The notes under the pieces are model-generated. The model was not told the origin of the DNA. It ran no database searches and saw only the letters and a list, made by a program, of their open reading frames with translations. 64,000 nucleotides of DNA from Chloroflexota bacterium (lineage in GTDB: Bacteria; Chloroflexota; Anaerolineae; SpSt-313): contig JAKPJZ010000119.1 in the NCBI GenBank assembly GCA_029553955.1, positions 1 to 64,000 on the forward strand. The letters are read 5' to 3'. Shown here piece after piece: positions 1 through 64,000 of this stretch. The translations under genes were made by a program, and so were the position numbers. Each line of letters begins with the position of its first letter. Within the stretch, counting starts at the first letter, position 1.

Positions 1-270
1 GCCGGCGGGCGACCACCGCGACCGCCAACACCCCGGCCCCTCTCCCACTGCGGGGGAGAGGGGAGATGCCGGCGGGCGACCACCGCGACCGCCAACACCC
101 CGGCCCCTCTCCCACTGCGGGGGAGAGGGGAGATGCCGGCGGGCGACCACCGCGACCGCCAACACCCCGGCCCCTCTCCCACTGCGGGGGGGAGGGGGGC
201 AGCCGGCGGGCGGCCACCGTGGGGGCCCTCACCCCCAGCGCCTCTCCCACTGCGAGGGAGAGGGGAGATG
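1..270. repeat. 67-bp tandem repeat, about four units
   Basis: Units start at 1, 68 and 135, and a diverged fourth runs to about 270. The first two are identical by eye. Each contains a hairpin in which CCCCTCTCCC faces GGGAGAGGGG across a short loop. The array runs off the left edge, so its true copy number is unknown. Short open frames here are periodic and do not look like genes. Confidence 0.9.
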
Positions 271-361
271 CACCGGCCCTTGCATGGCTGGGTTTTGTTC
301 GGGCGCATGCGGAGCGCCAGGCCCAGATACCACCCCTTCCCGGGCCGGTGTGGCCGCCAGG

Positions 362-1135
362 CTATTGGGCGATGACATAGATGGCCGGCACCCAGCCGGT
401 AAAGCCGCCGGGGTCGTGCACCTCGTACCATTCCTGGCCGTCACCCGTGGCGGTGCGGCCGGTGGGCTCGAGCACCGTGCCGTCGGGCCAGGCGTGGGCC
501 TTGTCGCTCATGCGCGGCGAGTGGCGCAGATAGACGCCGTCGCCGCCTGTATTGCCGACGACCAAGCGCCCGCGCGGCGTCGCGGTGTACGTGGGCACCG
601 GGCTGGGCCAGAAGATGGCGGGCGGCGCAGCGACGGGCGTGGGCGAGACGTAGGCGTTCGGCACGGCCACAACATCCCACTGTGGCGCGATAAGGCGCGG
701 GAGGACGTTCATCAGGACGACCAGGCCGACGCCGCCGGCGAACAGCGCCAGCAAGGCGTAGGCGGCCGGGCGCGAGCCCCGGCAGGCGTGCACGATCAGG
801 AGGATCAGACCGCGCACGAGCTGGAAAGCGACCCACAGGGAGATGATCAGCAGCCCCGCGACCCAGTCACCCTTGATGTTGGGGAACCCCCAGCCCCGGC
901 CGCCCGAGCCGGTCGAAGTGTAGAGCGGCTGGCCGCTGTCACTCGTCACCTGGCGGCCGAGCGCGTCGGTGGCGGGCCGGGGGTTGCCCAGCAGGTCGCG
1001 GTCGACCCGCGGCCGGCCGAAGGCATCGGTATCGCGCTGGGAGCCAAAGAGCCCCTGCCGCTGGTGGTAGCTGCCGTCCCAGCCCTGGTCATGGATGGTG
1101 CCGTTCTCGTCGACGATGTTCTCGTCATCTGCCAT
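362..1135 (-). CDS. Membrane protein with C-terminal SH3b domain
   Basis: 257 residues. The N-terminal third is polar and rich in Asp, Asn and Gly. Two hydrophobic segments follow in the middle (near residues 95-120 and 125-150), then a Pro/Thr-rich linker. The C-terminal 65 residues look like a bacterial SH3 (SH3b) domain, with VYLRHSP near its start and GWVPAIYV at the end. SH3b domains usually bind cell-wall material or peptides, so the tail is probably outside the membrane. The start at 1135 is chosen over one 63 bp upstream because GGAGG lies about 9 bases before it. No neighbour shares its strand. The specific role is unknown. Confidence 0.75.
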   Translation of the reverse strand: MADDENIVDENGTIHDQGWDGSYHQRQGLFGSQRDTDAFGRPRVDRDLLGNPRPATDALGRQVTSDSGQPLYTSTGSGGRGWGFPNIKGDWVAGLLIISLWVAFQLVRGLILLIVHACRGSRPAAYALLALFAGGVGLVVLMNVLPRLIAPQWDVVAVPNAYVSPTPVAAPPAIFWPSPVPTYTATPRGRLVVGNTGGDGVYLRHSPRMSDKAHAWPDGTVLEPTGRTATGDGQEWYEVHDPGGFTGWVPAIYVIAQ

Positions 1136-1380
1136 GGCCGCCGCCTCCGTGGTGCGAGGATGCTGCAGTGTGGTGACGTTGCGCCTGTATGGTAGCACGC
1201 GGCAGCAGGCGCGTCAATTGCGCAGGATGTGACAATTGCCCGCGCGGCAATGCGGCAGCCCCAGACCCCCGTTAAGCCTCGGGCTGAGAAGCGGCCAAGC
1301 CCCGTTGCGGCCGTCAACTGCCGCGGCGCTGCTGGAGATGCCGGCGCCACGCTTCGCGCTACCCCGGCACGGGCCTTTGG

Positions 1381-1456
1381 GGGGTTAGGGTGGCTATGCG
1401 GCGCGGTTGGCCGGCCCGCGGGCCGGCCAACCGCGCCGCATAGCCACCCTAACCCC
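1381..1456. repeat. Long perfect palindrome P1 (76 bp)
   Basis: Two 38-base arms meet without a loop at 1418/1419 in CCCG|CGGG, with no mismatch. The outer end reads GGGGTTAGGG. The left flank (about 1345-1380) carries the family flank, with ACGCTTCGCG followed by CCGGCACGGGCC. The RAYT relic begins just to the right. Confidence 0.95.
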
Positions 1457-1466
1457 TACTTGGGAT

Positions 1467-1847
1467 ATGACCAGGTGGCTGCCACGCGAAAAGGCCACCG
1501 GCGTGGACGAGAGCCGCCATCGTCGCTCCATCCGCCTGTCGGGCTACGACTATGCCCAGGCCGGTGCCTATTTCATCACTATCTGCACCTACCAGCGCGA
1601 GTGCTTCCTGGGGCAGGTGCACGACGGCTCGTTGCGACTGTCGCCCTGTGGCGAGCTCGTGGACGAATGCTGGCGTGGCCTGCCGCTCCATTTCGCCCAC
1701 GTCGAGCTGGATGCCCATGTGATCATGCCCAATCACATACATGGCATCATTCTCATCATCGACGACGGCGTGTCTGCTGGGCCAAGCGGGATTGCCTCGA
1801 ACCCAAGCTTTCGCCATATCCCGTTGGCACCATTCTCACCGTTATAG
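1467..1847 (+). pseudogene. REP-associated tyrosine transposase (RAYT, Y1_Tnp), C-terminally truncated
   Basis: The N-terminal part matches the RAYT family of HUH single-strand transposases: RRSIRLSGYDY, then a YFITICTYQRE strand, then HVIMPNHIHGIIL with the metal-binding HxH. Intact members are about 150-220 residues and carry a catalytic tyrosine followed by an R-x-YI-x-x-NP region. Neither is visible here. After HGIIL the reading frame turns into unrelated sequence and stops at 1847, so the gene looks broken and inactive. The start at 1467 (MTRWLPREK) avoids the palindrome; an upstream in-frame ATG at 1407 lies inside P1. RAYTs mobilise or maintain REP-type palindromic repeats in other bacteria, so its contact with P1 is suggestive. 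Confidence 0.75.
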
Positions 1848-2056
1848 AACTCTACGCCCTGGAGCGGAATCCTGGTGGCGCGGGCGATGATGTGCTTCGG
1901 CGGATAGAGTCTCAACTGCCCTCGACCCGCCCATTCTATCAGGATTTCAGGCAACTGTATAGACTAGTAACTTGTGCAGATATGTGGGCGTGTTTCGTGG
2001 TGTACCGTGCATCTACACTTGCCCACAGCACGATATGATGGATCGGCGCCCTTCTG
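1848..2056. other. Intergenic remnant, no gene supported
   Basis: Open stretches exist on both strands, but none resembles a known protein or has a convincing ribosome-binding site. It lies between the broken RAYT and the BREX promoter and may be debris from an insertion. Confidence 0.4.
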
Positions 2057-2085
2057 TTGACAGGCATGGGCTAGCCTTGTATATT
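2057..2085 (+). promoter_or_regulatory. Promoter of the BREX cluster
   Basis: TTGACA at 2057-2062, a 17-base spacer, then TATATT at 2080-2085: a near-consensus housekeeping promoter about 85 bases before brxF. No other strong promoter was seen inside the cluster, so the genes may be one transcript. Confidence 0.75.
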
Positions 2086-2170
2086 ACACCCTGTACACTA
2101 CACCTGCTTGGTTCGCCAGGCGCCGACTACCATACGGCGGCCATGGCGGGGCGACGAGCAAGGAGGCATC

Positions 2171-2650
2171 GTGCCCGCATCACTGCCAGAACAGATCCTC
2201 CGCGCTATCGACGACGCGGGCGACCTCTACTACCGCCTCGTCCTCCTCGCGGCGCCCGCCGGCGGCGGCAAGACGGCGGCGCTGCTGGCGCTGGCCGAGC
2301 GGCCCGGCTTCCGTTACCTCAACGTCAACCTCGAGCTGAGCCGGCGCCTGCTCGAGCTGAGCGCGCGCGAACGCTCGCTGGCGGTGCCGCGGCTGCTCGG
2401 CGAGATCGTGGCTGGCGACGGTCACGTGGCCCTGCTCGACAATATCGAGATCCTCTTTGACGTCTCCCTCAAGGTCGATCCCTTGCGCCTGCTGCAGCGG
2501 CTCTCGCGCAACCGCACGGTCGTCGCGGCGTGGAACGGTTCGGTCGAGGGTGGCTACCTGACCTACGCCGCGCCCGACCACGCCGAGCACCGCCGCTATG
2601 CGGCGCGCGAGCTGTTGGTGCTGCGGCCCAAGGCGGGGAGCGGCCTCTGA
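2171..2650 (+). CDS. brxF: BREX type 3 small ATPase BrxF
   Basis: 159 residues. A P-loop APAGGGKT lies near residues 27-34 and an acidic LLDNIEILFD strand (Walker B-like) near 85-95. Size, motif and position directly before a large BrxC fit BrxF, the small P-loop protein of type 3 BREX phage defence. The start is GTG at 2171, with AAGGAGG four bases upstream; the frame stays open further upstream, but no other start has a good ribosome-binding site. It is followed after 24 bases by brxC. BrxF identity rests on context and the P-loop; the biochemical role of BrxF is poorly known. Confidence 0.7.
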   Translation: MPASLPEQILRAIDDAGDLYYRLVLLAAPAGGGKTAALLALAERPGFRYLNVNLELSRRLLELSARERSLAVPRLLGEIVAGDGHVALLDNIEILFDVSLKVDPLRLLQRLSRNRTVVAAWNGSVEGGYLTYAAPDHAEHRRYAARELLVLRPKAGSGL

Positions 2651-2674
2651 TGGTGCTGATAGAAGGAGCGCATC

Positions 2675-5600
2675 GTGAAGTATGGTGACTTGATCCAGTT
2701 CGAGCCCATCGAAACGGCGGTGCAACTGCTCCACGCCGACGAGGGGGCGCGGGCACAGCAACTGGTGTCGACCTATGTCATCTCGGCCGACATGGCCGAG
2801 CGGCTGCTGTTCGTCGCCTTCCCACAGCTCCAGTTCCAGCAGCCGGCCGACAACAAGGGCCTGCTCGTGGTGGGCAACTATGGCACCGGCAAGTCGCACC
2901 TGATGTCGGCCATCTCGGCGGTGGCCGAGCACGCCGAGCTGGCGGGCGCGCTGCGCCATCCCCAGGTAGCCCAGGCCGCCGCGGCCATTGCCGGCAGGTT
3001 CAAAGTAGTGCGCGTCGAGATCGGCTCGACCGAGAACTCGCTGCGCAACATGCTCACCCACGAGCTGGAGGAGCACCTGGCCGCGCTGGACGTGAGCTAC
3101 AGCTTCCCATCGGCGAGCGAGGTGACCAGCAACAAGCCGGCGCTGAGCCAGATGATGGCCGCCTTCCACGAGCGCTACCCCGACCACGGACTGCTGCTCG
3201 TGGTCGACGAGCTGCTCGATTACCTGGCCAGCCGCGGCGACCACGACCTGCGGCGCGACCTCAACTTTTTGCGCGAGCTGGGCGAAGCCTGCCGCGACCT
3301 CAAATTCCGCGTCATCGCCGGCATACAGGAGATGCTCTTCGACAACCCGCGCTTTGCCTACGTGGCCGAGACGATGCGCCGCGTGAAGGACCGCTTCGAG
3401 CAGGTGCTCATCGCGCGCAGCGATGTCAAGTACGTCGTCGCCCAGCGCCTGCTGCGCAAAGACGCCGGGCAGGAGGCCAAGATCAGAGCCCACCTGACGC
3501 CCTTTGCCAGGTTCTATGGCGACATGGGCGCCCGTATGGATGAGTACGTCAGCCTCTTCCCGGTGCACCCGGCCTACATCGACATCTTTGACCGCCTCGC
3601 CGTCGTCGAAAAGCGCGAGGCGCTGCGCACGCTCTCGCGCGCCATGCAGCGCCTGCTCGACCAGGAGGTGCCCCCAGACCGTCCTGGCCTGATCGCATTC
3701 GATAGCTACTGGCAGACCCTGCGCGAGAATGCGGCCTTCCGCGCCATCCCCGATGTAGGCGAGGTGCTCAAGTGCGCCACCCGGCTGGAGGAGCTGGTCG
3801 AGGTCGGCTACCCCAAGGGCAAGGACAAGGCCTTTGCCCGGCGCATCATCCACGGCCTCAGCGTCTACCGCCTGGCGGTGGGCGACATCCAGGCCAAGGT
3901 CGGCCTGACCGCCGAGGCGCTGCGCGATGCGCTCTGCCTCTACGAGCCGCTGGTGGCCGAGCTGGGCGGCGACCCGGCCGACGACCTGCGCGGCGAGGTG
4001 GAGACGGCGCTGCGCCTGATCAGCAGCACGGTCAACGGCCAGTTCATCTCGGCCAGCGAGTACGACGCCGACGGCCGTCCGGGCGGCCAGTTCTACCTCG
4101 ACGTGCACAAGATCGTGGATTATCCTGCCGAGATCGACAAGCGCGCCGAGAGCCTCGACGACGACACGCTGGACCGCTACTACTTTGAGGCCCTCACGCG
4201 GGCGCTCGAGTGCAGCGATCAGACGCGCGTGCCCCACTACCGCATCTGGGAGCACGAGCTCGAATGGCGCCAGCGCAAGGCCTCAAGGCGGGGCTACCTC
4301 TTCTTTGGTGCGCCCAACGAGCGCTCGACGGCGCAGCCGCCGCGCGACTTTTACCTCTACTTCCTGCAGCCGCACCAGCCGCCCACCTTCGACGACGAGA
4401 AGAAGGCCGACGAGGTCTTTTTCCGGCTCACCGGCGCCGACGATGCCTTCCGCCTGCACCTGCGCCGCTACGCCGCCGCCCAAGAGCTGGCCGCCATTCA
4501 CTCGGGCGTCGACAAGGAAGCCTACGAGCAGTTTGCCAGTGACTTTTTGCAAAAGCTGGTCAAGTGGCTGCAGGAGCACATGGCGGGCGCCTTTGCGGTG
4601 ACGCACCAGGGCAAGGCGCTGCCCCTGCTCGAATGGCTCAAGGGCCAGCCCGCCGGCGTTGGCGGCGTGCCGGCCAACGTGCGCGACCTGCTCAACGCCG
4701 TGGCTGCGAGCTGCCTGGCGGCCCACTTTGCCGACCAGGCACCCGAATACCCCAGCTTCTCGGTGCTCGTCACCGCTGCCAACCGCGCCCAGGCCGCACA
4801 GGATGCGCTGCGCTGGCTCAAGGGCACCGTCAAGACGCAGCAGGCTGCGGCCGTGCTCGACGCGCTGGAGCTGCTCGACGGCGACCAGCTCGACCCGCCG
4901 CGCTCGCGCTACGCCAACCACATCCTCGGCGAGCTGCAGAAGAAGGGCGGCCAGGTGCTGAACCGCGCCGAGCTGATCAGCGACGTGCATGGCGTGGAAT
5001 ACCTGGCGCCCGAGCGCTTCCGCCTGGAGCCCGAGTGGGTGGTGGTGCTGGCGGCGGCGCTCGTCTACCGCGGCGATGCCGAGCTGGTCATCCCCGGCGC
5101 CCGCTTCGACGCGGGCATGCTCGATGCCCTCGCGGCCACGCCACTCAGCGAGCTGGTCAATTTCAAGCACCTCGCCCCCGCCAGGGAGTGGCCGCTGCCC
5201 GCGCTGCGCGCGCTCTTTGAGCTGCTCGGCCTGGCGCCAGGGCTGGCCGTGCTGGTGACGCAGGGGCAGGATGGCCCGGCGCAGCAGCTGCAAAAGGCGC
5301 TGGCCGAACGGGTCAACCGGCTGGTGCTGGCGCGGCAGCCGTTGCAGGGCGGCATGCTCTTTTGGGGCCAGCCTGTGCTCACCACTCCCGAGCAGGAGGC
5401 GACGCGCGCCCAGCTCGACGCGCTGAAGGGGTTCCTGGAATCGCTGCAGGCCTACACCACGCCAGGCAAGTTCAAGAACCTGCGCTATACCGAAGCCGAG
5501 ATCAAGGCCCAGGCGCCGGCGGTGCAGGCGCTCGAGCGGCTGGTCGCGCTGCAGGCGCTGCTGGCCGAGCTGGCGCCGCTGACAGGCTACCTGGGCCAGG

Positions 5601-6430
5601 CCGAGGCCGCGCTGCCCAAGGATCATGCGCAGGACCTGCTCGCCGCCATGCTGGAGGCACGCAACGACATCGTGGCCCAGTTGCGCACGCCCGCCAAGCG
5701 AGAAGCCCCAGGCTTTGCGCAGGCCACCCTGCAGCGCCTGGGCGCGCTGAAGAAGGGCTATATCCAGGCCTACGCCAGCCTGCACGCCCGCGCCCGCCTG
5801 GGCACCAGCGAGCATCAGCGGCAGATGGCCTTGCTCAAAGACTATCGCTTGCTGCGCCTGCGCAAGCTGACGGCCATCGAGCTGCTGCCGGCGCACCAGT
5901 TCAAGGCCATCGAGCTGCGCCTGACCGGCCTCAAGTGCTGCCCGGCGCTGCTCACCGCCGAGCTCGAGGCCTACCCCATCTGCGGCCACTGCGGCTACAA
6001 CCCGGCGACCGAGCCGCTGTACATGAGCGTCAACGCCATCCTCGACAGCGTCGACCAACAGATGAGCAAGATGCTGGCCGACTGGACTCAGATCCTGCTG
6101 CAGAACCTCGACGAAGCGGCCACGCCCCAGAACCTGGCGCTACTCGGCCCCGAGCGCCGGGCACTGGTCGAGGCCCTGCTCGCCTCGCGCACGCTGCCCT
6201 ACGAGCTGAGCGACGAGCTCATTGCCGCCATCCGCGAGCTGCTGGCCGGGCTGGTCAAGGTCGTCATCGCCATCGACGAGCTGCGCGCCGTACTGGCTGC
6301 CGATGGGGCGCCGGTCACGCCGGCAGAGACGAGGAAACGCTTTGAGCAGTATCTGGCCGCGCTGACGAAAGGCCTGGATCCGGGCAAGGTTCGCGTCGTA
6401 GTGCAAGACAACAGGGGCGAGCCGGCCTAG
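2675..6430 (+). CDS. brxC: BREX large ATPase BrxC/PglY
   Basis: 1251 residues, the usual size for BrxC. Walker [10 protein letters not shown] is at residues 67-75 and a Walker B-like [12 protein letters not shown] near 172-183. These mark the AAA+ domain at the N terminus; the long remainder is mostly helical. Near residue 1075-1100 is a cysteine cluster ending in CGHCGY that could bind zinc. BrxC is an essential part of BREX, which methylates host DNA and blocks phage replication. The GTG start at 2675 has AAGGAG 7 bases upstream. It sits between brxF and pglXI as in type 3 systems. The family call is firm; the zinc site is inference. Confidence 0.85.
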
Positions 6431-6516
6431 CAGGCTGTCGCAAAACCATCCCGCTGGCCGCAGCATCCCGGTAGCAGCCGGGCACTTTGCTGCGCTGCCG
6501 CCCGGCTCTGAGCCAG

Positions 6517-6612
6517 GAGGGGTTCTTGGTTGGCTGGCCCTGCTGGCCGCCCCTGGCGCGCCTGCGGGCGCGCCAGGGGCGGCCAGCAGGGCCAGCCAAC
6601 CAAGAACCCCTC
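6517..6612. repeat. Long perfect palindrome P2 (46-base arms, 4-base loop)
   Basis: Left arm 6517-6562, loop TGCG, right arm 6567-6612, no mismatch. This is the longest of the family and the only one with a loop. The outer end reads GAGGGGTTCTTGG. The right flank (6613-6665) holds the conserved flank A on the reverse strand (GCTTCGC and GCCCGG). The left flank (about 6445-6516) holds flank B, itself able to pair GCCGGG with CCCGGC. It lies inside the BREX operon between brxC and pglXI. Confidence 0.95.
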
Positions 6613-6687
6613 ACAAGGGCCTATGCCGGGCTCGTGCGAAGCATGCCAGCCGGCACTCGCCCGGATTGTTGACAGTGAGGAGAGGCC

Positions 6688-9480
6688 ATGACAGACGCCG
6701 ACGCAGGCACGCAGACCCCCCTGTGGTCCAATGACGACCAGCAGCCCCAGGGCACTGTCGAGTGCCTGGGCATGACTTTCGAGAGCGACGAGGCGCGCCG
6801 CGCCTACTTTCTCGACAGGCTGCGCGCCAAGCTCGCCGATCCCGAGTTCCGCAAGATCGAGGGCTTTCCTATCGGCGAGGATGAGGACATCCTGCGCCTC
6901 TCCGACCCGCCCTACTACACCGCCTGCCCCAACCCCTTTATCGAGGATTTCATCCGCTGCTACGGCCGGCCCTACGACCCCGAGCACGACGGCTATCACC
7001 GCGAGCCCTTTGCCGCCGACGTCAGCGAGGGCAAGAGCGACCCCATCTACAACGCCCACAGCTACCACACCAAGGTGCCACACAAGGCCATCATGCGCTA
7101 CATCCTGCACTACACCGAGCCCGGCGACATTGTCTACGATGGCTTTTGCGGCAGTGGCATGACCGGCGTCGCCGCGCAGCTCTGCGGCGACGCCAAGGCC
7201 GTGCAAGCGCTGGGCTACCGCGTCGAGGGCGATACCGTCTATGACGGCGAGACGGCCATTGCCCGCCTCGGCGCGCGCCGGGCCGTGCTCGTCGACCTCT
7301 CGCCGGCGGCCACCTTTATCGCCTACAACTATAATGTGCCAGTGGATGTTGATGCCTTCCAGTCCGCTGCAACGGGAGTGCTTGATCGTTTCGATGCCGA
7401 GTGCGGATGGATGTACAGGACCAGACACAGCGACGGTAGGCTCGTCGGACGGATCAACTACGTGATCTGGTCTGACGTCTTTCTGTGCCCCCAATGCCAG
7501 TGTGAGGTGATCTTCTGGCTCCACGCTAGTGAGGACGGCCAGATCAGGGATAACATCGGCTGTCCGAACTGTGGAGCAGAAGTCAGCAAGCGTTCACTCG
7601 AGAGGGCCAAGACGACGGTAGTTGACCGAGCCTTAGGCAGACCCGTACCAAAAGCCAAGCGCGTTCCTGTTGTGATCAACTATGCTGTCGGTCAAACACG
7701 CTTCGAGAAGGCTCCCGACGAAGAGGACCTCTCTCTTCTGGACCGGATTGAGCACGAGGCAATCCCCGTATGGTATCCGACCGACCGAATAGACAGGGAT
7801 ATCGACCTTTGGTATGAACGGGACTACCGCAGTCTGGGAATCTACACCGTGGACTCCTTCTTCCACCAGCGCAGTCTCATGACGATGGCCCTTCTGCAAG
7901 AGCAGATCTCTAGCAAGCAAGGCAGAGTTGGAGCCTTGCTGCGATTCTGGCTTCAGTCGGTGCTCATGGGTTTCTCGCTGCTCAACCGGTATCGGGCCAA
8001 GGGGTACTCACAGGTAAACCAGATCCTCAGTGGGACACTCTATGTCGGCGCAGTGCTAGCCGAGATTAGCCCCTGGTATGCTCTTGTGGGCAAGATTGCC
8101 CGACTCAGAACATTTGGGTTTCTGAAGAACGGGCGTGCCATCATCGCAACGAGGTCGGCAACTGCGAGTAGTGTGCCTGATGCGTCTGTCGATTACATTT
8201 TCACTGACCCCCCATTTGGCAGCAACATCATCTATTCCGACCTTAGTATCATATGGGAGTCGTGGCTTCGGTTGTCAACGAACACGGGTTCGGAAGCAGT
8301 AGTACACCGACGCAAGAAGGCGCAGGCATCCACTCTCGGGGATTACGCGCAACTCATGGCGAGCTGCTTCGCCGAGATGCGACGCGTGCTCAAACCTGGC
8401 CGCTGGATCACGGTGGAGTTCCATAACTCAAAGAATAGTGTCTGGAATGCTATACAGGTCGCGCTCCAGCGTGCAGGTTTGGTAGTCGCCGATGTGCGCA
8501 CGCTGGACAAGCAGACGGGGACGTTTAAGCAGGTAACCGCGTCAGGCGCTGTGAAGCAGGATCTTGTAGTCTCGGCCTATAAGCCTGATGGTGGTCTTGA
8601 GGAACGCTTCCAGCTTGAGGCCGGGACGGAAGAAGGGGCATGGGATTTTGCGCGGGCGCATCTGCAGCAGCTCCCTGTGTTTGTGCTAGAGGATGACCGC
8701 GTTCAGATGGTTCCTGAACGCATGAACTACCTGCTGTTCGACAGAATGGTGGCGTTCCATGTCGAGCGAGGAGTCACAGTACCCCTCTCTGCTTCGGAGT
8801 TCTACACCGGGCTAAAGCAACGCTTCGTGGAGCGCGATGGCATGTACTTCCTGCCCGAGCAGGCCGCCGAGTACGACCAGAAGCGCGCCGCAGCCAGCGA
8901 GGTGATGCAACTGCAGCTCATCATCACCGGCGAGGAGTCGGCCATCCAGTGGCTGCGTCTTCGGCTCGACGACCATCCCCAAACCTTCCAGGAGCTGCAC
9001 CCGCAGTTCATGCGCGAGCTCGCCGGCTGGCAGCGCCACGAGCGGCCGCTGGAGCTCGCCGAGCTGCTGGAGCAGAACTTTTTGTGCTACGATGGCGTAG
9101 GCGCGCTGCCGGCGCAAATCCGGCGTTACCTCTCGGCAAGCGACGAGGCGCTGCGCGACCTGCCCGCCGAGCACCCGGCGCTCCTTGCCGCCGCCCGCGA
9201 CCGCTGGTACGTGCCCGACCCCAACCGTGCCGGCGACCTGGAAAAGCTGCGCGAGCGGGCGCTCTTGCGCGAGTTTGACGACTATCGCCGCAGCAAGGAG
9301 CGCAAGCTCAAGGTCTTCCGGCTCGAGGCGGTGCGCGCCGGCTTTAGGCGCGCCTGGCAGGAAAAGGACTATCAGACCATCCTCGAGGTGGCCGCCAAGA
9401 TCCCCGACGACGTGCTGCAGGAGGACGCCAAGCTGCTGATGTGGCGCGAGCAGGCGCGCACGCGTGTGGGCGAGGCGTAG
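6688..9480 (+). CDS. pglXI: BREX DNA adenine methyltransferase PglX (PglXI type)
   Basis: 930 residues. The SAM-binding motif FCGSGMTG is near residues 152-159 and the catalytic TDPPFGSN near 505-512. Between them are two CxxC pairs (about 267-294) that look like a zinc ribbon. This motif order and spacing fit the PglXI methyltransferases of type 3 BREX, which mark host DNA so that BREX can tell it from phage DNA. The start at 6688 follows GAGGAG. The gene is mosaic: about 7325-8825, covering the catalytic DPPF and probable target-recognition part, is clearly less GC-rich and uses more A/T-ending codons than both ends. That suggests exchange of the specificity region. Confidence 0.85.
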   Translation: MTDADAGTQTPLWSNDDQQPQGTVECLGMTFESDEARRAYFLDRLRAKLADPEFRKIEGFPIGEDEDILRLSDPPYYTACPNPFIEDFIRCYGRPYDPEHDGYHREPFAADVSEGKSDPIYNAHSYHTKVPHKAIMRYILHYTEPGDIVYDGFCGSGMTGVAAQLCGDAKAVQALGYRVEGDTVYDGETAIARLGARRAVLVDLSPAATFIAYNYNVPVDVDAFQSAATGVLDRFDAECGWMYRTRHSDGRLVGRINYVIWSDVFLCPQCQCEVIFWLHASEDGQIRDNIGCPNCGAEVSKRSLERAKTTVVDRALGRPVPKAKRVPVVINYAVGQTRFEKAPDEEDLSLLDRIEHEAIPVWYPTDRIDRDIDLWYERDYRSLGIYTVDSFFHQRSLMTMALLQEQISSKQGRVGALLRFWLQSVLMGFSLLNRYRAKGYSQVNQILSGTLYVGAVLAEISPWYALVGKIARLRTFGFLKNGRAIIATRSATASSVPDASVDYIFTDPPFGSNIIYSDLSIIWESWLRLSTNTGSEAVVHRRKKAQASTLGDYAQLMASCFAEMRRVLKPGRWITVEFHNSKNSVWNAIQVALQRAGLVVADVRTLDKQTGTFKQVTASGAVKQDLVVSAYKPDGGLEERFQLEAGTEEGAWDFARAHLQQLPVFVLEDDRVQMVPERMNYLLFDRMVAFHVERGVTVPLSASEFYTGLKQRFVERDGMYFLPEQAAEYDQKRAAASEVMQLQLIITGEESAIQWLRLRLDDHPQTFQELHPQFMRELAGWQRHERPLELAELLEQNFLCYDGVGALPAQIRRYLSASDEALRDLPAEHPALLAAARDRWYVPDPNRAGDLEKLRERALLREFDDYRRSKERKLKVFRLEAVRAGFRRAWQEKDYQTILEVAAKIPDDVLQEDAKLLMWREQARTRVGEA

Positions 9481-9498
9481 TGCTGTAGACCTGGCAGG

Positions 9499-9835
9499 TC
9501 TCGGAGACCTGTCACAGCGATTTCCATGGCGGGTGGTCAGCGCCAGCTTTCTGGCAAAGACTCCGTCCAGTTCGCGCCACAGCCGATAGGCGATTCCGCC
9601 TCCTGCAGGGTGGGGCCCTCGCTACCCGTCCCCCGTCGCGGGGGAATTGGGGCACACGACTGCGCCCAGTGTGGCCAAGAAGCGGCAAACGAGCCGTGAG
9701 GGGTGACGACAGCCAGCCCAATTCCCCCGCGACGGGGGAACGGTAGGGGGGCCCTAGCCGCCGGCATGGACAGGCCCCTGGCGGAGTTTTCGCCAATCGA
9801 TACGCCGCCATGGGAATCGGTGTGTCAGGTCTGCA
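9499..9835. mobile_element. MITE-like inverted-repeat element, copy 1, in the expected brxHII slot
   Basis: The left end (about 9503-9533) and right end (about 9803-9833) are near-complementary: GACCTG, CACA, CGATT and CCATGGCGG repeat in inverse order. Inside, 9618-9760 is a second inverted repeat built on CCCCGTCGCGGGGGAATT, a family also present at 34691-34847. There is no coding frame for a transposase. A relative lies at 19492-19680 and a fragment at 42225-42330. The element fills the gap between pglXI and pglZ, and its right end supplies the AAGGAGA before pglZ. Confidence 0.75.
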
Positions 9836-9845
9836 AGGAGAGACA

Positions 9846-11843
9846 ATGACTTGGCGTGAGCGCATCCTGGCCGAGTTCGCCCCGGGCATGGCCCGCCTCA
9901 CCCTGGCGGCGGACCCGGACCACCTGCTGAGCGAAGAGGGCATCCTGCAGGGCATCCACGAGCGGGGCTTTGACCTCATCCCCTTCGCCGACCCGGTGGC
10001 CTTTCGCTACGCCTACGAGTCGCGCTACCGCTCGCTGTGGGACCGCGGCGCGCCGACCGACCTGGTGGTGGTGCTGCACTCGGCCGCGGCCGACCTGCGC
10101 GCCCTGCCCTACGACCTGCTGCAGGCCGGGCGCCGCGTGGCCTTTAGCCTGGGCGAGCTCTTTCCCAGCCTGAGCTACCCCGTGGTCAGCGCCCTCGACC
10201 GCGCTCACCTCGACGCCCTGTACCAGGCCCAGGCGCAGTACAAGCCCGGCCCGCTGGGCGACAATGCCACCAGGGATTTCGTGCTGCGCCACGTCTTTGA
10301 GGTCGCGCCCGAGCTCATCAAGCAGCCGGCCGACCTGCTGCGCCTGCTCTTGCGCCGGCACTACCGCCGGCAGCAGGTGCCCGCGACCATCGAGGCCCGG
10401 CTGGTGCAGCTCTTGCGCCAGGGCGGCGCCTTTGCCGATTGGCCGCTCGAGGCCATCGTGCCCGACCGCGAGGCCTTTTTCGCCTTCCTGCAGGAGCGCT
10501 GGCCGGCGTACCTCGACGCCGTGGCCGCGGCGCCCGAGGCCATCTGCGAACCGCCGCAGCCGCCCCACTTCGAGCTGCCTGGCCCGGCCACGCTGCCCTT
10601 TGGCGATGACGACGTGCGCGTCTACATCGACAACCTCTTTGCCGATGGCGTGCTGCGGCCGGTGGCGCACCGGCGGGCCAGCGCGCTCCAGGGCCGCTGG
10701 GTGGCGGTGGGGCTGCGCCTGGACCCCCAGGCCGACCGCGCCAGACAGCTCGATGCGCTCTTCAAGGCGCTCGAGGGCGGCATCCCGCCGGCGCAGGCCA
10801 GCTACCAGGCCTGGCTGGCCCTGGCGCCGCGGCTGGCGCAGTTGCTCGCCCTCTGGCACAGCCCGGCCGCCCCAGCGCCGCAGGCCGGCGAGCGGCTGGC
10901 AGCGCTGCAGGCGCAGCTCGACGCCGCCTTCCTGGCCTGGGCGCAGGCGCGCTATGGGGGCCTGCATAACCAGCCCGTGCCGCCGGCGGTGATGCTGCAC
11001 CATGTGCCGCGCGTTATGGCGGCGCGCCTGCAGCGCCCCGGCGGCAAGGCCGCGCTCGTAGTGGTCGACGGGCTGGCCTGCGACCAGTGGCTGCTGCTGC
11101 GCCAGGCCCTCGAGGGCGCGCGGCCACGGCTCCGGCTGCGCGAGGGCGCCGTGTTTGCCTGGCTGCCCACCATCACCGCGGTCTCGCGCCAGGCGCTCTT
11201 TGCCGGCCGGCCGCCGCTCTACTTCCCCGCCAGCCTGCACACCACGGCCAAGGAGCCGGCGCTGTGGTCGCAGTTCTGGCAGGATGCCGGCCTGGCGCCA
11301 ACGGAAGTGGCCTACGTTGGCGGCCTGGGCGAGCTGCCCGACCTGGCGCGGGTCGAGGAGCTGCTGGCGCACCCCAAGCTGCGCGTGGCCGGGCTGGTGG
11401 TCGACAAGGTCGACCGCATCATGCACGGCATGGAGCTGGGCAGCGCCGGCATGCACAACCAGGTGCGCCAGTGGGCCGGCGAGGGCTTTATCGCGGGCCT
11501 GCTCGAGCTGCTCGTGAACCGCGGCTACCGCGTGCTGCTCACCGCCGATCACGGCAACGTCGAGGCCCTCGGCATCGGCTCGCCGGCGGAGGGCGCCAGC
11601 GCCGATTTGCGGGCCGCCCGCGTGCGCGTATACTCCGACGGTGCGTTGCGCGGCCAGGTGCAGGCGCATTTCCCCGGGGCCATCGCCTGGCCGCCAACGG
11701 GCCTGCCGCAGGGCTATCTGCCGCTGCTCGCGCCCGGCCGCAGCGCCTTCATTGCCAAGGGCCAGCGCACGGTGGCGCATGGCGGCCTTTCCGTCGAGGA
11801 GGCGATCGTCCCGTTGATCGAGATCGAGGCCAGGGGCAGATGA
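9846..11843 (+). CDS. pglZ: BREX alkaline phosphatase-superfamily protein PglZ
   Basis: 665 residues. The C-terminal half carries the alkaline-phosphatase-like fold: a metal-site strand ALVVVDGLACDQW near 401-413, a nucleophile-region VSRQALFAG near 442-450, LLTADHGN near 564-571, and a final AHGGLSVEEA. The N-terminal 250 residues look helical and include RDFVLRHVFEV. PglZ is shared by all BREX types and is needed for methylation and defence. The start is ATG at 9846 behind AAGGAGA; an upstream ATG at 9810 is in frame but lies in the repeat element. It overlaps the next gene by four bases (ATGA), so the two are translationally coupled. Confidence 0.88.
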   Translation: MTWRERILAEFAPGMARLTLAADPDHLLSEEGILQGIHERGFDLIPFADPVAFRYAYESRYRSLWDRGAPTDLVVVLHSAAADLRALPYDLLQAGRRVAFSLGELFPSLSYPVVSALDRAHLDALYQAQAQYKPGPLGDNATRDFVLRHVFEVAPELIKQPADLLRLLLRRHYRRQQVPATIEARLVQLLRQGGAFADWPLEAIVPDREAFFAFLQERWPAYLDAVAAAPEAICEPPQPPHFELPGPATLPFGDDDVRVYIDNLFADGVLRPVAHRRASALQGRWVAVGLRLDPQADRARQLDALFKALEGGIPPAQASYQAWLALAPRLAQLLALWHSPAAPAPQAGERLAALQAQLDAAFLAWAQARYGGLHNQPVPPAVMLHHVPRVMAARLQRPGGKAALVVVDGLACDQWLLLRQALEGARPRLRLREGAVFAWLPTITAVSRQALFAGRPPLYFPASLHTTAKEPALWSQFWQDAGLAPTEVAYVGGLGELPDLARVEELLAHPKLRVAGLVVDKVDRIMHGMELGSAGMHNQVRQWAGEGFIAGLLELLVNRGYRVLLTADHGNVEALGIGSPAEGASADLRAARVRVYSDGALRGQVQAHFPGAIAWPPTGLPQGYLPLLAPGRSAFIAKGQRTVAHGGLSVEEAIVPLIEIEARGR

Positions 11844-12631
11844 GCACGCCCATACAGATCGGCTTTAGCCAACGCATCCGGCTCGAGTGGCTCGAGCATA
11901 CCGCCGCGCTGGCGCTCGCCGGCGCCACCCGCAGCGACATCGCAGCCGCGCTCAGCGACCTGCTGGGCGAGCGCCTGTCGGTAGGCAGCACCGCGCAGCG
12001 CGGCAACCGCGAGAAAGCCATCGGCATCCTGCTGAGCACCTGGGTCACGGTGCCCGGGCGCCTGGAGGGCTTGCGCCAGGAGGGGCTGGCGCACCTGCGC
12101 CGCCTGCCGCCGGAGCAGCACCTGGCCCTGCACTGGGGCATGGCCATGGCCGCCTACCCCTTCTTTGGCACGGTGGCCGAGGTCGCCGGCCGCCTGCTGC
12201 GGCTGCAGGGCAGCGTGGCGGCGGCGCAGGCGCAGCGGCGACTCCGTGAGCAGCTCGGCGAGCGCGAGACGGTCTCCCGAGCCGCGCGGCGCATCCTGCG
12301 CTGCTTTGTCGATTGGGACGTGCTGCGCGACACAGAGCGCAAGGGCGTCTACCTTGCGGCGCCGCTGCGCCCGCTGCCCGATGCGCCGCTCGCGGCCTGG
12401 CTCGTCGAGGCCGCGCTGCGGGCCAGCGGCGCCAGCTCGGCCCCGCTCGCCGCCCTGGCCCAGTCGCCGGCGCTCTTTCCGTTCACGCTCGGGGCGCCCA
12501 ACGGTGCCATCCGTACCAGCGAGCGGCTGGAGCTACTGCGGCAGGGGCTCGACCAGGACGTGGTGGCACTGCGCGGCAACGGCACCTACGAGCTCTACAA
12601 CCCGCGGGTGCACCCCCGCGTGCGCGAGTAG
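11840..12631 (+). CDS. BrxA-like BREX protein
   Basis: 263 residues, starting at the ATG that overlaps the pglZ stop. The N-terminal part is helical with the conserved-looking patch RGNREKAIGILLSTWV near 52-67. The middle and C-terminal parts could form a winged helix (SRAARRILRCFVDWDVL, then a basic stretch). In type 3 BREX the last gene after pglZ is brxA, and position, size and helical DNA-binding look agree. No catalytic motif is seen. BrxA binds DNA in other systems. Identity is inferred mainly from position. Confidence 0.6.
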   Translation: MSTPIQIGFSQRIRLEWLEHTAALALAGATRSDIAAALSDLLGERLSVGSTAQRGNREKAIGILLSTWVTVPGRLEGLRQEGLAHLRRLPPEQHLALHWGMAMAAYPFFGTVAEVAGRLLRLQGSVAAAQAQRRLREQLGERETVSRAARRILRCFVDWDVLRDTERKGVYLAAPLRPLPDAPLAAWLVEAALRASGASSAPLAALAQSPALFPFTLGAPNGAIRTSERLELLRQGLDQDVVALRGNGTYELYNPRVHPRVRE

Positions 12632-12660
12632 CCCGAGGCGGGTGCATCTGGTGAGGACGG

Positions 12661-12744
12661 GGATGCACCGCAGAGGCGCAGAGTGCGCGGAGGGGAGCAG
12701 AAAAGGGAGAACCTCTGCGCCCTCCGCGCCTCTGCGGTGCATCC
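12661..12744. repeat. GCAAAG/GCAGAG-type inverted repeat
   Basis: Arms of 19 bases pair perfectly (ATGCACCGCAGAGGCGC against its complement) around a purine-rich middle. It belongs to a family whose ends read CACCGCAAAGGCGCAAAG and which recurs at least nine times in this window. The stretch 12745-13040 shows no supported gene; a minus-strand patch at 12770-12895 faintly resembles a winged-helix fragment. Confidence 0.85.
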
Positions 12745-13100
12745 AGACCTGTCTGCGGCTCGGCGTTGCTGCTTGCGCCGCGCGCTGCGCCGGGCAGTGA
12801 ATGCCGCGCTGCACGCAATCTTGCCATGCTTGGCCACCCACTGCAGCACCATTTGTTCCTGCTGCAGCGGGTCGAACCCCGCCTGGCGCACCTAGTCGGC
12901 CGGCTGGCCCAGGCGCCGGTGCCAAGGGGGGCATGCTGCGCGCCCGGCCCGCAAATTGCTGAGAGGCCCGCGGGCGGCGTTCACGCTTGCGGCGGGCATG
13001 CCTGGGCCGCAAGTGACCTCGGCAGGCTGCCCGAATTCCAGGCTGTCGCCCGGGCTGTGGCCGGGTATTGGGCGCTGCCGCCACCCGGCCCTGACCCGGG

Positions 13101-13178
13101 AGGGTTTTTGGAGGGTGTCTGGCGTCGTTGCCCGGCCCGCGGGCCGGGCAACGACGCCAGACACCCTCCAAAAACCCT
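13101..13178. repeat. Long perfect palindrome P3 (78 bp)
   Basis: Arms of 39 bases meet without a loop at 13139/13140 in CCCG|CGGG, no mismatch. The outer end reads AGGGTTTTTGG. Flank A is on the right in reverse (13179-13235) and flank B on the left (about 13040-13100), where CCGGG and CCCGG stretches can pair. It separates the BREX cluster from the next operon. Confidence 0.95.
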
Positions 13179-13278
13179 TCAAAGGGGACCTGCACCGGGT
13201 CGCTGCGGAGCGTGCAGCCCGGTCGGCCAGGGTATCCGAGGCTGGTGCATGGCCACACCGGCCGAGGGAGGGGCGAGG

Positions 13279-13965
13279 ATGCAGGCGGCACCGGGGGTCT
13301 ATGTCATCGGCGCGGTGGCGAGCAGGGCCTATCTCTTGGGGGGCGTCGAGTTGACGCTGATCGACGCCGGCGGGCCGGGCAGCGCGGGGCGTGTGCTGCG
13401 GGCCATGGCGCGGCTCGAGCACCGGCCGCAGGACCTGACGCGCATCCTGCTGACGCATGTGGACCTGGACCACGTGGGCGGCCTGGGCCCGCTGGTCGAG
13501 GCGAGCGGCGCGCGGGTCTATGCGCACCCGGCGGCGTTCGAGCGCCTGGCGGAGGGCCGCGTGCCGCGCGGCGACCGTGGCCTGAGCTCGGCCTGGGCGC
13601 TGCTGCGCGGGCTCTTTGTGCTGCCGCGGCGCATCGAGATGCAGGGCGAGCCGCTCGACGACGGCGCCGCGCTGCCGGTGCTCGGCGGCCTGCGCGTGGT
13701 CTATACCGCTGGTCACAGCCCCGACCACGTGGTATACTCGCTCGAGCAGCCGCGCCTGATATTTGCCGGCGACCTGCTCGAGGCGCGCCGCGGCCACCTC
13801 GAGGCCTGCCCCGGCCCCGGCGCCGCCGCGCGGCAGGAGACGGTGCTGGCCCTGCGCCGCCTGGCGAGCCTCGACCCCCTGGGCATCCTGCCCGGCCACG
13901 GCCCGGCCTACCGCGACAATATCGCCCTGCGCCTGGTGCGCCTGGCCGAGATCCTGGAGGAGTAG
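13279..13965 (+). CDS. Metallo-beta-lactamase-fold hydrolase
   Basis: 228 residues. The zinc-binding THVDLDHVGG motif sits near residues 56-65 in the place of HxHxDH; its first His is intact, the second position is Asp, and the later DH is present. TAGHSPDHVVY (about 142) and LPGHGP (near the end) supply further ligands. The family includes glyoxalase II-like thioesterases and many hydrolases of unknown substrate. The start at 13279 (MQAAPG) has GGAGGGG about 10 bases upstream; an in-frame ATG at 13249 lacks one. It ends four bases before the HAD gene, so the two are co-transcribed. Confidence 0.8.
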   Translation: MQAAPGVYVIGAVASRAYLLGGVELTLIDAGGPGSAGRVLRAMARLEHRPQDLTRILLTHVDLDHVGGLGPLVEASGARVYAHPAAFERLAEGRVPRGDRGLSSAWALLRGLFVLPRRIEMQGEPLDDGAALPVLGGLRVVYTAGHSPDHVVYSLEQPRLIFAGDLLEARRGHLEACPGPGAAARQETVLALRRLASLDPLGILPGHGPAYRDNIALRLVRLAEILEE

Positions 13966-13968
13966 ACA

Positions 13969-14640
13969 TTGACCGACACCCCACGGGCCGTGCTGTGGGA
14001 TATGGATGGCGTGCTGGTGCTCAACGGCGATGTGCACTATGACGCCTGGTCGCAAACGCTGGCCGAGTATGGGCTGAGCATGAGCCGCGAGCAGTTCGCC
14101 GCCACCTTTGGCATGAACAACCACAACATCCTGCGCCGCCTCTACGGCGGCCGGCTGCCCCCCGCGCAGGCCAATGAGATCGCCGTGCGCAAGGAGGTGG
14201 CCTACCGCCGCCTGGTGCAGGGCCGCATGCAGGCGCTGCCGGGGGTGCTGCGGTGGCTGGCCGAGCTGGCCGCGGCGGGTTGGCGACAGGCGGTGGCCTC
14301 GTCGGGCCCCATGGCCAACATCGCCGCCATCCTCGCCGAGCTCGGCGCCTGGGACTCGTTCGACGCCATCCTCAGCGGCGCCCACCTGCCACAGTCCAAG
14401 CCCGACCCGGCCCTCTTCGTGCGGGCCGCCGCCGCGCTGGGTGCGCCGCCTGCGCGCGCCGTGGTCGTCGAAGATGCGCCCGTCGGCGTCGAGGCCGCGC
14501 GCCGCGCCGGCATGCGCTGCATCGCCGTCACCAGCACCGTCGGCGCCGACGCGCTGCGGGCCGCCGACCTGGTCGTCGACCGCCTCGACCACCTGCCCCC
14601 CGATGCCTTTGCGCGCCTCGTGCCCGAGAACCGGGGCTAA
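13969..14640 (+). CDS. HAD-superfamily phosphatase / beta-phosphoglucomutase-like
   Basis: 223 residues. The nucleophile motif WDMDGVLV is near residues 9-16. The cap-domain region FGMNNHNIL follows, then motif II (VASSGP near 107), the Lys of SKPDP near 144 and acidic VVEDAPVGVEAA near 165. This layout is that of small sugar-phosphate phosphatases and beta-phosphoglucomutases; the substrate cannot be read from sequence. The start is TTG at 13969, with GGAGGAG inside the end of the upstream gene. Murein genes lie downstream, but a repeat intervenes and no link is evident. Confidence 0.85.
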   Translation: MTDTPRAVLWDMDGVLVLNGDVHYDAWSQTLAEYGLSMSREQFAATFGMNNHNILRRLYGGRLPPAQANEIAVRKEVAYRRLVQGRMQALPGVLRWLAELAAAGWRQAVASSGPMANIAAILAELGAWDSFDAILSGAHLPQSKPDPALFVRAAAALGAPPARAVVVEDAPVGVEAARRAGMRCIAVTSTVGADALRAADLVVDRLDHLPPDAFARLVPENRG

Positions 14641-14755
14641 ACCGCAAAGACGCAAAGACGCCAAGACGGCGCTAAGGAACTGGACTGGTGGATCGTCCCG
14701 CCCTGCTCCTTTGCGTTTCCTTCGCGTTTCCTTTGCGCCTTTGCGCCTTTGCGGT
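14641..14755. repeat. CGCAAAG-type inverted repeat
   Basis: Starts directly after the HAD stop with ACCGCAAAGACGCAAAG and ends with CTTTGCGCCTTTGCGGT. The middle is not paired. Same family as 12661, 17103, 18563 and 27750. Confidence 0.85.
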
Positions 14756-14807
14756 GAATCGCCCCCCGTTTTGGCATGGCTCTTGCTCTCAAGCTGCGGA
14801 GGGGGCG

Positions 14808-16196
14808 ATGCAGGTGCGCACGACGGTGGCCATTGGGGCGGGCAAGGCGGTGCGGTTCCTCAGCCGGCGGCTGCAGCGCGGCGGCGGCACGACCTACCCC
14901 GGCGAGTTGGCGATGCACGTCGACCCTCGCCTGCTGGAGCGGCTGGCCGGCCGGCTGCCCGAGGGCGCGCTGGTCGTGACCGGCACCAACGGCAAGACGA
15001 CGACCTCGCGCATGATCTCGGGCGTGCTGCGCCGGGCGGGGCTGCAGCCAGTGCACAACCGCTCGGGAGCCAACCTGATCGAAGGGGTCGCCTCGGCGCT
15101 GGTAGCCGCGGCCACGCTCTGGGGCGGCCTCACCGGCGACATCGGCGTCTTTGAGGTCGATGAAGCTACGCTGCCCCTGGCGGTGAGCGCCACCCGCCCC
15201 CGCGCCGTGGTGGTGACGAACCTCTTCCGCGACCAACTCGACCGTTTTGGCGAGCTCGACCACGTCGCCGCGCTGTGGCGCCGCGCCTTGGCCGCGCTGC
15301 CGGCCGCATCGACGGCGGTGCTCAATGCCGACGACCCGCTGGTGGCCGCCCTCGGCGCCGCGACGCCCGCCCACGTGCTCTACTTTGGCATCGAAGACAC
15401 GCGCCTCGGCTCACCCGGCCTGCAGCACGCCGCCGACTCGAAGGACTGCCTGGCCTGCGGCGCGCCCTACGCCTACGAGGTGGCCTACTATGGCCACCTG
15501 GGCAAGTACCGCTGCCCCGGCTGCGGCGCGATGCGCCCTCAGCCGCAGGTCTACGCGGCGCGGCTGGAGCTGCACGGCACCGCGGGCAGCGTCGTCAGCA
15601 CCGTGCTGCCGGCGGGCGCGCTGGAGGTGCACGTGGGGCTGCCGGGGCTGTACAACGTCTACAACGCCCTGGCGGCGCTGGCCTGCGGCGCGGCGCTGGG
15701 CCTGCCGCAGGAGGCGCTGCGCGACGGGCTGCAGGGCTTGTCGGCCGCGTTCGGCCGCATCGAGCGCATCCCCATCGCGGGCCGGCAGGCCTTTCTGGCG
15801 CTGGTCAAGAACCCCGTGGGCTGCAACGAAGTGCTGCGCATGCTCCTGCTCGACGAGGCGCCCAAGGACCTGCTGATCGTCATCAACGACAACCTGGCCG
15901 ACGGCACCGACGTCTCGTGGCTGTGGGACGCGGATTTCGAGCTCTTGCAGGGGCGCGTGCGCTCGGTGGTCGTCGCCGGCACCCGCGCCGAGGACATGCG
16001 CCTGCGCCTCAGGTACGCCCTGGTGGACCCGCAGAAGGTATCGCTGCAGACGGACCCGGGCGCAGCGCTCGAACGCGGCCTGGCCAACGTCGCCCCCGGC
16101 GAGACGCTCTACATCCTGCCCACCTACACCGCCATGCTCGCCATGCGCCAGGTGCTGCAGGAGCGGGGGTATGTGGGGAGGTTTTGGGAGGATTGA
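14808..16196 (+). CDS. murT: Lipid II isoglutaminyl synthase, ATPase subunit MurT
   Basis: 462 residues. It is a Mur-ligase family protein: the ATP-binding GTNGKTTTSRM is near residues 58-68 and the Mur central-domain motif FEVDEATLP near 113-121. Two CxxC pairs (about 214-245) form the zinc ribbon typical of MurT. The C-terminal domain is the MurT-specific one. With GatD it converts D-glutamate of lipid II to D-isoglutamine in the cytoplasm. The start at 14808 follows GGAGGGGG; gatD lies 142 bases downstream, separated by a short repeat. The pair implies an amidated peptidoglycan. Confidence 0.92.
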   Translation: MQVRTTVAIGAGKAVRFLSRRLQRGGGTTYPGELAMHVDPRLLERLAGRLPEGALVVTGTNGKTTTSRMISGVLRRAGLQPVHNRSGANLIEGVASALVAAATLWGGLTGDIGVFEVDEATLPLAVSATRPRAVVVTNLFRDQLDRFGELDHVAALWRRALAALPAASTAVLNADDPLVAALGAATPAHVLYFGIEDTRLGSPGLQHAADSKDCLACGAPYAYEVAYYGHLGKYRCPGCGAMRPQPQVYAARLELHGTAGSVVSTVLPAGALEVHVGLPGLYNVYNALAALACGAALGLPQEALRDGLQGLSAAFGRIERIPIAGRQAFLALVKNPVGCNEVLRMLLLDEAPKDLLIVINDNLADGTDVSWLWDADFELLQGRVRSVVVAGTRAEDMRLRLRYALVDPQKVSLQTDPGAALERGLANVAPGETLYILPTYTAMLAMRQVLQERGYVGRFWED

Positions 16197-16199
16197 CGT

Positions 16200-16330
16200 G
16201 AGGCGTGAGGCGTGAGGCGTGATACGTGACCGTGCGGCCCATTGCGTGTTCCCTTCACCGATGCCACGCGGACGGAACACGCAACACGCAGCACCGCCAC
16301 GCCTCACGCATCACGTATCACGCATCACGG
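16200..16330. repeat. GTGAGGC-type imperfect inverted repeat
   Basis: Three short direct copies of GTGAGGC at the left face CACGCCTCACGCATCACGTA-like copies at the right, so the whole murT-gatD gap can fold. A simpler relative of the type GTAATGC is at 52657-52680. Confidence 0.7.
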
Positions 16331-16338
16331 ATGGGCCT

Positions 16339-17100
16339 ATGAGACTGACGATCTGCCACTTGTACCCCGATCAGATGAACATCTATGGCGATCGGGGGAA
16401 TATCATCGCGCTGAGCCGGCGGGCGGCGTGGGCCGGGCTGGAGGTGGCCGTGCGCCGGGTGGAGCTGGGCGAGCGGCCCGATTTCCGCACTTTCGACATC
16501 CTCTTTCTGGGCGGCGGGCAGGACCGGGAGCAGGCGCGGGTCGCGCGCGACCTTGCGGAGGTCAAGGGGCCGTCGCTGCGCGAGGCGGTGGAGGATGGGC
16601 TGGCGCTGTTGGCGGTGTGCGGCGGCTACCAGCTCTTGGGTCGTTCCTTCATAACCGCCTCGGGCGCGGTGCTGCCGGGCATCGAGCTGTTCGACGCCTC
16701 GACGGAGGCGGGGCGCACGCGCTGCATCGGCGACGTCATTGTGCGCTCGGATGTGGCCGGGGCGCCGCGCACGCTGGTGGGCTTTGAGAACCACAGCGGC
16801 AAGACCTACCTGGGCGCGCGCGCCGCGCCGCTGGGGCGGGTGCTGTTTGGCCACGGCAACAACGGCCAAGACGGCTCGGAGGGCGCAGTCTACAGGCATG
16901 CCTGCGGCACCTACCTGCACGGGTCGCTCTTGCCCAAGAACCCCTGGCTCACCGACCTGCTCATCCGCCGCGCCGTCGAGCGGCGCTACGGCCCGGCCGC
17001 CGCGCTCCCTCACGTCGATGACGAGGTCGAGATGCGGGCCCACGAGGCGGTCATTGCCCGCATCCGCGCGCGGGGCAAGCTCGGCAAAGGCGCGACATAG
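16339..17100 (+). CDS. gatD: Lipid II isoglutaminyl synthase, glutamine amidotransferase subunit GatD
   Basis: 253 residues. It is a CobB/CobQ-like class I amidotransferase: YPDQMNIYGDRGN at the N terminus is typical of GatD, the catalytic cysteine is Cys94 in LAVCGGYQLLG, and the catalytic histidine is near 194 in GTYLHGSLLP. It feeds ammonia from glutamine to MurT. The start at 16339 has only a weak ribosome-binding site, so translation may depend on murT. Confidence 0.92.
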   Translation: MRLTICHLYPDQMNIYGDRGNIIALSRRAAWAGLEVAVRRVELGERPDFRTFDILFLGGGQDREQARVARDLAEVKGPSLREAVEDGLALLAVCGGYQLLGRSFITASGAVLPGIELFDASTEAGRTRCIGDVIVRSDVAGAPRTLVGFENHSGKTYLGARAAPLGRVLFGHGNNGQDGSEGAVYRHACGTYLHGSLLPKNPWLTDLLIRRAVERRYGPAAALPHVDDEVEMRAHEAVIARIRARGKLGKGAT

Positions 17101-17102
17101 GG

Positions 17103-17270
17103 CGGGGTTCACCGCAAAGGCGCAAAGACGCAAAGGGGACGCAAAGATAAGGGAAAGCACTGATGCACCCCACCGGCGTGAGCACGTTGGCCCCAGCCCG
17201 CCTGGGCGCAGTTGACCTTCCCCTCCCTTCGCGTCCCCTTTGCGCCTTCGCGCCTTCGCGGTGAACCCCG
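17103..17270. repeat. CGCAAAG-type inverted repeat
   Basis: Left end CGGGGTTCACCGCAAAGGCG, right end its near-complement. A second half-element of the same family (CGCCAAGGCG to CGCCTTGGCG) follows at 17277-17363. Together they fill the gap between two convergent genes. Confidence 0.85.
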
Positions 17271-17374
17271 TCCTCCGCGCCAAGGCGGCGCGAAGGACTC
17301 GGACAGGTGGGGCGCCTCCCCTTTTCCCCCTTGGCGCTTCCTTTGCGTCTTTGCGCCTTGGCGGTGTAGCCCCG

Positions 17375-18130
17375 TCAGCCCCTCTCCGCCACGGCGATGA
17401 GGTCGCCGCTGGCCTCGGGGTCGAAGGGGCTGCCGTCGTAGGCGCCATAGAAGCGCGCGGCGCCCAGGCCGGCGCTGTGCAGTGCCTCGGCCAGATCCTT
17501 CTGGAAGATGGGGCGCAGCTCGGTGGCGCCCACGCGGTAGCGCCAGGCGTCGCCCGTGCGCTGCAAGGTAACGAGGTTGAAGGTCAGCGTGGCCTCGTGG
17601 AAATCCATAAAGCGGAAGAAGAGCCACTCGCGCTCGCCCTCGCGGTGCGATTGCAGCGGCATAAAGCGCTCGCGGCGCGGCCAGACGGCGTCATAGTTGC
17701 GGTTCTGGATCACTACCAGGCCGCCGGGCCGCAGCAGCTCGTGGAAATCGGCCAGAGCGGCGCGCTCGGCCTCGGGTGTGAGCAGGTGGGGCAGGCTGTT
17801 GCCCAGGCAGAGGATGGCGTCGAACTCGCTGGGGAAGGCCGGCGCCAGCTCGCCCAGGCCCGCGGCCACAAAGGGCACATCGCGGCCCTCGGCCTCGGCG
17901 GCAGCGCGCGCCCGCTCGACCATGGGCAGGCTCGAGTCGGCGCCGGCGGCCTCATAGCCGCGTGCGGCGAGCGCCAGGGCGTGGCGGCCGGTGCCGCAGG
18001 CGGCATCGAGCACGCGGCGCACGCCATGTTCGTGGAAGAGCCGCTCGAGGAAGGGCAGCTCGTGGGTCAGCCGCGCCGGCCAATCGACAAAGCGGTCGTA
18101 ATCGGCCGCCAGGGCGTCATACAGTGCCAT
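17375..18130 (-). CDS. Class I SAM-dependent methyltransferase
   Basis: 251 residues. The SAM motif I VLDAACGTGRHALALA is near residues 41-56, followed by an acidic strand end (GADSSLPM) and ILCLGNSLPHLL (motif IV region). The N terminus YDALAADYDRFVDW is common to small-molecule methyltransferases of this class. The start at 18130 is chosen over an upstream in-frame Met because GGAGGTGG precedes it. Substrate unknown; no neighbour suggests one. Confidence 0.8.
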   Translation of the reverse strand: MALYDALAADYDRFVDWPARLTHELPFLERLFHEHGVRRVLDAACGTGRHALALAARGYEAAGADSSLPMVERARAAAEAEGRDVPFVAAGLGELAPAFPSEFDAILCLGNSLPHLLTPEAERAALADFHELLRPGGLVVIQNRNYDAVWPRRERFMPLQSHREGEREWLFFRFMDFHEATLTFNLVTLQRTGDAWRYRVGATELRPIFQKDLAEALHSAGLGAARFYGAYDGSPFDPEASGDLIAVAERG

Positions 18131-18150
18131 CAGCCACCTCCAGGCTCGGT

Positions 18151-18299
18151 TTGAACCGCGAAGGGCGCCAAGATCGCGAAGGAGGCACGAGAGGATCAAG
18201 CCGTCTTTGTGCTCGCCGCTGGCGGCGAGCTGCCGGTATGCCCTCGACAATCAAGAAACTTGGCGCGCCTTTGCGTGCTTGGCGCCCTTCGCGGTTCAA
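18151..18299. repeat. Inverted repeat with 22-base perfect arms
   Basis: TTGAACCGCGAAGGGCGCCA begins the left arm and the exact complement ends at 18299. Variant of the CGCAAAG family (CGCGAAGGGCGCCAAG subtype), also at 47856. Its right arm overlaps the stop of the small gene at 18296. Confidence 0.9.
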
Positions 18300-18538
18300 T
18301 CCTTCTTCCCTCTGAGGCGGCGCAGCTTTTGGGCGCCGACGCACTCGGCGGCGTGGCTGCACCAGTCGATGCACGAGGCGCCGCGCTCGCGGGGCACCAC
18401 TTGGCCACACTGCAAACAGCGCGCCACGAGCTCATCGCTCCAAATCTCCACCTCGTGCCCGCAGCGCGGGCAGGCGATGTACTCGGGGCGCACCTCGCGG
18501 AACAGCCGCGCCCCCGGGCAGTTGCTCCCCAACGTCAT
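18296..18538 (-). CDS. Small zinc-ribbon protein
   Basis: 80 residues. CPRCGHEVEIWSDE and CLQCGQVV form a four-cysteine zinc ribbon, followed by ASCIDWCSHAAECVG with three more cysteines. I know this pattern as a conserved stand-alone or tail domain in anaerobic bacteria and archaea, sometimes labelled phosphohydrolase-associated; its function is unknown. The start at 18538 follows GGAGGTGGG. It lies downstream of two ferredoxins on the same strand, with a repeat between. Confidence 0.75.
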   Translation of the reverse strand: MTLGSNCPGARLFREVRPEYIACPRCGHEVEIWSDELVARCLQCGQVVPRERGASCIDWCSHAAECVGAQKLRRLRGKKD

Positions 18539-18562
18539 CTCCCACCTCCGAATGCGGGGCTC

Positions 18563-18698
18563 CACCGCAGAGGCGCGAAGGCGCCAAGGCAACGCCAAGG
18601 TTCAACTACAGGGCGATGGCTGCCGGCCACCCCTCCGAGTTGCTCCAAAGGTTCTTGCCCCTTGGCGTCGTCTTTGTGCCTTTGCGTCTTTGCGGTGA
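18563..18698. repeat. CGCAAAG-type inverted repeat
   Basis: ACCGCAGAGGCGCGAAGG at the left, CTTTGCGTCTTTGCGGT at the right, with an internal GCCAAGG/CCTTGGC pair. It lies between two co-directional minus-strand genes. Confidence 0.8.
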
Positions 18699-18708
18699 AG
18701 GCCCGTCC

Positions 18709-19086
18709 CTATCCATGAATGAGTGCGGGCAGGCAGCGGGTGCAGACCCACAGGCTCTGGCCCTTGGCGCGGCAGGGCAAGAGCACGGCGTGCTCCTCCG
18801 AATCGCCGCAGCGGAAGCAGGTTTGCGCCATGTAGCTCGGCCCGCGCTCCTCGGCGCGCGCCTCGGCCGCCTCAGGGTCGAAATCGGCCGCCTCGCGCAC
18901 CTCGATGCTCAGCGCGCCGGTGGGGCACACCGCGAGGCAAAAGCCCGCCCCGTCGCAGAGCACGTCGTCGATCACACGCGCCTTGCCGTCCACAATCTCG
19001 ATCGCCCCCTCGGCACAGGGGGTCACGCACAGGCCGCAGCCGGTGCACTTTTCCTCGTCAATGCGCACAATCTGCCGCTTAGGCAT
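18709..19086 (-). CDS. Ferredoxin-like 4Fe-4S protein with C-terminal cysteine motif
   Basis: 125 residues. CTGCGLCVTPC (about residues 14-24) is a full 4Fe-4S motif, and CDGAGFCLAVCP (about 44-55) is a second whose second ligand position holds Ala. The C-terminal part adds CFRCGDSEEH and CTRCLP, which could bind metal. Probably a cytoplasmic electron carrier in an anaerobic or microaerobic pathway. Start at 19086 with AGGAG upstream; it overlaps the preceding ferredoxin gene by eight bases. Confidence 0.8.
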   Translation of the reverse strand: MPKRQIVRIDEEKCTGCGLCVTPCAEGAIEIVDGKARVIDDVLCDGAGFCLAVCPTGALSIEVREAADFDPEAAEARAEERGPSYMAQTCFRCGDSEEHAVLLPCRAKGQSLWVCTRCLPALIHG

Positions 19087-19324
19087 GTTGCTCTCCTGAT
19101 AATTGCTGGTCTTCGGCAAACTCGACCTCATAGGGCAGGCCGATGGCCCCCTCTGGGCAGAGGTCCTCGCAATCGGCGCAATAGGCGCAGGCCTCCGGCT
19201 CGGCCAGGGCCGCGCGCCCGGCGACGAGCTGCAGCGCGCCCGTAGGGCAGGCGGCGACGCACTGCCCGCAGCCGCTACACAGCGCCGCGTCGATGATGGG
19301 GTATGCCTGGGTGTTCTGGCTCAT
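19079..19324 (-). CDS. Two-cluster ferredoxin
   Basis: 81 residues. Two cysteine groups, CSGCGQCVAACP and CAYCADCEDLCP, each with the CxxCxxCxxxC pattern, mark a small 2[4Fe-4S] ferredoxin. Start at 19324, with GGAGAAG upstream. The reverse-strand sequence TACAAT at 19358-19353 may be its -10 box. It forms an operon with the overlapping ferredoxin downstream. Redox partner unknown; the aldehyde oxidoreductase at 44726 would need a ferredoxin but is far away. Confidence 0.85.
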   Translation of the reverse strand: MSQNTQAYPIIDAALCSGCGQCVAACPTGALQLVAGRAALAEPEACAYCADCEDLCPEGAIGLPYEVEFAEDQQLSGEQHA

Positions 19325-19424
19325 ATCGTCTTCTCCTGCCGATGCTGCCCTCATTGTAGCATAGTGGGCCAGCCGAGTCTGTGACTAGAGTCGCATTCTG
19401 CGGGAGGGCCGGAGCTCTCTCAGA

Positions 19425-19485
19425 AGGGACGGCTTCACCACAAAGGGCACAAAGGAGTTGTACCCTTTGTGGTGAAGCCGTCCCT
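19425..19485. repeat. Inverted repeat with 23-base perfect arms
   Basis: AGGGACGGCTTCACCACAAA begins the left arm; the complement ends at 19485, with a 15-base loop. The hairpin is strong but has no U-run. It is related to the CACCGCAAAG family. Confidence 0.9.
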
Positions 19486-19491
19486 CGCTCC

Positions 19492-19680
19492 TGAAACCTG
19501 ACACACCGATTCTCATGGCGGGTGGTTGGGACGCCTTTCCTGGCAAAGAAGCCAGTCCGCCGCTGGCAAGCTCGTAGTGCGCACTACGAGCTCGAGCTCA
19601 GGCTCGCCAGCCTTCAGCGAGTCTCTGCCAATCGATACGCCGCCAGGGAAATTGGTGTGACAGGTCTCGGAGACCTGTCA
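19492..19680. mobile_element. MITE-like inverted-repeat element, copy 2
   Basis: Left end AAACCTGACACACCGATT and right end AATTGGTGTGACAGGTCT are near-complementary. Inner sequence CGAGCTCGAGCTCAGGCTCG also occurs at 42240. It shares both ends with the element between pglXI and pglZ (9499-9835) but has a different middle. No transposase frame. Confidence 0.75.
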
Positions 19681-19701
19681 GGTTTCGGGGGAAGGTCGCT
19701 G

Positions 19702-20823
19702 CTATTGGGCCGTGGCGTTGTGCGTGATGGCATAGTCCAGCGGCACGATCTCGATCCACGTCTGGCCGGGCTTGAGGGCGATGTCGTTGCCGCTGCCGTC
19801 CACCAGGCGCATCTGGTCGGCCGCTTCGGGGCGCAGCCACTGGCAGTCGACCATGACGCCGTCGCGGAAGACCTGGGCGCGGCCGCTGCCGACCCACCAG
19901 ACCATGATGGCGGTGTTGCCCAGCTTGTCTTCGACGATGTCGGTCTTTTTGTGCTCGCAGTAAATGACGACGACATTGTCGGGGGCGAGCTGCGTGCCGG
20001 TGAGCGCATCGCCGTGCGGCGCGCCCTGGACGGCGCGAAGGTAGGTGCGCGAGGCCGCGTCGTAGCGATAGTCGACGGGTGCCTGGCCGGGGTAGGGCAC
20101 GTGGATGCGCGTGGCCGGCGTGCCCTGCGGCGCCGCATCGGCAAAGACCATGTTGCGCACGTGCACCGGCGTGTCGCTGCCGTCGGCGATCAGGCGCTGG
20201 CGCACCTGCGGCAGGCGCACGTAGAGGTTGAAGGGTGCCACCTTGTCGGTAGAGCGGAAAAAGTACTCGCCGCCGTAGCCCACGTGGCGGAACTGCGGGT
20301 ACTGCGATAGGTGGCTCAAGTACCACATGACGCCATCGGAGGCGCCGGCATCGACGAGGGCGGCATCGAGCTGGTGCAGCATCTCGAACACGGCCAGGCG
20401 CGTCGAACGGATGGGTCCAGCCACCTCGGGAACGCGGCTGAGAAAGACGCCGCTGATACGCGTGACAAAGTTGCCCTCGGCCAGCTCCTCGTAGACCATG
20501 TCGGCGCTCGACAGGCCCGACTGCGGCCGCGACTGGAGGTCGTGCCCGTAGCGCACCAGGATGGGCCGGTGCTGCAGCACGCCGGCATCGGCCACGCCCT
20601 GGCCCGTCAGCGGGTTGATATTGGGGTTGGGCGTCGGGCTCGGCGTAGCGCTGGGCAATGGGGTCGCCGTCGGCACGAGCGTCTGCGTCGCCGTGGGCTT
20701 GGGCGCCTCGGTGTCGACCGGGCGCGGCGTGGGCTGAGGCGTGGGGGGCGGCTTGGGGCTGCAGGCGGCCGCGAGGAGGCAGGCCACCAGGCAGCAGACC
20801 GGCAGTAAGGTGCGACGTGTCAT
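19702..20823 (-). CDS. DUF3048-family lipoprotein (YerB-like)
   Basis: 373 residues. A signal peptide ends in a lipobox, CLLAAAC, so the mature protein is lipid-anchored outside. A Pro/Thr-rich linker (about residues 25-65) leads to the conserved domain, with NINPLTGQGV, RPILVRYGHD and SGLSSADMVYEE at its start and DVRNMVFADA-like and VIYCEHK regions later. DUF3048 proteins are exported and of unknown role; B. subtilis YerB is the best-known relative. Start at 20823. A reverse-strand TATAAT at 20888-20883 is a likely -10. Its end abuts the MITE-like element at 19492-19680. Confidence 0.85.
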   Translation of the reverse strand: MTRRTLLPVCCLVACLLAAACSPKPPPTPQPTPRPVDTEAPKPTATQTLVPTATPLPSATPSPTPNPNINPLTGQGVADAGVLQHRPILVRYGHDLQSRPQSGLSSADMVYEELAEGNFVTRISGVFLSRVPEVAGPIRSTRLAVFEMLHQLDAALVDAGASDGVMWYLSHLSQYPQFRHVGYGGEYFFRSTDKVAPFNLYVRLPQVRQRLIADGSDTPVHVRNMVFADAAPQGTPATRIHVPYPGQAPVDYRYDAASRTYLRAVQGAPHGDALTGTQLAPDNVVVIYCEHKKTDIVEDKLGNTAIMVWWVGSGRAQVFRDGVMVDCQWLRPEAADQMRLVDGSGNDIALKPGQTWIEIVPLDYAITHNATAQ

Positions 20824-20915
20824 GGGCGCAGTCCTTCTTTCGATGGCTCGGTTTGGCCGGCTGAACGTCATGCTTCAGTGCGATTATAACACAAAAGGGA
20901 GAAGAGAAGTAAAGC

Positions 20916-21575
20916 TCAGACCTCGGCCATGGCCTCGAGCGCCGGGCGGTCTTTGACGATGATGCGGTGCCGCTCGACGGCGACCAGGCCCTCGTCTTGC
21001 AGCTCGGCCATGAGGCGGCCGACGACGTCGCGCACGGTGCCCAGCTCGGCGGCCATCTCGGCCTGGGTGAAGCGGCGGCCGGGTTGAGCGGCTTGGCGCA
21101 GCAGCAGGCGGGCGAGGCGCGCGCGCACGGTGCGGAAGGACAGGTCTTCGACCAGCGCGGCAAAGCGGCGCAGGCGCGTGGCCAGGTCGGCCAGCACGGC
21201 CTCGGCGAGCGGCGGGTAGTGGCGGATGGCGGCGAGGAAATCGTCGCGCGGGATGGCGCAGAGGGTCACGGCGTTGGCCGCGGTAGCGCTGGCCGGGTTG
21301 GGGGCGCCGTCGAGCACGGGCACGAGGTTGAGCGCCGCGCCCGGGCCGAGGCGGTCGAGCACTTGCTCGCGGCCGCCGGCCGAGACCTTGTAGACCCGCA
21401 CCTGGCCGCTGACGACGAAATAGACCGCCTGCGCCGGCTCGCCCTCCAGCAGGATCAGCTCGCGCCGGGCATAGCTGCGCAGGCTGGCACGGCCGGCGAC
21501 GTCGGCCAGGGTGGGCGCGCTGAGGCGCCCAAAGTAGGGGATGCGCTTGAGGAAATCGACGATCTCGTTGGCCAT
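20916..21575 (-). CDS. Crp/Fnr-family transcriptional regulator
   Basis: 219 residues. The N-terminal cyclic-nucleotide-binding-like beta barrel includes ILLEGEPAQAVYFVVSGQVRVYK-type residues near 40-65. A long dimer helix follows, then a C-terminal winged helix-turn-helix with FTQAEMAAELGTVRDVVGRLM-type residues near 169-189. No N-terminal cysteine cluster is present, so it is not an oxygen-sensing FNR of the usual kind. Start at 21575 behind GGAGGCAGGGGG. It has its own promoter at 21647-21619. Effector and targets unknown; the divergent histidine kinase is a candidate. Confidence 0.88.
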   Translation of the reverse strand: MANEIVDFLKRIPYFGRLSAPTLADVAGRASLRSYARRELILLEGEPAQAVYFVVSGQVRVYKVSAGGREQVLDRLGPGAALNLVPVLDGAPNPASATAANAVTLCAIPRDDFLAAIRHYPPLAEAVLADLATRLRRFAALVEDLSFRTVRARLARLLLRQAAQPGRRFTQAEMAAELGTVRDVVGRLMAELQDEGLVAVERHRIIVKDRPALEAMAEV

Positions 21576-21618
21576 ACCCCCTGCCTCCGGCGCCGGGGTC
21601 GTGCGGCGCCTGGGGCGT

Positions 21619-21647
21619 ATTATACCTGCAGAATGGCGCCGGCTCAA
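21619..21647 (-). promoter_or_regulatory. Promoter of the Crp/Fnr gene
   Basis: On the minus strand TTGAGC (21647-21642), 17 bases, TATAAT (21624-21619), about 45 bases before the start codon. It lies between palindrome P4 and the gene. Confidence 0.7.
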
Positions 21648-21708
21648 GCACAGGCCACCCGGCGGCACCGGCCCTTACGCTCCGCATCCGCCCGGTGCAG
21701 ATCCCTTG

Positions 21709-21786
21709 TGGGGTTTGGTTGGGCCGTCCTGTGCTGCTGGCCGCCCGCGGGCGGCCAGCAGCACAGGACGGCCCAACCAAACCCCA
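21709..21786. repeat. Long perfect palindrome P4 (78 bp)
   Basis: Arms of 39 bases meet without a loop at 21747/21748 in CCCG|CGGG, no mismatch. The outer end reads TGGGGTTTGG. Flank A is on the left (21655-21708; ACGCTCCGCA and CCCGGTGCAG). It lies in the gap between divergent genes, so it cannot be a simple terminator for either. Confidence 0.95.
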
Positions 21787-21935
21787 TCCCATGCCCCCGA
21801 CTGGGCGGGGGCCCTCACGCTCGCGTGTTGCCAACGTACCCGCGAGGAGCTTTGCCATTGGGCGAATGAAAGCGGCCCCCAGATAGGACAAGTATATGAA
21901 TAGAAACCACGCTGCTACCAGGAGGAGGTTCGCCG

Positions 21936-24686
21936 GTGGCTGGTGAGGATCGCAACGCTCCGCATGTCGAGTGTGTCAATGCGGTGGCCCTGCCCGGGTT
22001 AGGCCGCGGCCTGGCCACGCTCGACCTGTTGATTACCCTCACCAACGCTGGCCTGAACCTGCCCACCATCCTAAAGACGGTGCTCGACGCCACGGCCGAC
22101 CTCTTGGGGCTGCCGAACGGCATTATCCTGTTGTGGGATGGAACGCGCCGCGCCCTGGTGCGGGCTGCCGAGCGCGAGCTGGCGCCCGATCGGCTGCCGC
22201 ACGACGGCGCCATCCCCGAGGGCGAGCTGGCGCAGTGGCTGGTGGGGCGCGTCTTTGCCGGCCAGGCGCCCGTGTTCCTCGATGACGCGCGTGCCGCCTC
22301 GGGCTACAGCGACACGCGCGCCGTAGCTCAGGGCGCTGTCGCCGTGGCCGCTGTGCCCCTGGTGGCGCGCGAGCGGGCGCTGGGCGTGCTCCTGCTGGCC
22401 GGCAATCTGCCGCGATCCTTCTCGGCCGGCCACCGCCACATCCTGCAGACCATCGGCCGCCAGCTCGCCGGCACCATCGAGAACGCCCGGCTGTACGAAG
22501 ACGCGGCGAGGCGCGCCGATCAGATGCGCCTGCTCATCGAGCTGGGGCAGCGCCTGAGCGCCATACTCGATCTCGACCCGCTGCTCAAAGCCATCGTCGG
22601 CGAGGTGCAGGCGACCTTTCGCTGCCCGCTGGTGGCGCTGCTCCTGGTCGAGGGCGAGGGGCTGCGCGTGAGCGCGGTGGCGAGCCGCGGCCAGGCGGCG
22701 GTGTTTGATGACGGCCTGGTGTTGCCCGCCGGCGCCGGCCTCTCGGGCTGGGTGGCCCAACACGGCGAGCCGCTCTGCGTGCCCGACGTGTCGGCCGACG
22801 GGCGCTACTGGAGCTCGCAGAAGGTGCACGGGGGCATCATCCACTCGGCGCTGGCGGTGCCCATCCAGCTCGGCGGGCAACTGCTGGGCGTGCTCGACCT
22901 GGAGAGCGATCGCCCAGCCGCCTTCGATGCGATGGATGTGGCGTTGGTGCAGACCGTGGCCAACCAGGCCGCCGTGGCTGTCAGCAACGCCCGCGCCTAT
23001 GCGCAGGCCGAGCAGCAGGCGGCCACGCTGCGCGCCCTGCTGAGCACGACGCAGGAGCTGAACTCGACGCTGGACCTGCGCCAGTTGCTCGAAGCGATCG
23101 TCTGCCACGTGAGCGCGCTGATCGACGTCGATAGTTGCATCATCACACTGCTCAACCCCGAGACGGGCGTGTTGACCCCGGTGGTGTTGCGCCACGAATG
23201 GGCCGGCCAGGTGTTGGGCACAACCTGGAAGGTGGGCGAGGGTTTTACCGGCCACGTGGCCCTGACCGGGGTGGGCGAGTTCACCAACCGCGCCGACCTC
23301 GACCCCCGCGCCGTGAACATCCCCGGCACACCCGACGAGCCCGAGGCCCTGCTGGCGACGCCGCTGCGCCACCAGGGCAAGGTCATCGGCACCATGACCC
23401 TCTGTCGCGTGGGCGAGCGCGGCTTTTCGCAGGCCGACCTCGAGCTCGTCGACAGCTTTGCCAGCCAGGCGGCCATCGCCGTGGAGAACGCCCGCCTCTA
23501 TACCGAGAGCCAGCAGCGCGCCCGCCAGTTGGAGCGCGCCCACGCCCGGCTGCTGGCGGCGCAGAACCAGTTGCTGCAGGCCGAAAAGCTCTCGGCCATC
23601 GGGCAGTTGGCGGCGGGCATGGCTCACGAACTCAACAACCCGCTGACAGCCATCATGGGCTTTGCGCAACTGCTCGACGCCGAAGACCTCAGCCCATCGG
23701 GCCACGCCGACCTGCAGCGCATCCTGGCCGCCGTGGGCCGCTCGCAGAGGATCGTGGCCAACCTGCTCACCTTTGCCCGCCAGCAGCCCATCGCCCCACG
23801 GCCGGTGGACCTCGCGGCCCTCATCGAGCGCACGCTGCGGCTGTACGGTTGCCGCAGCAGGGGCGAAGCATTCCCTGGGGACTCTTGTGCCGCTGACCAG
23901 CTCACGCCGGCGCAGGCTTCGCCCCTACGCCTGGGCAACGTGCGCATCCGGCAGGAGCTGGCGGCGGACCTGCCGGAGGTATGCGTGGACCCGGTGCAGA
24001 TGGAGCAGCTCGTCGAGCACCTGCTGCGCCACGCCTACCGGGCCACGAGCGAGGCCGGCGGGGGCACGCTGTCGGTGCGCCTCACGCGGCCCAGCCAGGA
24101 TATGGTGCGCCTCGAAGTCGCCGACGAGGGCGCGCCCATCCCCGCAGACACGCTGCCCTACATCTTTGACCCCTTTAGCACCACCGGCGACGCGCAGAAC
24201 CTCGGCCTGTCGGCCTGCTTCGGCATGGTGCGCGCGCACCGCGGGCGCATCTGGGCCGAGCCACGGCCGGAGGGCGGCACCTCCTTCGTCGCCGAGCTGC
24301 CGATTGACGCCCTGGCCGGACCCATGCCCGGCGGCCTACCCGCCGACCGCCCCATCCTCGTCGTCAGCGGCGACGGCGAGCTGGCCGCAACGTTGGGGTC
24401 GGCGGTGGAGGGCATGGGCCAGCGGCCGGTACACGTGGAAAGCGCCGAGGCCGCGCTGGCCGAGATTGTGGTGGGCCACTATGACCTGGTGCTCTGCGAC
24501 GTCACCCTGCCCGGCATGAGCATCGAGCGCCTCTACGAGAGCGCGCGCGCCAACGACCCCGCGCTGGCCACCCGCTTTGTGGCCATCGGCGCGGCCGCAA
24601 CAGCGCCCAGGGGTGTGCCTGTCATCGAGACGCCGCTCGACCTGGAGCGCTTACGGCAGGCCATCGCCGGCTGCCTCGACGCCTAG
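21936..24686 (+). CDS. Hybrid histidine kinase: three GAF domains, HisKA/HATPase, receiver-like tail
   Basis: 916 residues, no membrane segment, so a cytoplasmic sensor. GAF domains lie at about 30-180, 200-345 and 365-510. A helical linker leads to the phosphoacceptor MAHELNNPLTAIMGF near 559-573, then the ATPase domain (DEGAPIPADTLPYIFDPF near 730-750). The C-terminal 115 residues look like a receiver with LCDVTLPGM (Asp near 854). The usual KP is replaced by TP and the acidic pair by GDGE, so its phosphorylation is doubtful. Between 23855 and 23930 an in-frame palindromic insert adds about 26 residues to the ATPase domain. GTG start at 21936 behind GGAGGAGG. Confidence 0.88.
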   Translation: MAGEDRNAPHVECVNAVALPGLGRGLATLDLLITLTNAGLNLPTILKTVLDATADLLGLPNGIILLWDGTRRALVRAAERELAPDRLPHDGAIPEGELAQWLVGRVFAGQAPVFLDDARAASGYSDTRAVAQGAVAVAAVPLVARERALGVLLLAGNLPRSFSAGHRHILQTIGRQLAGTIENARLYEDAARRADQMRLLIELGQRLSAILDLDPLLKAIVGEVQATFRCPLVALLLVEGEGLRVSAVASRGQAAVFDDGLVLPAGAGLSGWVAQHGEPLCVPDVSADGRYWSSQKVHGGIIHSALAVPIQLGGQLLGVLDLESDRPAAFDAMDVALVQTVANQAAVAVSNARAYAQAEQQAATLRALLSTTQELNSTLDLRQLLEAIVCHVSALIDVDSCIITLLNPETGVLTPVVLRHEWAGQVLGTTWKVGEGFTGHVALTGVGEFTNRADLDPRAVNIPGTPDEPEALLATPLRHQGKVIGTMTLCRVGERGFSQADLELVDSFASQAAIAVENARLYTESQQRARQLERAHARLLAAQNQLLQAEKLSAIGQLAAGMAHELNNPLTAIMGFAQLLDAEDLSPSGHADLQRILAAVGRSQRIVANLLTFARQQPIAPRPVDLAALIERTLRLYGCRSRGEAFPGDSCAADQLTPAQASPLRLGNVRIRQELAADLPEVCVDPVQMEQLVEHLLRHAYRATSEAGGGTLSVRLTRPSQDMVRLEVADEGAPIPADTLPYIFDPFSTTGDAQNLGLSACFGMVRAHRGRIWAEPRPEGGTSFVAELPIDALAGPMPGGLPADRPILVVSGDGELAATLGSAVEGMGQRPVHVESAEAALAEIVVGHYDLVLCDVTLPGMSIERLYESARANDPALATRFVAIGAAATAPRGVPVIETPLDLERLRQAIAGCLDA
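23859..23926. repeat. Palindromic element inside the kinase gene
   Basis: AGGGGCGAAGC at 23859-23869 and its complement at 23916-23926 bracket an insert that keeps the reading frame. The encoded stretch (GEAFPGDSCAADQL region) has no counterpart in normal HATPase domains. Confidence 0.7.
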
Positions 24687-24705
24687 AGTCCCTTTGCCAC
24701 TTCTC

Positions 24706-24788
24706 GCCATGTGCCACAGGTTCGTAGTTGGCGCTTGAGCGCAGGTCAAGGCGCTCAAGCGTCAACTACGATCCTGTGGCACATGGCG
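24706..24788. repeat. Long imperfect inverted repeat
   Basis: GCCATGTGCCACAGG at the left pairs with CCTGTGGCACATGGC at the right; inner GCGCTTGAGCGC and CTCAAGCG blocks continue the stem. No U-run. It may end the kinase transcript or be another mobile palindrome. Confidence 0.85.
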
Positions 24789-24808
24789 GCCTCTGTAGGT
24801 TTCCATCT

Positions 24809-24838
24809 TTGCATCCTCTCCGTTCCAGGGTGTATAAT
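24809..24838 (+). promoter_or_regulatory. Promoter of the exonuclease-helicase gene
   Basis: TTGCAT (24809-24814), 18 bases, TATAAT (24833-24838), 40 bases before the ATG. Confidence 0.6.
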
Positions 24839-24877
24839 CCAACCGTGGGCAGCGGCTACCCGCTAGAACGGAGCAAG

Positions 24878-27742
24878 ATGCCCCAGGTCTATGTAGCCCT
24901 CGACTTGGAAACCACCGGGCTGAGCCCCGAGCACGACGCAATCATCGAGATCGGCGCCGTGCGCTTTCGCCCCGACCGCGTGCTCGATACCTGGTCAACC
25001 CTGGTCAACCCCCACCGCCCCATCCCCTTCAAGATCCAGCACCTGACCGGCATTTCTCAGGCCGAGGTGCGCGGCGCGCCGGCGCTCGCCCAAGTGCTCG
25101 GCGACCTGCGCCACTTTGTGGGCGAGCACACCGTGGTGGGGCACAACATCTCCTTCGACCTGGCCTTCCTCGGCCGCCAGGGCGCGCTGACGCAGAACCT
25201 GGCCATCGATACGTTCGAGCTGGCCTCGATCCTGCTGCCCGAGGCGCCGCGCTACTCGCTGGGCGCCCTGGCCGACCGGCTGGGCATCAACCTGCCGGTG
25301 CGCCACCGCGCGCTGGAGGACGCCACCGCGACCAAGGACCTCTTCCTGGCCCTCTTGGAGCGCGGGCTGGAGATGGACCTGGAGGTGCTGCAAGAGATCA
25401 ACCGCCTGGCCAGCCGCTCCGAGTGGTCACTGCGACATATTTTTCGCGAGCTGGAGCGGGCACGGGCGCGCACGGCCTCAGCGGGCACCATCCGCGCGCA
25501 GCTCCTGGAGAAGGGCGTGCTCGACAAGGCAGCGATGGGCCTGGTGCTGGGCCGCCGGCCGCAGGAGCCGGCGCTGCGCCCCTCGAGCACAGCGGTGCGG
25601 GTGGATAGCAGGGCCATGGCAGCCCTACTCGCCCCCAGCGGCCCCTTTGCCCGGCAGTTCCCCGGCTATGAGCACCGCCCACAGCAGATCGAGATGCTCG
25701 AAGCCGTGGCGCAGGCGTTCAACGCGGGCGGCCAGTGGCTGATGGAGGCGGGCACGGGCACGGGCAAATCGTTGGCCTACCTCCTGCCGGCGGTCGATTT
25801 CGCCGTGCGCAACGGGCGGCACGTGGTCGTGTCGACCAACACCATCAACCTGCAAGACCAGCTCTTCCTGAAAGACATCCCCGACCTGCAGCGCATCCTC
25901 GAGCGGCCGTTCAAGGTGGCCGTACTCAAGGGGCGCAACAACTATATCTGCCTGCGGCGCCTGGCCCAGTTCCGCAAGAGCGAGCGCCTGAGCACCGACC
26001 AGGTGCGCGTGCTGGCCAAGATCCTGGCCTGGCTGCCGGTAACGGCCACGGGCGACCAGGCCGAGCTGACCCTGATCAACCAGGAGGGCAGCATCTGGGC
26101 GCAGATTGGCGCCGAGGGCGACAACTGCCTGGGCGAGCGCTGCCCGCACCGGCGCGGCGGCAGTTGCTTCCTAGCGCGGGCGCGGGCGCGCGCCGAGGCG
26201 GCGCACATTGTCATCGTCAACCACGCCCTGCTGCTCTCCGACGTGGGCCTCGAAGGGCGGCTGCTGCCCGAGTTCCGCCACCTGGTGGTCGACGAGGCGC
26301 ATCACCTCGAAGCGCGGGCCACCGAGAGCCTGGGCTACGCCGTGGACCAGCGCCAGCTCGACGGGCTGTTGAACAGCCTGAGTATGCGCCTGGGCGGAGA
26401 CCGGCGGGGCGGCATCTTGGGCGAGCTGCCGGCCGGCCTGCAGCACAGCACCGTCACGCCGGCGGTGCGACAGCGCGTCGAGGCGCTGATCGAGCCGCTG
26501 CACACCGAGGTGGACCGGTTGCGGCAACAGGTGACCTACTTCTTTGATGCGCTCGACGGCTTTGTGCGCGACCAGTTGGAGGGCCGGCGCCAAAGCGAGT
26601 ATGATACCCAGATGCGCCTGACCCCGGGCCTGCGCGCGCAGCCCTCCTGGTCGCACGTCGAGATGCGCTGGGACGACGCCTCGCGGACCTTCAAGGTGCT
26701 GATCCACGACCTGGCGCGCCTGGCCGAAGCCTATGACGAATTGGCCGATGCTGGCATTGCCGACTATGACGAGCTGCAGCAGGGGCTGCGCGCCCGCCTG
26801 CAGCGCACGGGCACGAGCTGCGATCAGCTCGAAACCATGGTGATGAAGCCCTCCGGAACCTCGATCTACTGGCTGACCGTGTCGGCGCGCGACGGCTCGC
26901 TCAGCCTGCAGATGGCGCCCCTCGAGGTGGGGCCGCTGCTGCAGCACGGCCTCTTCGACCGCCTGGAGACGGCCATCCTCACCTCGGCCACCCTGCGCAC
27001 CGGCGGTGACTTTGACTATATGTGCGGCCGGCTGGGCCTGGATGGGGCCAGCCACCTGGCCGTGGGCTCGCCGTTCGACTATCGGAGCTCGACGCTGATC
27101 TACCTGCCCACCGATATCCCCGAGCCCGGCAGTCCGCACTATCAACGCACGGTCGAGCAGGCCATGGTCGAGCTCTGCCGCGCCACCAAGGGGCGCACGC
27201 TGGGCCTGTTCACCTCCTACACGCAACTGCGCGCCACGCAGCGCGCCATCAGCGCGCCGCTCGAGCAAGACGGCATCGTCGTCTATGGCCAGGGGGTCGA
27301 CGGCTCACGGCGCCAGCTCCTCGAGAATTTCCGCAGCACCGAGCGGGCGGTGCTCCTGGGCACGCGCAGCTTTTGGGAAGGGATCGACGTCGTCGGCGGG
27401 GCGCTGAGCTGCCTGGTCATCGCGCGGCTGCCCTTCAGCGTGCCGTCGGACCCGATCACCGCGGCGCGCTGCGAGACGTTCGATGACCCGTTCAACGAGT
27501 ACCAGGTGCCCGAGACGGTGCTGCGCTTCCGCCAGGGCTTTGGCCGCCTCATCCGCCGCGGCGACGACCGCGGGCTGGTGGTCATCCTCGACCGGCGCAT
27601 CCTGACCAAGTCGTACGGGGCAGTGTTCATGCGCTCGTTGCCCGAATGCACCGTGCAGCGCGGCCCGCTGCGCGACCTGCCGGCCGCCGCCGTCAAGTGG
27701 ATCGACGGCGAAGCGCCGGTGCAACAGTCTCTCGGGCTGTAA
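24878..27742 (+). CDS. dinG: DEDDh exonuclease fused to DinG-family helicase
   Basis: 954 residues. Residues 1-165 are a DnaQ-like 3'-5' exonuclease: ALDLETTGL (ExoI), VVGHNISFDLAFL (ExoII), HRALEDATAT (ExoIII, DEDDh). The rest is an XPD/DinG superfamily 2 helicase: Walker A EAGTGTGKSLAYLLPA near 288-303, four cysteines for an iron-sulfur cluster (one in NYICL, three in the CLGERC to GGSCF region), VVDEAHHLE near 469, and the motif VI region FGRLIRRGDDRG near the end. The fusion is the standard DinG of Gram-positive bacteria and relatives. It acts in DNA repair. Start at 24878 fits the promoter and the beginning of the ExoI strand. Confidence 0.93.
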   Translation: MPQVYVALDLETTGLSPEHDAIIEIGAVRFRPDRVLDTWSTLVNPHRPIPFKIQHLTGISQAEVRGAPALAQVLGDLRHFVGEHTVVGHNISFDLAFLGRQGALTQNLAIDTFELASILLPEAPRYSLGALADRLGINLPVRHRALEDATATKDLFLALLERGLEMDLEVLQEINRLASRSEWSLRHIFRELERARARTASAGTIRAQLLEKGVLDKAAMGLVLGRRPQEPALRPSSTAVRVDSRAMAALLAPSGPFARQFPGYEHRPQQIEMLEAVAQAFNAGGQWLMEAGTGTGKSLAYLLPAVDFAVRNGRHVVVSTNTINLQDQLFLKDIPDLQRILERPFKVAVLKGRNNYICLRRLAQFRKSERLSTDQVRVLAKILAWLPVTATGDQAELTLINQEGSIWAQIGAEGDNCLGERCPHRRGGSCFLARARARAEAAHIVIVNHALLLSDVGLEGRLLPEFRHLVVDEAHHLEARATESLGYAVDQRQLDGLLNSLSMRLGGDRRGGILGELPAGLQHSTVTPAVRQRVEALIEPLHTEVDRLRQQVTYFFDALDGFVRDQLEGRRQSEYDTQMRLTPGLRAQPSWSHVEMRWDDASRTFKVLIHDLARLAEAYDELADAGIADYDELQQGLRARLQRTGTSCDQLETMVMKPSGTSIYWLTVSARDGSLSLQMAPLEVGPLLQHGLFDRLETAILTSATLRTGGDFDYMCGRLGLDGASHLAVGSPFDYRSSTLIYLPTDIPEPGSPHYQRTVEQAMVELCRATKGRTLGLFTSYTQLRATQRAISAPLEQDGIVVYGQGVDGSRRQLLENFRSTERAVLLGTRSFWEGIDVVGGALSCLVIARLPFSVPSDPITAARCETFDDPFNEYQVPETVLRFRQGFGRLIRRGDDRGLVVILDRRILTKSYGAVFMRSLPECTVQRGPLRDLPAAAVKWIDGEAPVQQSLGL

Positions 27743-27749
27743 GAGACGA

Positions 27750-27822
27750 TTCACCGCAAAGGCGCAAAGAGGACGCAAAGGGAAGGGAGTTCTTCGCGTT
27801 TCCTTTGCGTCTTTGCGGTGAG
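27750..27822. repeat. CGCAAAG-type inverted repeat
   Basis: TTCACCGCAAAGGCGCAAAG left, CCTTTGCGTCTTTGCGGTGA right. It is the shortest copy of the family here. Confidence 0.85.
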
Positions 27823-27876
27823 CTTCGTCGGCGTGGGTTTGCCGCTCTGGGCCTCTTTGTGTAGACGGGGGTAGCC

Positions 27877-30432
27877 ATGCGCAAAGGGTTGCTGACGCTC
27901 GTCGTCCTGCTTGCCGTGCTCCTCGCCGGGTGCGCGCCGGCCACCGCCCCGCAGAATGGCCCGCCCTTGGCGGTGTACTATGCCGGGCCAGAGGATGGGG
28001 TGCAGCAGGCGCTGGCGCTGGCCGGGCGCGAGGCGGGCTGGCAGGTCGTCGCCGACGCGGCGCAGGCCGAGGTGCTCGTCCTCAACGGGCGCGTTCCCGA
28101 TGCGCCGGCGTTGGCGGCACGGGTGCAGGCCGGGGCGGGGCTGGTGCTGTTCCTGGGCCCCGAGATCGACGCGGCGCAGGCGAGCGCGCTGCTGGGCCAG
28201 CCGGTGACCCTGGCGCCCCAGAGCGCGCCGCTGAGCCTGACCGACGCCCCCGGCGTGCAGGATGCGCTGCTGAGAGAGATCGTCTGGAACAGCGCGCCGC
28301 AGGTGCGCGAGCGCGTGCTGCTGGAGGGGAGCGGCCTCGAGCCCCTGGTGGTGGGCTTTGAGGATGGCTCGCTCGTGCTGGGGCGGGCGACGGTGGGCCG
28401 GGGGCGGGCCTACGTCGTGGCGGCCTACCTTGGCGCAGCCAACCCGCAGATGCAGGAGTGGGGCTACTGTACCTACCTGGTCTACCATCTGGCCGAGCGC
28501 GCCGCCGGCCACACGCCCCTCTCCTACGCCAGCTATGCCGGCTCGCCCGTGCCCCACGCCGCCGAACAGCGCCTGCTCTACATCCTGCTCGCGGCGATGC
28601 TGGCCAGCACGGGGCTCATCTTCTGGGCGGTGCGCCGCTACAGCCAGGCGCACCCCGAGGGCCTCGACTCACTGCTCTCGAGCCGCGAGGCCTTCAAGGC
28701 GCGCCAGGCTTCCACCGCGTGGGAGGAGGTCGGTTTTCACCGGCCGCTGGGCGGCTTCCTCTTTGCCTTCGGCCTGGGGCTGATCCTCTTTGTGCCGCTG
28801 ATCATCTACCAGAACATCATCCTGCCGGTGTACATCCTGCCCTCGGCGCAGGCGCTGGGCATGTGGGGCCGCGTGACCCAGTTCTTTAGCTTCCTGTGGC
28901 AGCTCTTCGACATGGGCACCTCGGTGGCGCTGGTCAAGTTCTTTGCCGAGCACCGCGTCGACGACCCGCGCAAAGGCATCCAGTACGTGCAGGTCTTTGT
29001 GTGGTGGCAGGCGCTGTCGGGCGCGGTGCAGGTGGCGGGCGTCATCTTTGTGGCGGGCACCTTCCTGCCGCGCACGGCCTATGCCCTCTACGCCTGGAGC
29101 ATCATCATCCACGCGCTGATCCAGTTGCCGGGCTTTTACGAGGTCTTTCGCCACGCCCTCATCGGCTGGCAACGCTTCGACTATGGGCAGATCCTCGACC
29201 TGGCCCTGACGGCCTTCCTGCCCATGGTCACCCAGCCGCTGCTGGTGATAGTGATGATTGCCTGGGGCCGCGCCAACCCGACCTTTGGCGCCTCCATGGG
29301 CGGGCTGTTGGGCCTGGGGCTCGCGGCCTATGCCACGCAGCTCTTGTCCTTCCTGATGGGGTTCCTGCTCTACCGGCGGTTGGGCTATCGTGCCCGCCTG
29401 CTCTTCATGGCCCATTTTGACTGGCGCACCGTCGTCAGCGCCTTCCGCTTCGGCACCTTCGAGATGCTCGGCGCCATCGCCTGGGCCATCGGCGAGGCGC
29501 TGGTCATCCTCATCACCCAGATGCGGCTGATCAACTACAACGAGGTCTGGGGCAACTGGACCCTGGCCGCCAACTTTGTCACGGCCTACACTATCCTGCA
29601 GGTGCTCTACGCCAACCTGATGCCAGGCATATCGGAAGCCATCTCACACGGCTACAAGCGCCTCTCGCAATACTATACCGCCATGGGCTACAAGTGGGGC
29701 GCCATGATCAGCGCCTTTGTGGGGGCGGTGCTGCTGGCGGTGGCCGACCGCTTCATTCTGGGCGCCAGCGGCCCCGAGTTCGTGCGCGCGGCCACCTATG
29801 CCGTGCCACTCATCCTCTGGGGCGTGATCCAGTTCGGTTCGTGGATGGCCGACGAGGTGCAAAAGGGCGCCAACCGGCCTTACCTGCGCTCGGTGATGAC
29901 CACTCTGGAGCAGGTGATCCGCATCGTCCTGGCGCTGGTGCTGGTGGTGCGCTGGCAAATCTCCGGCCTGATCGCCGCCTATTTCGTGGGCCTGCTGACC
30001 AAGGTGCTGCTGTCGTACGCCATCGACCACCGCCTGTGCTTCCCGCACCGCTACTACGCCTGGCAGTCGCTCGCGGCACCGGCGCTGGCCGGCGCGGCGC
30101 ATTTCGCCGTGCTGCGCTGGGTGACGGGCCTTATCTGGCGTGGCGACCAGGTCACCTCGATCATCATCCTCCTCGTCGGGCTGCTGCCGTCGCTGCCACT
30201 CTTCGCCTTCCTCTTCGGCCTGGCCGGCGGCTGGGACGACGACACCCTGGCCGAGGTGCGCCAGTCGGTGAACCTGACGAGCTTTGCGCGGCCGCTGGCC
30301 TGGCTCTTCTGGGCAGCGACGGCGCTCGGCGCGCGCATCAGCCCGCTGCACGGGCGCTTCCCCATCACCATCCGCGCGGCGGCGGTGGAGGAGGCCGCGG
30401 CGCTCACGGCACAGCGGGTGCGCCTGGCATAG
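27877..30432 (+). CDS. Lipoprotein-like domain fused to MOP-type flippase membrane domain
   Basis: 851 residues. The N terminus is a lipoprotein signal (VLLAGCA near residues 15-21) followed by about 190 soluble residues predicted outside the membrane. A hydrophobic helix near 230-250 is followed by about a dozen membrane helices up to 810, in the style of polysaccharide or lipid II flippases (RfbX/MurJ/MATE superfamily): QLFDMGTSVALVKFFAEHR, then repeated long hydrophobic blocks. An export lipoprotein domain on a flippase is unusual. It may move a lipid-linked glycan and sense it outside. Lipidation could fail if the signal is used as a simple membrane anchor. Substrate unknown. Confidence 0.65.
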   Translation: MRKGLLTLVVLLAVLLAGCAPATAPQNGPPLAVYYAGPEDGVQQALALAGREAGWQVVADAAQAEVLVLNGRVPDAPALAARVQAGAGLVLFLGPEIDAAQASALLGQPVTLAPQSAPLSLTDAPGVQDALLREIVWNSAPQVRERVLLEGSGLEPLVVGFEDGSLVLGRATVGRGRAYVVAAYLGAANPQMQEWGYCTYLVYHLAERAAGHTPLSYASYAGSPVPHAAEQRLLYILLAAMLASTGLIFWAVRRYSQAHPEGLDSLLSSREAFKARQASTAWEEVGFHRPLGGFLFAFGLGLILFVPLIIYQNIILPVYILPSAQALGMWGRVTQFFSFLWQLFDMGTSVALVKFFAEHRVDDPRKGIQYVQVFVWWQALSGAVQVAGVIFVAGTFLPRTAYALYAWSIIIHALIQLPGFYEVFRHALIGWQRFDYGQILDLALTAFLPMVTQPLLVIVMIAWGRANPTFGASMGGLLGLGLAAYATQLLSFLMGFLLYRRLGYRARLLFMAHFDWRTVVSAFRFGTFEMLGAIAWAIGEALVILITQMRLINYNEVWGNWTLAANFVTAYTILQVLYANLMPGISEAISHGYKRLSQYYTAMGYKWGAMISAFVGAVLLAVADRFILGASGPEFVRAATYAVPLILWGVIQFGSWMADEVQKGANRPYLRSVMTTLEQVIRIVLALVLVVRWQISGLIAAYFVGLLTKVLLSYAIDHRLCFPHRYYAWQSLAAPALAGAAHFAVLRWVTGLIWRGDQVTSIIILLVGLLPSLPLFAFLFGLAGGWDDDTLAEVRQSVNLTSFARPLAWLFWAATALGARISPLHGRFPITIRAAAVEEAAALTAQRVRLA

Positions 30433-30524
30433 CCCGACACGCTGTGCACTAGCCCAGGAGCACGCCCCAGAGCTGCCGGTGACCGGGTTACCCGCTTCGT
30501 ACGAGTCCGTGCCGGCCCCTTATT

Positions 30525-30600
30525 GGGGGGTGATGATGGACCGGCGAGGTATGGCGGCCCCGCGGGGCCGCCATACCTCGCCGGTCCATCATCACCCCCC
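30525..30600. repeat. Long perfect palindrome P5 (76 bp)
   Basis: Arms of 38 bases meet without a loop at 30562/30563 in CCCCG|CGGGG, no mismatch. The outer end reads GGGGGGTGATGATGG. Flank A is on the left (30480-30524; CCGCTTCGTACGAG) and flank B on the right (30601-30665; GCCGGGGCCAGCGGAGC). Confidence 0.95.
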
Positions 30601-30708
30601 GTTCCCGGTTAGCGCCGGGGCCAGCGGAGCAGATGCCCGGCGAAACCCCGGGTTGTCGGCGCCTTGGTGGTATAGCCTCAACTCAGCGCTATCCCTCTCA
30701 TCATGTGG

Positions 30709-30714
30709 TATAAT
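30709..30714 (+). promoter_or_regulatory. -10 box before the transglutaminase-like gene
   Basis: TATAAT at 30709-30714, 38 bases before the GTG start. No clear -35 box at 16-18 bases. Confidence 0.5.
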
Positions 30715-30751
30715 GGGTACGTCAACTACCGGTCAACCCAGGGAGACGAGT

Positions 30752-31390
30752 GTGGAAGCACAGGGTTTTGAAGCGTTACTGAACCGTGAAGAGCGGGCGC
30801 TGCTCGCCACGTTCACCACCCCCGCCGGCATCCAGGCCTTCCTCGACGGCATCGCCTACAGCACCGAACCCATCTACCGCTGTCCGTTGCGCGTATTGCG
30901 CGAGCGCACTGGGCACTGCTTCGATGGCGCGCTCTTTGCTGCGGCGATGCTGCGGCGCCTCGGCCAGCGGCCGCTGATCGTCGACATGCTGCCCAACGAG
31001 CGCGACGACGACCACGTGCTCGCGGTCTACCGCGTCGACGGCTATTGGGGCGCCGTGGCCAAGTCGAACTTTGCCGGGCTGCGCTACCGCGAGCCGGTGT
31101 ACCGCAGCCTGCGCGAGCTGATCATGTCGTACTTTGAGGTGTACTTTAACGTCAACGGCGAAAAGACGCTGCGCGGCTACACCACGCCGCTGGACCTTTC
31201 GGCCTTTGACGCCCGCGACTGGCTGGCCAGCGACGAGCCGCTGGAGGCAATCGCCGACCGGCTCGGTGAAATACGCCACTTTTCGCTGCTGACGCCGGCC
31301 ATGGTCGCGCGGCTGGCGCCGGTCGATGTGCGCTCGTACCAGGCCGGCCTGCAGGGCAGCAACCCGGCGGGTCTGTTCAAGCTCGAATAG
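30752..31390 (+). CDS. Transglutaminase/papain-like protein
   Basis: 212 residues. TGHCFDGALFAAAML (cysteine near residue 52), RDDDHVLAVYR (histidine near 85) and WGAVAKSNFAGLRYR suggest the Cys-His-Asp/Asn order of transglutaminase-like proteins. No signal peptide, so cytoplasmic. The GTG start at 30752 has GGGAG upstream and matches the TATAAT at 30709. The function of this family in bacteria is not known. The hairpin array begins directly at its stop codon. Confidence 0.65.
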   Translation: MEAQGFEALLNREERALLATFTTPAGIQAFLDGIAYSTEPIYRCPLRVLRERTGHCFDGALFAAAMLRRLGQRPLIVDMLPNERDDDHVLAVYRVDGYWGAVAKSNFAGLRYREPVYRSLRELIMSYFEVYFNVNGEKTLRGYTTPLDLSAFDARDWLASDEPLEAIADRLGEIRHFSLLTPAMVARLAPVDVRSYQAGLQGSNPAGLFKLE

Positions 31391-31996
31391 CCGGAGTCCC
31401 GAACTTGTTCGGGCTCGGGGAACAGCCCGGGCCGGAGCCCCGAACAAGTTCGGGGCCGGGGAACGCGCGGCCGGAGCCCCGAACTTGTTCGGGGCCGGGG
31501 AACGCGCGGCCGGAGCCCCGAACTTGTTCGGGGCCGGGGAACGCCCCAACAAGCTGGGGAGTCCGGGTCGGAGTCCCGAACTTGTTCGGGACCAGGGGAA
31601 CGCCCCAACAAGCTGGGGAGTCCGGGCCGGAGTCCCGAACTTGTTCGGGGCCGGGGAACGCGCGGCCGGAGCCCCGAACTTGTTCGGGGCCGGGGAACAG
31701 TCCGGGCCGGAGTCCCGAACTTGTTCGGGGCCGGGGAACGCGCGGCCGGAGCCCCGAACTTGTTCGGGACCAGGGGAACGCGCGGCCGGAGCCCCGAACT
31801 TGTTCGGGACCAGGGGAACGCCCCAACAAGCTGGGGAGTCCGGGCCGGAGTCCCGAACTTGTTCGGGACCAGGGGAACGCCCCAACAAGTTGGGGAGTCC
31901 GGGTCGGAGTCCCGAACTTGTTCGGGGCCGGGGGAACAGCCCGGGCCGGAGTCCCGAACCTGTTCGGGCTCGGGGAACGCCCCAACAAGTTGGGGG
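31391..31996. repeat. Array of 13 CCCGAACTTGTTCGGG hairpins with interspersed CCCCAACAAG hairpins
   Basis: Thirteen A units carry the 16-base hairpin CCCGAACTTGTTCGGG or a close variant. Between them only a few linkers occur: a six-base GCGCGG type, an ACAGCCCGGGC type, and a longer type holding a second hairpin CCCCAACAAGCTGGGG (five copies). The order of linkers is irregular, so units were copied in blocks. All six frames are open here because of the composition, which is not evidence of coding. It is not a CRISPR: the linkers are not unique spacers. Confidence 0.9.
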
Positions 31997-32010
31997 GGGT
32001 TGGGGGCAGC

Positions 32011-32580
32011 GTGGGCGTCTACGAGTTGTTGCATAGCTGGGCGCTGTGGGGCGGGCGGGGGCGCACCGCCGGACGGGCGCGCGGGCGCGTGCTGGAGCTG
32101 GGCGTCGGCGGGGGCGCCAACCTGCCGCACTATGGCCAACCGCGCTGCATGGTGGGTGTGGACCCCAGCCCCGAGGCGCTCTGCCATGCGCGCGAGCAGG
32201 CCGGCGCGCTGCGCTTCCCCGTGGCGCTGGTGCGTGCCCGCGCCGAGGCGCTGCCCTTCGCCGCGCAGCAGTTCGACACCGTGGTGGGTACGCTCGTCTT
32301 CTGCTCGGTGGCCGACCCTGCGACGGCCCTGGTCGAGGTGCGGCGCGTGCTGGCGCCGGCAGGCGAGCTGCGCCTGGTGGAGCACATCCTGCCCGCGCGT
32401 GGCGCCCTCCGGTTCCTCGTTGGCCTCATCGCCCCCCTCTGGTTCCGCTTCAGCCGCGAGTGCCGCCTCGATCGTGAGACGCCCCAGACGGTGCTTGCCG
32501 CCGGCCGGTCGCTCCGCGAGCTGCGCGACCATGCCGGCGGCGTGGTCGTCGAGTTGGTCGCCGAGCGCAGCGAAGGGTAA
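32011..32580 (+). CDS. Class I SAM-dependent methyltransferase (UbiE/methyltransferase-11 type)
   Basis: 189 residues. Motif I VLELGVGGGANLPHY is near residues 28-42, the acidic motif II GVDPSPEAL near 52-60, and FDTVVGTLVFCSVADP near 88-103. The C-terminal FSRECRLDRETPQTV fits the substrate-loop region of phospholipid- and quinone-type methyltransferases. The start is GTG at 32011, just past the hairpin array; the frame is open into the array, but translation from there would give only repeat peptide. The ribosome-binding site is weak (a G-run). Substrate unknown. Confidence 0.75.
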   Translation: MGVYELLHSWALWGGRGRTAGRARGRVLELGVGGGANLPHYGQPRCMVGVDPSPEALCHAREQAGALRFPVALVRARAEALPFAAQQFDTVVGTLVFCSVADPATALVEVRRVLAPAGELRLVEHILPARGALRFLVGLIAPLWFRFSRECRLDRETPQTVLAAGRSLRELRDHAGGVVVELVAERSEG

Positions 32581-32698
32581 CGAGGCAACCACCAAGAGCA
32601 CAAAGGATAAACGCGGGGTTTGGGCGGGTTGCAGCGGAGCTCAGTGCCCGGCTATCACCAGGACGCTGACCGTGACGAGTTGTTGCTCAACTAGGCTG

Positions 32699-34504
32699 CT
32701 AGCCGACGAGGGCCTCCAGCCGATCGACGAGGCCGGCGAGCACGGCAAAGGCGGCCTCGACGGGCTGGGTCGTGGCCATGTCGACGCCGGCGAGCTTGAG
32801 CGCGTCGAGCGGGTAGAGCGAGCTGCCGGCGCTGAGAAAGCGCACATAGGCCTCGGCGGCGCCGGGGGTGCCGGCCAGGATGCGCTGCGAGAGGGCATTG
32901 GCCGCCGAGATGCCGGTGGCGTACTGGTAGACATAGTAGTCGCTGTAGAGGTGACTGAACGTGGCCCAGGTGATGCCCACGCGCGGGCGGTCGATGGACA
33001 TCTCGCCGCCATAGCTCTCGGCAAAGAGGTCGGCCATGCGCTCGATCATCAAGTCGGCCGCGAGGCCCTCGCCGCGCTCGACACGTTCGTGCATCTCGAG
33101 CTCGAAGCGGGCCAGGGTGGGCATGATGAACAAGTAGCGGTGGAAATTCGACATGGCCTCTTCGATCACAGCCACCTGGAAGGCCGGGTCGGGGTTCGTC
33201 GCCAGCAGGTGGGCGCGCAGCATGGCCTGGTGAAAGTTGGAGGCCACTTCGGCCAGGAAGAGGGCATAGTCGGTGTAGATCATCGGCTGGGTGCGCCAGG
33301 TGAGGTACGAGTGCATCGAGTGGCCGAGCTCGTGGGCCAGGGTCGAGACGCTTTCGAGCGTGCCGTCGTAGGTCATCATGATAAAGGGGGAGGTGCCCGG
33401 CGAGCCGTAGGAGAAAGCGCCGGCCATCTTGCCCTGGTTGGGGCAGAGGTCGACCCAGCGCTCTTCGAGGCAGCCGCGGCGCAGGGTGGCGGCATACTCG
33501 GCGCCGAGCGGGGCCAGGGCCTGCGCGATCCACGCGACAGCCTGAGCATAGCCCACCTCGGGCTTGCCCGGCACCAGGGGTGCCCAGATGTCGTAGGGGT
33601 GCAGCGTGTCGACCGCGAGCGCGCGGCGGCGCAACGCCCAGTAGCGGTGCCAGGTGGGCAGGTGGCGACGAAAGACGTCGCTGAGGTTGTGGAACACTTC
33701 GAGCGGGATGTTGTGCTCAAAGAGCGAGGCGGCGAGGGTGGATGGGTGGTGCCGCACGCGCATGGCAAAGACATTCTGCCGCAGCGACGTGGCCAGGTTG
33801 TTGGCCAGGGTATTCCTGAAGGCCAGGTAGGTATCGGTATAGTGCTCCCAAGCAGTGCGCCGCGCCTCGCGGTCGGGGCCCGAGAGGATGGTGTCGAGCG
33901 TGCCCTGCGTCACCTTGACCGGCGTGCCGTCGGCGGCGCGCGCCGGGGCGAAGCGGAAATCGGCATCGGCCAGCGTGCTGGCGGTAGTAGAGGTGCCGGC
34001 AAAGGGGTCGACCAGCAGCCCCAGCACCTCCTCGACCTCGCCTGAACGCAGGTGGGGCGCCTTGCGCAGGAGGTCGGCGACAGAGTGGGCGTAGACGGCC
34101 AGGCGCGGCTCCTCCTGCAGCCAGCGCGCGAGGGTGGCCTGGCCGATGGCGAGGAGCTCGGGCTCGACAAAGGCGGCCGCGGCCCGCGCCTGACCGACCA
34201 GCCCCATGGCCCGGCCCTGCAGCGCGGCCGCGGCTTGGTCGGCGGTATCGACGCTGTAGGACATGCGGGCGTAGAAGACCAGCTTGCCGACACGGCGCGC
34301 CAGGCCATCGCGCGCGGCCAGGGCATCGGCCAAGACGGCGGCCGACTCGCCCAGGCGGCCCTGGAAGCGGGCCAGGCCGGGCAGGGCCGCGGCGATGGCC
34401 GCGTACTCGGCCTCCCAGGCGGCGGGGGAGGGGTAGACGCTCTCGGCGTTCCAGGTGTGCTCGCGCGCGACCTCGCTGCGTGGTGGGATGGATATACTGG
34501 ACAC
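32699..34504 (-). CDS. pepF: Oligoendopeptidase F, M3B metallopeptidase
   Basis: 601 residues, the usual PepF length. The zinc motif HELGHSMHSYL lies near residues 389-399, with the second glutamate region LFLAEVASNFHQAM about 25 residues later; the family-typical MMTYDGTLESVSTLAHE precedes it. It cleaves short peptides in the cytoplasm. An ATG at 34510 touches the GGAGGAG directly, so the in-frame GTG six bases later (34504) is the better start. The last residues are encoded just left of a short remnant of the CAAAG repeat. Confidence 0.9.
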   Translation of the reverse strand: MSSISIPPRSEVAREHTWNAESVYPSPAAWEAEYAAIAAALPGLARFQGRLGESAAVLADALAARDGLARRVGKLVFYARMSYSVDTADQAAAALQGRAMGLVGQARAAAAFVEPELLAIGQATLARWLQEEPRLAVYAHSVADLLRKAPHLRSGEVEEVLGLLVDPFAGTSTTASTLADADFRFAPARAADGTPVKVTQGTLDTILSGPDREARRTAWEHYTDTYLAFRNTLANNLATSLRQNVFAMRVRHHPSTLAASLFEHNIPLEVFHNLSDVFRRHLPTWHRYWALRRRALAVDTLHPYDIWAPLVPGKPEVGYAQAVAWIAQALAPLGAEYAATLRRGCLEERWVDLCPNQGKMAGAFSYGSPGTSPFIMMTYDGTLESVSTLAHELGHSMHSYLTWRTQPMIYTDYALFLAEVASNFHQAMLRAHLLATNPDPAFQVAVIEEAMSNFHRYLFIMPTLARFELEMHERVERGEGLAADLMIERMADLFAESYGGEMSIDRPRVGITWATFSHLYSDYYVYQYATGISAANALSQRILAGTPGAAEAYVRFLSAGSSLYPLDALKLAGVDMATTQPVEAAFAVLAGLVDRLEALVG

Positions 34505-34589
34505 GATCATCTCCTCCGGGCATTGCTGCTCGTTGGGCATCTTACACCCGTTGCAACGGTTTCGCAAGCGCTGTCGACAACGCTACCCG

Positions 34590-34660
34590 GGTCCCATGCT
34601 TCGCGCTACCTGGGTTGGGAGCCGGGTGGCAGCGGAGCGGAATAGTCGGCTATGGCCCGA
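34590..34660. repeat. Flanks of the long-palindrome family without the palindrome
   Basis: CCATGCTTCGCGCTACCTGGG (flank A type) is followed within a few bases by GAGCCGGGTGGCAGCGGAG (flank B type). In P2, P3, P5 and P7 the same two parts stand on either side of the palindrome. This looks like an empty or collapsed copy. Confidence 0.55.
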
Positions 34661-34690
34661 GCGGGTGCGGGTCTTGCATGCAACCCCTGC

Positions 34691-34847
34691 CAGCGCTTGG
34701 CCCCCCTACCGTTCCCCCGTCGCGGAGGAATGGGGTTGCGTCTCCGGGGTCTGCCGGCGTGAAACACGACGAATGGGCGGCGCTGCGCGTCGGAAGCCAA
34801 CCTAATTCCCCCGCGACGGGGGAACGGTAGGGGGGCCAAACGCTGCG
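34691..34847. repeat. CCCCGTCGCGGGGGAATT-type inverted repeat
   Basis: Left arm from CAGCGCTTGGCCCCCCTACC and right arm ending GGTAGGGGGGCCAAACGCTG are near-complementary over about 45 bases. A relative is nested in the element at 9499-9835. The surrounding 34505-34926 stretch contains no supported gene. Confidence 0.85.
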
Positions 34848-34926
34848 CAACGGAGTCGCCCGTCAATTGCGGCGCGGCCCGGATTGTTGCCAGGAAGCCT
34901 GATCGTCGCCCATGGAAATCGATGCA

Positions 34927-36153
34927 TCATTTGGTGGCGCGCTGGGCTTTCTGCAGCGCCAGCTCGGGGTCGAGGCGGCCGGTGACGATGTCGCCAAAGG
35001 CCTCGGCCCAGACCTGATTGAGCTTGATGTAGAAGGGGGCCGGGTCCTGGGGGGGCACAAAGGCGTACTCGAGCGAGCTGCGCACGGCGGCAGCCAGGTC
35101 GGCGCCGGCCGTCTTGGCAAAGGCCTCGCCGTTGGCCACCGAGCGGCGCGCCGGGGCGAGGTGCGCCGGCACCTGGCGGCTGAGGAAATCGAGCCACTGC
35201 CAACAGAGCTCCGGATGCGCCGCCTTGGCCGAGATGGCGACCCCTTCGACCCGGGCCAGGGTGGCCTGGGTGCGCTCGCGGGGCAGCACGGCAACGCCCC
35301 AGTTGAGCTGGCCGTCGCCCGGCGCCGGGCGGGCCGAATAGTAGCCCGCCCACATGGCCACCTTGCCGGCGCCGACGCCGCCATAGATGCCGCGTTCGCC
35401 AAAGGCGTCGCGCGCCTCGAGGAGGTTGGCCGAGACGTCGTAGCGGAAGATCAGGTCGGCATACCACTGCAGCGCTTCGAGGGCCTCGGCATTGTCGAAG
35501 GTCAGGCGGCTGGGCTTGAGCCAGTCGTCGGCCAAGCGCCCGCCATGCTGCAGGATAAAGAGCCAGGGCTCCTCGGGCCAGAGGCCGGCGGCGTAGCCAT
35601 AGATGCCCCCGTACTGGTTGCGCAACTGCTGGGCGGCCTGCAAAAAGACATCCCAGGTCCAGCCGGCCTTGGGGTACGCCACGTTGCGCTCGTCGAAGAG
35701 GCCCTTGTTGTAGTACATGACGACGGGGTCGATGCCGAGGGGGAGCGCCCAGACCTTGCCCTCGCGGCTGAAGGCCTGCAGCGCCGGGGCGTACAGATCG
35801 TCCTTTTCGGCCAGCCAGCCATCGAGGCTGAGCAGATCGCCGCGCTCGAGCTGTGGCCCGAGGGGCAGCGAGACGACCAAGGTGTCGGCCTCGTCGGGGG
35901 TGAGGGCGGCCAGCGCCGCCTGCCGCCTGGGGAGGATGCGGACGGTCACAGTGGAGTGGCTGGCGCTGAAGGCCCGCGCCTGCGCTTCATAGTAGCCCAG
36001 CTCCTCGTCGAGGCAGGCAAAACTGATGCTCGCCGGCTGCGGCGTGGGCGTGGGCCGGCGGCAGCCGGGCAGGAGCAGGGCTGTGATCAGGCCCAGGATG
36101 GCCGCCGCGAGCATCAGGCACCTGGCTCTGCGCGTCTCCTTCACGTCGCACAT
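34927..36153 (-). CDS. ABC transporter sugar-binding lipoprotein (family 1)
   Basis: 408 residues. A signal peptide ends in a lipobox (ALLLPGC near residue 31), followed by a short Pro/Thr linker. The remainder fits family 1 extracellular solute-binding proteins such as UgpB/MalE: PLGIDPVVMYYNKGLFDE near 137-154 and a later KVAMWAGYYS strand. It would deliver an oligosaccharide or similar solute to an ABC permease, but no permease or ATPase gene is adjacent. The ATG at 36153 follows GGAGGAGGACGAC. It is divergent from rmlA. Confidence 0.85.
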   Translation of the reverse strand: MCDVKETRRARCLMLAAAILGLITALLLPGCRRPTPTPQPASISFACLDEELGYYEAQARAFSASHSTVTVRILPRRQAALAALTPDEADTLVVSLPLGPQLERGDLLSLDGWLAEKDDLYAPALQAFSREGKVWALPLGIDPVVMYYNKGLFDERNVAYPKAGWTWDVFLQAAQQLRNQYGGIYGYAAGLWPEEPWLFILQHGGRLADDWLKPSRLTFDNAEALEALQWYADLIFRYDVSANLLEARDAFGERGIYGGVGAGKVAMWAGYYSARPAPGDGQLNWGVAVLPRERTQATLARVEGVAISAKAAHPELCWQWLDFLSRQVPAHLAPARRSVANGEAFAKTAGADLAAAVRSSLEYAFVPPQDPAPFYIKLNQVWAEAFGDIVTGRLDPELALQKAQRATK

Positions 36154-36292
36154 GTCGTCCTCCTCCGCGGGCGGGTCTGCGGCCCCTGGGCTGCGTCGTC
36201 TATGCGATTATTCGACCCTGCTCGAGGACGGTGGAGCAAGAGTCGTGCCTATCGTGCAGGTGAGGCCGAGAGGCCTGCCTGTTCCTGAAGAG

Positions 36293-36321
36293 TTGGACGG
36301 GGCGAGGAATGTCCGTATAAT
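36293..36321 (+). promoter_or_regulatory. Promoter of rmlA
   Basis: TTGGAC (36293-36298), 17 bases, TATAAT (36316-36321), 39 bases before the ATG. Confidence 0.75.
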
Positions 36322-36359
36322 TGGCATGCGTGGCCCACCCCTTGAGGAGGAAGACGACC

Positions 36360-37247
36360 ATGAAAGGCATTATCCTGGCCGGCGGGCATGGCACGCGCCT
36401 GCGCCCGCTGACCCTCTCGATCAGCAAACAGTTGTTGCCCGTGTACGACAAGCCCATGATCTACTATCCCCTCTCGATGCTGATGCTGGCCGGCATCCGC
36501 GAGGTGCTGGTCATCAGCAGCCCCGAGGACCTGCCGGCCTTCCGGCGGCTGCTGGGCGACGGCAGCCAGTGGGGCATGCGTTTTGCTTACGCCGAGCAGG
36601 ATCAGCCGCGCGGCCTGGCCGATGCCTTTCGGGTGGGGCGCGAGTTTGTGGGGCGCGAGCCGGTGTGCCTGATCCTGGGCGACAACATCTTTTTCGGCCA
36701 CGGGCTGCCCGAAAAGCTGCGCGCGGCGGCGCAACTGACGAGCGGGGCACTGGTGTTCGCCTACCCGGTGCGCGACCCCGAGCGCTACGGCGTGGTCGAG
36801 TTCGACGGGCAGGGCCGCGCCCTGAGCATCGAGGAAAAGCCCCAGAAGCCGCGCTCGAACTATGTGGTGCCGGGGCTCTACTTCTACGATGGTCAGGTGA
36901 CCGAGTATGCGGCGTCGCTCACGCCGTCGGCGCGCGGCGAGCTGGAGATCACCGACCTCAACCAGCTCTACCTGCGCCGGGGCCAACTGCGGGTGGAGGC
37001 GCTGGGGCGCGGCGTGGCCTGGCTCGATGCGGGCACGCACGAGTCGCTCCTGCAGGCGGCCAATTTCGTGCAGGCGGTGGAGGAGCGGCAGGGGATGATG
37101 ATCTCGTGCCCCGAGGAGATTGCCTACCGCATGGGCTTTATCGGCAGCGCGCAACTGCGACACCTGGCCACACGCCTGGCGACGAACGGCTATGGCGCCT
37201 ATCTGCTGCACCTGCTTGATGATGGCAGTCAGGCAGGCCCACGCTGA
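36360..37247 (+). CDS. rmlA: Glucose-1-phosphate thymidylyltransferase
   Basis: 295 residues, the usual RmlA length. The signature [16 protein letters not shown] is at residues 3-18, followed by [28 protein letters not shown] (metal Asp) near 109, and [20 protein letters not shown] near 160-179. It makes dTDP-glucose from dTTP and glucose-1-phosphate, the first step to dTDP-rhamnose and other deoxysugars. No rmlB, C or D is nearby. Start at 36360 behind GAGGAGG, with a clear promoter. Confidence 0.93.
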
Positions 37248-37252
37248 GCCCG

Positions 37253-37318
37253 GCTTTTGCACCCAGCAGAGGCGGCTCCCACGCCGCCAGCCACAGCCGG
37301 CTGCTGGGTGCAGAAAGC
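37253..37318 (+). terminator. Hairpin after rmlA
   Basis: GCTTTTGCACCCAGCAG pairs with CTGCTGGGTGCAGAAAGC; an inner GGCGGC/GCCGCC stem extends it. It starts six bases after the rmlA stop. There is no U-run, so termination is not certain. Confidence 0.5.
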
Positions 37319-37340
37319 AATACCCACTGGGCAGCGCTTC

Positions 37341-37369
37341 TTGCGAAGGGCCCGCGAGAGGAGTATGAT
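37341..37369 (+). promoter_or_regulatory. Possible promoter of the alpha/beta hydrolase gene
   Basis: TTGCGA (37341-37346), 17 bases, TATGAT (37364-37369). If real, the ATG inside it at 37365 cannot be the start codon. Confidence 0.5.
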
Positions 37370-37394
37370 AGAGGCAAAACCAGGTGTGAGGTCT

Positions 37395-38297
37395 ATGGCA
37401 ACCAAGGGTCTCACCTCCAAATCCCGCCCTGCCGCCAGCTATGCCGAGGCGGTGGCCCGCATCGGCGCCCTGCAAGCTGAAGACACGGCTGCGGTCAGCC
37501 CGGTGTCGCGCCTCATCTTCCTGACCCATGGGCAGCAGGCGGAGCGCGCGATCGTCTTCTTCCATGGCTATACGAGCAGCCCAGCGCAGTTTCGCCGGCT
37601 GGGCGAGATGTTCTACGAGCTGGGCTACAACGTGCTCATCCCGCGCCTGCCGCACCACGGCCTGAGCGACCGGCTCGCGCCCGACCACGCCCTGCTCACG
37701 GCCGAGGAGCTCGCCCGTCTGGCCGACGAGGCCAGCGACATCGCCCTGGGCCTGGGCGAGCAGGTGACGGTGGCCGGGCTTTCCATGGGGGGCGTGATGG
37801 CCGGCTGGGCCGCGCAGGAGCGGGCCGAGGTCAGCCTGGCCGCGCCCATCGCCCCCGGCTTTGGCCTCTACCCGCTGCCCGCCCGGCTGGCGCGCCCATT
37901 CACCCACGTCACACTGCGCATGCCCAACGTCTTTCGCTGGTGGGACCCCGTGCTCAAAGACAAGGCGCCCGACCCCGGCTACGGCTACCCGCGCTACTCG
38001 ACGCACGCCCTGGCGCAGATGCTGCGCCTGAGCGCGGCCGTGCAGGCCAAGGCAAAGCACAAGGCGCCCGCGACGCGCAACGTCCTCCTCGTCACCAACG
38101 CCAACGACCTGTCGGTCGACAACCGGACGGCGCAGCGCCTCGTGGCCGCCTGGCAGCGCGCGGGGGCCGAGCACATCCGCTGCTACGAGTTCCCAGCCGG
38201 CCTCGGCCTGCCCCACGATCTCATTGACCCGGCCGAGCCCCTGCAACAGACCGACGTCGTATACCCGGTGCTGGTGGAGCTGCTGCAAGGGCACTGA
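37395..38297 (+). CDS. Alpha/beta hydrolase (carboxylesterase/lysophospholipase-like)
   Basis: 300 residues. FFHGYTSSPAQF (oxyanion region) is near residues 56-67 and the nucleophile elbow GLSMGG near 129-134. A late Asp region (NANDLSVDN) and a C-terminal GLPHDLID histidine complete a plausible triad. The closest known group is esterases and monoacylglycerol lipases. No signal peptide. I take ATG 37395 with AGGTG eight bases upstream; ATG 37365 is in frame but overlaps a probable -10 box. Substrate unknown. Confidence 0.8.
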   Translation: MATKGLTSKSRPAASYAEAVARIGALQAEDTAAVSPVSRLIFLTHGQQAERAIVFFHGYTSSPAQFRRLGEMFYELGYNVLIPRLPHHGLSDRLAPDHALLTAEELARLADEASDIALGLGEQVTVAGLSMGGVMAGWAAQERAEVSLAAPIAPGFGLYPLPARLARPFTHVTLRMPNVFRWWDPVLKDKAPDPGYGYPRYSTHALAQMLRLSAAVQAKAKHKAPATRNVLLVTNANDLSVDNRTAQRLVAAWQRAGAEHIRCYEFPAGLGLPHDLIDPAEPLQQTDVVYPVLVELLQGH

Positions 38298-38414
38298 GGA
38301 TGCTGGCGGAACTGGGGGAACTCATGGGGTATATCCCGGAAGCGTCGGGGCATATTCCACGAGTCCCGGAAAGCGTGCAGGTTGGTATCCACCACGAGGT
38401 GGTCTGTCATTCCG

Positions 38415-38672
38415 AGTACCCCAGGGTCGCCGCAACCCTGCGCCAGGCGGATGACGTCGCACTGTAGCCGCGGCATCGTGCCGCGCGGGAGAGTCCCGCG
38501 GCAACATACCGCGCCTACGGGCCGGCGGCCGACGTCGTGAGCAGTACCCCAGGGTCGCCGCAACCCTGCGCCAGGCGGATGACGTCGCATCGTAGCCGCG
38601 GCATCGTGCCGCGCGGGAGAGTCCCGCGGCAACATGTCGCGCCTACGGGCCGGCGGCCGACGTCGTGAGCAG
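38415..38672. repeat. 128-bp tandem duplication
   Basis: The sequence from AGTACCCCAGGGTCGCCGCA is repeated 128 bases later with few changes. Each unit contains GCGGGAGAGTCCCGC hairpins and the palindromic GACGTC. The region 38298-38906 holds no supported gene. Confidence 0.85.
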
Positions 38673-38779
38673 GAGGCGGCTCGTGCGGGGCACGGACCGC
38701 CGACAGAGCAATCTCATAGCTGCAAGCGCAGCGCAGCAGCTTGCACGCATTGCACAAGCCCGGTGCGGGCCCCTCAAGG

Positions 38780-38857
38780 AGGGGTTTTGGGAGGCTGGCA
38801 CCGATGCCCTGCCCCCCGCGGGGGGCAGGGCATCGGTGCCAGCCTCCCAAAACCCCT
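38780..38857. repeat. Long perfect palindrome P6 (78 bp)
   Basis: Arms of 39 bases meet without a loop at 38818/38819 in CCCCG|CGGGG, no mismatch. The outer end reads AGGGGTTTTGGG. Flank A is on the left (38742-38779; AAGCCCGGTGCGGGCCCC). It lies 50 bases before the next gene. Confidence 0.95.
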
Positions 38858-38906
38858 TGCCCAAGGCTTGGGGCCGGAGCAGGTATCTTAACAGGAGAAG
38901 TGGTGC

Positions 38907-39536
38907 ATGAAGGCGATCCGGCGTGCGTGGGAGACTGTTCAGGAGTACCGGCGCGCCTACCTGGCGCTGAACCTGGCCTACTATGGCCTGGTCATCCTGG
39001 GCATGATCTATGTGTCGACAAACCCGTCGCTGCAACAGTCGCTGCTCGAGTCGGTGGGCGCTGCCTTTGCCGAAGGGCCGCTGACGGCGGTGGCCGGCGC
39101 CTATGGTGGCGGCCAGGTGCTGGCAGCGATGGGCATCACCTTTGCGGTCAACCTGCTGCTGGGCACCCTGGTGCAGATCACCCTGCCCTCGCTGATCGTG
39201 CCCTTTTTCGGCGTGCTCATGGGCCTGTACCGGGCGGTGCTCTGGGGGCTGCTGCTCTCGCCGGCCAGCCCGCAGGTTGCCGGGCCGATGATCCCCCACT
39301 CGCTGACCCTGCTCTTGGAGGGACAGGGGTACATCATCGCCATGCTGGGCGTCTACATCCAGGGCAAAGCCTTCCTCTGGCCGCGCAGCGTGGGCGCTGA
39401 GGGCCACCGGCAGGGCTACGTGGCCGGGCTGAAGCGAGCAGCGTGGCTCTACCTGCTGGTGGCAGTGGTCTTGGCGATAGCAGCCATCTACGAGGCGCTG
39501 GAGGTCATCTACCTGGCGCCGCTGTTCGTGAGGTGA
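38907..39536 (+). CDS. SpoIIM-like (DUF95-type) membrane protein
   Basis: 209 residues with about five hydrophobic segments (near 20-37, 70-95, 97-125, 140-155 and 175-200). The layout, an Arg-rich cytoplasmic start, then GITFAVNLLLGTLVQITLP and FFGVLMGLYRAVLWG, resembles stage II sporulation protein M-like proteins, which occur widely in non-sporulating bacteria. Function unknown; in sporulators SpoIIM works in peptidoglycan degradation. The start follows AGGAG with a long 9-10 base spacing. The next gene begins four bases after its stop. Confidence 0.6.
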   Translation: MKAIRRAWETVQEYRRAYLALNLAYYGLVILGMIYVSTNPSLQQSLLESVGAAFAEGPLTAVAGAYGGGQVLAAMGITFAVNLLLGTLVQITLPSLIVPFFGVLMGLYRAVLWGLLLSPASPQVAGPMIPHSLTLLLEGQGYIIAMLGVYIQGKAFLWPRSVGAEGHRQGYVAGLKRAAWLYLLVAVVLAIAAIYEALEVIYLAPLFVR

Positions 39537-39539
39537 GCC

Positions 39540-40961
39540 GTGTTTCCGCCCATCTTCCCCATCTACATTCCGGCGCTGGCGCCGCTGCACCCCTACGCGC
39601 CGCTCGTGTGGCTGGGCGGGGTGGTGGGGCTGTGGCTGACGCGCTACACCCACCAGCTCGGCCGGCGCTGGGGCGCGGGCTACTATATCGTCTCGGCGCT
39701 CATCCGGCCGGTGGGGGTCGTGCTGCTCGCGGCGGGCTGGCTGGCGCTGTATGCGCCGACGGTCTTGGCCGGCTCCAGGCTCTTCGGCCGGCCGGTGGGC
39801 TGGCTGCCGCGCGGCAATGCCTGGGATGTGGTCTGGTGGGCGGGCGTCGTGCTCTCCTGTGCCCTCGACGTGTGGGCCATCCTGGCGCTGGGGCTGCGCC
39901 GCTCCTTCCTCTTCCGCCACGTGGAGGACCGGCTGGTGACGAGCGGCCCCTACGCCCTGGTGCGCCATCCGCAGTTCCTCTCGACCATCGCGCTGACGTT
40001 CTGCAGCATCCGGCTCTTCGACCCGTTCGCTGTGCCGTGGGGCATGTTGGGCGGGGCCGTCTTCTACCGCTCGCTCAACGCCAACTGGGTGCTGCTGGCG
40101 CTGGCGCTGTGGCTGCTGAGCATCCTCGAGGAACGGGAGTTGGTGGCCCACTTTGGCGAGGCGTACCGGGCCTATGCGCGGCGCGTGCCGCGGCTCTGGC
40201 CGACCTTCCCGGCACAACGGGCCGCGCTCCGCGTCCATCTCGGAGATTGGTGCCGAACTCACCGCAGAGGCGCAGAGGGCGCGGAGGTTTCCTGTCATTG
40301 CGAGGAGGCGGCCGGGGCCGCCGACGAAGCAATCCCCAATCCGCGGCTTGGAGATTGCTTCGCTCCGCTCGCAATGACGCTCCAACTCTGCGCCTCTGCA
40401 GTGCTTCTGCCGGGTCGTCTGCTGCAGCAGGTGACGCTGCGCTGGGGACGCCCCTTCTACGCGCTGGCGCGCCTGGGCGAGCTGGGGCTGGCGGCGGTGG
40501 CCTGCGGCACGGTGGTGGTGGCCGGCCGCCAACTGATGCTGCTGTGGGGCGGGCCGCTGGCGCTGCTGCGTGACAACCAATGGGCCGACATCCTCTGCTG
40601 GCTGGGCACGGCCGGCTTTCTGGCGCTGGGCGGCTGGGCCATCGCAACGGCGGGGCTGCGGCGCACGCTCTGCTTCTGGCGGCCGCCCGAGCCGCCCCCG
40701 CTAGGAGGCCCGTTCGCCCTGGTGCGCCACCCGCTGCTCCTGGCGGCTGTTGGTGTGACCCTGCTGGCGACGCGCCCCTTCGAGCCCTGGCCCTTCGCGG
40801 TCACTGTGCTCGGCCGCGACTATCCCTTCGGCGCGCACTGGCTGCCCTACACCCTGCTCGCCTGGCTCCTGGCATTGCTGGAGGACTGGCTGGCCGGCGG
40901 CAAGTTGGGCGAGGCGGTGGAGGGCAATGCGTCGCGCCTGCCGCGATTGATCCCGAACTGA
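39540..40961 (+). CDS. Membrane protein with two tandem isoprenylcysteine-methyltransferase-like halves
   Basis: 473 residues. The first half has about five membrane helices and the motif LVTSGPYALVRHPQFLST near residues 138-155, then ELVAHFGEAYRAYARRVP, as in ICMT/PEMT-type membrane methyltransferases. The second half repeats the fold with LGGPFALVRHPLLLAAV near 390 but ends in a weaker LGEAVEGNASRLP. Between the halves (about residues 237-288) the DNA is a nested inverted repeat translated in frame. GTG start at 39540, coupled to the upstream gene. Substrate unknown; the second half may be inactive. Confidence 0.7.
   Translation: MFPPIFPIYIPALAPLHPYAPLVWLGGVVGLWLTRYTHQLGRRWGAGYYIVSALIRPVGVVLLAAGWLALYAPTVLAGSRLFGRPVGWLPRGNAWDVVWWAGVVLSCALDVWAILALGLRRSFLFRHVEDRLVTSGPYALVRHPQFLSTIALTFCSIRLFDPFAVPWGMLGGAVFYRSLNANWVLLALALWLLSILEERELVAHFGEAYRAYARRVPRLWPTFPAQRAALRVHLGDWCRTHRRGAEGAEVSCHCEEAAGAADEAIPNPRLGDCFAPLAMTLQLCASAVLLPGRLLQQVTLRWGRPFYALARLGELGLAAVACGTVVVAGRQLMLLWGGPLALLRDNQWADILCWLGTAGFLALGGWAIATAGLRRTLCFWRPPEPPPLGGPFALVRHPLLLAAVGVTLLATRPFEPWPFAVTVLGRDYPFGAHWLPYTLLAWLLALLEDWLAGGKLGEAVEGNASRLPRLIPN
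40256..40404. mobile_element. Nested palindromic element inserted in a coding gene
   Basis: Outer arms ACCGCAGAGGCGCAGAG (40261) and CTCTGCGCCTCTGCAGT (to 40402) belong to the CGCAAAG family. Inside them GTCATTGCGAG (40294) pairs with CTCGCAATGAC (to 40378), and inside that GAAGCAATC pairs with GATTGCTTC. The inner CATTGCGAGGAGGC element recurs at 54999-55036. The frame of the host gene is kept through all of it. Confidence 0.85.
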
Positions 40962-41022
40962 GGCCCCGTGCTCTTCCTGGCACCTTTCTTGCTGTAGAGC
41001 CCTCACGGCCCGCTCTCTTCGG

Positions 41023-41028
41023 TATACT
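41023..41028 (+). promoter_or_regulatory. -10 box before the TspO-like gene
   Basis: TATACT 20 bases before the start codon, so any leader would be very short. No good -35 box was found. Confidence 0.35.
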
Positions 41029-41047
41029 CTGCGGGCCTGGAGGCGCC

Positions 41048-41809
41048 ATGGACCGCGATCTTGCGCGCGTGGTAGCCAACATTATCGCCTACGTGGCGGT
41101 GGTCGCCGTGAATGCCGCGGCGAGCATTGTGCGCTTCAACGGCCAGACGACGGCCGATGTCTCCAACCGCTTCCCCACCCTAGTCACCCCGGCCGGCTAT
41201 GCGTTCATCATCTGGGGGATCATCTATATCTTCCTGGCCGGTTTTATCGTCTACCAGGCACTCCCCGCTCAACGGCGCAACCCTCGCCTGCAGCGCATCG
41301 GTTGGCTCTTCGTCCTCAGTTCGGCAGCCAACATCGCCTGGATCTTTTTGTGGTCCTACAACATCTTTGCGGCCACACTGGTGGCGATCTTTATCCTGCT
41401 GGGCTCGCTGATCTCCATCTATCTGCTCTTCGACATTGGCCTGGTGCGGCTGCCCTTCATCGAGCAGTGGCTGATTAACGCCCCCTTCTCCATCTACCTG
41501 GCCTGGATTACGGTGGCCTCGATTGCCAACGTCGCAGTGGCGCTGACGGCCTTTGGCTGGAACGGCTTTGGCCTGGCGCCCGTGGTGTGGGCTGTGGCGT
41601 TGGTCACCATCGCGACCGGCATCGCTGCGGCGGTCGCCTGGACCCGAGTGGACCTGGCGTACGTGGCAGTCATCGTCTGGTCCCTTACAGCCATTGCGGT
41701 GCGCCAGGCGGGGGTGCGTGAGGTCGTGCTGGCGGCGTGGGCCGGTTCGGCTGCAGTCGTGGTGGTGTTGATCATCGCGGCAGTGCGCCGAGGATGGGTG
41801 TCGGCATAG
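41048..41809 (+). CDS. TspO/MBR-related membrane protein
   Basis: 253 residues, seven or eight hydrophobic segments. WGIIYIFLAGFIVYQALP, then SSAANIAWIFLWSYN near residues 97-111 and a later APFSIYLAWITVASIANV resemble the longer TspO-related (tryptophan-rich sensory) proteins, which are about twice as long as the five-helix core form. Ligands in the TspO family are tetrapyrroles and similar compounds; for this longer branch the role is unknown. ATG 41048 follows TGGAGG. A 38-bp palindrome follows the stop. Confidence 0.6.
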   Translation: MDRDLARVVANIIAYVAVVAVNAAASIVRFNGQTTADVSNRFPTLVTPAGYAFIIWGIIYIFLAGFIVYQALPAQRRNPRLQRIGWLFVLSSAANIAWIFLWSYNIFAATLVAIFILLGSLISIYLLFDIGLVRLPFIEQWLINAPFSIYLAWITVASIANVAVALTAFGWNGFGLAPVVWAVALVTIATGIAAAVAWTRVDLAYVAVIVWSLTAIAVRQAGVREVVLAAWAGSAAVVVVLIIAAVRRGWVSA

Positions 41810-41811
41810 CA

Positions 41812-41849
41812 GCGGGTCTCGCGCACGGCATGCCGTGCGCGAGACCCGC
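41812..41849. terminator. Perfect 38-bp palindrome between convergent genes
   Basis: GCGGGTCTCGCGCACGGCA and its exact complement, no loop. It lies between the ends of two convergent genes and may stop transcription from both. It lacks the outer GGGGTT and the flanks of the P1-P8 family. Confidence 0.6.
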
Positions 41850-41863
41850 TCATTCCAGCGGCG

Positions 41864-42114
41864 CTAGCGGCGCGCCAACCCAGCAATCGCCAGCAGGATC
41901 ACCGAGCCGATAACGGCGACGACAAAGCTTGGCAGGTTGAAGGCGAACCAGTAGCTGTGCCCCGTCACCACCTCCATCAGCAACCCCCAATGAAGGCGCC
42001 GACGACGCCGATAATGGCATTGAGCAGGCAACCCTGCCGGCGGTGCGTGCCGGCAATGTGGCCGGCCACCCAGCCGGCGAGGGCGCCAAAGATGAGCCAG
42101 GTCAATGGTCCCAT
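41864..42114 (-). pseudogene. GlsB/YeaQ/YmgE-family membrane protein, frameshifted
   Basis: Translation from 42114 gives MGPLTWLIFGALAGWVAGH and continues through NAIIGVVGAFIGG, then hits a stop. The continuing family sequence LLMEVVTGHSYWFAFNLPS up to the stop at 41864 is in another frame. Adding one G to the run at 41984-41988 (five C on the plus strand) joins both parts into an 83-residue protein of the usual form. It is either a real frameshift in a homopolymer or a sequencing error. RBS AGGAGA and reverse TATAAT (42160-42155) are intact. Family members are small stress-linked membrane proteins. Confidence 0.85.
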
Positions 42115-42224
42115 AGTTCTCTCCTGATTCCAATGGTGGCTGCAGTTCGACTGTATTATACCATAACTATAGAAGCGAACCTTTTCTCGCCGCTGTGTAT
42201 ACTAGAGGCAGAAGGCCTTCATGC

Positions 42225-42330
42225 CCACAGGCGTGCGCACGAGCTCGAGCTCAGGCTCGCCAGCCAGCAGTGAGTCTCTGCCAATTGGCCAATCGCCAGG
42301 GGAATCGGTGCATCAGGGATACCGCGGGAG
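42225..42330. repeat. Fragment of the MITE-like element (copy 3)
   Basis: CGAGCTCGAGCTCAGGCTCG, then GAGTCTCTGCCAAT and GGGGAATCGGTG match the right half of the element at 19492-19680. No left end was found. The rest of 42115-42462 holds only the promoter of the GlsB-type gene and a TATACT at 42394. Confidence 0.65.
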
Positions 42331-42462
42331 ATCAGGCCTATCCTGTCTGCAGGCATCTCTGCATGATTACTCGCAGACAGAGCGCTCTCATGTTATACTT
42401 GACGCCAACGATGGCCTGGTTCTGCAGCATGTGGTGAGACCCGATGGGCAGGAGGTGTACAA

Positions 42463-42708
42463 ATGATCGAGCGCATCTCGGTTGATCCCAAGATCCACTT
42501 CGGCAAGCCCTGCGTGGCGGGCACACGCATCACCGTTCGCGATGTACTGGAGCTCATCAACGAGGGCCTTCCGTTCGACGAGATCATCCGCGGCTATTAC
42601 CCAGATCTCCAGGTCGAGGACATCCGTGCCCGCGTGCGCTACGCCATCGCCCTCATCTCATCTGAGGACATCGACCTCAGGGCAGCATCGGCAAGAGGTT
42701 CCTTCTGA
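42463..42708 (+). CDS. DUF433-family antitoxin-like protein
   Basis: 81 residues: ISVDPKIHFGKPCVAGTRI, then VRDVLELINEGLPFDEIIRGYPDL-type sequence and EDIRARVRYAIALI. DUF433 proteins are small helix-turn-helix proteins, often the antitoxin next to a PIN-like (DUF5615) toxin. No toxin frame follows here; the next gene is a DNA methyltransferase 163 bases on. ATG 42463 behind AGGAGGTG; TATACT at 42394-42399 may be the -10. Confidence 0.85.
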   Translation: MIERISVDPKIHFGKPCVAGTRITVRDVLELINEGLPFDEIIRGYYPDLQVEDIRARVRYAIALISSEDIDLRAASARGSF

Positions 42709-42803
42709 ACCAAGGGCCTCTGCGTGTTCCAGTGCCTCTGACAGGATTGCCGAGCCGCCCAGCGCCACAGGCCGAGAGGGCGTGAAAGCTCCGCTGGCAC
42801 GAT

Positions 42804-42832
42804 TTGACAACGACGTCTAGACGTCTTACACT
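42804..42832 (+). promoter_or_regulatory. Promoter of the methyltransferase gene with a palindromic operator
   Basis: TTGACA (42804-42809), 17 bases, TACACT (42827-42832). The spacer contains the perfect 14-base palindrome GACGTCTAGACGTC (42812-42825), well placed for a repressor. Candidates are the DUF433 protein upstream or the methyltransferase itself. Confidence 0.7.
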
Positions 42833-42871
42833 ATATGCACAGTCTGTAGTCACTATTCCAGTGGAGGCACC

Positions 42872-44023
42872 ATGGCGAGCAAGCGGCGCCCAGGCGAAGT
42901 CAGGGACGCGATCCTCAGGGTGCTTTCCCTGAGGCCGGAGGGGGTCACACTCCCCGAGATCGAGCGCGGGGTGGAGGAGTTGATCGGCGATGCGGCACCC
43001 TCGAGCGTGCGCTCTTACCTGCGGCTCAACACGCCAGCGCTCTTCGTGCGCAACGCCAGAGGCTGCTATGCACTGCGGGAGAGCAGCGTGCAGGAGTATG
43101 AGGTTCAGGAGTCGGCGTCTGCGACGCACTGGCCATCCTTCTCATTCGGCCAGGCCACCCTCTACAATGCCGATTGCTTCGAGTGGCTGCGCGCACAGCC
43201 GGAGAACTCGGTACATGCGGTGGTGACGGACCCTCCCTATGGCCTGCTCGAGTACACGGCGGAGCAACAGGAGAAGCTAAGGAACGGCAAGGGCGGCGTA
43301 TGGCGCATTCCTCCCTCGTTCGACGGCACAAAGCGCTCTCCTCTGCCACGCTTCACCGTGCTATCAAACCAGGATCTTCATGCCCTCGAGCAGTTCTTCC
43401 ACCACTGGGCGCAACTCCTGCTGCCAGTGCTCGTGCCTGGGGCGAACGTTGTGGTCGCGAGCAACCCTCTTCTGTCATACATCGTTTCCAACGCGCTGGC
43501 GCGTGCCGGGCTGGAGCGCCGTGGAGAGATTGTTCGCCTTGTGATGACGATGCGTGGTGGAGATCGGCCCAAGGCAGCGCACGAGCAGTTCCCTGGGGTG
43601 AGCGTGATGCCGCGCTCGATGTGGGAGCCCTGGCTGTTGTTCAGAAAGCCCATCGAGGGCCGAGTTCAGGACAATTTGCGCAAGTGGAAGACCGGCGGTT
43701 TCCGCAGGCCGTCGAGCGAGAGGCCATTTGGAGACGTCATCACATCGGCTCCCACTCACAAGTCGGAACGAGCTGTTGCTCCGCACCCAAGCCTGAAGCC
43801 TCAGCAGTTCCTGCGCGTTGTCGTGCGCGGCGTGCTGCCCCTGGGAGAGGGCATCGTCCTGGACCCGTTTAGTGGATCAGGCTCAACTCTCGCCGCGGCA
43901 GAGGCGGTGGGATACCGGAGCATCGGCGTCGAGCACGATATCTGCTACTACGAGATGGCGCGCCAATCAATCCCCGCGCTTGCCGCTCTCAGGAACGGCC
44001 TCAACTACTCCCTCAACCTGTAG
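42872..44023 (+). CDS. Type II DNA methyltransferase, beta class, with N-terminal winged helix
   Basis: 383 residues. Residues 5-75 look like a winged helix (EVRDAILRVLSLRPEGVTLPEI) of the kind attached to restriction enzymes. The catalytic motif VVTDPPYG is near 116-123 and the SAM motif DPFSGSGSTLAAAEAVGY near 330-347; this order is that of beta-class N4-cytosine or N6-adenine methyltransferases. It would protect DNA from the adjacent endonuclease, whose gene overlaps its end by 19 bases in the opposite direction. The winged helix could give autoregulation at 42812. Recognition site unknown. Confidence 0.88.
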   Translation: MASKRRPGEVRDAILRVLSLRPEGVTLPEIERGVEELIGDAAPSSVRSYLRLNTPALFVRNARGCYALRESSVQEYEVQESASATHWPSFSFGQATLYNADCFEWLRAQPENSVHAVVTDPPYGLLEYTAEQQEKLRNGKGGVWRIPPSFDGTKRSPLPRFTVLSNQDLHALEQFFHHWAQLLLPVLVPGANVVVASNPLLSYIVSNALARAGLERRGEIVRLVMTMRGGDRPKAAHEQFPGVSVMPRSMWEPWLLFRKPIEGRVQDNLRKWKTGGFRRPSSERPFGDVITSAPTHKSERAVAPHPSLKPQQFLRVVVRGVLPLGEGIVLDPFSGSGSTLAAAEAVGYRSIGVEHDICYYEMARQSIPALAALRNGLNYSLNL

Positions 44024-44613
44024 ACCCAGCCCTGCCGCAACCTCTCGATGCCCTCTCGATGGAGGGTCGCGGTCCGCGTTCCCAGTTCACCGCGAGGGTT
44101 CTTCCGAAAGTCTGCCTTGGTGACGTGGGCGATGTAGACCTCGGTGAAGGCCATTGGGCTGCGGTCGCGGGCGGGCTCGGATTCGGTATCGACCTCATAC
44201 ACGAAAACGCACATGTACTGATCCCTTGCCCCATGCGTGTCGACGGCGCCCCCTGCCTTGCGCGTGGTCTTGACCTCGACGCCCTCCGAGCCCGACCTGA
44301 TACTGTCCTGTGGGTACACGCCTCTGACGACCAGGTCGGGGTGGCCGTTGTGATAGCGGTTGACGGTGAGGGTTCGCGAATGCTTGGCGAGGCTCGCGGT
44401 CAGCATGTCGGAGAGGAACCCAGACATGATGGCGGGGCGTAGCATGTCGTCGAGGCGCTCCAACCCCCGCTACACCAATGCCCTATTCACGTCAAAGAAA
44501 AAGTCATAGACGTCCTGCATCGCCATCTCAAAGTCTTTGAGGCGCAACTCGAACGGCAGTGGGAGATGGCGGTTGAACCTGGATGGATCGGGTTTGTTGG
44601 CGACGATTCCCAC
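44005..44613 (-). pseudogene. Type II restriction endonuclease with in-frame TAG
   Basis: From GTG 44613 (AGGAGG upstream) the frame encodes ANKPDPSRFNRHLPLPFEL and on to DVNRALV, then TAG at 44472-44470. Without a shift it continues as RGLERLDDMLRPAIMSG to the stop at 44005. The long part carries HPDLVVRG and GVEVKTTRKAGG, a PD-(D/E)xK nuclease core. Together about 202 codons, a normal small endonuclease. A restart at TTG 44463 would give 152 residues lacking the first 50. The gene is probably dead or reduced; amber readthrough cannot be excluded. It is convergent with the methyltransferase. Confidence 0.75.
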
Positions 44614-44725
44614 GTTCCCTCCTGGAGTGTCCACTGAAGGTACCGAGAAAATCGGTCAAGTAATCGAATGGGCGATGTAGCCTAGCCCCTTGTGGGCGTT
44701 GTAGGGCGCCGATCTATGAAGGTGC

Positions 44726-46549
44726 CTAGAGATTTGCCAGGCCCAGGCGCTGCAGCGTCTCTTCCGCCGGCCGGCCGCTCTCCGGGTCCCAGCCGTACTC
44801 GGCGTAGGCGCCGGCGAGCAGCGCCGCCACGTCGGGCACGCGGCCCTCAGTGCCGCCTTCAGCAAGCGGCTGCAGCAGGAGCTCGGGCAGGCGGTCGCAC
44901 TCACGCGTGAGGCCGCGGCGCAGGTTGAGCAGGCGCTTGAGGGTGACGATGCGTTTGCCGGCAGCCATCAATTCCTCCAACTGCCAGCCCCAGCCGGTGG
45001 CAGCGTTGAGCGCGGCGAGCACGGCGTCGACGCCGGGGTTCTGGAACTGGCACAGGGTGAGGGCGTTGTAGAGGTTGCGCCAGGCCTGCTGGCGGGCCGC
45101 CACGCGCCCTTTTTCCTCGGTGTCGTCAAAGCGGTCGCCGGGCACGATGCCCAGCTCGGGCGCGGGGCACTGCCCCATATCGACGCCGTACATGTCGCCT
45201 TCCATGTGGCAGGCGCCGCGCGGCGAGAGGGCATAGCTCACGGCGAGGCCGGCGAAGGCACGCGGGTCGTGCAGGGGCACCTCCAGGCGGTTGACGGCCG
45301 CCGCCAGCCCGGGCACGCCGGCCCGCTCGGCCAGCGCGGCTGACCCTTCGGCCAGCACGTCGCCAAAGCCTTCGCGATGGGCGGTCATCTCGATCAGGCG
45401 GTGCACCATAGCCGCATCGCCGTAACGCAGCTCCAGGCCGCCGGTGTCGGCCGCCGTCAGCAGGCCGCGCGCATAGAGCTCGCAGGCCAGGGCGATGGTG
45501 CTGCCGGTCGAGATGGTATCGAGCCCATAGACGTTGCACAGGTGGTTGGCATAGATCACCGCTTCGAGGTCGGCGACCATGACGAGCGTGCCCAGCGCGC
45601 CGAGCGACTCGTACTCGGGGCCGTCGACGCTGGCGACGCCATAGCGGGGGGCGCGTGTCTCGCGACCGCAGCCGATGGGGCAGCGGTAGCAGGCGCGGCC
45701 GCGGTTGAGGTACTGCTCGGCCATGAGCACCCCCGAGAGGTTGCCCGCCTCGGCCCACTCGCCCTGCTGGAAGTAGCGGATGGGCAGGTCGCCATACATC
45801 AGGCTGACGTCGAGGGCGCCCGCGGTGCCGGCTAGGCGGATCGACGCCGAGGCCATATCCTCTTTGGCAAAGGCGTTGACCTCGCGCGCCACGGCCTGCA
45901 GCGCCGCGGCGTCGGCCACCGGGACGGCTGCCGAGCCGCGCACGGCGATGGCCTTCAGCCGCTTTGACCCCATGACGGCGCCCAGCCCGGTGCGCGCTGC
46001 GCTGCGGCCGGCGTCGTTCATCACCGCGCCGAGCCGGACCAGCCTTTCGCCCGCCACGCCGATGCAGGCCACGCGCGCCTTGGGCTCGCCCAGCGCCTGG
46101 CGCGCCCGCTCCTGGGTGGCGTAGGAATCGAGGCCCCAGAGCTCGCCCGCGTCGCGCAGTTCGGCCCGGCCGGCGACGATGGCCAGCCACACCGGCCGCG
46201 CCGCCTGGCCGGTGACGATGAGGCCGTCGTAGCCGGCAAAGCGCAGCTCGGGGCCGAAAAAGCCGCCCGAGTTGGCCTCGCCCCAGAGGCGCGTGAGCGG
46301 CGAGAGCCCACCGACGCTGTAGCGCCCCGCCGAGGGCATGACGGTGCCGACGAGGGGGCCGGCCATGAAGACGAGAGGATTGTCGGGGCCGAGGGGGTCG
46401 GTGCCGGCGTCGACCATGTCGTAGACGTAGCGCGCCGCCAGCCCCGAGCCGCCCACAAAGCCGCGGGCATAATCCTCGTTCAGCGGCTCATCCCACAGCC
46501 GGCCCGCCGTCAGGTCCACGCGCAGGATTGTGCCCAGGTAGCCGTTCAT
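44726..46549 (-). CDS. Aldehyde ferredoxin oxidoreductase (tungsten enzyme family)
   Basis: 607 residues, full length for the family. The N-terminal YLGTILRVDLTAGRL and GGSGLAARYVYD open the tungstopterin domain. The [4Fe-4S] ligands are in CYRCPIGCGRET near 288-299, with the fourth cysteine probably in NALTLCQFQNPG near 505. It oxidises aldehydes to acids with ferredoxin as acceptor. The iron alcohol dehydrogenase gene lies 116 bases upstream on the same strand, so the pair could interconvert alcohols, aldehydes and acids. Start 46549; the ribosome-binding site is weak. Confidence 0.9.
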   Translation of the reverse strand: MNGYLGTILRVDLTAGRLWDEPLNEDYARGFVGGSGLAARYVYDMVDAGTDPLGPDNPLVFMAGPLVGTVMPSAGRYSVGGLSPLTRLWGEANSGGFFGPELRFAGYDGLIVTGQAARPVWLAIVAGRAELRDAGELWGLDSYATQERARQALGEPKARVACIGVAGERLVRLGAVMNDAGRSAARTGLGAVMGSKRLKAIAVRGSAAVPVADAAALQAVAREVNAFAKEDMASASIRLAGTAGALDVSLMYGDLPIRYFQQGEWAEAGNLSGVLMAEQYLNRGRACYRCPIGCGRETRAPRYGVASVDGPEYESLGALGTLVMVADLEAVIYANHLCNVYGLDTISTGSTIALACELYARGLLTAADTGGLELRYGDAAMVHRLIEMTAHREGFGDVLAEGSAALAERAGVPGLAAAVNRLEVPLHDPRAFAGLAVSYALSPRGACHMEGDMYGVDMGQCPAPELGIVPGDRFDDTEEKGRVAARQQAWRNLYNALTLCQFQNPGVDAVLAALNAATGWGWQLEELMAAGKRIVTLKRLLNLRRGLTRECDRLPELLLQPLAEGGTEGRVPDVAALLAGAYAEYGWDPESGRPAEETLQRLGLANL

Positions 46550-46665
46550 AGAAAGCCCTTCTCTCATCCAGAGCAGCGCAACGTCAAACATCAAGCGTGA
46601 AATGTCAAGGCACCAGCCGGCGAATCAGCGCCGCATGTCGCGGAGGCATCCTGACGTTTGACGCG

Positions 46666-47829
46666 TCAGAAATCGACCTCTCGCCCCTCATGCGCATACA
46701 CATACAGCCGGCGCAGCTCGTCGTACGAGGGCGCGCGCACGGCGGTGACCATCTGCGTGTCGTTAAAGGCGTCGTCGACGAGTTTGTCGAGCTGCGCCTC
46801 GTAGGCGGCGCGGTCGAGGCCGGCCTCGGCGAGGCTCAGCGGGTTGCCCACCCGGCGCGCCAGGGCGCGGATGCGCGCGGCCAGGGCGCGGGCGCCGCTT
46901 TCGCCCTCGGTTGGGGCGACGGCGACCAGGGCCTCTAGCTCGGCAAAGCGCTCGGGCGCCTCGCGGGCGGCGAACTCGACGGTGTAGGGCAGGCAGAGCG
47001 CCACGGCGCGGCCGTGGGGCAGGTGGAAGACGGCGCCGAGGGCGTGGCCCATGGCGTGGGCGAGCGAGGCCATGGCGTTGCCGAAGGCCAGGCCGGCGCA
47101 GGTGGCGGCGTTGTGCAGCCGCTCGCGCGCCTCGGCGTCCGACCCGTCGGCCACGGCGCGCGGCAGGTAGGCAAAGACCAGGCGCACCGCCTGCAGCGCC
47201 AGGCCGTCGGTAATATCGGTGTGCCAGTTGCAGGTGTAGGCCTCCACGGCGTGGGTCAGGGCGTCGAGGCCGGTGTCGGCGGTGATGCGCGGCGGCAGTC
47301 GGCTGGCCAGGGCCGGGTCGACGATGGCCAAGTCGGCGGCGTTCTCGCGGCTGCCCAGGCCCATCTTGCGCTGCTCGACGGTATCGGTGAGCACGATGGC
47401 CCAGGTGGCCTCGGCGCCGGTGCCGCTGGTGGTGGGGATGGTGATGAGGCGCGCCTTTTGGCGCAGGCCGAGCGGCTCCATGGGGTTGATGGCGCCTGGC
47501 TCCAGGTCGGGCCGCTCGTAGAGCACCCAGATGGCCTTGGCCGCATCCAGACACGAGCCGCCGCCGAGGCCGACGATCCAATCCGGCTCGTACTCGAGCG
47601 CCAGTGCGGCGCCGCGGCGCACCGTCGCCACCGAGGGGTCGGGCTCCACCTCGTCGAACACGCGCAGCTCGAGGCCGGCGCGGGCCAGGTGGGCCGCCAC
47701 CTCCTCCACCAGGCCGAGCCGCACCAGCGTGGCGTCGGTGACCACGAGCGCCCGCCGGCCCACGAGTTCGTCGAGGGCGTCGAGCGCGCCCTCACCGAAG
47801 ACGATCTGCGGCGAGACAAAGTACCACAT
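46666..47829 (-). CDS. Iron-containing alcohol dehydrogenase
   Basis: 387 residues. The NAD-binding GLGGGSCLDAAKA is near 87-99 and ITIPTTSGTGAEAT near 131-144. Metal ligands fit IVDPALA (Asp), DALTHAVEAY (His), SLAHAMGHALGAVFHLPHG (two His). Group III alcohol dehydrogenases reduce aldehydes or oxidise primary alcohols and diols. ATG 47829 has GGAGGT at 10 bases; a GTG two codons upstream is too close to it. Upstream partner of the aldehyde oxidoreductase gene. Confidence 0.92.
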   Translation of the reverse strand: MWYFVSPQIVFGEGALDALDELVGRRALVVTDATLVRLGLVEEVAAHLARAGLELRVFDEVEPDPSVATVRRGAALALEYEPDWIVGLGGGSCLDAAKAIWVLYERPDLEPGAINPMEPLGLRQKARLITIPTTSGTGAEATWAIVLTDTVEQRKMGLGSRENAADLAIVDPALASRLPPRITADTGLDALTHAVEAYTCNWHTDITDGLALQAVRLVFAYLPRAVADGSDAEARERLHNAATCAGLAFGNAMASLAHAMGHALGAVFHLPHGRAVALCLPYTVEFAAREAPERFAELEALVAVAPTEGESGARALAARIRALARRVGNPLSLAEAGLDRAAYEAQLDKLVDDAFNDTQMVTAVRAPSYDELRRLYVYAHEGREVDF

Positions 47830-47855
47830 GGGCACTACCTCCCGGGCAGGAACCC

Positions 47856-47941
47856 CTGAACCGCGAAGAGCGCCAAGCGCGCGAAGGCGTCGCCAAGGGA
47901 TAACATACCTTTGTGCTTCCTTGGCGCTCTTCGCGGTTCAG
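47856..47941. repeat. Inverted repeat with 22-base perfect arms
   Basis: CTGAACCGCGAAGAGCGCCA begins the left arm; the exact complement ends at 47941. CGCGAAGGGCGCCAAG subtype, sister of 18151-18299. Confidence 0.9.
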
Positions 47942-47949
47942 ACCCCGTG

Positions 47950-48357
47950 CTATTCGAAATCAGTGGGCACCTTGGCGCAGCAGGCGATGATCTCTTTGGC
48001 GGCCTTGGGGTAGCGCATGATCTTCATCATGTTGCCCGAGAGCTTGAGCTTGCGTGTCATCATGCCCTGGATGGGGTCGAGCTTGCCCTCGATGACCTGG
48101 CGCCAGACGCCAAAGGCCGCGCTAATGACGAACTCGGCTTTGCGCTCATCCTGGCTGTGGATCAGCGCAGCGTCGGTGCACTTGCCGTGGTAGAGGCCGA
48201 GGAAGAGGTAGGCGTGCTCCGGGTACGCGGCGTCGGGCTCGGCGACAAAGATGAAATCCCCTTCCCAGTCTTTGGCCGAACGCTCGTAGGCTTCGCTGGC
48301 GTTGAGCTGGTCCTTCAGCGCCTGGATCCATTCTTCCGATGGGAATCTGATGCCCAT
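47950..48357 (-). CDS. SCP2 sterol-binding-domain protein
   Basis: 135 residues. FPSEEWIQALKDQLNASEAY at the N terminus and the later ALIHSQDERKAEFVISAAFGVWRQVIEGKLDPIQGMM-type region match small SCP2-like proteins, which bind lipids or acyl groups in a hydrophobic pocket. LKLSGNMMKIMRY is the typical last helix. Start 48357 behind AAGGAGGT. It could serve lipid handling; no direct link to the neighbouring dehydrogenase genes is evident. Confidence 0.82.
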   Translation of the reverse strand: MGIRFPSEEWIQALKDQLNASEAYERSAKDWEGDFIFVAEPDAAYPEHAYLFLGLYHGKCTDAALIHSQDERKAEFVISAAFGVWRQVIEGKLDPIQGMMTRKLKLSGNMMKIMRYPKAAKEIIACCAKVPTDFE

Positions 48358-48489
48358 GGTGTACCTCCTTGTGAAAGAACAGCCGGCCCATACCCACTCT
48401 CCATGATACACCGAGTCCGCAATCCGCACAAGCTTACAACAGCCCGCGAACAGGAATGGCCGCTGCTGGGTCGTTGCGAGAAGAGGTGG

Positions 48490-48495
48490 TATAAT
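48490..48495 (+). promoter_or_regulatory. -10 box before the SPFH gene
   Basis: TATAAT in the context GGTGGTATAATCGG, the same surrounding as at 30709. No clear -35 box. About 87 bases before the start. Confidence 0.5.
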
Positions 48496-48581
48496 CGGTG
48501 GGCAAGGATCGTTGGCGACTTATCCGCTTGCCGCTTGGGATGAACTGCCGCCCCGGCGTAGACAAACCCAGGAGGTTCTCT

Positions 48582-49478
48582 GTGAAGAGGGGTCCCAGCT
48601 TTTCGCTTCGCGTTGTGGGGCTATTGGTGGTGTTGGTGCTGCTGGCCCTGGTGGTTCTATCGAGCTACACAATCATCGGGCCCGGCCAGCGCGGCGTCGT
48701 GGTGATGCTGGGGCGGGTGGAAGAAGGCTCACTGCCCGAGGGGTTTCACCTCGTGCTGCCGCCGGTAGCGCGCCAGGTGGTGCCGATCGATGTGCGCACC
48801 AAAAAGATCGAGATCGTGACCGAAGCTGCCTCCAGCGACCTGCAGACGATCATGGTCACCGGCGTCCTCAACTATCACCTGCAGCCGGAGCACGTCGGCG
48901 AGCTCTATCGCGGCGTGGGCATGAGCTACGAGAATGTGATCATCTACCCGGCCATACACGAGGCCATCAAGGCCGCTACGGCGGGCTACCGGGTCGAGAG
49001 TGTCCTGGTGCAGCGCGCTGCCCTGCGCGATATGATCCAGGCAGATCTGGCCACGCGCCTGCTACGCAACAACATTGTCGTCGACGCCTTTTCCCTGGCC
49101 AACGTGACCTTCTCCGACGAGTTCGACAAAGCCATCGAGCGCAAGCAGGTTGCCGAGCAGGCCGCCCTACAGAAGCAGTACGAGCTCCAGGCGGCGCAGA
49201 GGGACGTAGAGATCTCGCTGGCGCGCGCCGAGGGCGAGAGAAAGGCAGCCGTCATCGCTGCCGCGGGGCGCGCGGAGGCACGCGAGGTCGAAGCCGGGGC
49301 CGAGGCCGAGGCACTGCGCTTGATCGCGGCGCAACTGCGCAACAACCCGGAGCTGATCCAGTACCAGTGGGCGGTCAAACTGGCGCCGTCGGTGCGTACC
49401 GTGCTGTTGCCGGCGGAGCAAAGCATCATCCTCAACGCCGAGAGCCTGGTCCAAGCCCCGCCCGCACCCGAGGAATAA
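48582..49478 (+). CDS. SPFH/Band 7 (prohibitin/HflC-like) membrane protein
   Basis: 298 residues. One N-terminal membrane helix (about 10-32), then the SPFH domain with GPGQRGVVVMLGRV near 37-50 and AIKAATAGYRVESVLVQR near 130-147. A long Ala/Glu-rich helix (about 185-255) follows, as in prohibitin-type proteins that build ring assemblies on membranes and often guard FtsH. GTG 48582 follows GGAGGTTCTCT; an in-frame ATG 39 bases upstream lacks a good ribosome-binding site. Confidence 0.88.
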   Translation: MKRGPSFSLRVVGLLVVLVLLALVVLSSYTIIGPGQRGVVVMLGRVEEGSLPEGFHLVLPPVARQVVPIDVRTKKIEIVTEAASSDLQTIMVTGVLNYHLQPEHVGELYRGVGMSYENVIIYPAIHEAIKAATAGYRVESVLVQRAALRDMIQADLATRLLRNNIVVDAFSLANVTFSDEFDKAIERKQVAEQAALQKQYELQAAQRDVEISLARAEGERKAAVIAAAGRAEAREVEAGAEAEALRLIAAQLRNNPELIQYQWAVKLAPSVRTVLLPAEQSIILNAESLVQAPPAPEE

Positions 49479-49513
49479 CCCGGCTGCCCATATCGCTCGC
49501 GCCTGCCTCGACC

Positions 49514-49542
49514 TTGACAGCACGCGGCACCTGTGCTATTTT
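49514..49542 (+). promoter_or_regulatory. Promoter of the alaS leader
   Basis: TTGACA (49514-49519), 17 bases, TATTTT (49537-49542). Transcription would start just before the T-box stem I. Confidence 0.65.
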
Positions 49543-49549
49543 GCTCAGC

Positions 49550-49910
49550 AATTGAGAACGGTCATTGACGGGATCAAGTAGGTGCCGGCAGGGTGTGTGC
49601 AGAGAGCCGCGGGGCGGTGCGACGCGGCCACATAGCGGGCGCCGAAGCCTTCCCCGAGATGCAGGAAGAACGCCGCTTGCGGCCGGTAAAGCCTGCCGGG
49701 CCCTCCCGTTACAGAGGTGGCCTCTCGAGCCTGTGGGGCAGGCGTCCTCGCCTGCCCGTCCCCCAGTGAGAGTGGGCAGACAAGGATGCCTGCCCCACAG
49801 GCTCGCATCTAGGGAGGCAGCGAGGCGCCGGCCGGTGACGGCGGCGCGCAGCAAGGTGGTACCGCCCATCGCATGGGTCCTTGCCAGGAGGCAGGGGCTT
49901 TTTTATTTGT
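49550..49910 (+). ncRNA. T-box riboswitch of alaS, with inserted palindrome
   Basis: Stem I begins near ACGGGATCAAGTAGGTG and includes the conserved AGAGAGCC-type loop at about 49604. GAAGCCTTC near 49650 offers GCC (Ala) as specifier. The T-box AAGGTGGTACCGCC at 49853-49866 forms the antiterminator. The competing terminator pairs GTCCTTGCC (49877) with GGCAGGGGC (49890-49898), followed by a U-run. Uncharged tRNA-Ala would bind and let transcription reach alaS. Between the specifier and antiterminator parts lies an inverted repeat (49726-49805) not normal for T-boxes. Confidence 0.85.
49726..49805. repeat. Inverted repeat inside the T-box leader
   Basis: CGAGCCTGTGGGGCAGGC and its exact complement (49788-49805), 18-base arms, with a further inner GCCTGCCC/GGGCA pair. 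It separates the two functional halves of the riboswitch by about 80 bases. Confidence 0.85.
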
Positions 49911-49925
49911 AGGAGGAGTAATCTC

Positions 49926-51707
49926 ATGAAGCAATTGACCGGCCAGGAGCTGCGGCGTGCCTACATCGAGTTCTTCAAGGCGCGCGGCCACGCCGAGCTC
50001 GGCTCGGCGCCGCTGATCCCCGAGCACGACCCGACGGTGCTCTTTACCACGGCGGGGATGCACCCACTCGTGCCCTTCCTCGCGGGGCAGCCGCACCCGC
50101 AGGGCAGGCGCCTGACGAGCGTGCAAAAGTGCCTGCGCACCGACGACATCGACGAGGTGGGCGATACAACGCACCTGACCTTCTTTGAGATGCTGGGCAA
50201 CTGGTCGCTGGGCGACTATTTCAAGAAGGAAGCCATCACCTGGAGCTACGAGTTCCTGACCCAGGTGCTGGGCATCCCCGCCGAGCGGCTGCACGTGAGC
50301 TGCTTTGCGGGCGACGCGGATGCGCCGCGCGACGAGGAATCGGCGGCCATCTGGGAGTCTCTGGGCATCCCGCGCGAGCGCATCTACTTTTTCGGCAAGA
50401 AGCAGAACTGGTGGGGGCCAGCCGGGCAGACGGGCCCCTGCGGCCCCGATACCGAAATGTTCTACTTTACCGGCGAGCCGTGCGGCGAGGGCCGTGGCGA
50501 GGACTGTGACCCCTCGTGCGACTGCGGGCGCTATGTCGAGGTGTGGAACGACGTCTTTATGCAATACAACAAGACGGCGGCGGGCACCTACGAGCCGCTG
50601 GCGCAGCGCAATGTGGATACGGGCATGGGGCTCGAGCGCACCGTGGCCGTGCTGCACGGCTACGACGACGTCTTCCGCACCGAGCTTTTTGCGTCGATCA
50701 TGGAGCGGCTGCAGGCGCTCTCGGGCCGCGCCTACGAGGGCGAGAGCCTGCGCGCCATGCGCATCGTGGCCGACCACATCCGCGCCTCGACCTTCCTGAT
50801 GGCCGATGGCGTGTTGCCCTCGAATGTGGAGCAGGGCTACATCCTGCGCCGGCTGCTGCGGCGGGCGATGCGCTACGCGCGCATGCTGGGCATCGAGGGC
50901 TCGGTGCTGCCCGACCTGGCCATGGTAGTGGTGCAGCACTATGCGCTGGCCTACCCCGAGTTGGCCGAAAAGCGCGAGCTGATCGCCCACGAGATCGCTC
51001 TCGAGGAGGGGCGCTTCCTGCAGGCGTTGCAGCGGGGCGAGCGCGAGTTCGAGCGCCTGGTGGCCCGCCTGCAGGAGGGGCAGATCAGCGGCCGTGATGC
51101 CTTTTACCTGTACGAGACCTATGGCTTCCCGCTGGAGCTGACCGCCGAGATGGCGCGCGAGCGAGGCATCGCGGTCGACGAGGCCGGCTTCCAGGAGGCG
51201 TACGCCAGGCACCAGCAGATGTCGCGGGCGGGCGCCGAGCTCAAGTTCGCCGGCGGCCTGGCCGACCACAGCGAGGCCACGACCAGGCTGCACACGGCCA
51301 CGCACCTGCTGCACGCGGCGCTGCGCCTCGTGTTGGGCGAGCATGTGCGCCAGGCCGGCTCGAACATCACCGTCGACCGGCTGCGCTTTGACTTTGCCCA
51401 CCCCGAAAAACTGACCGACGAGCAGTTGCAGCGGGTGGAGGACCTGGTGAACGAGGCCATCGCCGCCGACTATCCGGTGTGCGTAGACCAGATGAGCCTG
51501 GAGGAAGCGCAGGCCAGCGGCGCCCTGGCGTTCTTTGGCGAACGCTATGGCGACCGGGTCAACGTGTACTCCATCGGCGAGTTCTCGAAGGAGGTCTGCG
51601 GCGGCCCGCACGTCGAGCACACCGGGCAACTCGGCCATTTCAAGATCCAGAAGCAGGAGGCGGTGGGCCGCGGCCTGCGGCGCATTCGTGCCGTGCTCGA
51701 GGCGTGA
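49926..51707 (+). CDS. alaS: Alanyl-tRNA synthetase, short form
   Basis: 593 residues. The class II catalytic core is complete: FFKARGHAELGSAPLIPEHDPT, motif 2 region TFFEMLGNWSLGDYFK near 79-94 and a TGMGLERTVAVL motif 3 region near 236. The editing domain has HTATHLLH near 456 and CGGPHVEH near 558. The protein then stops; the DHHA1/C-Ala domain present in most bacterial AlaRS (about 870 residues) is missing and is not encoded directly downstream. It charges tRNA-Ala. Expression is controlled by the T-box. ATG 49926 follows GGAGGAG. Confidence 0.92.
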   Translation: MKQLTGQELRRAYIEFFKARGHAELGSAPLIPEHDPTVLFTTAGMHPLVPFLAGQPHPQGRRLTSVQKCLRTDDIDEVGDTTHLTFFEMLGNWSLGDYFKKEAITWSYEFLTQVLGIPAERLHVSCFAGDADAPRDEESAAIWESLGIPRERIYFFGKKQNWWGPAGQTGPCGPDTEMFYFTGEPCGEGRGEDCDPSCDCGRYVEVWNDVFMQYNKTAAGTYEPLAQRNVDTGMGLERTVAVLHGYDDVFRTELFASIMERLQALSGRAYEGESLRAMRIVADHIRASTFLMADGVLPSNVEQGYILRRLLRRAMRYARMLGIEGSVLPDLAMVVVQHYALAYPELAEKRELIAHEIALEEGRFLQALQRGEREFERLVARLQEGQISGRDAFYLYETYGFPLELTAEMARERGIAVDEAGFQEAYARHQQMSRAGAELKFAGGLADHSEATTRLHTATHLLHAALRLVLGEHVRQAGSNITVDRLRFDFAHPEKLTDEQLQRVEDLVNEAIAADYPVCVDQMSLEEAQASGALAFFGERYGDRVNVYSIGEFSKEVCGGPHVEHTGQLGHFKIQKQEAVGRGLRRIRAVLEA

Positions 51708-51769
51708 GGCGCACCGCAGGCACGTATCGTGCTCAAGAGCCGTGACCAGCACGGTGAGGAGGTCTCCAT

Positions 51770-52651
51770 ATGCCCGCGGATATCCTGTCGCGGATGTGCC
51801 CGCCCTCCATCCTCGTGGCGGATGGCGCCATCGGCACTTATCTGCAGGCGCGTGGCCTGCCGCCGGGGACGATGCCGGAGCTGTGGAATGTGGAACAGCC
51901 CGAGATCGTGCGCAGCATGCACGAGGCCTACCTGGCCGCCGGCGCACAGATCCTGACGACCAACACCTTTGGCGGCAACCGCCTGCGCCTGCCCGATCAG
52001 GTCAATGGGCATGGGCGGGCCGAGCTCGTGCGCCGCGGCGTGGAGTTGGCGCGGCAGGTGGCCGGCGCTGTGGCCTGGGTGGCCGGGTCGATGGGACCGA
52101 CGGGGCGCCTGATCGAGCCCCTGGGTGACCTGCGCTGCGAGCAAGCCGAAGACGCCTTTGCCGAGCAGGCGGCCATCCTCGCCGAGGCCGGCGCCGACGT
52201 CATCCTGGTGGAGACGATGAGCGATGTGCTGGAGGCGCGGGCGGCCCTGCGCGCGGCGCGGCGCGTTACCAACCTGCCGGTCTTTGTCACCTTTGCCTTT
52301 GATGATACCGGGCGCACCGTCATGGGCGCCACGGCCGAAGAGGCGGCCCGCGAAGTGCAGACCTTGGGGGCAGACGCGGTCGGCGCCAACTGCGGCGAGG
52401 GTCCCGAGGCGGTTGTCATCGCCCTGCGAGAGATGCGCCGCGCCGTCTCGCTGCCGCTGATCGCCCAACCCAACGCCGGCATGCCGCACCTGCAGGCCGG
52501 CGAGACGACTTGGGACACCACCCCCGACGAGTTTGCCGAACACGCGCGGACGTTGATCGACCTGGGGGCGAGCGTCGTTGGCGCCTGCTGCGGCAGCACG
52601 CCGGCGCATGTCCTGGCCATCCGCGCGGCGGTGGATGTGGCACGGGCGTAG
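51770..52651 (+). CDS. Homocysteine S-methyltransferase family protein
   Basis: 293 residues. The barrel begins with LVADGAIGTYLQARG and continues to LTTNTFGGNRLRL and VAGSMGPTGRL. Zinc ligands fit GANCGEGPEA (about 206-215) and GACCGSTPAH (about 271-280). This is the N-terminal module of cobalamin methionine synthase, here free-standing; such proteins move a methyl group from a donor to homocysteine or a related thiol. Start 51770 with GAGGAGG upstream. No MetH cobalamin domain is adjacent. Confidence 0.9.
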   Translation: MPADILSRMCPPSILVADGAIGTYLQARGLPPGTMPELWNVEQPEIVRSMHEAYLAAGAQILTTNTFGGNRLRLPDQVNGHGRAELVRRGVELARQVAGAVAWVAGSMGPTGRLIEPLGDLRCEQAEDAFAEQAAILAEAGADVILVETMSDVLEARAALRAARRVTNLPVFVTFAFDDTGRTVMGATAEEAAREVQTLGADAVGANCGEGPEAVVIALREMRRAVSLPLIAQPNAGMPHLQAGETTWDTTPDEFAEHARTLIDLGASVVGACCGSTPAHVLAIRAAVDVARA

Positions 52652-52656
52652 TACGT

Positions 52657-52989
52657 GATGCGTAATGCGTAATGCGTAAGCCGCGCCACGCACAACCGGC
52701 GCCGGCTGGCTACAACGCCGCCGTCCTGGCACGTTTGTTGCTTAGTAGGCTGGAGCCTTCAGGCGAACGTGAAGGCATGGGTGTAGCAACGGCCGAGGGC
52801 TGCTCCCGCCCCGGCATCGCCGCCCGCGTCGTCGCTCGCGGGACGGGGGACCGTGGCCTCCCTCTGCCGGCAAGGGCGAGGGACACCAGACCCCCATGGT
52901 CCTCGGGGGCCATGATCGGCCGAGCATGGAGCGCCGCCCGTCTCACCTCCGCCAGCCTGCCGCATCGCTGGCTCTAGGGCGGCGCTCCA
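52657..52989. other. Intergenic region with several hairpins
   Basis: It holds GTAATGC repeats at the left, a short GCCTTCA/TGAAGGC hairpin near 52755, and at the right TGGAGCGCCGCCC (52927-52939) paired with its exact complement (52977-52989) just before the next gene. Structured leader RNA is possible, but I recognise no known riboswitch. No supported gene. Confidence 0.5.
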
Positions 52990-53000
52990 TATCTTGTGGC

Positions 53001-54914
53001 ATGCAGCTTGAGGAAGCCGTGTTCGCAATTCTCGGGGCGCTTTGCGCGCTGTGGGCGATTGTCTGGCTCGTCCGGCGGCGCACCCACACTCCGGCCGCTG
53101 AACCCTATGCCTTCACGCGGGCAGAGATTGCCGGCTATGACACGGCGCTGCCCAAGTACGTCCTCGCTGCAGCCGGTTTTCTGTTCGCGGGTGGCATCCA
53201 TGGGCTGCTTGTGCAGTTGCCGGCCGTGCGGCAATGGCTGGCTTTGGCCGGCGAGCCGGCGCAGCTCGTCGCCGACGAGGTCAGCGAGCAGTTGGTGATC
53301 GTCGGCGGCGTGATTATGCTCGCCATGGGCCTCACCTGCTACGCCCTGCCGCGCCTCATCGGCCGCCCGCTGCGCAACCACAACCTGGCCCGCCTCTCCT
53401 TCGTGCTCACCTTGGCCGGCACGCTGCTCAGCGCGCTCTTGACGGGCACGGTGGGCCTCCTCGAGGGTATCTATGTACGCCAGGGCGGCACCTATGCCGG
53501 GGCGCAGGCCTGGCTCGGCCCCTGGCCACGGCTGACGCTCTGGCTCTTCGAAGGGGCCCGCGACGCCGGGTACTGGACCTTTGCGCTGCTGGTGTTGCTC
53601 ACCGTGCTCTCGAGCCGCAACGTGATTTGGCCCAGGCACCGCCGCCGGCTCACCCGCTGGCTGACCATCTCGGGCGTGGCCCTCTTTGTGGCCGTGTGGC
53701 AGCGGGTGCTCCATATCATCCCCGAAAGCAGCGTGTGGCTGCAGAGCACGGGCGACGCGGCCATCCTGCTCGGCTACCAGGGCTACAACCACCTGCACCT
53801 CTACGTGGGGGCGCTGGTGCCGATGGCGGCGGCGACGTTCATCTACCTCCTCGAGCGCAAGGCCGAGCGGCGTACCGATTGGCGTGCGGCCGACCGCGCC
53901 CTGGCGGGCCTGGCCCTGGCAGGGAGCACCTTCTATCTGGGCCGCCTGGGGCTGAGCCTCTACGAAGGGTACGCTGCGGTGGCCTGGCACCTGCCCGCGG
54001 GCGAGGCGGCAGCGGCCATCGAGCCCTGGCGCACGGCCATCCTCAGCCTGACCGGGGTGGCGCTGCTCGTGGCGCTCGTAGGCTACCTCGCCCTCGCCGT
54101 GCGCCTGGCGCGCGCGGCGCGCGGCTACCTGCCACGAGCCATCGTGGGCACGCTGTGCGTCGGCCTGGGCCTCACGTTCATCGGCGGCATCCACGGTGCG
54201 GCGCTGGCGCTGCTGCCCCCCCGAGGGCCCAGCGCGGGCTCGCTGGCGCATGGCACACTCAGCGTCGGTGCCGGCCTCCTCCTGCCAGCGCTGACGCTGG
54301 CCGACAGCCTGCTCATTGACGCCGCCGGTGCGGGCCGCACGGCCAACCTCGCGCACGCCGGGTTGGGCTTCCTCGGGGCGGGCATCGTGTTGGCCTACCT
54401 GGGCCGCCTAGGGCTCGGCGGGCCGGCGGCCTCGTTGGCCGCGGCAGGGCTGCAGTTGGCCGGCTTGGTAGCCTTTGCCCTGCACGCCTACGAGGCCACC
54501 CATGCCTACCGCAGCATCTTGCCGGCCCGGCTGCACATCCTGCAGCCCAGCGACGCCCGCCGCTCGCGCCTGGCCCTGCTGGAGCTGCCCCTGTCGCAGG
54601 TGCTCCTCATCGAGTTCCTGGCCGGGCTGGCCGGCTTCCCCGGGCTGGGCTGGCTCTTTGGCGGCTTGGCGCTGCCGGGCGCGCTGCTCCTCTACGTGGG
54701 GCCCTGCGTGGCCTGGGCGCTGCTGCCAAGCCTCTTCGCCCTCTCTGGCGGCTGGCTGCACCGCGCCGGCTGGAGCCTGCTGCTGCTCGTCTACCTGCCG
54801 GCCAGCGGCCTGGTGTCGACGCTGGCGCTGCGCGGAGCCATCACACGCCGCGCGCCGGCCGCACCTCCCACAACGACGGAGGAGCCAGTGCTGGGAGGAG
54901 ATGAAGCGACGTGA
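53001..54914 (+). CDS. Large polytopic membrane protein, possibly heme-copper-oxidase-like
   Basis: 637 residues, about 15 hydrophobic segments. Histidines lie in helices at FAGGIHGLLVQLP (near 57), ALFVAVWQRVLHIIP, YNHLHLYVGALVP (near 271), FIGGIHGAALALLPP (near 401) and SLAHGTLSVGAG, a pattern reminiscent of subunit I of heme-copper oxidases or NO reductases. The tail is Thr/Glu-rich. The FxGGIHGxxxxLP pattern occurs twice, as if the two halves were related. I cannot place it firmly; a heme protein is plausible. The ribosome-binding site is weak; a hairpin lies immediately upstream. Confidence 0.5.
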   Translation: MQLEEAVFAILGALCALWAIVWLVRRRTHTPAAEPYAFTRAEIAGYDTALPKYVLAAAGFLFAGGIHGLLVQLPAVRQWLALAGEPAQLVADEVSEQLVIVGGVIMLAMGLTCYALPRLIGRPLRNHNLARLSFVLTLAGTLLSALLTGTVGLLEGIYVRQGGTYAGAQAWLGPWPRLTLWLFEGARDAGYWTFALLVLLTVLSSRNVIWPRHRRRLTRWLTISGVALFVAVWQRVLHIIPESSVWLQSTGDAAILLGYQGYNHLHLYVGALVPMAAATFIYLLERKAERRTDWRAADRALAGLALAGSTFYLGRLGLSLYEGYAAVAWHLPAGEAAAAIEPWRTAILSLTGVALLVALVGYLALAVRLARAARGYLPRAIVGTLCVGLGLTFIGGIHGAALALLPPRGPSAGSLAHGTLSVGAGLLLPALTLADSLLIDAAGAGRTANLAHAGLGFLGAGIVLAYLGRLGLGGPAASLAAAGLQLAGLVAFALHAYEATHAYRSILPARLHILQPSDARRSRLALLELPLSQVLLIEFLAGLAGFPGLGWLFGGLALPGALLLYVGPCVAWALLPSLFALSGGWLHRAGWSLLLLVYLPASGLVSTLALRGAITRRAPAAPPTTTEEPVLGGDEAT

Positions 54915-54944
54915 TTCGGCCCGGTGTCGCGAGTGGTCGCACCA

Positions 54945-55062
54945 TCATTGCGAGTATCCCAGGCCGCGGTGCAGCCTGTGCTTGCACAGAAACTGCGACT
55001 GTCATTGCGAGGAGGCCGCAGCCGACGAAGCAATGACAAACGGCAAGTCTCTCAACAGCAGG
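54945..55062. repeat. CATTGCGAG-type palindromic repeat
   Basis: CATTGCGAG stands at 54949 and again near 55000, followed by GAGGCCGCAGCCGACGAAGC and AATGAC. It matches the inner element of 40256-40404. The stretch lies between convergent genes. Confidence 0.75.
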
Positions 55063-55066
55063 CATT

Positions 55067-56020
55067 CTACGGCCACTCGATGCGGATCAACTGCGTGGCC
55101 GGCGCGTGCCAGGGCGAGGTGAGCACGCCGTCCTGCAGCGCGGCGCCGTCGCCCCAAGCGATGGCGGTGGCCGGCGGCCACACGCGGGCCTCAGTAACGG
55201 CGTAGCGGTAGCCGGGGGGGAAGCCAACGAGCGCCAGGCGATAGCTCTCGGAACGTGAGCCGCTGTCGCTGATGAGGACCTGCACCAGGCGGCCGCCGCC
55301 GCTCTTGCCGGCGAGCAGGGTAAGGCCGAGGTCGTCGTCGCCCTCTGTGACGAGGCGGTGCGGCGTCTCCTGCAACTGCGCCAGGGGCGGCCAGGGCCCC
55401 GCTGCCGCCGTTGGCTCGCCATCATAACGCACAATCAGGGCGCGCACCGGCGGCGCATCGTCGGGCGCGAGGCAGGCATCATCGAAACAGGCGCGGCCTG
55501 CGGTCGCATCGGCCATCTGCAGGGCGATCCTGGCCTGCACGGCGCCATCGGGCGCGCGGCAGCGCCGGGCGTAGGCCGTCCATCCGCTATCGCCACTCAG
55601 CGGCGGCATCTCCATCTTGGAGAGCGGCCGGCCCTCGGCATCGAGAAAGCTCAGCGTCAGGCTCGCCACGCCCACCAGCCGCTCGGTGTGCGCCCGGCAG
55701 GAGATGCGGTAACAGTCCCCGGCCTGCACCGGCACCGTCTGCGCCCAGGCGGCTGTATGCGGCGAGCCGGCCTTGGCCACCGCAATGACGGCAAAGCCGG
55801 CCGGGTCGCAGGCCAGCAGCGGGGCGCCGCTCTCAGTAACCGCCTGCCAGGCGGAGGCGCCGCCGCGGAAATTCCCATTCGCCAACAGGCTGGGCAGCGC
55901 GGTCGGCACAGGGGCTTCGGCCTGCGGCGGCGGCACGGGCCGGGCGCAGGCGAGCGAAAGGGGGTAGAGCACGACCAGGGCCAGGAGGCAGACCACACCC
56001 GGGTGAAGCCGTGTGTTCAT
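55067..56020 (-). CDS. Predicted lipoprotein with carbohydrate-binding-like domain
   Basis: 317 residues. A signal peptide ends in a lipobox (PLSLAC near residue 25). After a Pro-rich linker, LLANGNFRGGASAWQAV through about residue 185 looks like a CBM4/9-type jelly roll (N-terminal NGNF, then CYRISCRAHT and FDDACLAPD). The C-terminal 120 residues (LVQVLISDSG to RIEWP) are unlike anything I recognise. Exported and lipid-anchored; may bind glycans. Promoter on the minus strand at 56097-56068. Confidence 0.6.
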   Translation of the reverse strand: MNTRLHPGVVCLLALVVLYPLSLACARPVPPPQAEAPVPTALPSLLANGNFRGGASAWQAVTESGAPLLACDPAGFAVIAVAKAGSPHTAAWAQTVPVQAGDCYRISCRAHTERLVGVASLTLSFLDAEGRPLSKMEMPPLSGDSGWTAYARRCRAPDGAVQARIALQMADATAGRACFDDACLAPDDAPPVRALIVRYDGEPTAAAGPWPPLAQLQETPHRLVTEGDDDLGLTLLAGKSGGGRLVQVLISDSGSRSESYRLALVGFPPGYRYAVTEARVWPPATAIAWGDGAALQDGVLTSPWHAPATQLIRIEWP

Positions 56021-56067
56021 GAGCGCTCCGCCCTTCGTATGCTGCAGAGAGTGTGAAGGACGCCGGG

Positions 56068-56142
56068 AGTATACCCGTGCGCGGGTGTCGTTGTCAAGTG
56101 GATGCCGATGTCCTTGACAACAGAGCGCTCTGGTGATAGTAT
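56068..56142. promoter_or_regulatory. Divergent promoter pair
   Basis: Plus strand: TTGACA (56114-56119), 17 bases, TAGTAT (56137-56142) for the toxin-antitoxin genes. Minus strand: TTGACA (56097-56092), 18 bases, TATACT (56073-56068) for the lipoprotein. The two -35 boxes are part of one inverted repeat, GTTGTCAAG and CTTGACAAC. Confidence 0.75.
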
Positions 56143-56149
56143 TACTTTG

Positions 56150-56171
56150 AGGGGAGGTATTACCCTCTCTG
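56150..56171. promoter_or_regulatory. Possible operator of the toxin-antitoxin genes
   Basis: GAGGGGAGGTATTACCCTCT is an imperfect palindrome just after the -10 box, where antitoxin complexes usually bind. Confidence 0.45.
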
Positions 56172-56199
56172 AAGGCATTACCGGAAAGGGCCAGCAGCC

Positions 56200-56496
56200 A
56201 TGGAGGAGAACCAGGGAACCAGCGTGGTGACGCGCAAGGGGCAGGTGACCATTCCCATGCGCGTGCGCCGCATGCTCAAGATTGAGCCCGATGACCGGGT
56301 GGCGTTCTACACAGAAGGCGTCAGGGTCTACCTGACGGTGGTCAAGGAGACTCTCGAGTCGGCCTACGGCGCCGTCGAGCCGCTGCACAGGCCGGAGGAT
56401 TTCCACGCGCTGCGAGACCGCGCCATTGACGATCATGCCGCCGAGACGCTGCGCGGGATGGGTTCTGAGGAGGCAGAGGAGAGGCCGCAGCCATGA
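56200..56496 (+). CDS. AbrB/MazE-type antitoxin
   Basis: 98 residues. The swapped-hairpin domain at the N terminus reads TSVVTRKGQVTIPMRVRRMLKIEPDDRV-like (residues 7-33), the standard SpoVT/AbrB DNA-binding fold. The C-terminal half (RPEDFHALRDRAIDDHAAE) would clasp the toxin. It overlaps the toxin gene by four bases. It should repress its own promoter together with the toxin. Confidence 0.9.
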   Translation: MEENQGTSVVTRKGQVTIPMRVRRMLKIEPDDRVAFYTEGVRVYLTVVKETLESAYGAVEPLHRPEDFHALRDRAIDDHAAETLRGMGSEEAEERPQP

Positions 56497-56900
56497 TGTT
56501 CCTCGACGCCAACATCATCCTCCGCTTTCTCACCCGCGACGATCCGGCCAAGGCCGAGCGCTGCTTCGAGCTTTTCCAGCGGGCCGATCGCGGCGAGGTC
56601 GAGCTGACCACCTCCGAGTCGGTCCTGGCGGAAGTAGTCTGCGTACTCTCCTCGCCCCGCCTCTATCACCTGGCACCCGAGCGCATCCGCGACCTGCTGC
56701 TGCCCATCCTCAACCTGCGCGGCCTCAAGCTCAGCTCGCGCCAACTCTACCGCCGGGCGCTGGCCATCTATGCGGCGAGCCACATCGACTTTGAGGATGC
56801 ACTGACCGTCGCCCACATGGAACGGCGAGGGATCAACGAAGTGTTGAGCTACGACCGGCACTTTGACCGGGTCGAGGGCGTGGTGCGCCAGGAACCTTGA
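56493..56900 (+). CDS. PIN-domain ribonuclease toxin, VapC-type
   Basis: 135 residues. Acidic residues of the PIN active site are visible: FLDANIILRFLTRDD (Asp near 5), ESVLAEVVCVL (Glu near 46), IDFEDALTVAHM (Asp near 100) and a late SYDRHFDR. It cuts RNA when free of its antitoxin. The start codon overlaps the antitoxin stop, so the two are coupled. Also called type II toxin-antitoxin; it may be defence-linked or a stability module. Confidence 0.9.
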   Translation: MMFLDANIILRFLTRDDPAKAERCFELFQRADRGEVELTTSESVLAEVVCVLSSPRLYHLAPERIRDLLLPILNLRGLKLSSRQLYRRALAIYAASHIDFEDALTVAHMERRGINEVLSYDRHFDRVEGVVRQEP

Positions 56901-57036
56901 ACCCCATGGTCCATACGCCCCTGGCCTTGACTCGCCCGCTTAAATCGGCTATCTGTCAGAGCGCGTAACCTGCCGGAGTACGTCTGGGCGCAAGCCGGGC
57001 CTAGCGCTCCGCCGACATCCGGCACCATACCAGGGC

Positions 57037-57118
57037 AAGGGTTTGGCGGGCAGGAAGCGCCTGGCCTGGCCGGCCCGCGGGCCGGCCAGGCCAGGCGCTT
57101 CCTGCCCGCCAAACCCTT
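57037..57118. repeat. Long perfect palindrome P7 (82 bp)
   Basis: Arms of 41 bases meet without a loop at 57077/57078 in CCCG|CGGG, no mismatch. The outer end reads AAGGGTTTGGCGG. Flank A is on the right in reverse (57119-57165; GCGCGAAGCATG) and flank B on the left (56975-57036; GCCGGGCCTAGCGCTCCGCC). Confidence 0.95.
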
Positions 57119-57206
57119 CCAAAGGCCCGCTCCGGGCCGGCGCGAAGCATGAAACCCGGAAGGCAGCTTTGGCAGGCCGCGAGTCATGGCCATCTGGGAG
57201 GTCTGT

Positions 57207-58991
57207 GTGGACATACCGCGCCCCGAGTATCCGCGGCCCGACCTGCGCCGCGCAGAGTGGCGCAACCTGAACGGCTTCTGGGATTTCGCCTTTGATGACC
57301 ACAACGAGGGCTTGAGCCAGGGTTGGCACGAGCGAGGCCCCTTCTCGCGCCAGATCGTGGTGCCCTTCCCCTTCGAAAGCGCGCTGAGCGGCATCGGTGA
57401 CCCAACGCCGCACCCCAGCGTCTGGTACCGCACTACCTTCAACGCCCAGCGCCCACCCGCCGGCGAGCGCCTGCTGCTGCACCTGGGCGCCGTCGATTGG
57501 GAAGCGACGGTGTGGCTCAACGGCCGCGAGCTGGGCCGCCACCGCGGCGGCTATGTGCCGTTCTCCTTCGACGTCACCGGCGCACTGCAGAGCGGCGAGA
57601 ACACGCTCGTGGTGCATGCCATCGATACGCTGAGCAAAGACCAGCCCCGCGGCAAGCAGTACTGGGACCAAGTGCCGAGCGGCATCTGGTACGACCGCAC
57701 CAGCGGCATCTGGCAGACGGTATGGCTCGAGCCGGTGCCCGCCAGCCACATCGGCCGCCTGCAGCTGACGCCCAACGTAGATGCGGCCACGCTCCACGTC
57801 GCGGCCGAGGTCGACGGCGACGCGACCGGGCTGTCGCTCGAAGCGGTGGCGCTCGACGGCGGCCAGGAGGTGGCCCGCGAGGTGGCCGCGCCAGGGAACG
57901 CGGGCCTCGACCTGCGCCTGCCGCAGCCGCGCCTGTGGTCGCCCGAAGCGCCGCACCTCTACGACCTGCAGGTGAGCCTGCGCGACGGCGGCCGCCCGGT
58001 CGATCGGGTCGAGTCGTACTTTGGCCTGCGCAAGGTCACCATCGACGGCAAGAACATCCTGCTCAACGACCGCCCGCTCTATCAGCGGCTCGTGCTCGAC
58101 CAGGGCTACTGGCCCGACGGCCAGTACACCGCACCGAGCGACGAGGCGCTGCGCGCCGACATCCTCTGGGGGCGGCGCTTTGGCTACAACGGCGCGCGCA
58201 AGCACCAAAAAGTGGAGGACCCGCGTTGGCTCTACTGGTGCGACCGGCTGGGCTACCTGGTGTGGGGCGAGATGGCCAACTGCGGCCTGTACCACTACTC
58301 GCCGCAGGCGGTGGCCAACGTGCGCGACGAGTGGCGCGAGGCGGTGGCCCGCGACTATAACCACCCCTGCATCGTCACCTGGGTGCCGTTCAACGAGTCG
58401 TGGGGCATCTGGGGCGTGCGCGAGCGTGCGGAGGTGCAGCAGGGCGTGCGCGACGTGGTGCGCTGGACGCGCAGCTATGACCCCACGCGCCCGGTAATCG
58501 ACAACTCGGGCTGGGAGCATCTCGATACCGACATCGCCGACCTGCACACCTACCTGCGCACCGGCGAGCAGGTCGCGGTCTGGTGGCCCTGCTACCGCTC
58601 GGGGCAGACCTACGTCTACGACTCCAACTACCCCTTCTGGGCGCAAGGCCAGCGCTACGGCGGCCAGCCGGTGGTGGTGAGCGAGTACGGCGGCATGGCC
58701 ATCGAAGAATACCCGCCGCCGCCCGACAAGCCGCTGCAGGCCTGCGGCCTGGACCCATTGAGCCGCTACGCCGCGCGCTACCACGACCTGACGCGGGCTA
58801 TCCTCGACTTGGAGGACGTCTGCGGCTTCTGCTTCACCCAGCTCACCGACGTCGAGGGCGAGGTCAACGGCGTGCTGACCTACGGCCGCCGGCCCAAGGT
58901 GGACCCCGACGTAATCGCCGCTTACAACCGCGAGGCCCCGGCAGCCTACCCCATCAGCAAACTGGCGCCGGAGCGGGCCTGTCGCCGCTAG
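57207..58991 (+). CDS. Glycoside hydrolase family 2 (beta-galactosidase/beta-glucuronidase-like)
   Basis: 594 residues. The jelly-roll sugar-binding domain (about 1-150; GIWYDRTSGIWQTVWLE near its end), an immunoglobulin-like domain (about 165-270) and the TIM barrel (270-580) are in the family order. The catalytic acid/base is in VPFNESWGIWG near 393 and the nucleophile in VVVSEYGGMA near 490. No signal peptide, so it acts on sugars in the cytoplasm. GTG 57207 has GGGAGG five bases upstream; the in-frame ATG at 57186 has none. The substrate sugar is not clear. Confidence 0.88.
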   Translation: MDIPRPEYPRPDLRRAEWRNLNGFWDFAFDDHNEGLSQGWHERGPFSRQIVVPFPFESALSGIGDPTPHPSVWYRTTFNAQRPPAGERLLLHLGAVDWEATVWLNGRELGRHRGGYVPFSFDVTGALQSGENTLVVHAIDTLSKDQPRGKQYWDQVPSGIWYDRTSGIWQTVWLEPVPASHIGRLQLTPNVDAATLHVAAEVDGDATGLSLEAVALDGGQEVAREVAAPGNAGLDLRLPQPRLWSPEAPHLYDLQVSLRDGGRPVDRVESYFGLRKVTIDGKNILLNDRPLYQRLVLDQGYWPDGQYTAPSDEALRADILWGRRFGYNGARKHQKVEDPRWLYWCDRLGYLVWGEMANCGLYHYSPQAVANVRDEWREAVARDYNHPCIVTWVPFNESWGIWGVRERAEVQQGVRDVVRWTRSYDPTRPVIDNSGWEHLDTDIADLHTYLRTGEQVAVWWPCYRSGQTYVYDSNYPFWAQGQRYGGQPVVVSEYGGMAIEEYPPPPDKPLQACGLDPLSRYAARYHDLTRAILDLEDVCGFCFTQLTDVEGEVNGVLTYGRRPKVDPDVIAAYNREAPAAYPISKLAPERACRR

Positions 58992-59022
58992 CCCTGTCTT
59001 CGACGCCGCAAATGTGCCTGTA

Positions 59023-59070
59023 GTGCGGGAGAGCGCAGTTGGGGCCGCCCCCGGCTGCGCTCTCCCACAC
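59023..59070. terminator. Hairpin after the GH2 gene
   Basis: GTGCGGGAGAGCGCAG pairs with CTGCGCTCTCCCACAC with one mismatch; an inner GGGGCCGCCCC adds to it. No U-run. Confidence 0.45.
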
Positions 59071-59127
59071 TGCGAACGAGATCGCCGCACATCGACGATT
59101 GAAGCGCGCCATGCCCCCTCCCCCCTC

Positions 59128-59176
59128 TTGCATTTTCTCAAAGGAATGAGTATACTTAGGTTACAGGATTGTAACC
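59128..59176 (+). promoter_or_regulatory. Promoter and operator of the sbcD-sbcC-like operon
   Basis: TTGCAT (59128-59133), 17 bases, TATACT (59151-59156). Directly after it, at the likely start of transcription, is GGTTACAGGATTGTAACC (59159-59176), a 7-base perfect inverted repeat suited to a repressor. The leader to the ATG is about 230 bases and includes another GGCGGTTC-type palindrome near 59280-59305. Confidence 0.7.
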
Positions 59177-59393
59177 TACGCAACCTGGTGGTTACGCATT
59201 CTTCCTGCCGGAGGAGTATCCTCGCAGTCTACACCCCACTCCCCCGCTCCTCCGGCGAGTCCCGGCCACTGAGGCGGGGGGCGGTTCCCGAACCGCCCCC
59301 ACAGATGCGGAGGCAACGCTGCATGTTCACCGCTGCCTGTTACCCGGCGTGCTCTTCCCTCACACGCCCCTACAGATTCGGAGGTAACGCTCC

Positions 59394-60563
59394 ATGTTCA
59401 CTATCCTGCACTGCGCCGACCTCCACCTCGAAGCCAGCTTTGCCTCGAGCCGGGTGCCGCCAGCGATGGGCAACTGGCGCCGCGCCAGCCTGCAGGCGGC
59501 GCTCGGCCGCATCCTTGCCCTGGCCCGCGAGCACCGCGCCGATGCGGTGACCATTGGTGGTGATCTCTACGAGCACGAGTACGCCCTGCCCGACACGGCC
59601 GAGTTCCTGCGCGAGCAGTTCGCGGCCCTGGCGCCCATGCGGGTGTTCATCGCGCCGGGTGAGTGCGACCCCTACGGCGACGACTCGCTCTATGCGCTGA
59701 CCCGCTGGCCCGAGAACGTGGTCGTCATGCCGCCCGGCCCCCTGAGCTGCTATGAGCTGGCGCCCGGCCTCTGCCTGTGGGGTGCGGGCTATGCCCCCGG
59801 CGTGGCCGATGTGCTGGCGGGGTGGAGCAGCGACCGCGACGGCACGCAGCTGCTGCTCATGCATGCAGCCTGGGCGGCCGAGCCCGAGGCCGACGGGCCG
59901 TTCCGCGTGGATGCGGCCGCGCTGCAGGCCGCCGGCTTTGACCTGGCACTGTTGGGCCACGAGCATAGCGCCCGTAGGGGCGGTTCGGGAACCGCCCCTG
60001 GTTCGGGAACCGCCCCCGACGGCCAGGAGGGCGGCACCCGCTACGTCTACCCAGGCAGCCCCGAGCCGCTCGAGGCGCGCGAGACCGCCGGCGAGCACCT
60101 GGCGGTGTTGGTGAGCGTGGACCAGGGAGCCTGCCAGACGCGCGCGCTGCCGGTGGCCCAGTGGCGCTACCTGGAGCGGCGCGTTGACCTCTCGGGCTCC
60201 AGCACCATCGAAGAGGCGGCAGCGTTGGTCCGCGTGGAGCTGCGTGAGGCAGGCGCGGTGGACCAGGGCACAATCTGCCGCGTGGTGCTGACTGGCGTGC
60301 GCCGCTTTGACCTCGACATGGAGGCGCTGCGGGGTTTGGTCGATACGGCCGCCTGTGTGCAGTACGACGCGGAGCAGGCGCTGGGCTTTGGCGTGGAGCA
60401 ACTGGCGTACGAAGCAACGTTGCGCGGCCAACTGGTGCGGCGTATGCAGGGCCGCCTGGCGGGCGCAGCTTCCCAGAACGAGCGTGCCCTGACGCTGCGC
60501 GCCCTCGACCTGGGGCTGCGTGCCCTCGAAGGAAAGCAGGTGCGACCCTATGAGAGTGGCTGA
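59394..60563 (+). CDS. SbcD/YhaO-like metallophosphoesterase (DNA repair nuclease subunit)
   Basis: 389 residues. Phosphoesterase motifs: HCADLHLE near 6-13, GGDLYEHE near 55-62, LLLMHAAW near 149, LLGHEHS near 184. The usual GNHD is GECD (PGECDPYGDD near 88), so a conserved Asn ligand and the catalytic His are both changed. Between 59974 and 60017 an in-frame palindromic insert (encoding a GGSGTAPGSGTAPD loop) follows GHEHS. The gene overlaps the SMC-like partner by 14 bases. Partner pairs of this kind cut DNA ends and hairpins. Confidence 0.8.
   Translation: MFTILHCADLHLEASFASSRVPPAMGNWRRASLQAALGRILALAREHRADAVTIGGDLYEHEYALPDTAEFLREQFAALAPMRVFIAPGECDPYGDDSLYALTRWPENVVVMPPGPLSCYELAPGLCLWGAGYAPGVADVLAGWSSDRDGTQLLLMHAAWAAEPEADGPFRVDAAALQAAGFDLALLGHEHSARRGGSGTAPGSGTAPDGQEGGTRYVYPGSPEPLEARETAGEHLAVLVSVDQGACQTRALPVAQWRYLERRVDLSGSSTIEEAAALVRVELREAGAVDQGTICRVVLTGVRRFDLDMEALRGLVDTAACVQYDAEQALGFGVEQLAYEATLRGQLVRRMQGRLAGAASQNERALTLRALDLGLRALEGKQVRPYESG
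59974..60017. repeat. Palindromic element inside the SbcD-like gene
   Basis: AGGGGCGGTTC (59976-59986) and GAACCGCCCCT (59989-59999) pair; a second GGTTCGGGAACCGCCCC follows. The same GGCGGTTC palindrome lies in the operon leader near 59280. Frame is kept. Confidence 0.75.
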
Positions 60564-63390
60564 GCTGCGCATCGAAGGGTTCGGCCGTCTGGCGAACCTG
60601 TCCCTTCGCTTCGCCCCGGGCCTGAACCTCGTCTATGGACCCAATGAAGCGGGCAAATCGACCCTGCTGGAGGCCCTGCTGGCCACGCTCTACGGCTTTG
60701 TCGATGAGGGCGCAGCCGCAGCCTACAGGCCGAGCAGCGGGGCGGGGGTGTACGCGGCGTCGTTGACCTATGCGCTCGACGCCGGCGCAGCCTACCGGGT
60801 GACGCGGCGCTTCCTGCCCCGGGCCGAGGCGTCGCTGCACTCGTACCCTGCCGGCGAAGACTGCTCGGCCCTGCTCACGGGCCGGCGCTCCCTGGCCGAG
60901 GCGCATTGGGGGCTCGGGCGCGAGGGCTTTGAGGGCCTCTGTGTCGCGCGCCAGGGAGGGCCGCTGGCGCTGCAGGCCTCGGCGGCGCTGGCCGGCGCGC
61001 TGCGACAGCGACTGGCCACGGCCGCACCCGACGCAGCCGTATCGCGGGCGACAGGGCTCTTGGAGACGGCGCTGAAGGAGCGCGTGGGCGCGCCCCACAG
61101 CCGCTCCCGACCCCTGTCGCAGGCGTTGGCCAGGCTGGCACGCCTGGAGGACGAGCGGCAGCGCGCACTGCAATTGCGCCGCGACCTCGTGCCGCGCCTG
61201 ACGGCCGTGCGTGTTGCGGCCGAGCGGCTCGAGGCGCTGGATGGGCGGCGGGCCGCGCTGCTCACGCGCCAGGCCGAGGCGGCCGCGCGCGCCGCACAGG
61301 TGTCTCCACCGGAGGGCGCCGCGGTGAGCGCTGAGGTGCAGCGCTGCGAGGCGGAGGTGGCGCGCTGGCAGGCCTGGGCGGGCTTCCCGGTGGTCCTGCG
61401 CGACACGCTGCTGCGGCTCAGCGCGCAGCACACGCGCTTGCAGGAAGACTGCGCGCTGGCCGAGCGCCGTGGCCGGCGCGCCCAGGAGGCCCTGGCCCAG
61501 CTAGAGGCGCAGGAGGCCACCCTGCAAGAGCGCCTCGCACCACCGCCGGCGACGGGGCTGGCCCCGGCTGCCGAGTTTGCCCGCATCCAGGCACTGGCCA
61601 GCGAGTGGCGCATGGCCAGCGAGCTCGAGTGGTCGGCCAACGAGCGTTACCGCACAGCCCAGCCGGCGCTGGAGGCGCTGCTCCAGCGCCTCGCCGAGGA
61701 AGGCAAGGAGGTGGAGCCGCTGTTGCCGGCCGGCCCCGCCGGGCTGACGCTGGTGCAGGAGCGGCTGAAGAAGGCCCGCGAACGCCTGGCGCAGGCCAAG
61801 GGCGCGCTGGCGCAGGCCACCGCGGCCTGGGCGCGCCTGGGCATGGAGGAGGCCGAGTTCCAGCGGCTGGAGCACGCCGTGCGCGGTTTCCGCAGCAACG
61901 ACCGGCCCGAGCCCCGGCCCGAACCCCGCCAGGGCCGCCGTTGGCTCTCGGCGCTCTTGGGCCGCGGCGAGCCCGAAGAGCAGGCGCCGCCGGGGCTGGC
62001 GTCGTATGGCGAGGTCCAGCCAGTCTACGCCGAGATGGCGCGCTGCCGCGACGAGGCCGAGGCGGCGCAACGCGCGCTGAGCGATATCGAGGCGGCGACC
62101 CTCTGGCAGTTGGGCCGGCTGCTCGGCGGCACGCTCGAGGAGGCTGCCTTTGAGCAACTGCGCACCAGGCTCGAGCGCCACCTCCGCGCCCAGACCGAGC
62201 TCGAGCAGCAACGGATCACCGTCTCCGGCCTGCGCTCCGAGCTCGACCAGGCGCGCCAGCGGCGCGAGAAGGCGCAGACGGCGCTGCAGATCGAGCTGGG
62301 CCGGCTGGGCTTTACGGCGACCGAGCTACACAAGGCGCTGGCCGACTATGTGCGGCAGCACGAACAGCAAAAGCCGGCCAGCACGGAGCGTGTGGGAGGG
62401 GAACAGTCACACCGCCGCGCCGAGACGGAGCTGGAGCTGCTGCGCGCCCGCGCCGAGGCGCAGCGCATCGAGCTGGAGCGCTGGCAGGAGAAACAGGCCG
62501 CCCTGAGCGAGATCGACACCCAGCTCACGGCGCTCCTCACCCAGGCCGGCATCAGCAGCAACAGCAGCCTGGAGCGGGCGCTGGAGGCCTTTGACGAGGG
62601 CGTGGCGAACTACCGGCGCTGGGAGCAGGCCAAGACGACGCTCGACGCGGCCATGCGCTATCAACGGACCCTGTTCGAGGCCCGCCCACGCGCGCGCCGC
62701 GGTCACGGCGATGCGGCCGCGGCCGGCACCGAGGTGGCCGCCTGCGCCGCCGAGCTGGCGCACTTGGACGAGGAGCGGGCGCAGGCACAGGAGGATCACA
62801 GCCGGCTCGAGGCCGAGGTGCAGCAGGCCATGGTCGGCGTGCGCCATCTGGCCGAGATCGACGAAGAGATCGCGCTCGAACAGGGCAACGTGCGCCGGCT
62901 GGAGGAGCTCCGCAGCGCCCTCGAGCTGGCACGCGACGAGTTGGTCGGGGCCGGGCGCGACTTTCAGCAGCAGTTCACGCCACGGCTCGAGGCGCTCGTG
63001 CGGGAGGGGCTCAAACAGGTCACGGCCGACCGCTACGTGGAGGCCGTCGTCGACGAGGCCAACCTGGCGCTGACGGTACACGCGCCGGGGCTGGGTGGCC
63101 TGGTGCCGCCGGCCTGCTTGGGCGCGGCCACGCGCGACCTGGCCCACCTGCTGCTGCGCGCCGCGCTCGTGCGACTGATGGGCCACTGCGGCGAAAAGCT
63201 GCCCCTGCTGCTCGACGAGCCGCTCGCCCAATGCGACGCCGAGCACCAAGAGCGCGCGCTCGGCTTCCTGGCGCACGTGGCCGAGGAGGCGCAGGTCGTG
63301 CTCTTTACCGCCGACGAGCGGGTCAAGGCACGCTTTGAGCAAGCGTCCAAGTCGCCACGCCACCAGTTGCACCTGCTCAACGTAGCCTGA
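60550..63390 (+). CDS. SbcC/YhaN-like AAA ATPase
   Basis: 946 residues. Walker A VYGPNEAGKSTLLEALL is near 32-48, right after the RecF/SMC-type IEGFGRLANLSLRF start. Most of the middle is coiled coil rich in Ala, Glu, Arg and Leu, interrupted near 450-500. The C-terminal ATPase half holds the ABC signature region (LGAATRDLAHLLLRAALV near 857) and Walker B LPLLLDEPLAQCD near 882-894. Together with the phosphoesterase it should form an SbcCD/Mre11-Rad50-like complex. It overlaps the upstream gene by 14 bases. Its stop codon touches palindrome P8. Confidence 0.88.
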   Translation: MRVAELRIEGFGRLANLSLRFAPGLNLVYGPNEAGKSTLLEALLATLYGFVDEGAAAAYRPSSGAGVYAASLTYALDAGAAYRVTRRFLPRAEASLHSYPAGEDCSALLTGRRSLAEAHWGLGREGFEGLCVARQGGPLALQASAALAGALRQRLATAAPDAAVSRATGLLETALKERVGAPHSRSRPLSQALARLARLEDERQRALQLRRDLVPRLTAVRVAAERLEALDGRRAALLTRQAEAAARAAQVSPPEGAAVSAEVQRCEAEVARWQAWAGFPVVLRDTLLRLSAQHTRLQEDCALAERRGRRAQEALAQLEAQEATLQERLAPPPATGLAPAAEFARIQALASEWRMASELEWSANERYRTAQPALEALLQRLAEEGKEVEPLLPAGPAGLTLVQERLKKARERLAQAKGALAQATAAWARLGMEEAEFQRLEHAVRGFRSNDRPEPRPEPRQGRRWLSALLGRGEPEEQAPPGLASYGEVQPVYAEMARCRDEAEAAQRALSDIEAATLWQLGRLLGGTLEEAAFEQLRTRLERHLRAQTELEQQRITVSGLRSELDQARQRREKAQTALQIELGRLGFTATELHKALADYVRQHEQQKPASTERVGGEQSHRRAETELELLRARAEAQRIELERWQEKQAALSEIDTQLTALLTQAGISSNSSLERALEAFDEGVANYRRWEQAKTTLDAAMRYQRTLFEARPRARRGHGDAAAAGTEVAACAAELAHLDEERAQAQEDHSRLEAEVQQAMVGVRHLAEIDEEIALEQGNVRRLEELRSALELARDELVGAGRDFQQQFTPRLEALVREGLKQVTADRYVEAVVDEANLALTVHAPGLGGLVPPACLGAATRDLAHLLLRAALVRLMGHCGEKLPLLLDEPLAQCDAEHQERALGFLAHVAEEAQVVLFTADERVKARFEQASKSPRHQLHLLNVA

Positions 63391-63473
63391 CTGAAAAGGG
63401 GGGTGTGGACGGTTCTGCCCCGGCCCCGCCGCGGCGGGGCCGGGGCAGAACCGTCCACACCCCCCTTTTCAGT
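63390..63473. repeat. Long perfect palindrome P8 (84 bp)
   Basis: Arms of 42 bases meet without a loop at 63431/63432, no mismatch. The outer end reads ACTGAAAAGGGGGG, with the last base of the sbcC-like stop codon at one tip and the stop of the convergent gene inside the other. Unlike the other copies it has no flank A or B. Here a role as two-way terminator is plausible. Confidence 0.95.
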
Positions 63474-64000
63474 TGTCGATCAGCAGCGTGTAGGCCCGCC
63501 AGCGCGCCAGGTGCCAGGCGGGCCACCCCTGCTGCGCGGCCTCGGCAGCCGCCAGCGCCCGGCGCGTGCCCAGTTCCCTCTCCAGTATGCTCTGCTCGCC
63601 CCCCGAGGTACGCCCCACGGCTTCGAGCAACACCGGCACCGCATCATCCGACAGCCGGGTCAGGTAGGCCGCGTCGAGCTCGGCCCCAGCATAGTAGCGC
63701 TCGAGGTTGCGCCGGGCGACAAAGGCATCGGGGTTGATGGCGTTGAGGGTGACGAGGAAGCCCAGGGCGGCCACCAGGGCGCCGACCGCGAAGCGGTTGG
63801 GCAGCCGCCACAGGGTCACCACGAACCAGGCCAGCGCCGCCCCCAGCCAGACCATAAAGACGTAAACGGAGAGGCGGGTCTCGGTAAAGCCATAGGCCAG
63901 CTCGTAGAGCCGCAGGCGCTGAAAGGCCGAGGCCAGCATGACCAGCACCAGGCCGCCGAGCAGGCTGCTGAGGGCGCTAAAGGCGAGGCTTTGGCGGGGA
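63469..64000 (-). CDS. DUF4173/DUF4153-like membrane protein, C-terminal part
   Basis: At least 176 residues; the frame is open to the window edge, so the start lies outside. Hydrophobic segments at the beginning (SSLLGGLVLVMLASAF), then YVFMVWLGAALAWFVV and AVGALVAALGFLVTLN are membrane helices. RLYELAYGFTETRLSVYVF and NPDAFVARRNLERYYAGAELDAAYL-type residues match the conserved end of DUF4173 proteins. Function unknown. The last ~70 residues are a soluble tail. Confidence 0.75.
   Translation of the reverse strand, partial: PRQSLAFSALSSLLGGLVLVMLASAFQRLRLYELAYGFTETRLSVYVFMVWLGAALAWFVVTLWRLPNRFAVGALVAALGFLVTLNAINPDAFVARRNLERYYAGAELDAAYLTRLSDDAVPVLLEAVGRTSGGEQSILERELGTRRALAAAEAAQQGWPAWHLARWRAYTLLIDN

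Follow-up and report, generated by a model that had tools for sequence, protein, structure and literature searches.

The window analysed here, a stretch of 64,000 nucleotides, is contig 186 of the 5.37 Mb genome of an uncultured Chloroflexota bacterium, assembled in 272 contigs (92% complete, 8% contaminated). A preliminary description had placed in it eight perfect palindromes with arms of 38–46 bp, and all eight were reproduced at the same coordinates. The near-loopless design was also borne out, seven having no loop and the palindrome at 6517 a 4-nt centre (TGCG), and CCGCGG is central in seven of the eight. Two of the loopless palindromes, 1381..1456 (arms of 38 bp) and 21709..21786 (arms of 39 bp), occupy divergent gene gaps, each with a REP-like hairpin on the minus strand pointing away from it (1341..1367 and, with a GGA loop, 21668..21695). 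The palindrome at 6517..6612 (arms of 46 bp) separates the BrxC and PglX-type genes and stands between a B-type hairpin with a GCA loop (6478..6505, minus strand) and an A-type hairpin with a GAA loop (6626..6653, plus strand); further out, a terminal inverted repeat of the element (6427..6442, minus strand) contributes, through its CTAG, the TAG stop codon of BrxC. Beyond BrxA, a loopless palindrome with arms of 39 bp (13101..13178) is likewise bordered by a B-type hairpin (13061..13088, minus strand) and an A-type hairpin with a GGA loop (13195..13222, plus strand). Three more loopless palindromes follow at 30525..30600 (arms of 38 bp), 38780..38857 (39 bp) and 57037..57118 (41 bp). The last has hairpins on both sides, with a GGA loop at 56995..57022 (minus strand) and a GAA loop at 57132..57159 (plus strand). 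The palindrome at 30525 has a B-type hairpin with a GGA loop at 30615..30640 (plus strand) and a diverged one at 30483..30510 (minus strand), and that at 38780 has a truncated or diverged one at 38739..38763 (minus strand), these latter two being read from the sequence.

The eighth palindrome (63390..63473, arms of 42 bp) falls outside this family. It reads AAAAGGGGGG...CCCCCCTTTT and has the stop codons of two convergent genes at its ends, and on these grounds it looks like a bidirectional terminator between them. The interval 59394–63390, which ends at this palindrome, holds a metallophosphoesterase gene and, after it, a gene for a Rad50/SMC-like ATPase. The proposal of one family with a shared design therefore stands for seven of the eight, while 63390 has no such flank and is terminator-like. 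The two flanking motifs reported for the family, A and B, are real, but represent two variants of a single REP-like hairpin, each oriented outward, and their inventory required correction at 38780 (truncated) and at 30525 (one of two diverged). The arms had been called unrelated; most in fact share GGGGTTTTGG...GGCCGCCCG and are diverged relatives. The window also contains dispersed repeats of the ACCGCAAAGGCGCAAAG type, in inverted pairs with mostly longer spacers and imperfect arms (14641–19485, 27751–27821 and 47856–47941).

Anatomy, abundance and distribution of the element

A single dispersed element accounts for seven of the eight palindromes, which form the cores of its copies. A census of 835 kb of this genome, part of it picked around pattern hits, contained 92 palindromes that are near-loopless and have arms of 30 bp or more; 79 were perfect, nine had one mismatch and four had two. 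Setting aside a separate CCTGACAGGT family left 89, with arms of 31–71 bp and total lengths of 64–142 bp. Scaling up gives roughly 590 for the whole genome, a figure that inherits the partial choice of the sample around hits. Comparison DNA from other genomes (710 kb) yielded a single palindrome with arms of this length, and its source was a relative from the same family. Since this is the only one of that length in the comparison DNA, and since the probability of a perfect 30-bp arm at 68% GC is about 1e-17 per centre, a chance origin is excluded.

The best-preserved copies are symmetric units of 173–316 bp that run from a terminal inverted repeat through a REP-like hairpin, the palindrome and a second hairpin to the opposite terminal repeat. 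The hairpin follows the pattern CCGG-n6-GC(GNA)GC-n7-CCGG; with the loop left free, 84 were found in the sample, and 62 of these adjoin a palindrome. Their polarity is fixed: in 62/62 the palindrome lies on the 5' side, 2–19 nt off, and the hairpin points away from it. The triloop is GNA in 49 of the 62, and GNA loops closed by GC are very stable in DNA. With a looser pattern, 27 of the 89 palindromes have hairpins on both sides, 31 on one side and 31 none that is recognisable, and copies without a palindrome also exist. One subfamily has a sharp common outer end, TCCGACAGGCTGCTAG, beyond which the DNA of different copies shares nothing; the same motif stands inverted at the opposite end of the best-preserved copies. 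Rfam returned no match at gathering score anywhere in the window.

Gene context was assessed with a home-made gene caller for 90 palindrome centres and 545 intergenic gaps. No centre (0/90) fell inside a gene, in agreement with the preliminary description. Palindromes occupied 61 co-directional, 15 divergent and 12 convergent gaps, against 412, 70 and 63 available, so that convergent gaps were not in excess (12/88 palindromes versus 63/545 gaps). Apart from 63390, neither the placement nor a T-run after the stem suggests intrinsic terminators, the arms ending mostly in CCAAAACCCC. The earlier view that ordinary termination does not explain the palindromes thus applies to most copies, with 63390 as the exception.

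Palindromes of other kinds were seen in the same DNA. A second family has the core CCTGACAGGTCTCCGGAGACCTGTCAGG and outer arms that are variable yet paired (L014:2743, L017:16297, L018:6893 and others). Perfect palindromes beginning with GTAGTGCGGGAGAG or AGTGAGGGAGAG and without an adjoining REP-like hairpin (L001:3043, L008:5814, L128:14273 and L002:16351) are possibly a third.

The element is restricted to one family. A search with the strict hairpin pattern gave 397 hits in this genome, 36 and 35 in its family relatives G001 and G002, and no more than six in any of 295 further genomes from the class; in viral contigs the REP pattern was not found. The version of the unit in G001 has arms of 28–30 bp. 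Loss of SbcCD was considered as a cause and rejected: SbcD is below the model cut-off in the three family genomes and also in 99 others of the 298, and the DNA sampled from five of these, all in other families, held no palindrome with arms of at least 30 bp and four of 24–26 bp, so the loss is not sufficient. The two family genomes that were read, of the three, have Mre11/Rad50-like pairs instead, identified by eye.

Relation to REP systems and RAYT genes

The preliminary description knew of no described family with this make-up. That claim is not supported, because REPINs and BIMEs are close in having an inverted REP-like doublet, a self-pairing middle and a RAYT in the genome. In the REPINs of Pseudomonas fluorescens SBW25 (PMC3116915), as here, inverted REP hairpins surround a self-pairing middle, the copies are intergenic and number in the hundreds, and the genome encodes a RAYT; compensatory changes in the REPIN middle were reported as common (PMC3116915). 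The present element differs from them in its perfectly palindromic middle with arms of 31–71 bp, its terminal inverted repeats (in one subfamily), the lack of a GTAG tag, the GNA triloop and the phylum. REP dimers tagged with GTAG or CGTC also have structured spacers, have been reported in Chloroflexi and in some cases lie within palindromes (PMC3733652), but here neither tag is present and the hairpins enclose the palindrome instead of lying inside it. BIMEs and the E. coli REPtron (PMC8266576) share a REP and inverted REP joined by a linker, an imperfect GC-rich hairpin with internal mismatches and an HUH transposase of the same family; however, TnpAREP of E. coli needs GTAG and the linker there is not a long palindrome. 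Our element combines inverted REP-like hairpins, a self-pairing spacer and high-copy intergenic occurrence, and lacks the conserved 5' tetranucleotide of these systems: GTAG and CGTC were absent within 12 nt 5' of the hairpin in all 62 cases (0/62). Its nearest known kinds are REPINs and those REP dimers whose spacers are structured or which lie inside palindromes; it is set apart from them by the missing tag, the GNA loop, the terminal repeats and the very long perfect core. Searches of open-access papers, some of them directed at other questions, yielded no description of such an element.

Two RAYT genes scored above the NF047646 cut-off in this genome. One lies 174 bp from a complete unit; around the other, no unit occurs within the 4 kb read. 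The link between element and RAYT accordingly depends on one adjacency, for which the probability of coincidence is a few per cent, given an element about every 10 kb. Neither transposition nor an empty site with a target duplication was seen in the sampled DNA. At one site shared by G001 and G002, the palindrome and one hairpin are present in G001 and absent in G002, with AGGG at the junction, which looks like a deletion.

Paired change of the arms and its explanation

Comparison of each palindrome with its nearest copy identified 102 arm positions that had changed in both arms, all of them complementary, and six that had changed in one arm, counts that come from related copies and hence are not independent. 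Clean indels are mirrored in both arms as well (e.g. L008:13082 and L015:6177). Mismatch between the arms of a palindrome is 0.4% per site, against flank differences of 11–42% in the closest gap-free copies, a comparison restricted to pairs without gaps plus a few with clean indels, because the gapped list was too permissive. Adjoining arms differ at approximately 0.5% of sites and the arms of repeats with spacers of at least 5 nt at 5–8%, roughly a tenfold difference, although different families are compared. Among orthologous short hairpins the cases are few, with one paired change (in a 15-bp hairpin) and six unpaired changes in others, several of which are probably chance hairpins in genes. 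As changes hit both arms together (102 to 6), either copying from one arm to the other (template switching, for example) or very strong selection on pairing is needed and finds support in these data, as had been argued from the perfect pairing in the window.

Under purifying selection alone, the palindromes would work as hairpins in RNA or DNA (as terminators, stabilisers of mRNA or protein sites), mutants that break the pairing would be eliminated and compensatory mutations would be independent events. The arms are more alike between copies than the flanks, the palindromes fold far more strongly than shuffled sequences and some of them, such as 63390, look terminator-like, all of which fits this explanation. 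We nevertheless consider it unlikely, because mirrored indels are not expected under selected RNA pairing, the palindromes are not enriched between convergent genes, most of them lack a loop and the sequence of their arms varies freely. G-T pairs are also nearly absent (five G-T and five A-C/C-A among the 92 palindromes), which counts against selected RNA pairing since G-U would be tolerated. Alternatively, every copy may be young, with snap-back copying making the second arm at each transposition and no later correction. The perfect arms of 79/92 palindromes agree with this, and snap-back alone would also yield mirrored changes between copies. Near-identical arms in flanks that have diverged by 11–42%, and the many decayed hairpins beside perfect arms, suggest greater age, although the flank divergence would be compatible with youth if palindromes move or undergo conversion independently of their flanks; on balance we are doubtful that youth explains the pattern. 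All-or-none perfection of arms is also known from the inverted repeats of nematomorph mitochondria, for which template switching was proposed by the authors (PMC6649704), but those repeats lie in coding DNA of animal mitochondria and are not a dispersed element. Template switching was likewise proposed to generate compensatory changes in the two arms at once (PMC8794818), there for RNA genes with short stems and with evidence for maintenance that is circumstantial by the authors' own account.

Two further explanations concern how the element spreads and whether the palindromes are real. In a MITE-type element, a DDE transposase would read the terminal inverted repeats and the hairpins and RAYT would be incidental, and paired, outward terminal inverted repeats do bound the best-preserved copies of one subfamily. 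No target duplication was evident by eye at nine pairs of these repeats, however, and matches to them in the sampled DNA (at most one mismatch) all lie at the ends of elements or remnants and none at a transposase, which makes this mode of spread quite improbable. The palindromes could also be an assembly artefact, through fold-back or collapse of imperfect arms. Contig C9 (G000:C9:1-30840) equals its own reverse complement exactly over all of its 30,840 bp, with an element palindrome at its centre; this fold-back is most likely a misassembly and shows that errors at palindromes do occur in this assembly. Contig C270, moreover, begins in a palindrome. Yet at dozens of loci the unique DNA differs between the two sides and operons continue across, 13/92 palindromes retain mismatches, no bubble should arise from arms shorter than 43 bp even at k=21, and relatives assembled independently contain the unit as well. 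In one independent assembly the contig names indicate k=141, which exceeds its palindromes of 59–64 bp. We therefore regard an artefact as very improbable. No palindrome was present at the starts of 16 contigs sampled from this genome, mostly 1–2 kb long, so that this sample gave no sign of contig breakage at palindromes here. Many matches of G002 contigs to G001 palindrome-region DNA start at base 1 of the contig (C72, C469, C100, C455, C443 and C312), which suggests that these elements interrupt short-read assemblies.

We therefore favour, as the probable explanation, a dispersed, non-autonomous REPIN/BIME-like element with RAYT-type spread whose arms are kept identical by arm-to-arm copying. 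We infer mobility, the link with a RAYT and the copying mechanism alike; RAYT-driven spread of the REPIN/BIME type appears to be the best-supported mode, and copying, as read from the paired changes, the most likely process. The element would likely spread as a folded single strand at replication forks, its GNA-loop hairpins presumably being recognised by a RAYT-type HUH transposase. If the palindrome folds during replication, the polymerase may switch template onto the other arm, so that a mutation in one arm would be erased or copied into its partner, and selection may contribute. A broader proposal is that adjoining inverted-repeat arms are actively homogenised across the whole genome in this lineage, the near-perfect palindrome of 64–142 bp in this REPIN-like element being maintained by that activity; we offer this tentatively, as a possibility that falls short of being probable.

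The evolution of paired stems in the absence of long-lived mismatched intermediates has been addressed with circumstantial evidence (PMC8794818). The many diverged copies of one long palindrome in a single genome allow a direct count of paired and unpaired changes. In E. coli, cleavage by SbcCD makes long palindromes lethal (PMC4245961, for one of 460 bp), and given this lethality a bacterium that tolerates hundreds of shorter palindromes is worth study. The apparent breakage of short-read assemblies at these palindromes would hide them from surveys. If the arms are indeed actively homogenised, template switching would have a natural reporter in this element.

Follow-up and report, generated by a model that had tools for sequence, protein, structure and literature searches.

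The window, a stretch of 64,000 nucleotides from a Chloroflexota bacterium, carries a type 3 BREX cluster of five genes (brxF-brxC-pglXI-pglZ-brxA) that appears to have lost the gene brxHII and, judging from its sequence, probably still works. The canonical order of such clusters is brxF, brxC, pglXI, brxHII, pglZ, brxA (PMC10799925; PMC12839542, available portion), and in the window all of these genes except brxHII were found between positions 2108 and 12631 of the + strand. The contig bearing the window (C186, 154,425 bp) is one of 272 in a draft assembly, and the genome was estimated to be 91.8% complete with 8.2% contamination. The features of the locus are as follows.

2057..2085, + strand: promoter-like site TTGACA-17-TATATT, 5′ of brxF (11/12 consensus match)
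2108..2650, + strand: brxF, for a small iSTAND-type protein (PADLOC BrxF, 3.7e-59; NCBIfam BREX_3_BrxF, NF033453, 179.8 bits with a cut-off of 50 bits)
2675..6430, + strand: brxC, a DUF6079 AAA+ ATPase of 1251 aa (PADLOC BrxC, 1687 bits; PF19557, 1533.6 bits)
6517..6612, no strand: perfect palindrome with 46-nt arms and a 4-nt loop in the brxC-pglXI gap, from a second genome-wide hairpin repeat family
6688..9480, + strand: pglXI, a type 3 BREX adenine methyltransferase of 930 aa (PADLOC PglXI, 1351.8 bits; PF01555, 7e-18)
9507..9830, no strand: MITE-like hairpin element of 324 bp with terminal inverted repeats ACCTGWCACACCGATTTCC and no ORF (repeat comparison, fold)
9846..11843, + strand: pglZ, 665 aa (NCBIfam BREX_PglZ_3, NF033449, 764.5 bits with a cut-off of 250 bits; PADLOC PDLC02558, 902.6 bits)
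11843..12631, + strand: brxA, about 262 aa, overlapping the pglZ stop (PADLOC BrxA, 4.0e-84)

PADLOC, Pfam and NCBIfam profiles supported the statement of a preliminary description that the remaining genes are full length, and this held for all five, with PglZ and BrxF exceeding the BREX-3-specific NCBIfam cut-offs. The PF19557 match spans the full length of BrxC, in which neither the Walker A (GNYGTGKS) nor the B motif (LLVVDE) is damaged, and PglXI has DPPF and FCGSG motifs and a complete C-terminus. The likely start of brxF is the GTG at 2172, with AAGGAGG just upstream, and pglZ starts at the ATG at 9846, which is preceded by AAGGAGAG; the N-terminus of PglZ aligns with those of its relatives. 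The pglZ start at 9810 proposed by the ORF finder falls within the repeat and was rejected in favor of ATG 9846. The same description had placed all genes behind one promoter, which agrees with the site at 2057 (a consensus scan found 3 promoter-like sites versus 0.6 expected), but that site is a consensus match and two strong hairpin repeats lie within the operon.

No stop or frameshift was found in any of the five genes. Of the columns that do not vary among any of the other aligned members, the window retains 154 of 156 in PglX, 157 of 161 in BrxC, 43 of 43 in PglZ, 16 of 16 in BrxA and 14 of 15 in BrxF. Such retention speaks against long-standing decay, although a very recent loss would look alike, and the conserved residues argue for a working system.

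The absence of brxHII, noted in the preliminary description, was confirmed. A search with six BrxHII proteins from relatives gave no remnant in the pglX-pglZ slot or on contig C186, with noise only at E <= 10, and a BrxHII model found no orthologue in trans in the ~92%-complete assembly. The best match of that genome-wide search, which had been proposed as a check, scored 317 bits, whereas the same model gives 740-1477 bits on true BrxHII proteins; its neighbors mark it as the HmaA component of an HmaABC system on contig C37. Other candidates in trans were SNF2 proteins, one of them interrupted by a stop, and none was orthologous. Since the end of PglX and the beginning of PglZ in the window coincide with the same residues in relatives, exactly one gene is missing and its neighbors are uncut.

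For the comparison of related clusters we used whole-genome searches with the BrxC and type 3 PglZ families, covering the host class and phylum, one Thermodesulfobacteriales record and plasmids, a PglXI scan of contigs having yielded one relative only. Among the relatives returned by these searches, which are not a random sample and include several loci that stop at contig edges, 11 other genomes of the phylum shared the gap, having no helicase between pglX and pglZ (L032, L088, L089, L090, L092, L093, L094, L095, L101, L110 and L112), and their gap was empty or held small unrelated genes. Eight genomes of the phylum had BrxHII or a BrxHII-like gene in the slot: among loci readable 5′ of pglZ, BrxHII lies there in L055, L057, L063, L065, L087, L109 and L091, the last of these decayed, and L097 has a divergent BrxHII-like protein at that place. 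Two further loci (L098 and L099) had a Druantia-type DruE immediately 5′ of pglZ, and two others (L062 and L096) had other cargo in the slot with no helicase match. Outside the phylum, BrxHII was present in L009 and in Roseicitreum. Slot content varied across loci: BrxHII, DruE, an AbiEi-like gene, IS200 or PDC-M26, or no gene at all. Type 3 clusters without the helicase are common in this phylum.

Junctions in several of the helicase-free clusters are tight, with 1 nt between pglX and pglZ in L032, 12 nt in L089, 12 nt in L092 and 9 nt in L093. Among carriers, L009, L057 and L109 have brxHII overlapping or directly adjoining pglZ. No BrxHII orthologue in trans was detected in any of 10 genomes with helicase-free clusters, counting two whose clusters hold other cargo (G271 and G308), and the best match there was 388 bits. 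The layout also occurs on plasmids of Enterococcus faecium. The complete plasmid pP47-180 (NZ_CP091103.1) carries brxF-brxC-pglX-pglZ-brxA with an 11-nt pglX-pglZ gap, and a second plasmid (CP063640.1) has the same helicase-free layout with pglZ disrupted by an IS256 element.

In the PglZ tree, ten rows without BrxHII (L032, L092-L096, L062 and L110-L112) formed a clade with support of 100/99, and a second group without BrxHII (L088/L090/L069/L101, where the slot of L069 was unread) had weaker support. The window and the helicase-free L089 both fell among BrxHII carriers in this tree, and the window lay within a BrxHII-bearing clade by BrxC too; brxHII is present in its closest PglZ homologues and in several of its BrxC homologues. 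This position indicates that the cluster probably lost brxHII, and because the trees are unrooted, loss is inferred from the place among carriers. The PglZ tree needs three or four state changes in helicase presence, and the helicase-free form arose repeatedly. In the BrxC tree, L089 was sister to the window (100/100), a grouping that PglZ rejected (AU p = 0.019), and this conflict indicates either that parts were shuffled or that the two losses were separate. The window cluster is probably an independent loss inside a helicase-bearing lineage, which need not be recent.

The preliminary description had a repeat at 9481-9845 filling the place of brxHII. The repeat is real, about 324 bp long and multicopy, and folds into a single hairpin (z = -9.9); it occurs in at least 40 places in this genome, a lower bound because scoring covered 40 of the 238 first-look candidates. 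Being short and multicopy, with terminal inverted repeats and no ORF, it is MITE-like. The idea that it replaced brxHII was not supported, as the family is scattered genome-wide and relatives share the gap without the repeat. A search of 40 related genomes gave no match to it at E <= 1e-15. A short AGACCTGGCAGGTCT palindrome at 9487-9501 precedes the element, likewise at several other copies, and removing the element would bring the pglX-pglZ gap to about 40 nt, or to about 19 nt with this palindrome taken as part of it. Several copies carry an extra AGACCTG palindrome. No clear target-site duplication was seen in the flanks of 28 copies, several of which lie within palindromic flanks. The presence of a different hairpin family in the brxC-pglXI gap indicates that repeats load the gaps of this operon generally, with no specific stand-in for brxHII. 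We take the MITE-like repeat to be incidental.

Two of the alternatives we considered concern the history of this junction. The assembler could have jumped between repeat copies at a true locus of pglXI-repeat-brxHII-repeat-pglZ; the assembly is a draft, the repeat sits exactly at the pglX-pglZ junction, and some of its many copies are at contig ends (C69, C76, C77 and C176). However, full-length copies differ by at least 14% from the window copy, the latter shares at most 44 nt of exact sequence in one run with any of 27 sampled copies, no contig with brxHII exists in the assembly, and relatives have the same junction without any repeat, so that we regard an artefact of this kind as unlikely. 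Slightly less probable still is that recombination between two flanking copies removed brxHII, leaving one as a scar. The repeat does fill the slot nearly exactly, its ends lying close to the pglX stop on one side and the pglZ ribosome-binding site on the other, but excision requires two insertions beforehand, into junctions with hardly any room in several relatives (L009, L057 and L109). Elsewhere in this genome the same repeats occur as single copies, and neither brxHII nor the repeat is present in L089, L092 or L093.

The other alternatives concern whether the cluster works by itself. As its nearest homologues by PglZ and some of those by BrxC carry brxHII, the loss in the window could be recent and harmful, and a deletion of this kind might have left a crippled or methylation-only system in which decay has not yet begun. 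The same class includes one type 3 set that has decayed (L091) and another that is fragmentary (L035), and the operon is interrupted by hairpin repeats. Against this stand the five genes free of stops and frameshifts with nearly all invariant residues retained, the intact and likewise helicase-free L089, which is the BrxC sister of the window, and the persistence of an entire clade without BrxHII; we consider such a deletion improbable, though less so than the other alternatives. A helicase acting in trans, either HmaA from the Hma/DUF499 system on C37 or the BrxL that a second BREX-like set encodes on C108, has very little probability in our judgment: HmaA does have a BrxHII-type SNF2 core that reaches 317 bits with the BrxHII model, and BrxL is encoded in the same genome, but each sits in its own complete neighborhood, and 3 of the 10 genomes examined (G049, G527 and G580) had no match at E <= 1e-60. 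BREX components are, moreover, usually encoded together. The preliminary description had left a choice between a natural helicase-free variant and a recent deletion that was tolerable or left the system inactive. For the form as a whole, the natural variant is the better reading, as it recurs in the class, the phylum and an Enterococcus plasmid, with tight junctions and no orthologue in trans in ten genomes; of the deletion reading, a loss is likely, but it need not be recent and no decay accompanies it.

We therefore prefer a five-gene system that lost brxHII and probably still functions. If other BREX types are a guide, PglXI would methylate host DNA, BrxC, BrxF and BrxA would detect unmodified invading DNA, and PglZ, a nuclease/phosphatase, would block replication of the invader. 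BrxHII would be an accessory translocase open to loss or swapping, and the MITE-like hairpin would be a passenger, inserted into the short pglX-pglZ junction as repeats of this sort spread through the genome. The two large hairpins in the operon could lower its expression, and the risks that stay with this reading are an inactive system and, unlikely, an assembly jump at the repeat. BrxHII, often called core, is probably dispensable. More tentatively, and at somewhat short of even odds, helicase-free type 3 BREX may be a distinct, recurrently derived functional subtype, made up of an old helicase-free clade and later independent losses, in which PglZ with BrxC/BrxF/BrxA would restrict phage without a dedicated helicase and the slot before pglZ would take BrxHII, DruE, AbiE-like genes or PDC-M26. 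An extra gene, BxaP, has been reported between PglXI and BrxHII (PMC10799925), which fits the view of this slot as a cargo site.

The available portion of a 2026 NAR survey (PMC12839542) counts 919 type 3 taxa overall. It treats BrxHII as a core type 3 component, present in 702 taxa (77%), argues that PglZ is the main effector and attributes unwinding to BrxL or BrxHI/BrxHII. BrxHII is described as replacing BrxL in that role. In purely numerical terms the absence of BrxHII is nothing new, given this figure of 77%. That portion of the text describes neither helicase-free loci as a separate form nor the share of genuine absences versus fragmentary loci (PMC12839542), and the useful addition here is the clade-level pattern of BrxHII absence. 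We believe that intact helicase-free clusters, some of them with near helicase-bearing relatives, make the need for BrxHII in type 3 BREX testable.

Compared with type 3 BREX, the window has 5 of the 6 genes with matching order and strand, but lacks brxHII in both cluster and assembly and has two hairpin repeats in its intergenic gaps. It resembles the roughly one quarter of type 3 taxa that lack BrxHII at the locus in the survey data available (PMC12839542). E. faecium pP47-180 (NZ_CP091103.1) has the same five-gene helicase-free layout, which places the form in a well-sequenced organism group as well, although the plasmid is distant, its PglZ being shorter (487 aa), with about 34% identity in the aligned region. 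DUF499-centred BREX-related systems and Hma, represented by HmaABC on contig C37 of this genome, follow a homologous logic of ATPase, methyltransferase and SNF2 helicase, but their ATPase belongs to another family and the helicase is kept there.

The slot between pglXI and pglZ, where the BrxHII gene usually sits, holds defence cargo in a Thermodesulfobacteriales BREX-3 cluster (L009), in which a HEC-02-type gene pair (3863-5386) lies in the order pglXI, pair, brxHII, the same slot as the pglXI-pglZ gap of the window. A Druantia DruE-type helicase was found within the BREX type 3-like clusters of L058, L059, L098 and L099. The gene order in L058 was BrxC-PglXI-(1266 aa)-DruE-BrxA, with no match to PglZ, and L059 resembled it; the order in both L098 and L099 was DruE-PglZ-BrxA.

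Some copies of the 324-bp MITE-like repeat that occupies the window's slot had inverted repeats, not direct ones, on either side (L127 and L133; for example GGGGAGACACCTG ... CAGGTGTCTCCCC in L127), and the insertion rule of this repeat is therefore odd. The brxC-pglXI gap (window 6431-6687) contains a perfect palindrome with arms of 46 nt, which belongs to a second genome-wide hairpin repeat family. Another perfect palindrome, with arms of 38 nt, lies at 1381-1456 and is followed (to 1847) by an apparent broken IS200/RAYT-like transposase; Pfam gave no match for this putative fragment, which is possibly the origin of some of the palindromic repeats.

The same genome also carries an HmaABC-type system on another contig (C37, locus L041):

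4032-13121: HmaABC-type components, namely SNF2 helicase, adenine methylase and AAA+ ATPase

A second BREX-like set was observed on contig C108 of this genome (locus L043), with the following genes within 4381-16568:

SspC/BrxC-like ATPase, its C-terminus being DUF6079
PglXI-like methyltransferase (467 bits)
Mrr_N protein
PglZ-domain protein carrying an Ig-like tail
BrxL, 487 aa

The pairing of BrxL with a type-3-like methyltransferase in this set is an unusual combination. Comparable methyltransferase and PglZ-domain genes occur on a Halorarius plasmid, separated by approximately 7 kb.

Follow-up and report, generated by a model that had tools for sequence, protein, structure and literature searches.

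REP sequences of the GTAG type are outlined by Di Nocera et al. (2013, PMC3733652) as short hairpins with a GTRG tag at the foot and a covarying stem, of which 24 families have been published, and head-to-head doublets of such REPs are described under the name of REPINs by Bertels and Rainey (2011, PMC3116915). In the account given by Croucher et al. (2011, PMC3049150), a BOX element lies between two complete T-boxes ahead of the pneumococcal trp operon, and these switches apparently still function. Here we analyzed the alaS leader in a 64-kb window (the whole stretch of DNA under study), for which an earlier note had proposed that a palindrome lies within a T-box riboswitch. The results suggest that a mobile-type palindrome has been inserted upstream of an essential gene, into a part of the leader whose fold can absorb it; the corresponding site is empty in relatives.

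The alaS leader as a T-box

The leader ahead of alaS reads as an ordinary transcriptional T-box that is predicted to sense tRNA-Ala. Its parts are given below in window coordinates. For comparison, we used the orthologous leaders of G001 and G002, which belong to the same family as the source genome but to another genus and are the only two same-family genomes compared; G040 is a more distant genome of the same class.

49514–49542, plus strand: promoter-like site TTGACA-17-TATTTT with TG ahead of the second hexamer (consensus scan, 1 found versus 0.0 expected in shuffles)
49556–49711, plus strand: 5' part of the T-box with stem I, stem II region and stem III, ending in CCGTTA (49706–49711); from the RF00230 match and the alignment with the G001 and G002 orthologues
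49647–49649, plus strand: putative specifier codon GCC (Ala), which the Rfam alignment places behind the conserved GAA
49720–49818, plus strand: native linker hairpin with the insert in its loop, arms GCCTCTC (49720–49726) and GGGAGGC (49812–49818); from the 17-nt hairpin of G001 and G002 and the linker fold
49726–49805, plus strand: insert, a head-to-head REP doublet with 32-nt arms, from an inverted-repeat search; absent in G001, G002 and G040; boundaries uncertain by a few bases
49733–49756, plus strand: REP unit 1, GTGG tag and hairpin, exact pattern match
49775–49798, minus strand: REP unit 2, inverted, GTGG tag and hairpin, one mismatch to the 25-nt pattern (49774–49798)
49851–49884, plus strand: antiterminator with the T-box bulge TGGTACC, folding alone at −13.9 kcal/mol; partial RF00230 match
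49875–49906, plus strand: intrinsic terminator (stem 49875–49900) with U run, −17.0 kcal/mol
49926–51707, plus strand: alaS, a short alanyl-tRNA synthetase, the single alaS match in the source genome

At a relaxed threshold, the Rfam model RF00230 matched positions 49556–49725 (50.5 bits, E 3.3e-10) and, in a second partial match, positions 49853–49882 (16.2 bits, E 0.23). This covariance-model check bears out the T-box claimed in the earlier note, though at a score under the gathering score of 93, below which the leader also fell in the Rfam scan of the whole window. The low score is not a sign of decay, since the insert-free orthologues in G001 and G002 reached only 52.1 and 38.4 bits. The gathering score was likewise missed by seven of the eight T-boxes of the source genome. 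No REP insert in another kind of structured RNA came to light either: among 34 repeat-bearing loci and six T-box loci of this genome the sole Rfam match at the gathering threshold was the T-box at L250. Folding of the alaS leader was more stable than that of all 100 shuffled sequences (z −4.49). The antiterminator (49851–49884) and the terminator stem (49875–49900) have the stretch CCTTGC in common and are mutually exclusive, which confirms the switch that had been described here. The proposed Ala specifier was upheld as well: GCC follows GAA, is conserved in G001 and G002, and probably is the specifier codon, as it fits the synthetase encoded downstream.

The AlaRS itself is short, with ∼594 residues counted from the ATG at the start of the window frame 49926–51707. 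G040 has an alaS match in both a 588-residue and a 930-residue frame. Among the best 80 of 590 matches, the nearest named relatives are distant short AlaRS proteins of Woesearchaeota, Patescibacteria, Clostridia and Spirochaetes.

An inverted repeat in the linker hairpin

The 80-base inverted repeat with 18-base perfect arms of the earlier note was found at 49726–49805. Its arms (49726–49757 and 49774–49805) are 32 nt each, 91% complementary and separated by 16 nt, and the outer 18 nt pair perfectly; it measures 80 nt as an inverted repeat and 82 nt in the alignment with G001 and G002. The position claimed for it, between the specifier and antiterminator parts, was correct and can be narrowed down to the linker that leads from stem III to the antiterminator.

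The alaS genes of G001 and G002 are 86 and 87% identical to that of the source genome over the first 186 residues, and their leaders align closely with the source leader on both sides of the insertion site while being ∼13 nt longer in the stem II region. At the insertion site G002 has a 17-nt hairpin, GCCTCTC-GAT-GAGAGGC, and G001 has the same hairpin with one change. The source leader has the same two hairpin arms with one G-U pair, spanning 99 nt. The T-box preceding alaS in G040 likewise lacks the insert. The repeat is thus missing from all three relatives in which a T-box was read before alaS, so that a native part of the leader, which the earlier note had left as an alternative, is ruled out and the 80-nt inverted repeat appears to be foreign to the alaS leader. 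The source assembly has a completeness of 91.8% and a contamination of 8.15%; an assembly error at the repeat is argued against by the empty site in G001 and G002, where the flanks align on both sides.

Two other identities of the insert were considered. An extra terminator is ruled out by the lack of a U run after the repeat, and matches of the insert to microRNA families in Rfam are hairpin look-alikes that fall far under the gathering scores of those families.

Identity of the repeat

The insert is a mobile-type repeat, a REP doublet in which two copies of a dispersed palindrome with a GTRG tag stand head to head. The unit GTGGGGCAGGCGTCCTCGCCTGCC recurs in the source genome with 50 matches at up to two mismatches to the 25-nt pattern, while the reversed pattern had none. 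A wider 24-nt pattern, at up to one mismatch, gave 173 matches in the source genome; among eight other genomes it was absent from G001, G002, G004, G040, G008, G011 and G029 and found once in G003. The reversed 24-nt control gave one or two matches in five of those eight genomes and none in the source genome.

We also searched for the hairpin without its tag, which gave 128 places, and read 99 sites from the loci around 100 of these 128 and from the window. At 87 of these 99 sites the hairpin was preceded by GTGG (54) or GTAG (33). The stem positions that vary do so mostly as pairs: the first is G-C at 60 sites, A-T at 31, T-A at two, G-T at five and A-C at one, while the second, where the pattern allowed only R and Y, is G-C at 65, A-T at 26, G-T at four and A-C at four. 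When neighboring units were counted at up to two mismatches over all loci retrieved, 50 pairs stood head to head (34 of them with a spacer of 22–24 nt), 28 tail to tail (27 of them 5–6 nt apart) and 20 head to tail. The spacer between the two units of the alaS insert is 18 nt.

As in GTAG-type REPs, then, a tag stands at the foot of the hairpin (GTGG in both units of the insert), the copies are numerous and dispersed, and the stem changes are paired; as in REPINs, two inverted REPs and a spacer form one hairpin. Three Y1 transposase genes (Y1_Tnp) of the RAYT type are present in the source genome. None of the three adjoins the unit of the alaS insert, and a cognate RAYT may be missing from the 91.8% complete assembly. 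We therefore call the insert REPIN-like rather than a REPIN. Each of the three Y1 transposase genes (at L010, L011 and L012) is flanked by arrays of its own GTAG-tagged palindrome, the sequence of which differs from that of the GTGGGGCAGGCGTCCTCGCCTGCC unit.

Inverted repeats are generally abundant in the source genome: within the 64-kb window, exact 13-nt inverted pairs were found at 23 places, compared to one after shuffling, and the density of such pairs was 0.36 per kb versus 0.09 per kb in loci of other genomes. Eight perfect palindromes, at 1381–1456, 6517–6612, 13101–13178, 21709–21786, 30525–30600, 38780–38857, 57037–57118 and 63390–63473, have arms of 38–46 nt with a center of 0–4 nt or overlapping arms and lie roughly 5–18 kb apart. 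Their sequences differ and their plan is similar, often with GGGG on the outside and CCCG-CGGG in the middle; another one lies in L011. Two further families of inverted repeats in the window, of the CCGTCGCGG..GGAAT and ACCGCAAAGGCGC types, occupy positions 9614–9754, 34691–34845, 12661–12744, 14641–14755, 17099–17274, 18555–18705 and 27751–27821.

The location of the doublet within a hairpin raises the question of its entry route. REP doublets of this family might be aimed at hairpin loops, that is, at single-stranded palindromic targets of which the T-box linker hairpin would be one, and this would be compatible with an insert that is tolerated. Insertion within palindromes is ascribed to some REP families in the portion of Di Nocera et al. 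that concerns them (PMC3733652), and the flanks of the alaS insert are the most complementary among the isolated doublets tested (−37.0 kcal/mol). Over nine isolated doublets, however, native flanks paired with a mean of −28.5 kcal/mol and swapped flanks with −28.1 kcal/mol, the native combination being the best in only one of nine cases. Flank pairing therefore gives no support for a general targeting of palindromes by this repeat, and we consider such targeting decidedly unlikely.

Predicted folding with and without the insert

The insert is predicted to fold on itself, with 64.5 of its 65.6 expected paired nucleotides paired internally. When the linker was folded alone, six of the seven pairs of the native hairpin had a pairing probability of at least 0.95, the insert lengthened this hairpin, and the next hairpin of the linker was unchanged. 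Both results agree with the expectation in the earlier note of a self-folding insert that forms an extra stem.

The fold from stem I through the antiterminator gave a different picture. With the insert, the native hairpin and the lower helix of the antiterminator each had a probability of 0.004, compared to 0.57 and 0.42, respectively, when the flanks were joined without it; such folds ignore the tRNA and the co-transcriptional order, and the values are nevertheless unfavorable to an intact switch. They are what would be expected if the insert had broken the switch, leaving alaS without a response to tRNA-Ala and expressed by leaky readthrough. Against this stand the survival of the native hairpin in the linker fold and the recognizable T-box parts and terminator, which are intact and unmutated around the insert. 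In addition, alaS is present in a single copy, and a dead switch before an intact terminator should be selected against. Since T-box folding is co-transcriptional and assisted by tRNA, we gave more weight to the linker fold, which is a judgement, and we regard a broken switch as highly improbable.

Very probably, the insert is instead a tolerated REP doublet in the loop of the linker hairpin of the alaS T-box, with a switch that presumably still works. On this explanation, a mobile-type REP doublet of 80 nt would have entered the loop of a small native linker hairpin in the source lineage, and the native hairpin would persist, merely lengthened by the insert, as in the predicted linker fold. 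We infer that the alaS switch still works for two reasons: the tRNA would be held at two other places, by the specifier and the antiterminator, so that the linker hairpin can vary freely; and alaS, an essential gene in a single copy, lies behind an intact terminator and thus depends on antitermination.

Inserts in the other T-boxes of the genome

To see the alaS insert in context, the eight T-boxes of the source genome were aligned with those of G001 and G002. Genome-specific inserts of 33–159 nt were present in six of the eight:

alaS T-box: 82 nt in the linker that follows stem III
thrS T-box (L252): 67 nt in the stem II region
valS T-box (L253): about 40 nt in the stem II region
ileS T-box (L254): about 50 nt in the stem II region and a further 33 nt at the apex of stem I; alignment of the linker is loose
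leuS T-box (L256): 33 nt in the stem II region
pheS T-box (L257): 159 nt in the stem II region

The trpS and serS T-boxes have no insert of 30 nt or more relative to G001 and G002. Conversely, the largest single extra stretch in the T-boxes of G001 or G002 relative to the source genome is 18 nt. Similar sequences elsewhere in 428 kb of the source genome (overlaps included) were found for six of the seven inserts, the exception being that in stem I of ileS; among 215 kb of other genomes, a similar sequence was found for the valS insert only, in G040. None of the inserts in the source-genome T-boxes lies in a specifier loop, a T-box bulge or a terminator. The simplest reading of these recurrent inserts is that insertion pressure is heavy and that only inserts in tolerant parts of the RNA survive.

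This distribution bears on whether the alaS insert has been taken into use, for instance as a long hairpin that slows or paces transcription after tRNA has bound and before the decision or as an RNase site that alters the stability of the alaS mRNA. The insert does place a further 80 nt, with a very stable stem, between the specifier and the point of decision, and a role of REPs as RNA elements is assumed for many species in PMC3733652. However, the insert is missing from relatives with the same leader, and comparable inserts of unrelated sequence elsewhere in other T-boxes (stem II region) point to tolerance rather than a shared function. We consider such a use quite improbable. Tolerance of the doublet, with many insertions of which only those in tolerant loops would survive, would cover the five other T-boxes as well. 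Natural insertion variants of this kind may also serve as a map of the tolerant parts of the T-box.

In the linker of the trpS T-box (L251, G000:C82:4624-4943), a second hairpin resembling a terminator, together with a U run, precedes the antiterminator. The same second hairpin with U run is present in its counterparts in G001 and G002 (L259 and L262).

Other copies in coding genes

Many REP units lie in long open frames (among 40 of the 160 sites). Nine unit-bearing reading frames were compared with Pfam, and eight of them had domains. A unit lies in frame in polA (DNA polymerase I, L193), where it separates the 5'-3' exonuclease domain from the polymerase domain; in topA (topoisomerase I, L008), within the Topoisom_bac match; between two domains of a GH65 enzyme (L183); and ahead of the domain of an MFS transporter (L196). 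Units are also in frame in dnaE (DNA polymerase III alpha, L003) and in an alpha-2-macroglobulin gene (L007). Copies kept in frame within essential genes are consistent with tolerance of the alaS insert.

A tRNA-Ala gene within the leuS T-box

In the leuS T-box (L256, G000:C261:21798-22154), stem III and the antiterminator have a complete tRNA-Ala(GGC) gene between them, and a tRNA-Ala(CGC) gene lies just upstream. The nested tRNA-Ala(GGC) is also found in the leuS T-box linkers of G001 and G002 (L263 and L266), and further loci are L274–L293. A pattern of the tRNA 3' half followed by the T-box motif occurred in 36 of 396 genomes of the class, the source genome included, while the reversed control gave none. 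ARAGORN called Ala(GGC) in all 20 further loci and the upstream Ala(CGC) in 16 of them. In each of the 18 loci scanned, one whole-model T-box match spans the tRNA at a score that misses the gathering score. A LeuRS motif lies within 900 nt downstream in nine of the 20 loci and in all three family members, and the GAA-CTC (Leu) sequence is present in 17 of the 20 and, again, in all three family members.

By DNA similarity, no other Ala(GGC) tRNA was found in the source genome. The nested tRNA is the only Ala(GGC) found, and its anticodon fits the alaS specifier, so that the alaS switch might obtain its ligand from transcription through the leuS switch. A broader proposal includes this supply of the ligand and treats T-boxes as modular: their stem II region and the linker that follows stem III would be sockets for whole foreign RNAs, namely REP doublets and other palindromes in the source genome and, at leuS in many genomes of the class, a complete tRNA-Ala(GGC) gene. 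We regard this proposal as unlikely. No description of a tRNA nested in a leuS T-box was recognized in the literature searched, and this side result may outweigh the finding on the alaS insert.

Comparison with known systems

T-boxes, REPs, REPINs and a repeat between two T-boxes are all known. The literature searched gave no case of a repeat or REPIN within the fold of one T-box, which is weak evidence as most subscription journals lie outside its coverage. With the alaS-type T-box of RF00230, the source leader shares stem I with the specifier, stem III, bulge, antiterminator and a terminator before an aminoacyl-tRNA synthetase gene; it differs in having an 80-nt dispersed repeat in its linker hairpin, and its score lies below the gathering score, as do those of its insert-free orthologues. 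With GTAG-type REPs and REPINs, as far as these are characterized in the relevant parts of PMC3733652 and PMC3116915, the source repeat shares the tag, the covarying stem, doublets with a spacer of ∼20 nt, the high copy number and the occurrence of some copies within genes. It differs in that the doublet lies inside a riboswitch fold and in that no cognate RAYT was found beside the unit.

The pneumococcal BOX case, in the outline given in PMC3049150, is similar in that a T-box leader region contains a dispersed repeat of palindromic type. There, however, the repeat stands between two T-boxes, whereas the source insert lies inside one T-box, in the loop of a hairpin. Rickettsia palindromic elements, as summarized in PMC10969869 and PMC3733652, are tolerated in frame in coding genes, as are other copies of the unit in the source genome; they are longer and of other sequence, and the parallel is with these coding copies and not with the alaS copy. 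The in-frame copies also resemble the intragenic REPs noted in PMC3733652. The alaS leader would thus extend a REP-like habit of surviving inside proteins to a structured regulatory RNA.
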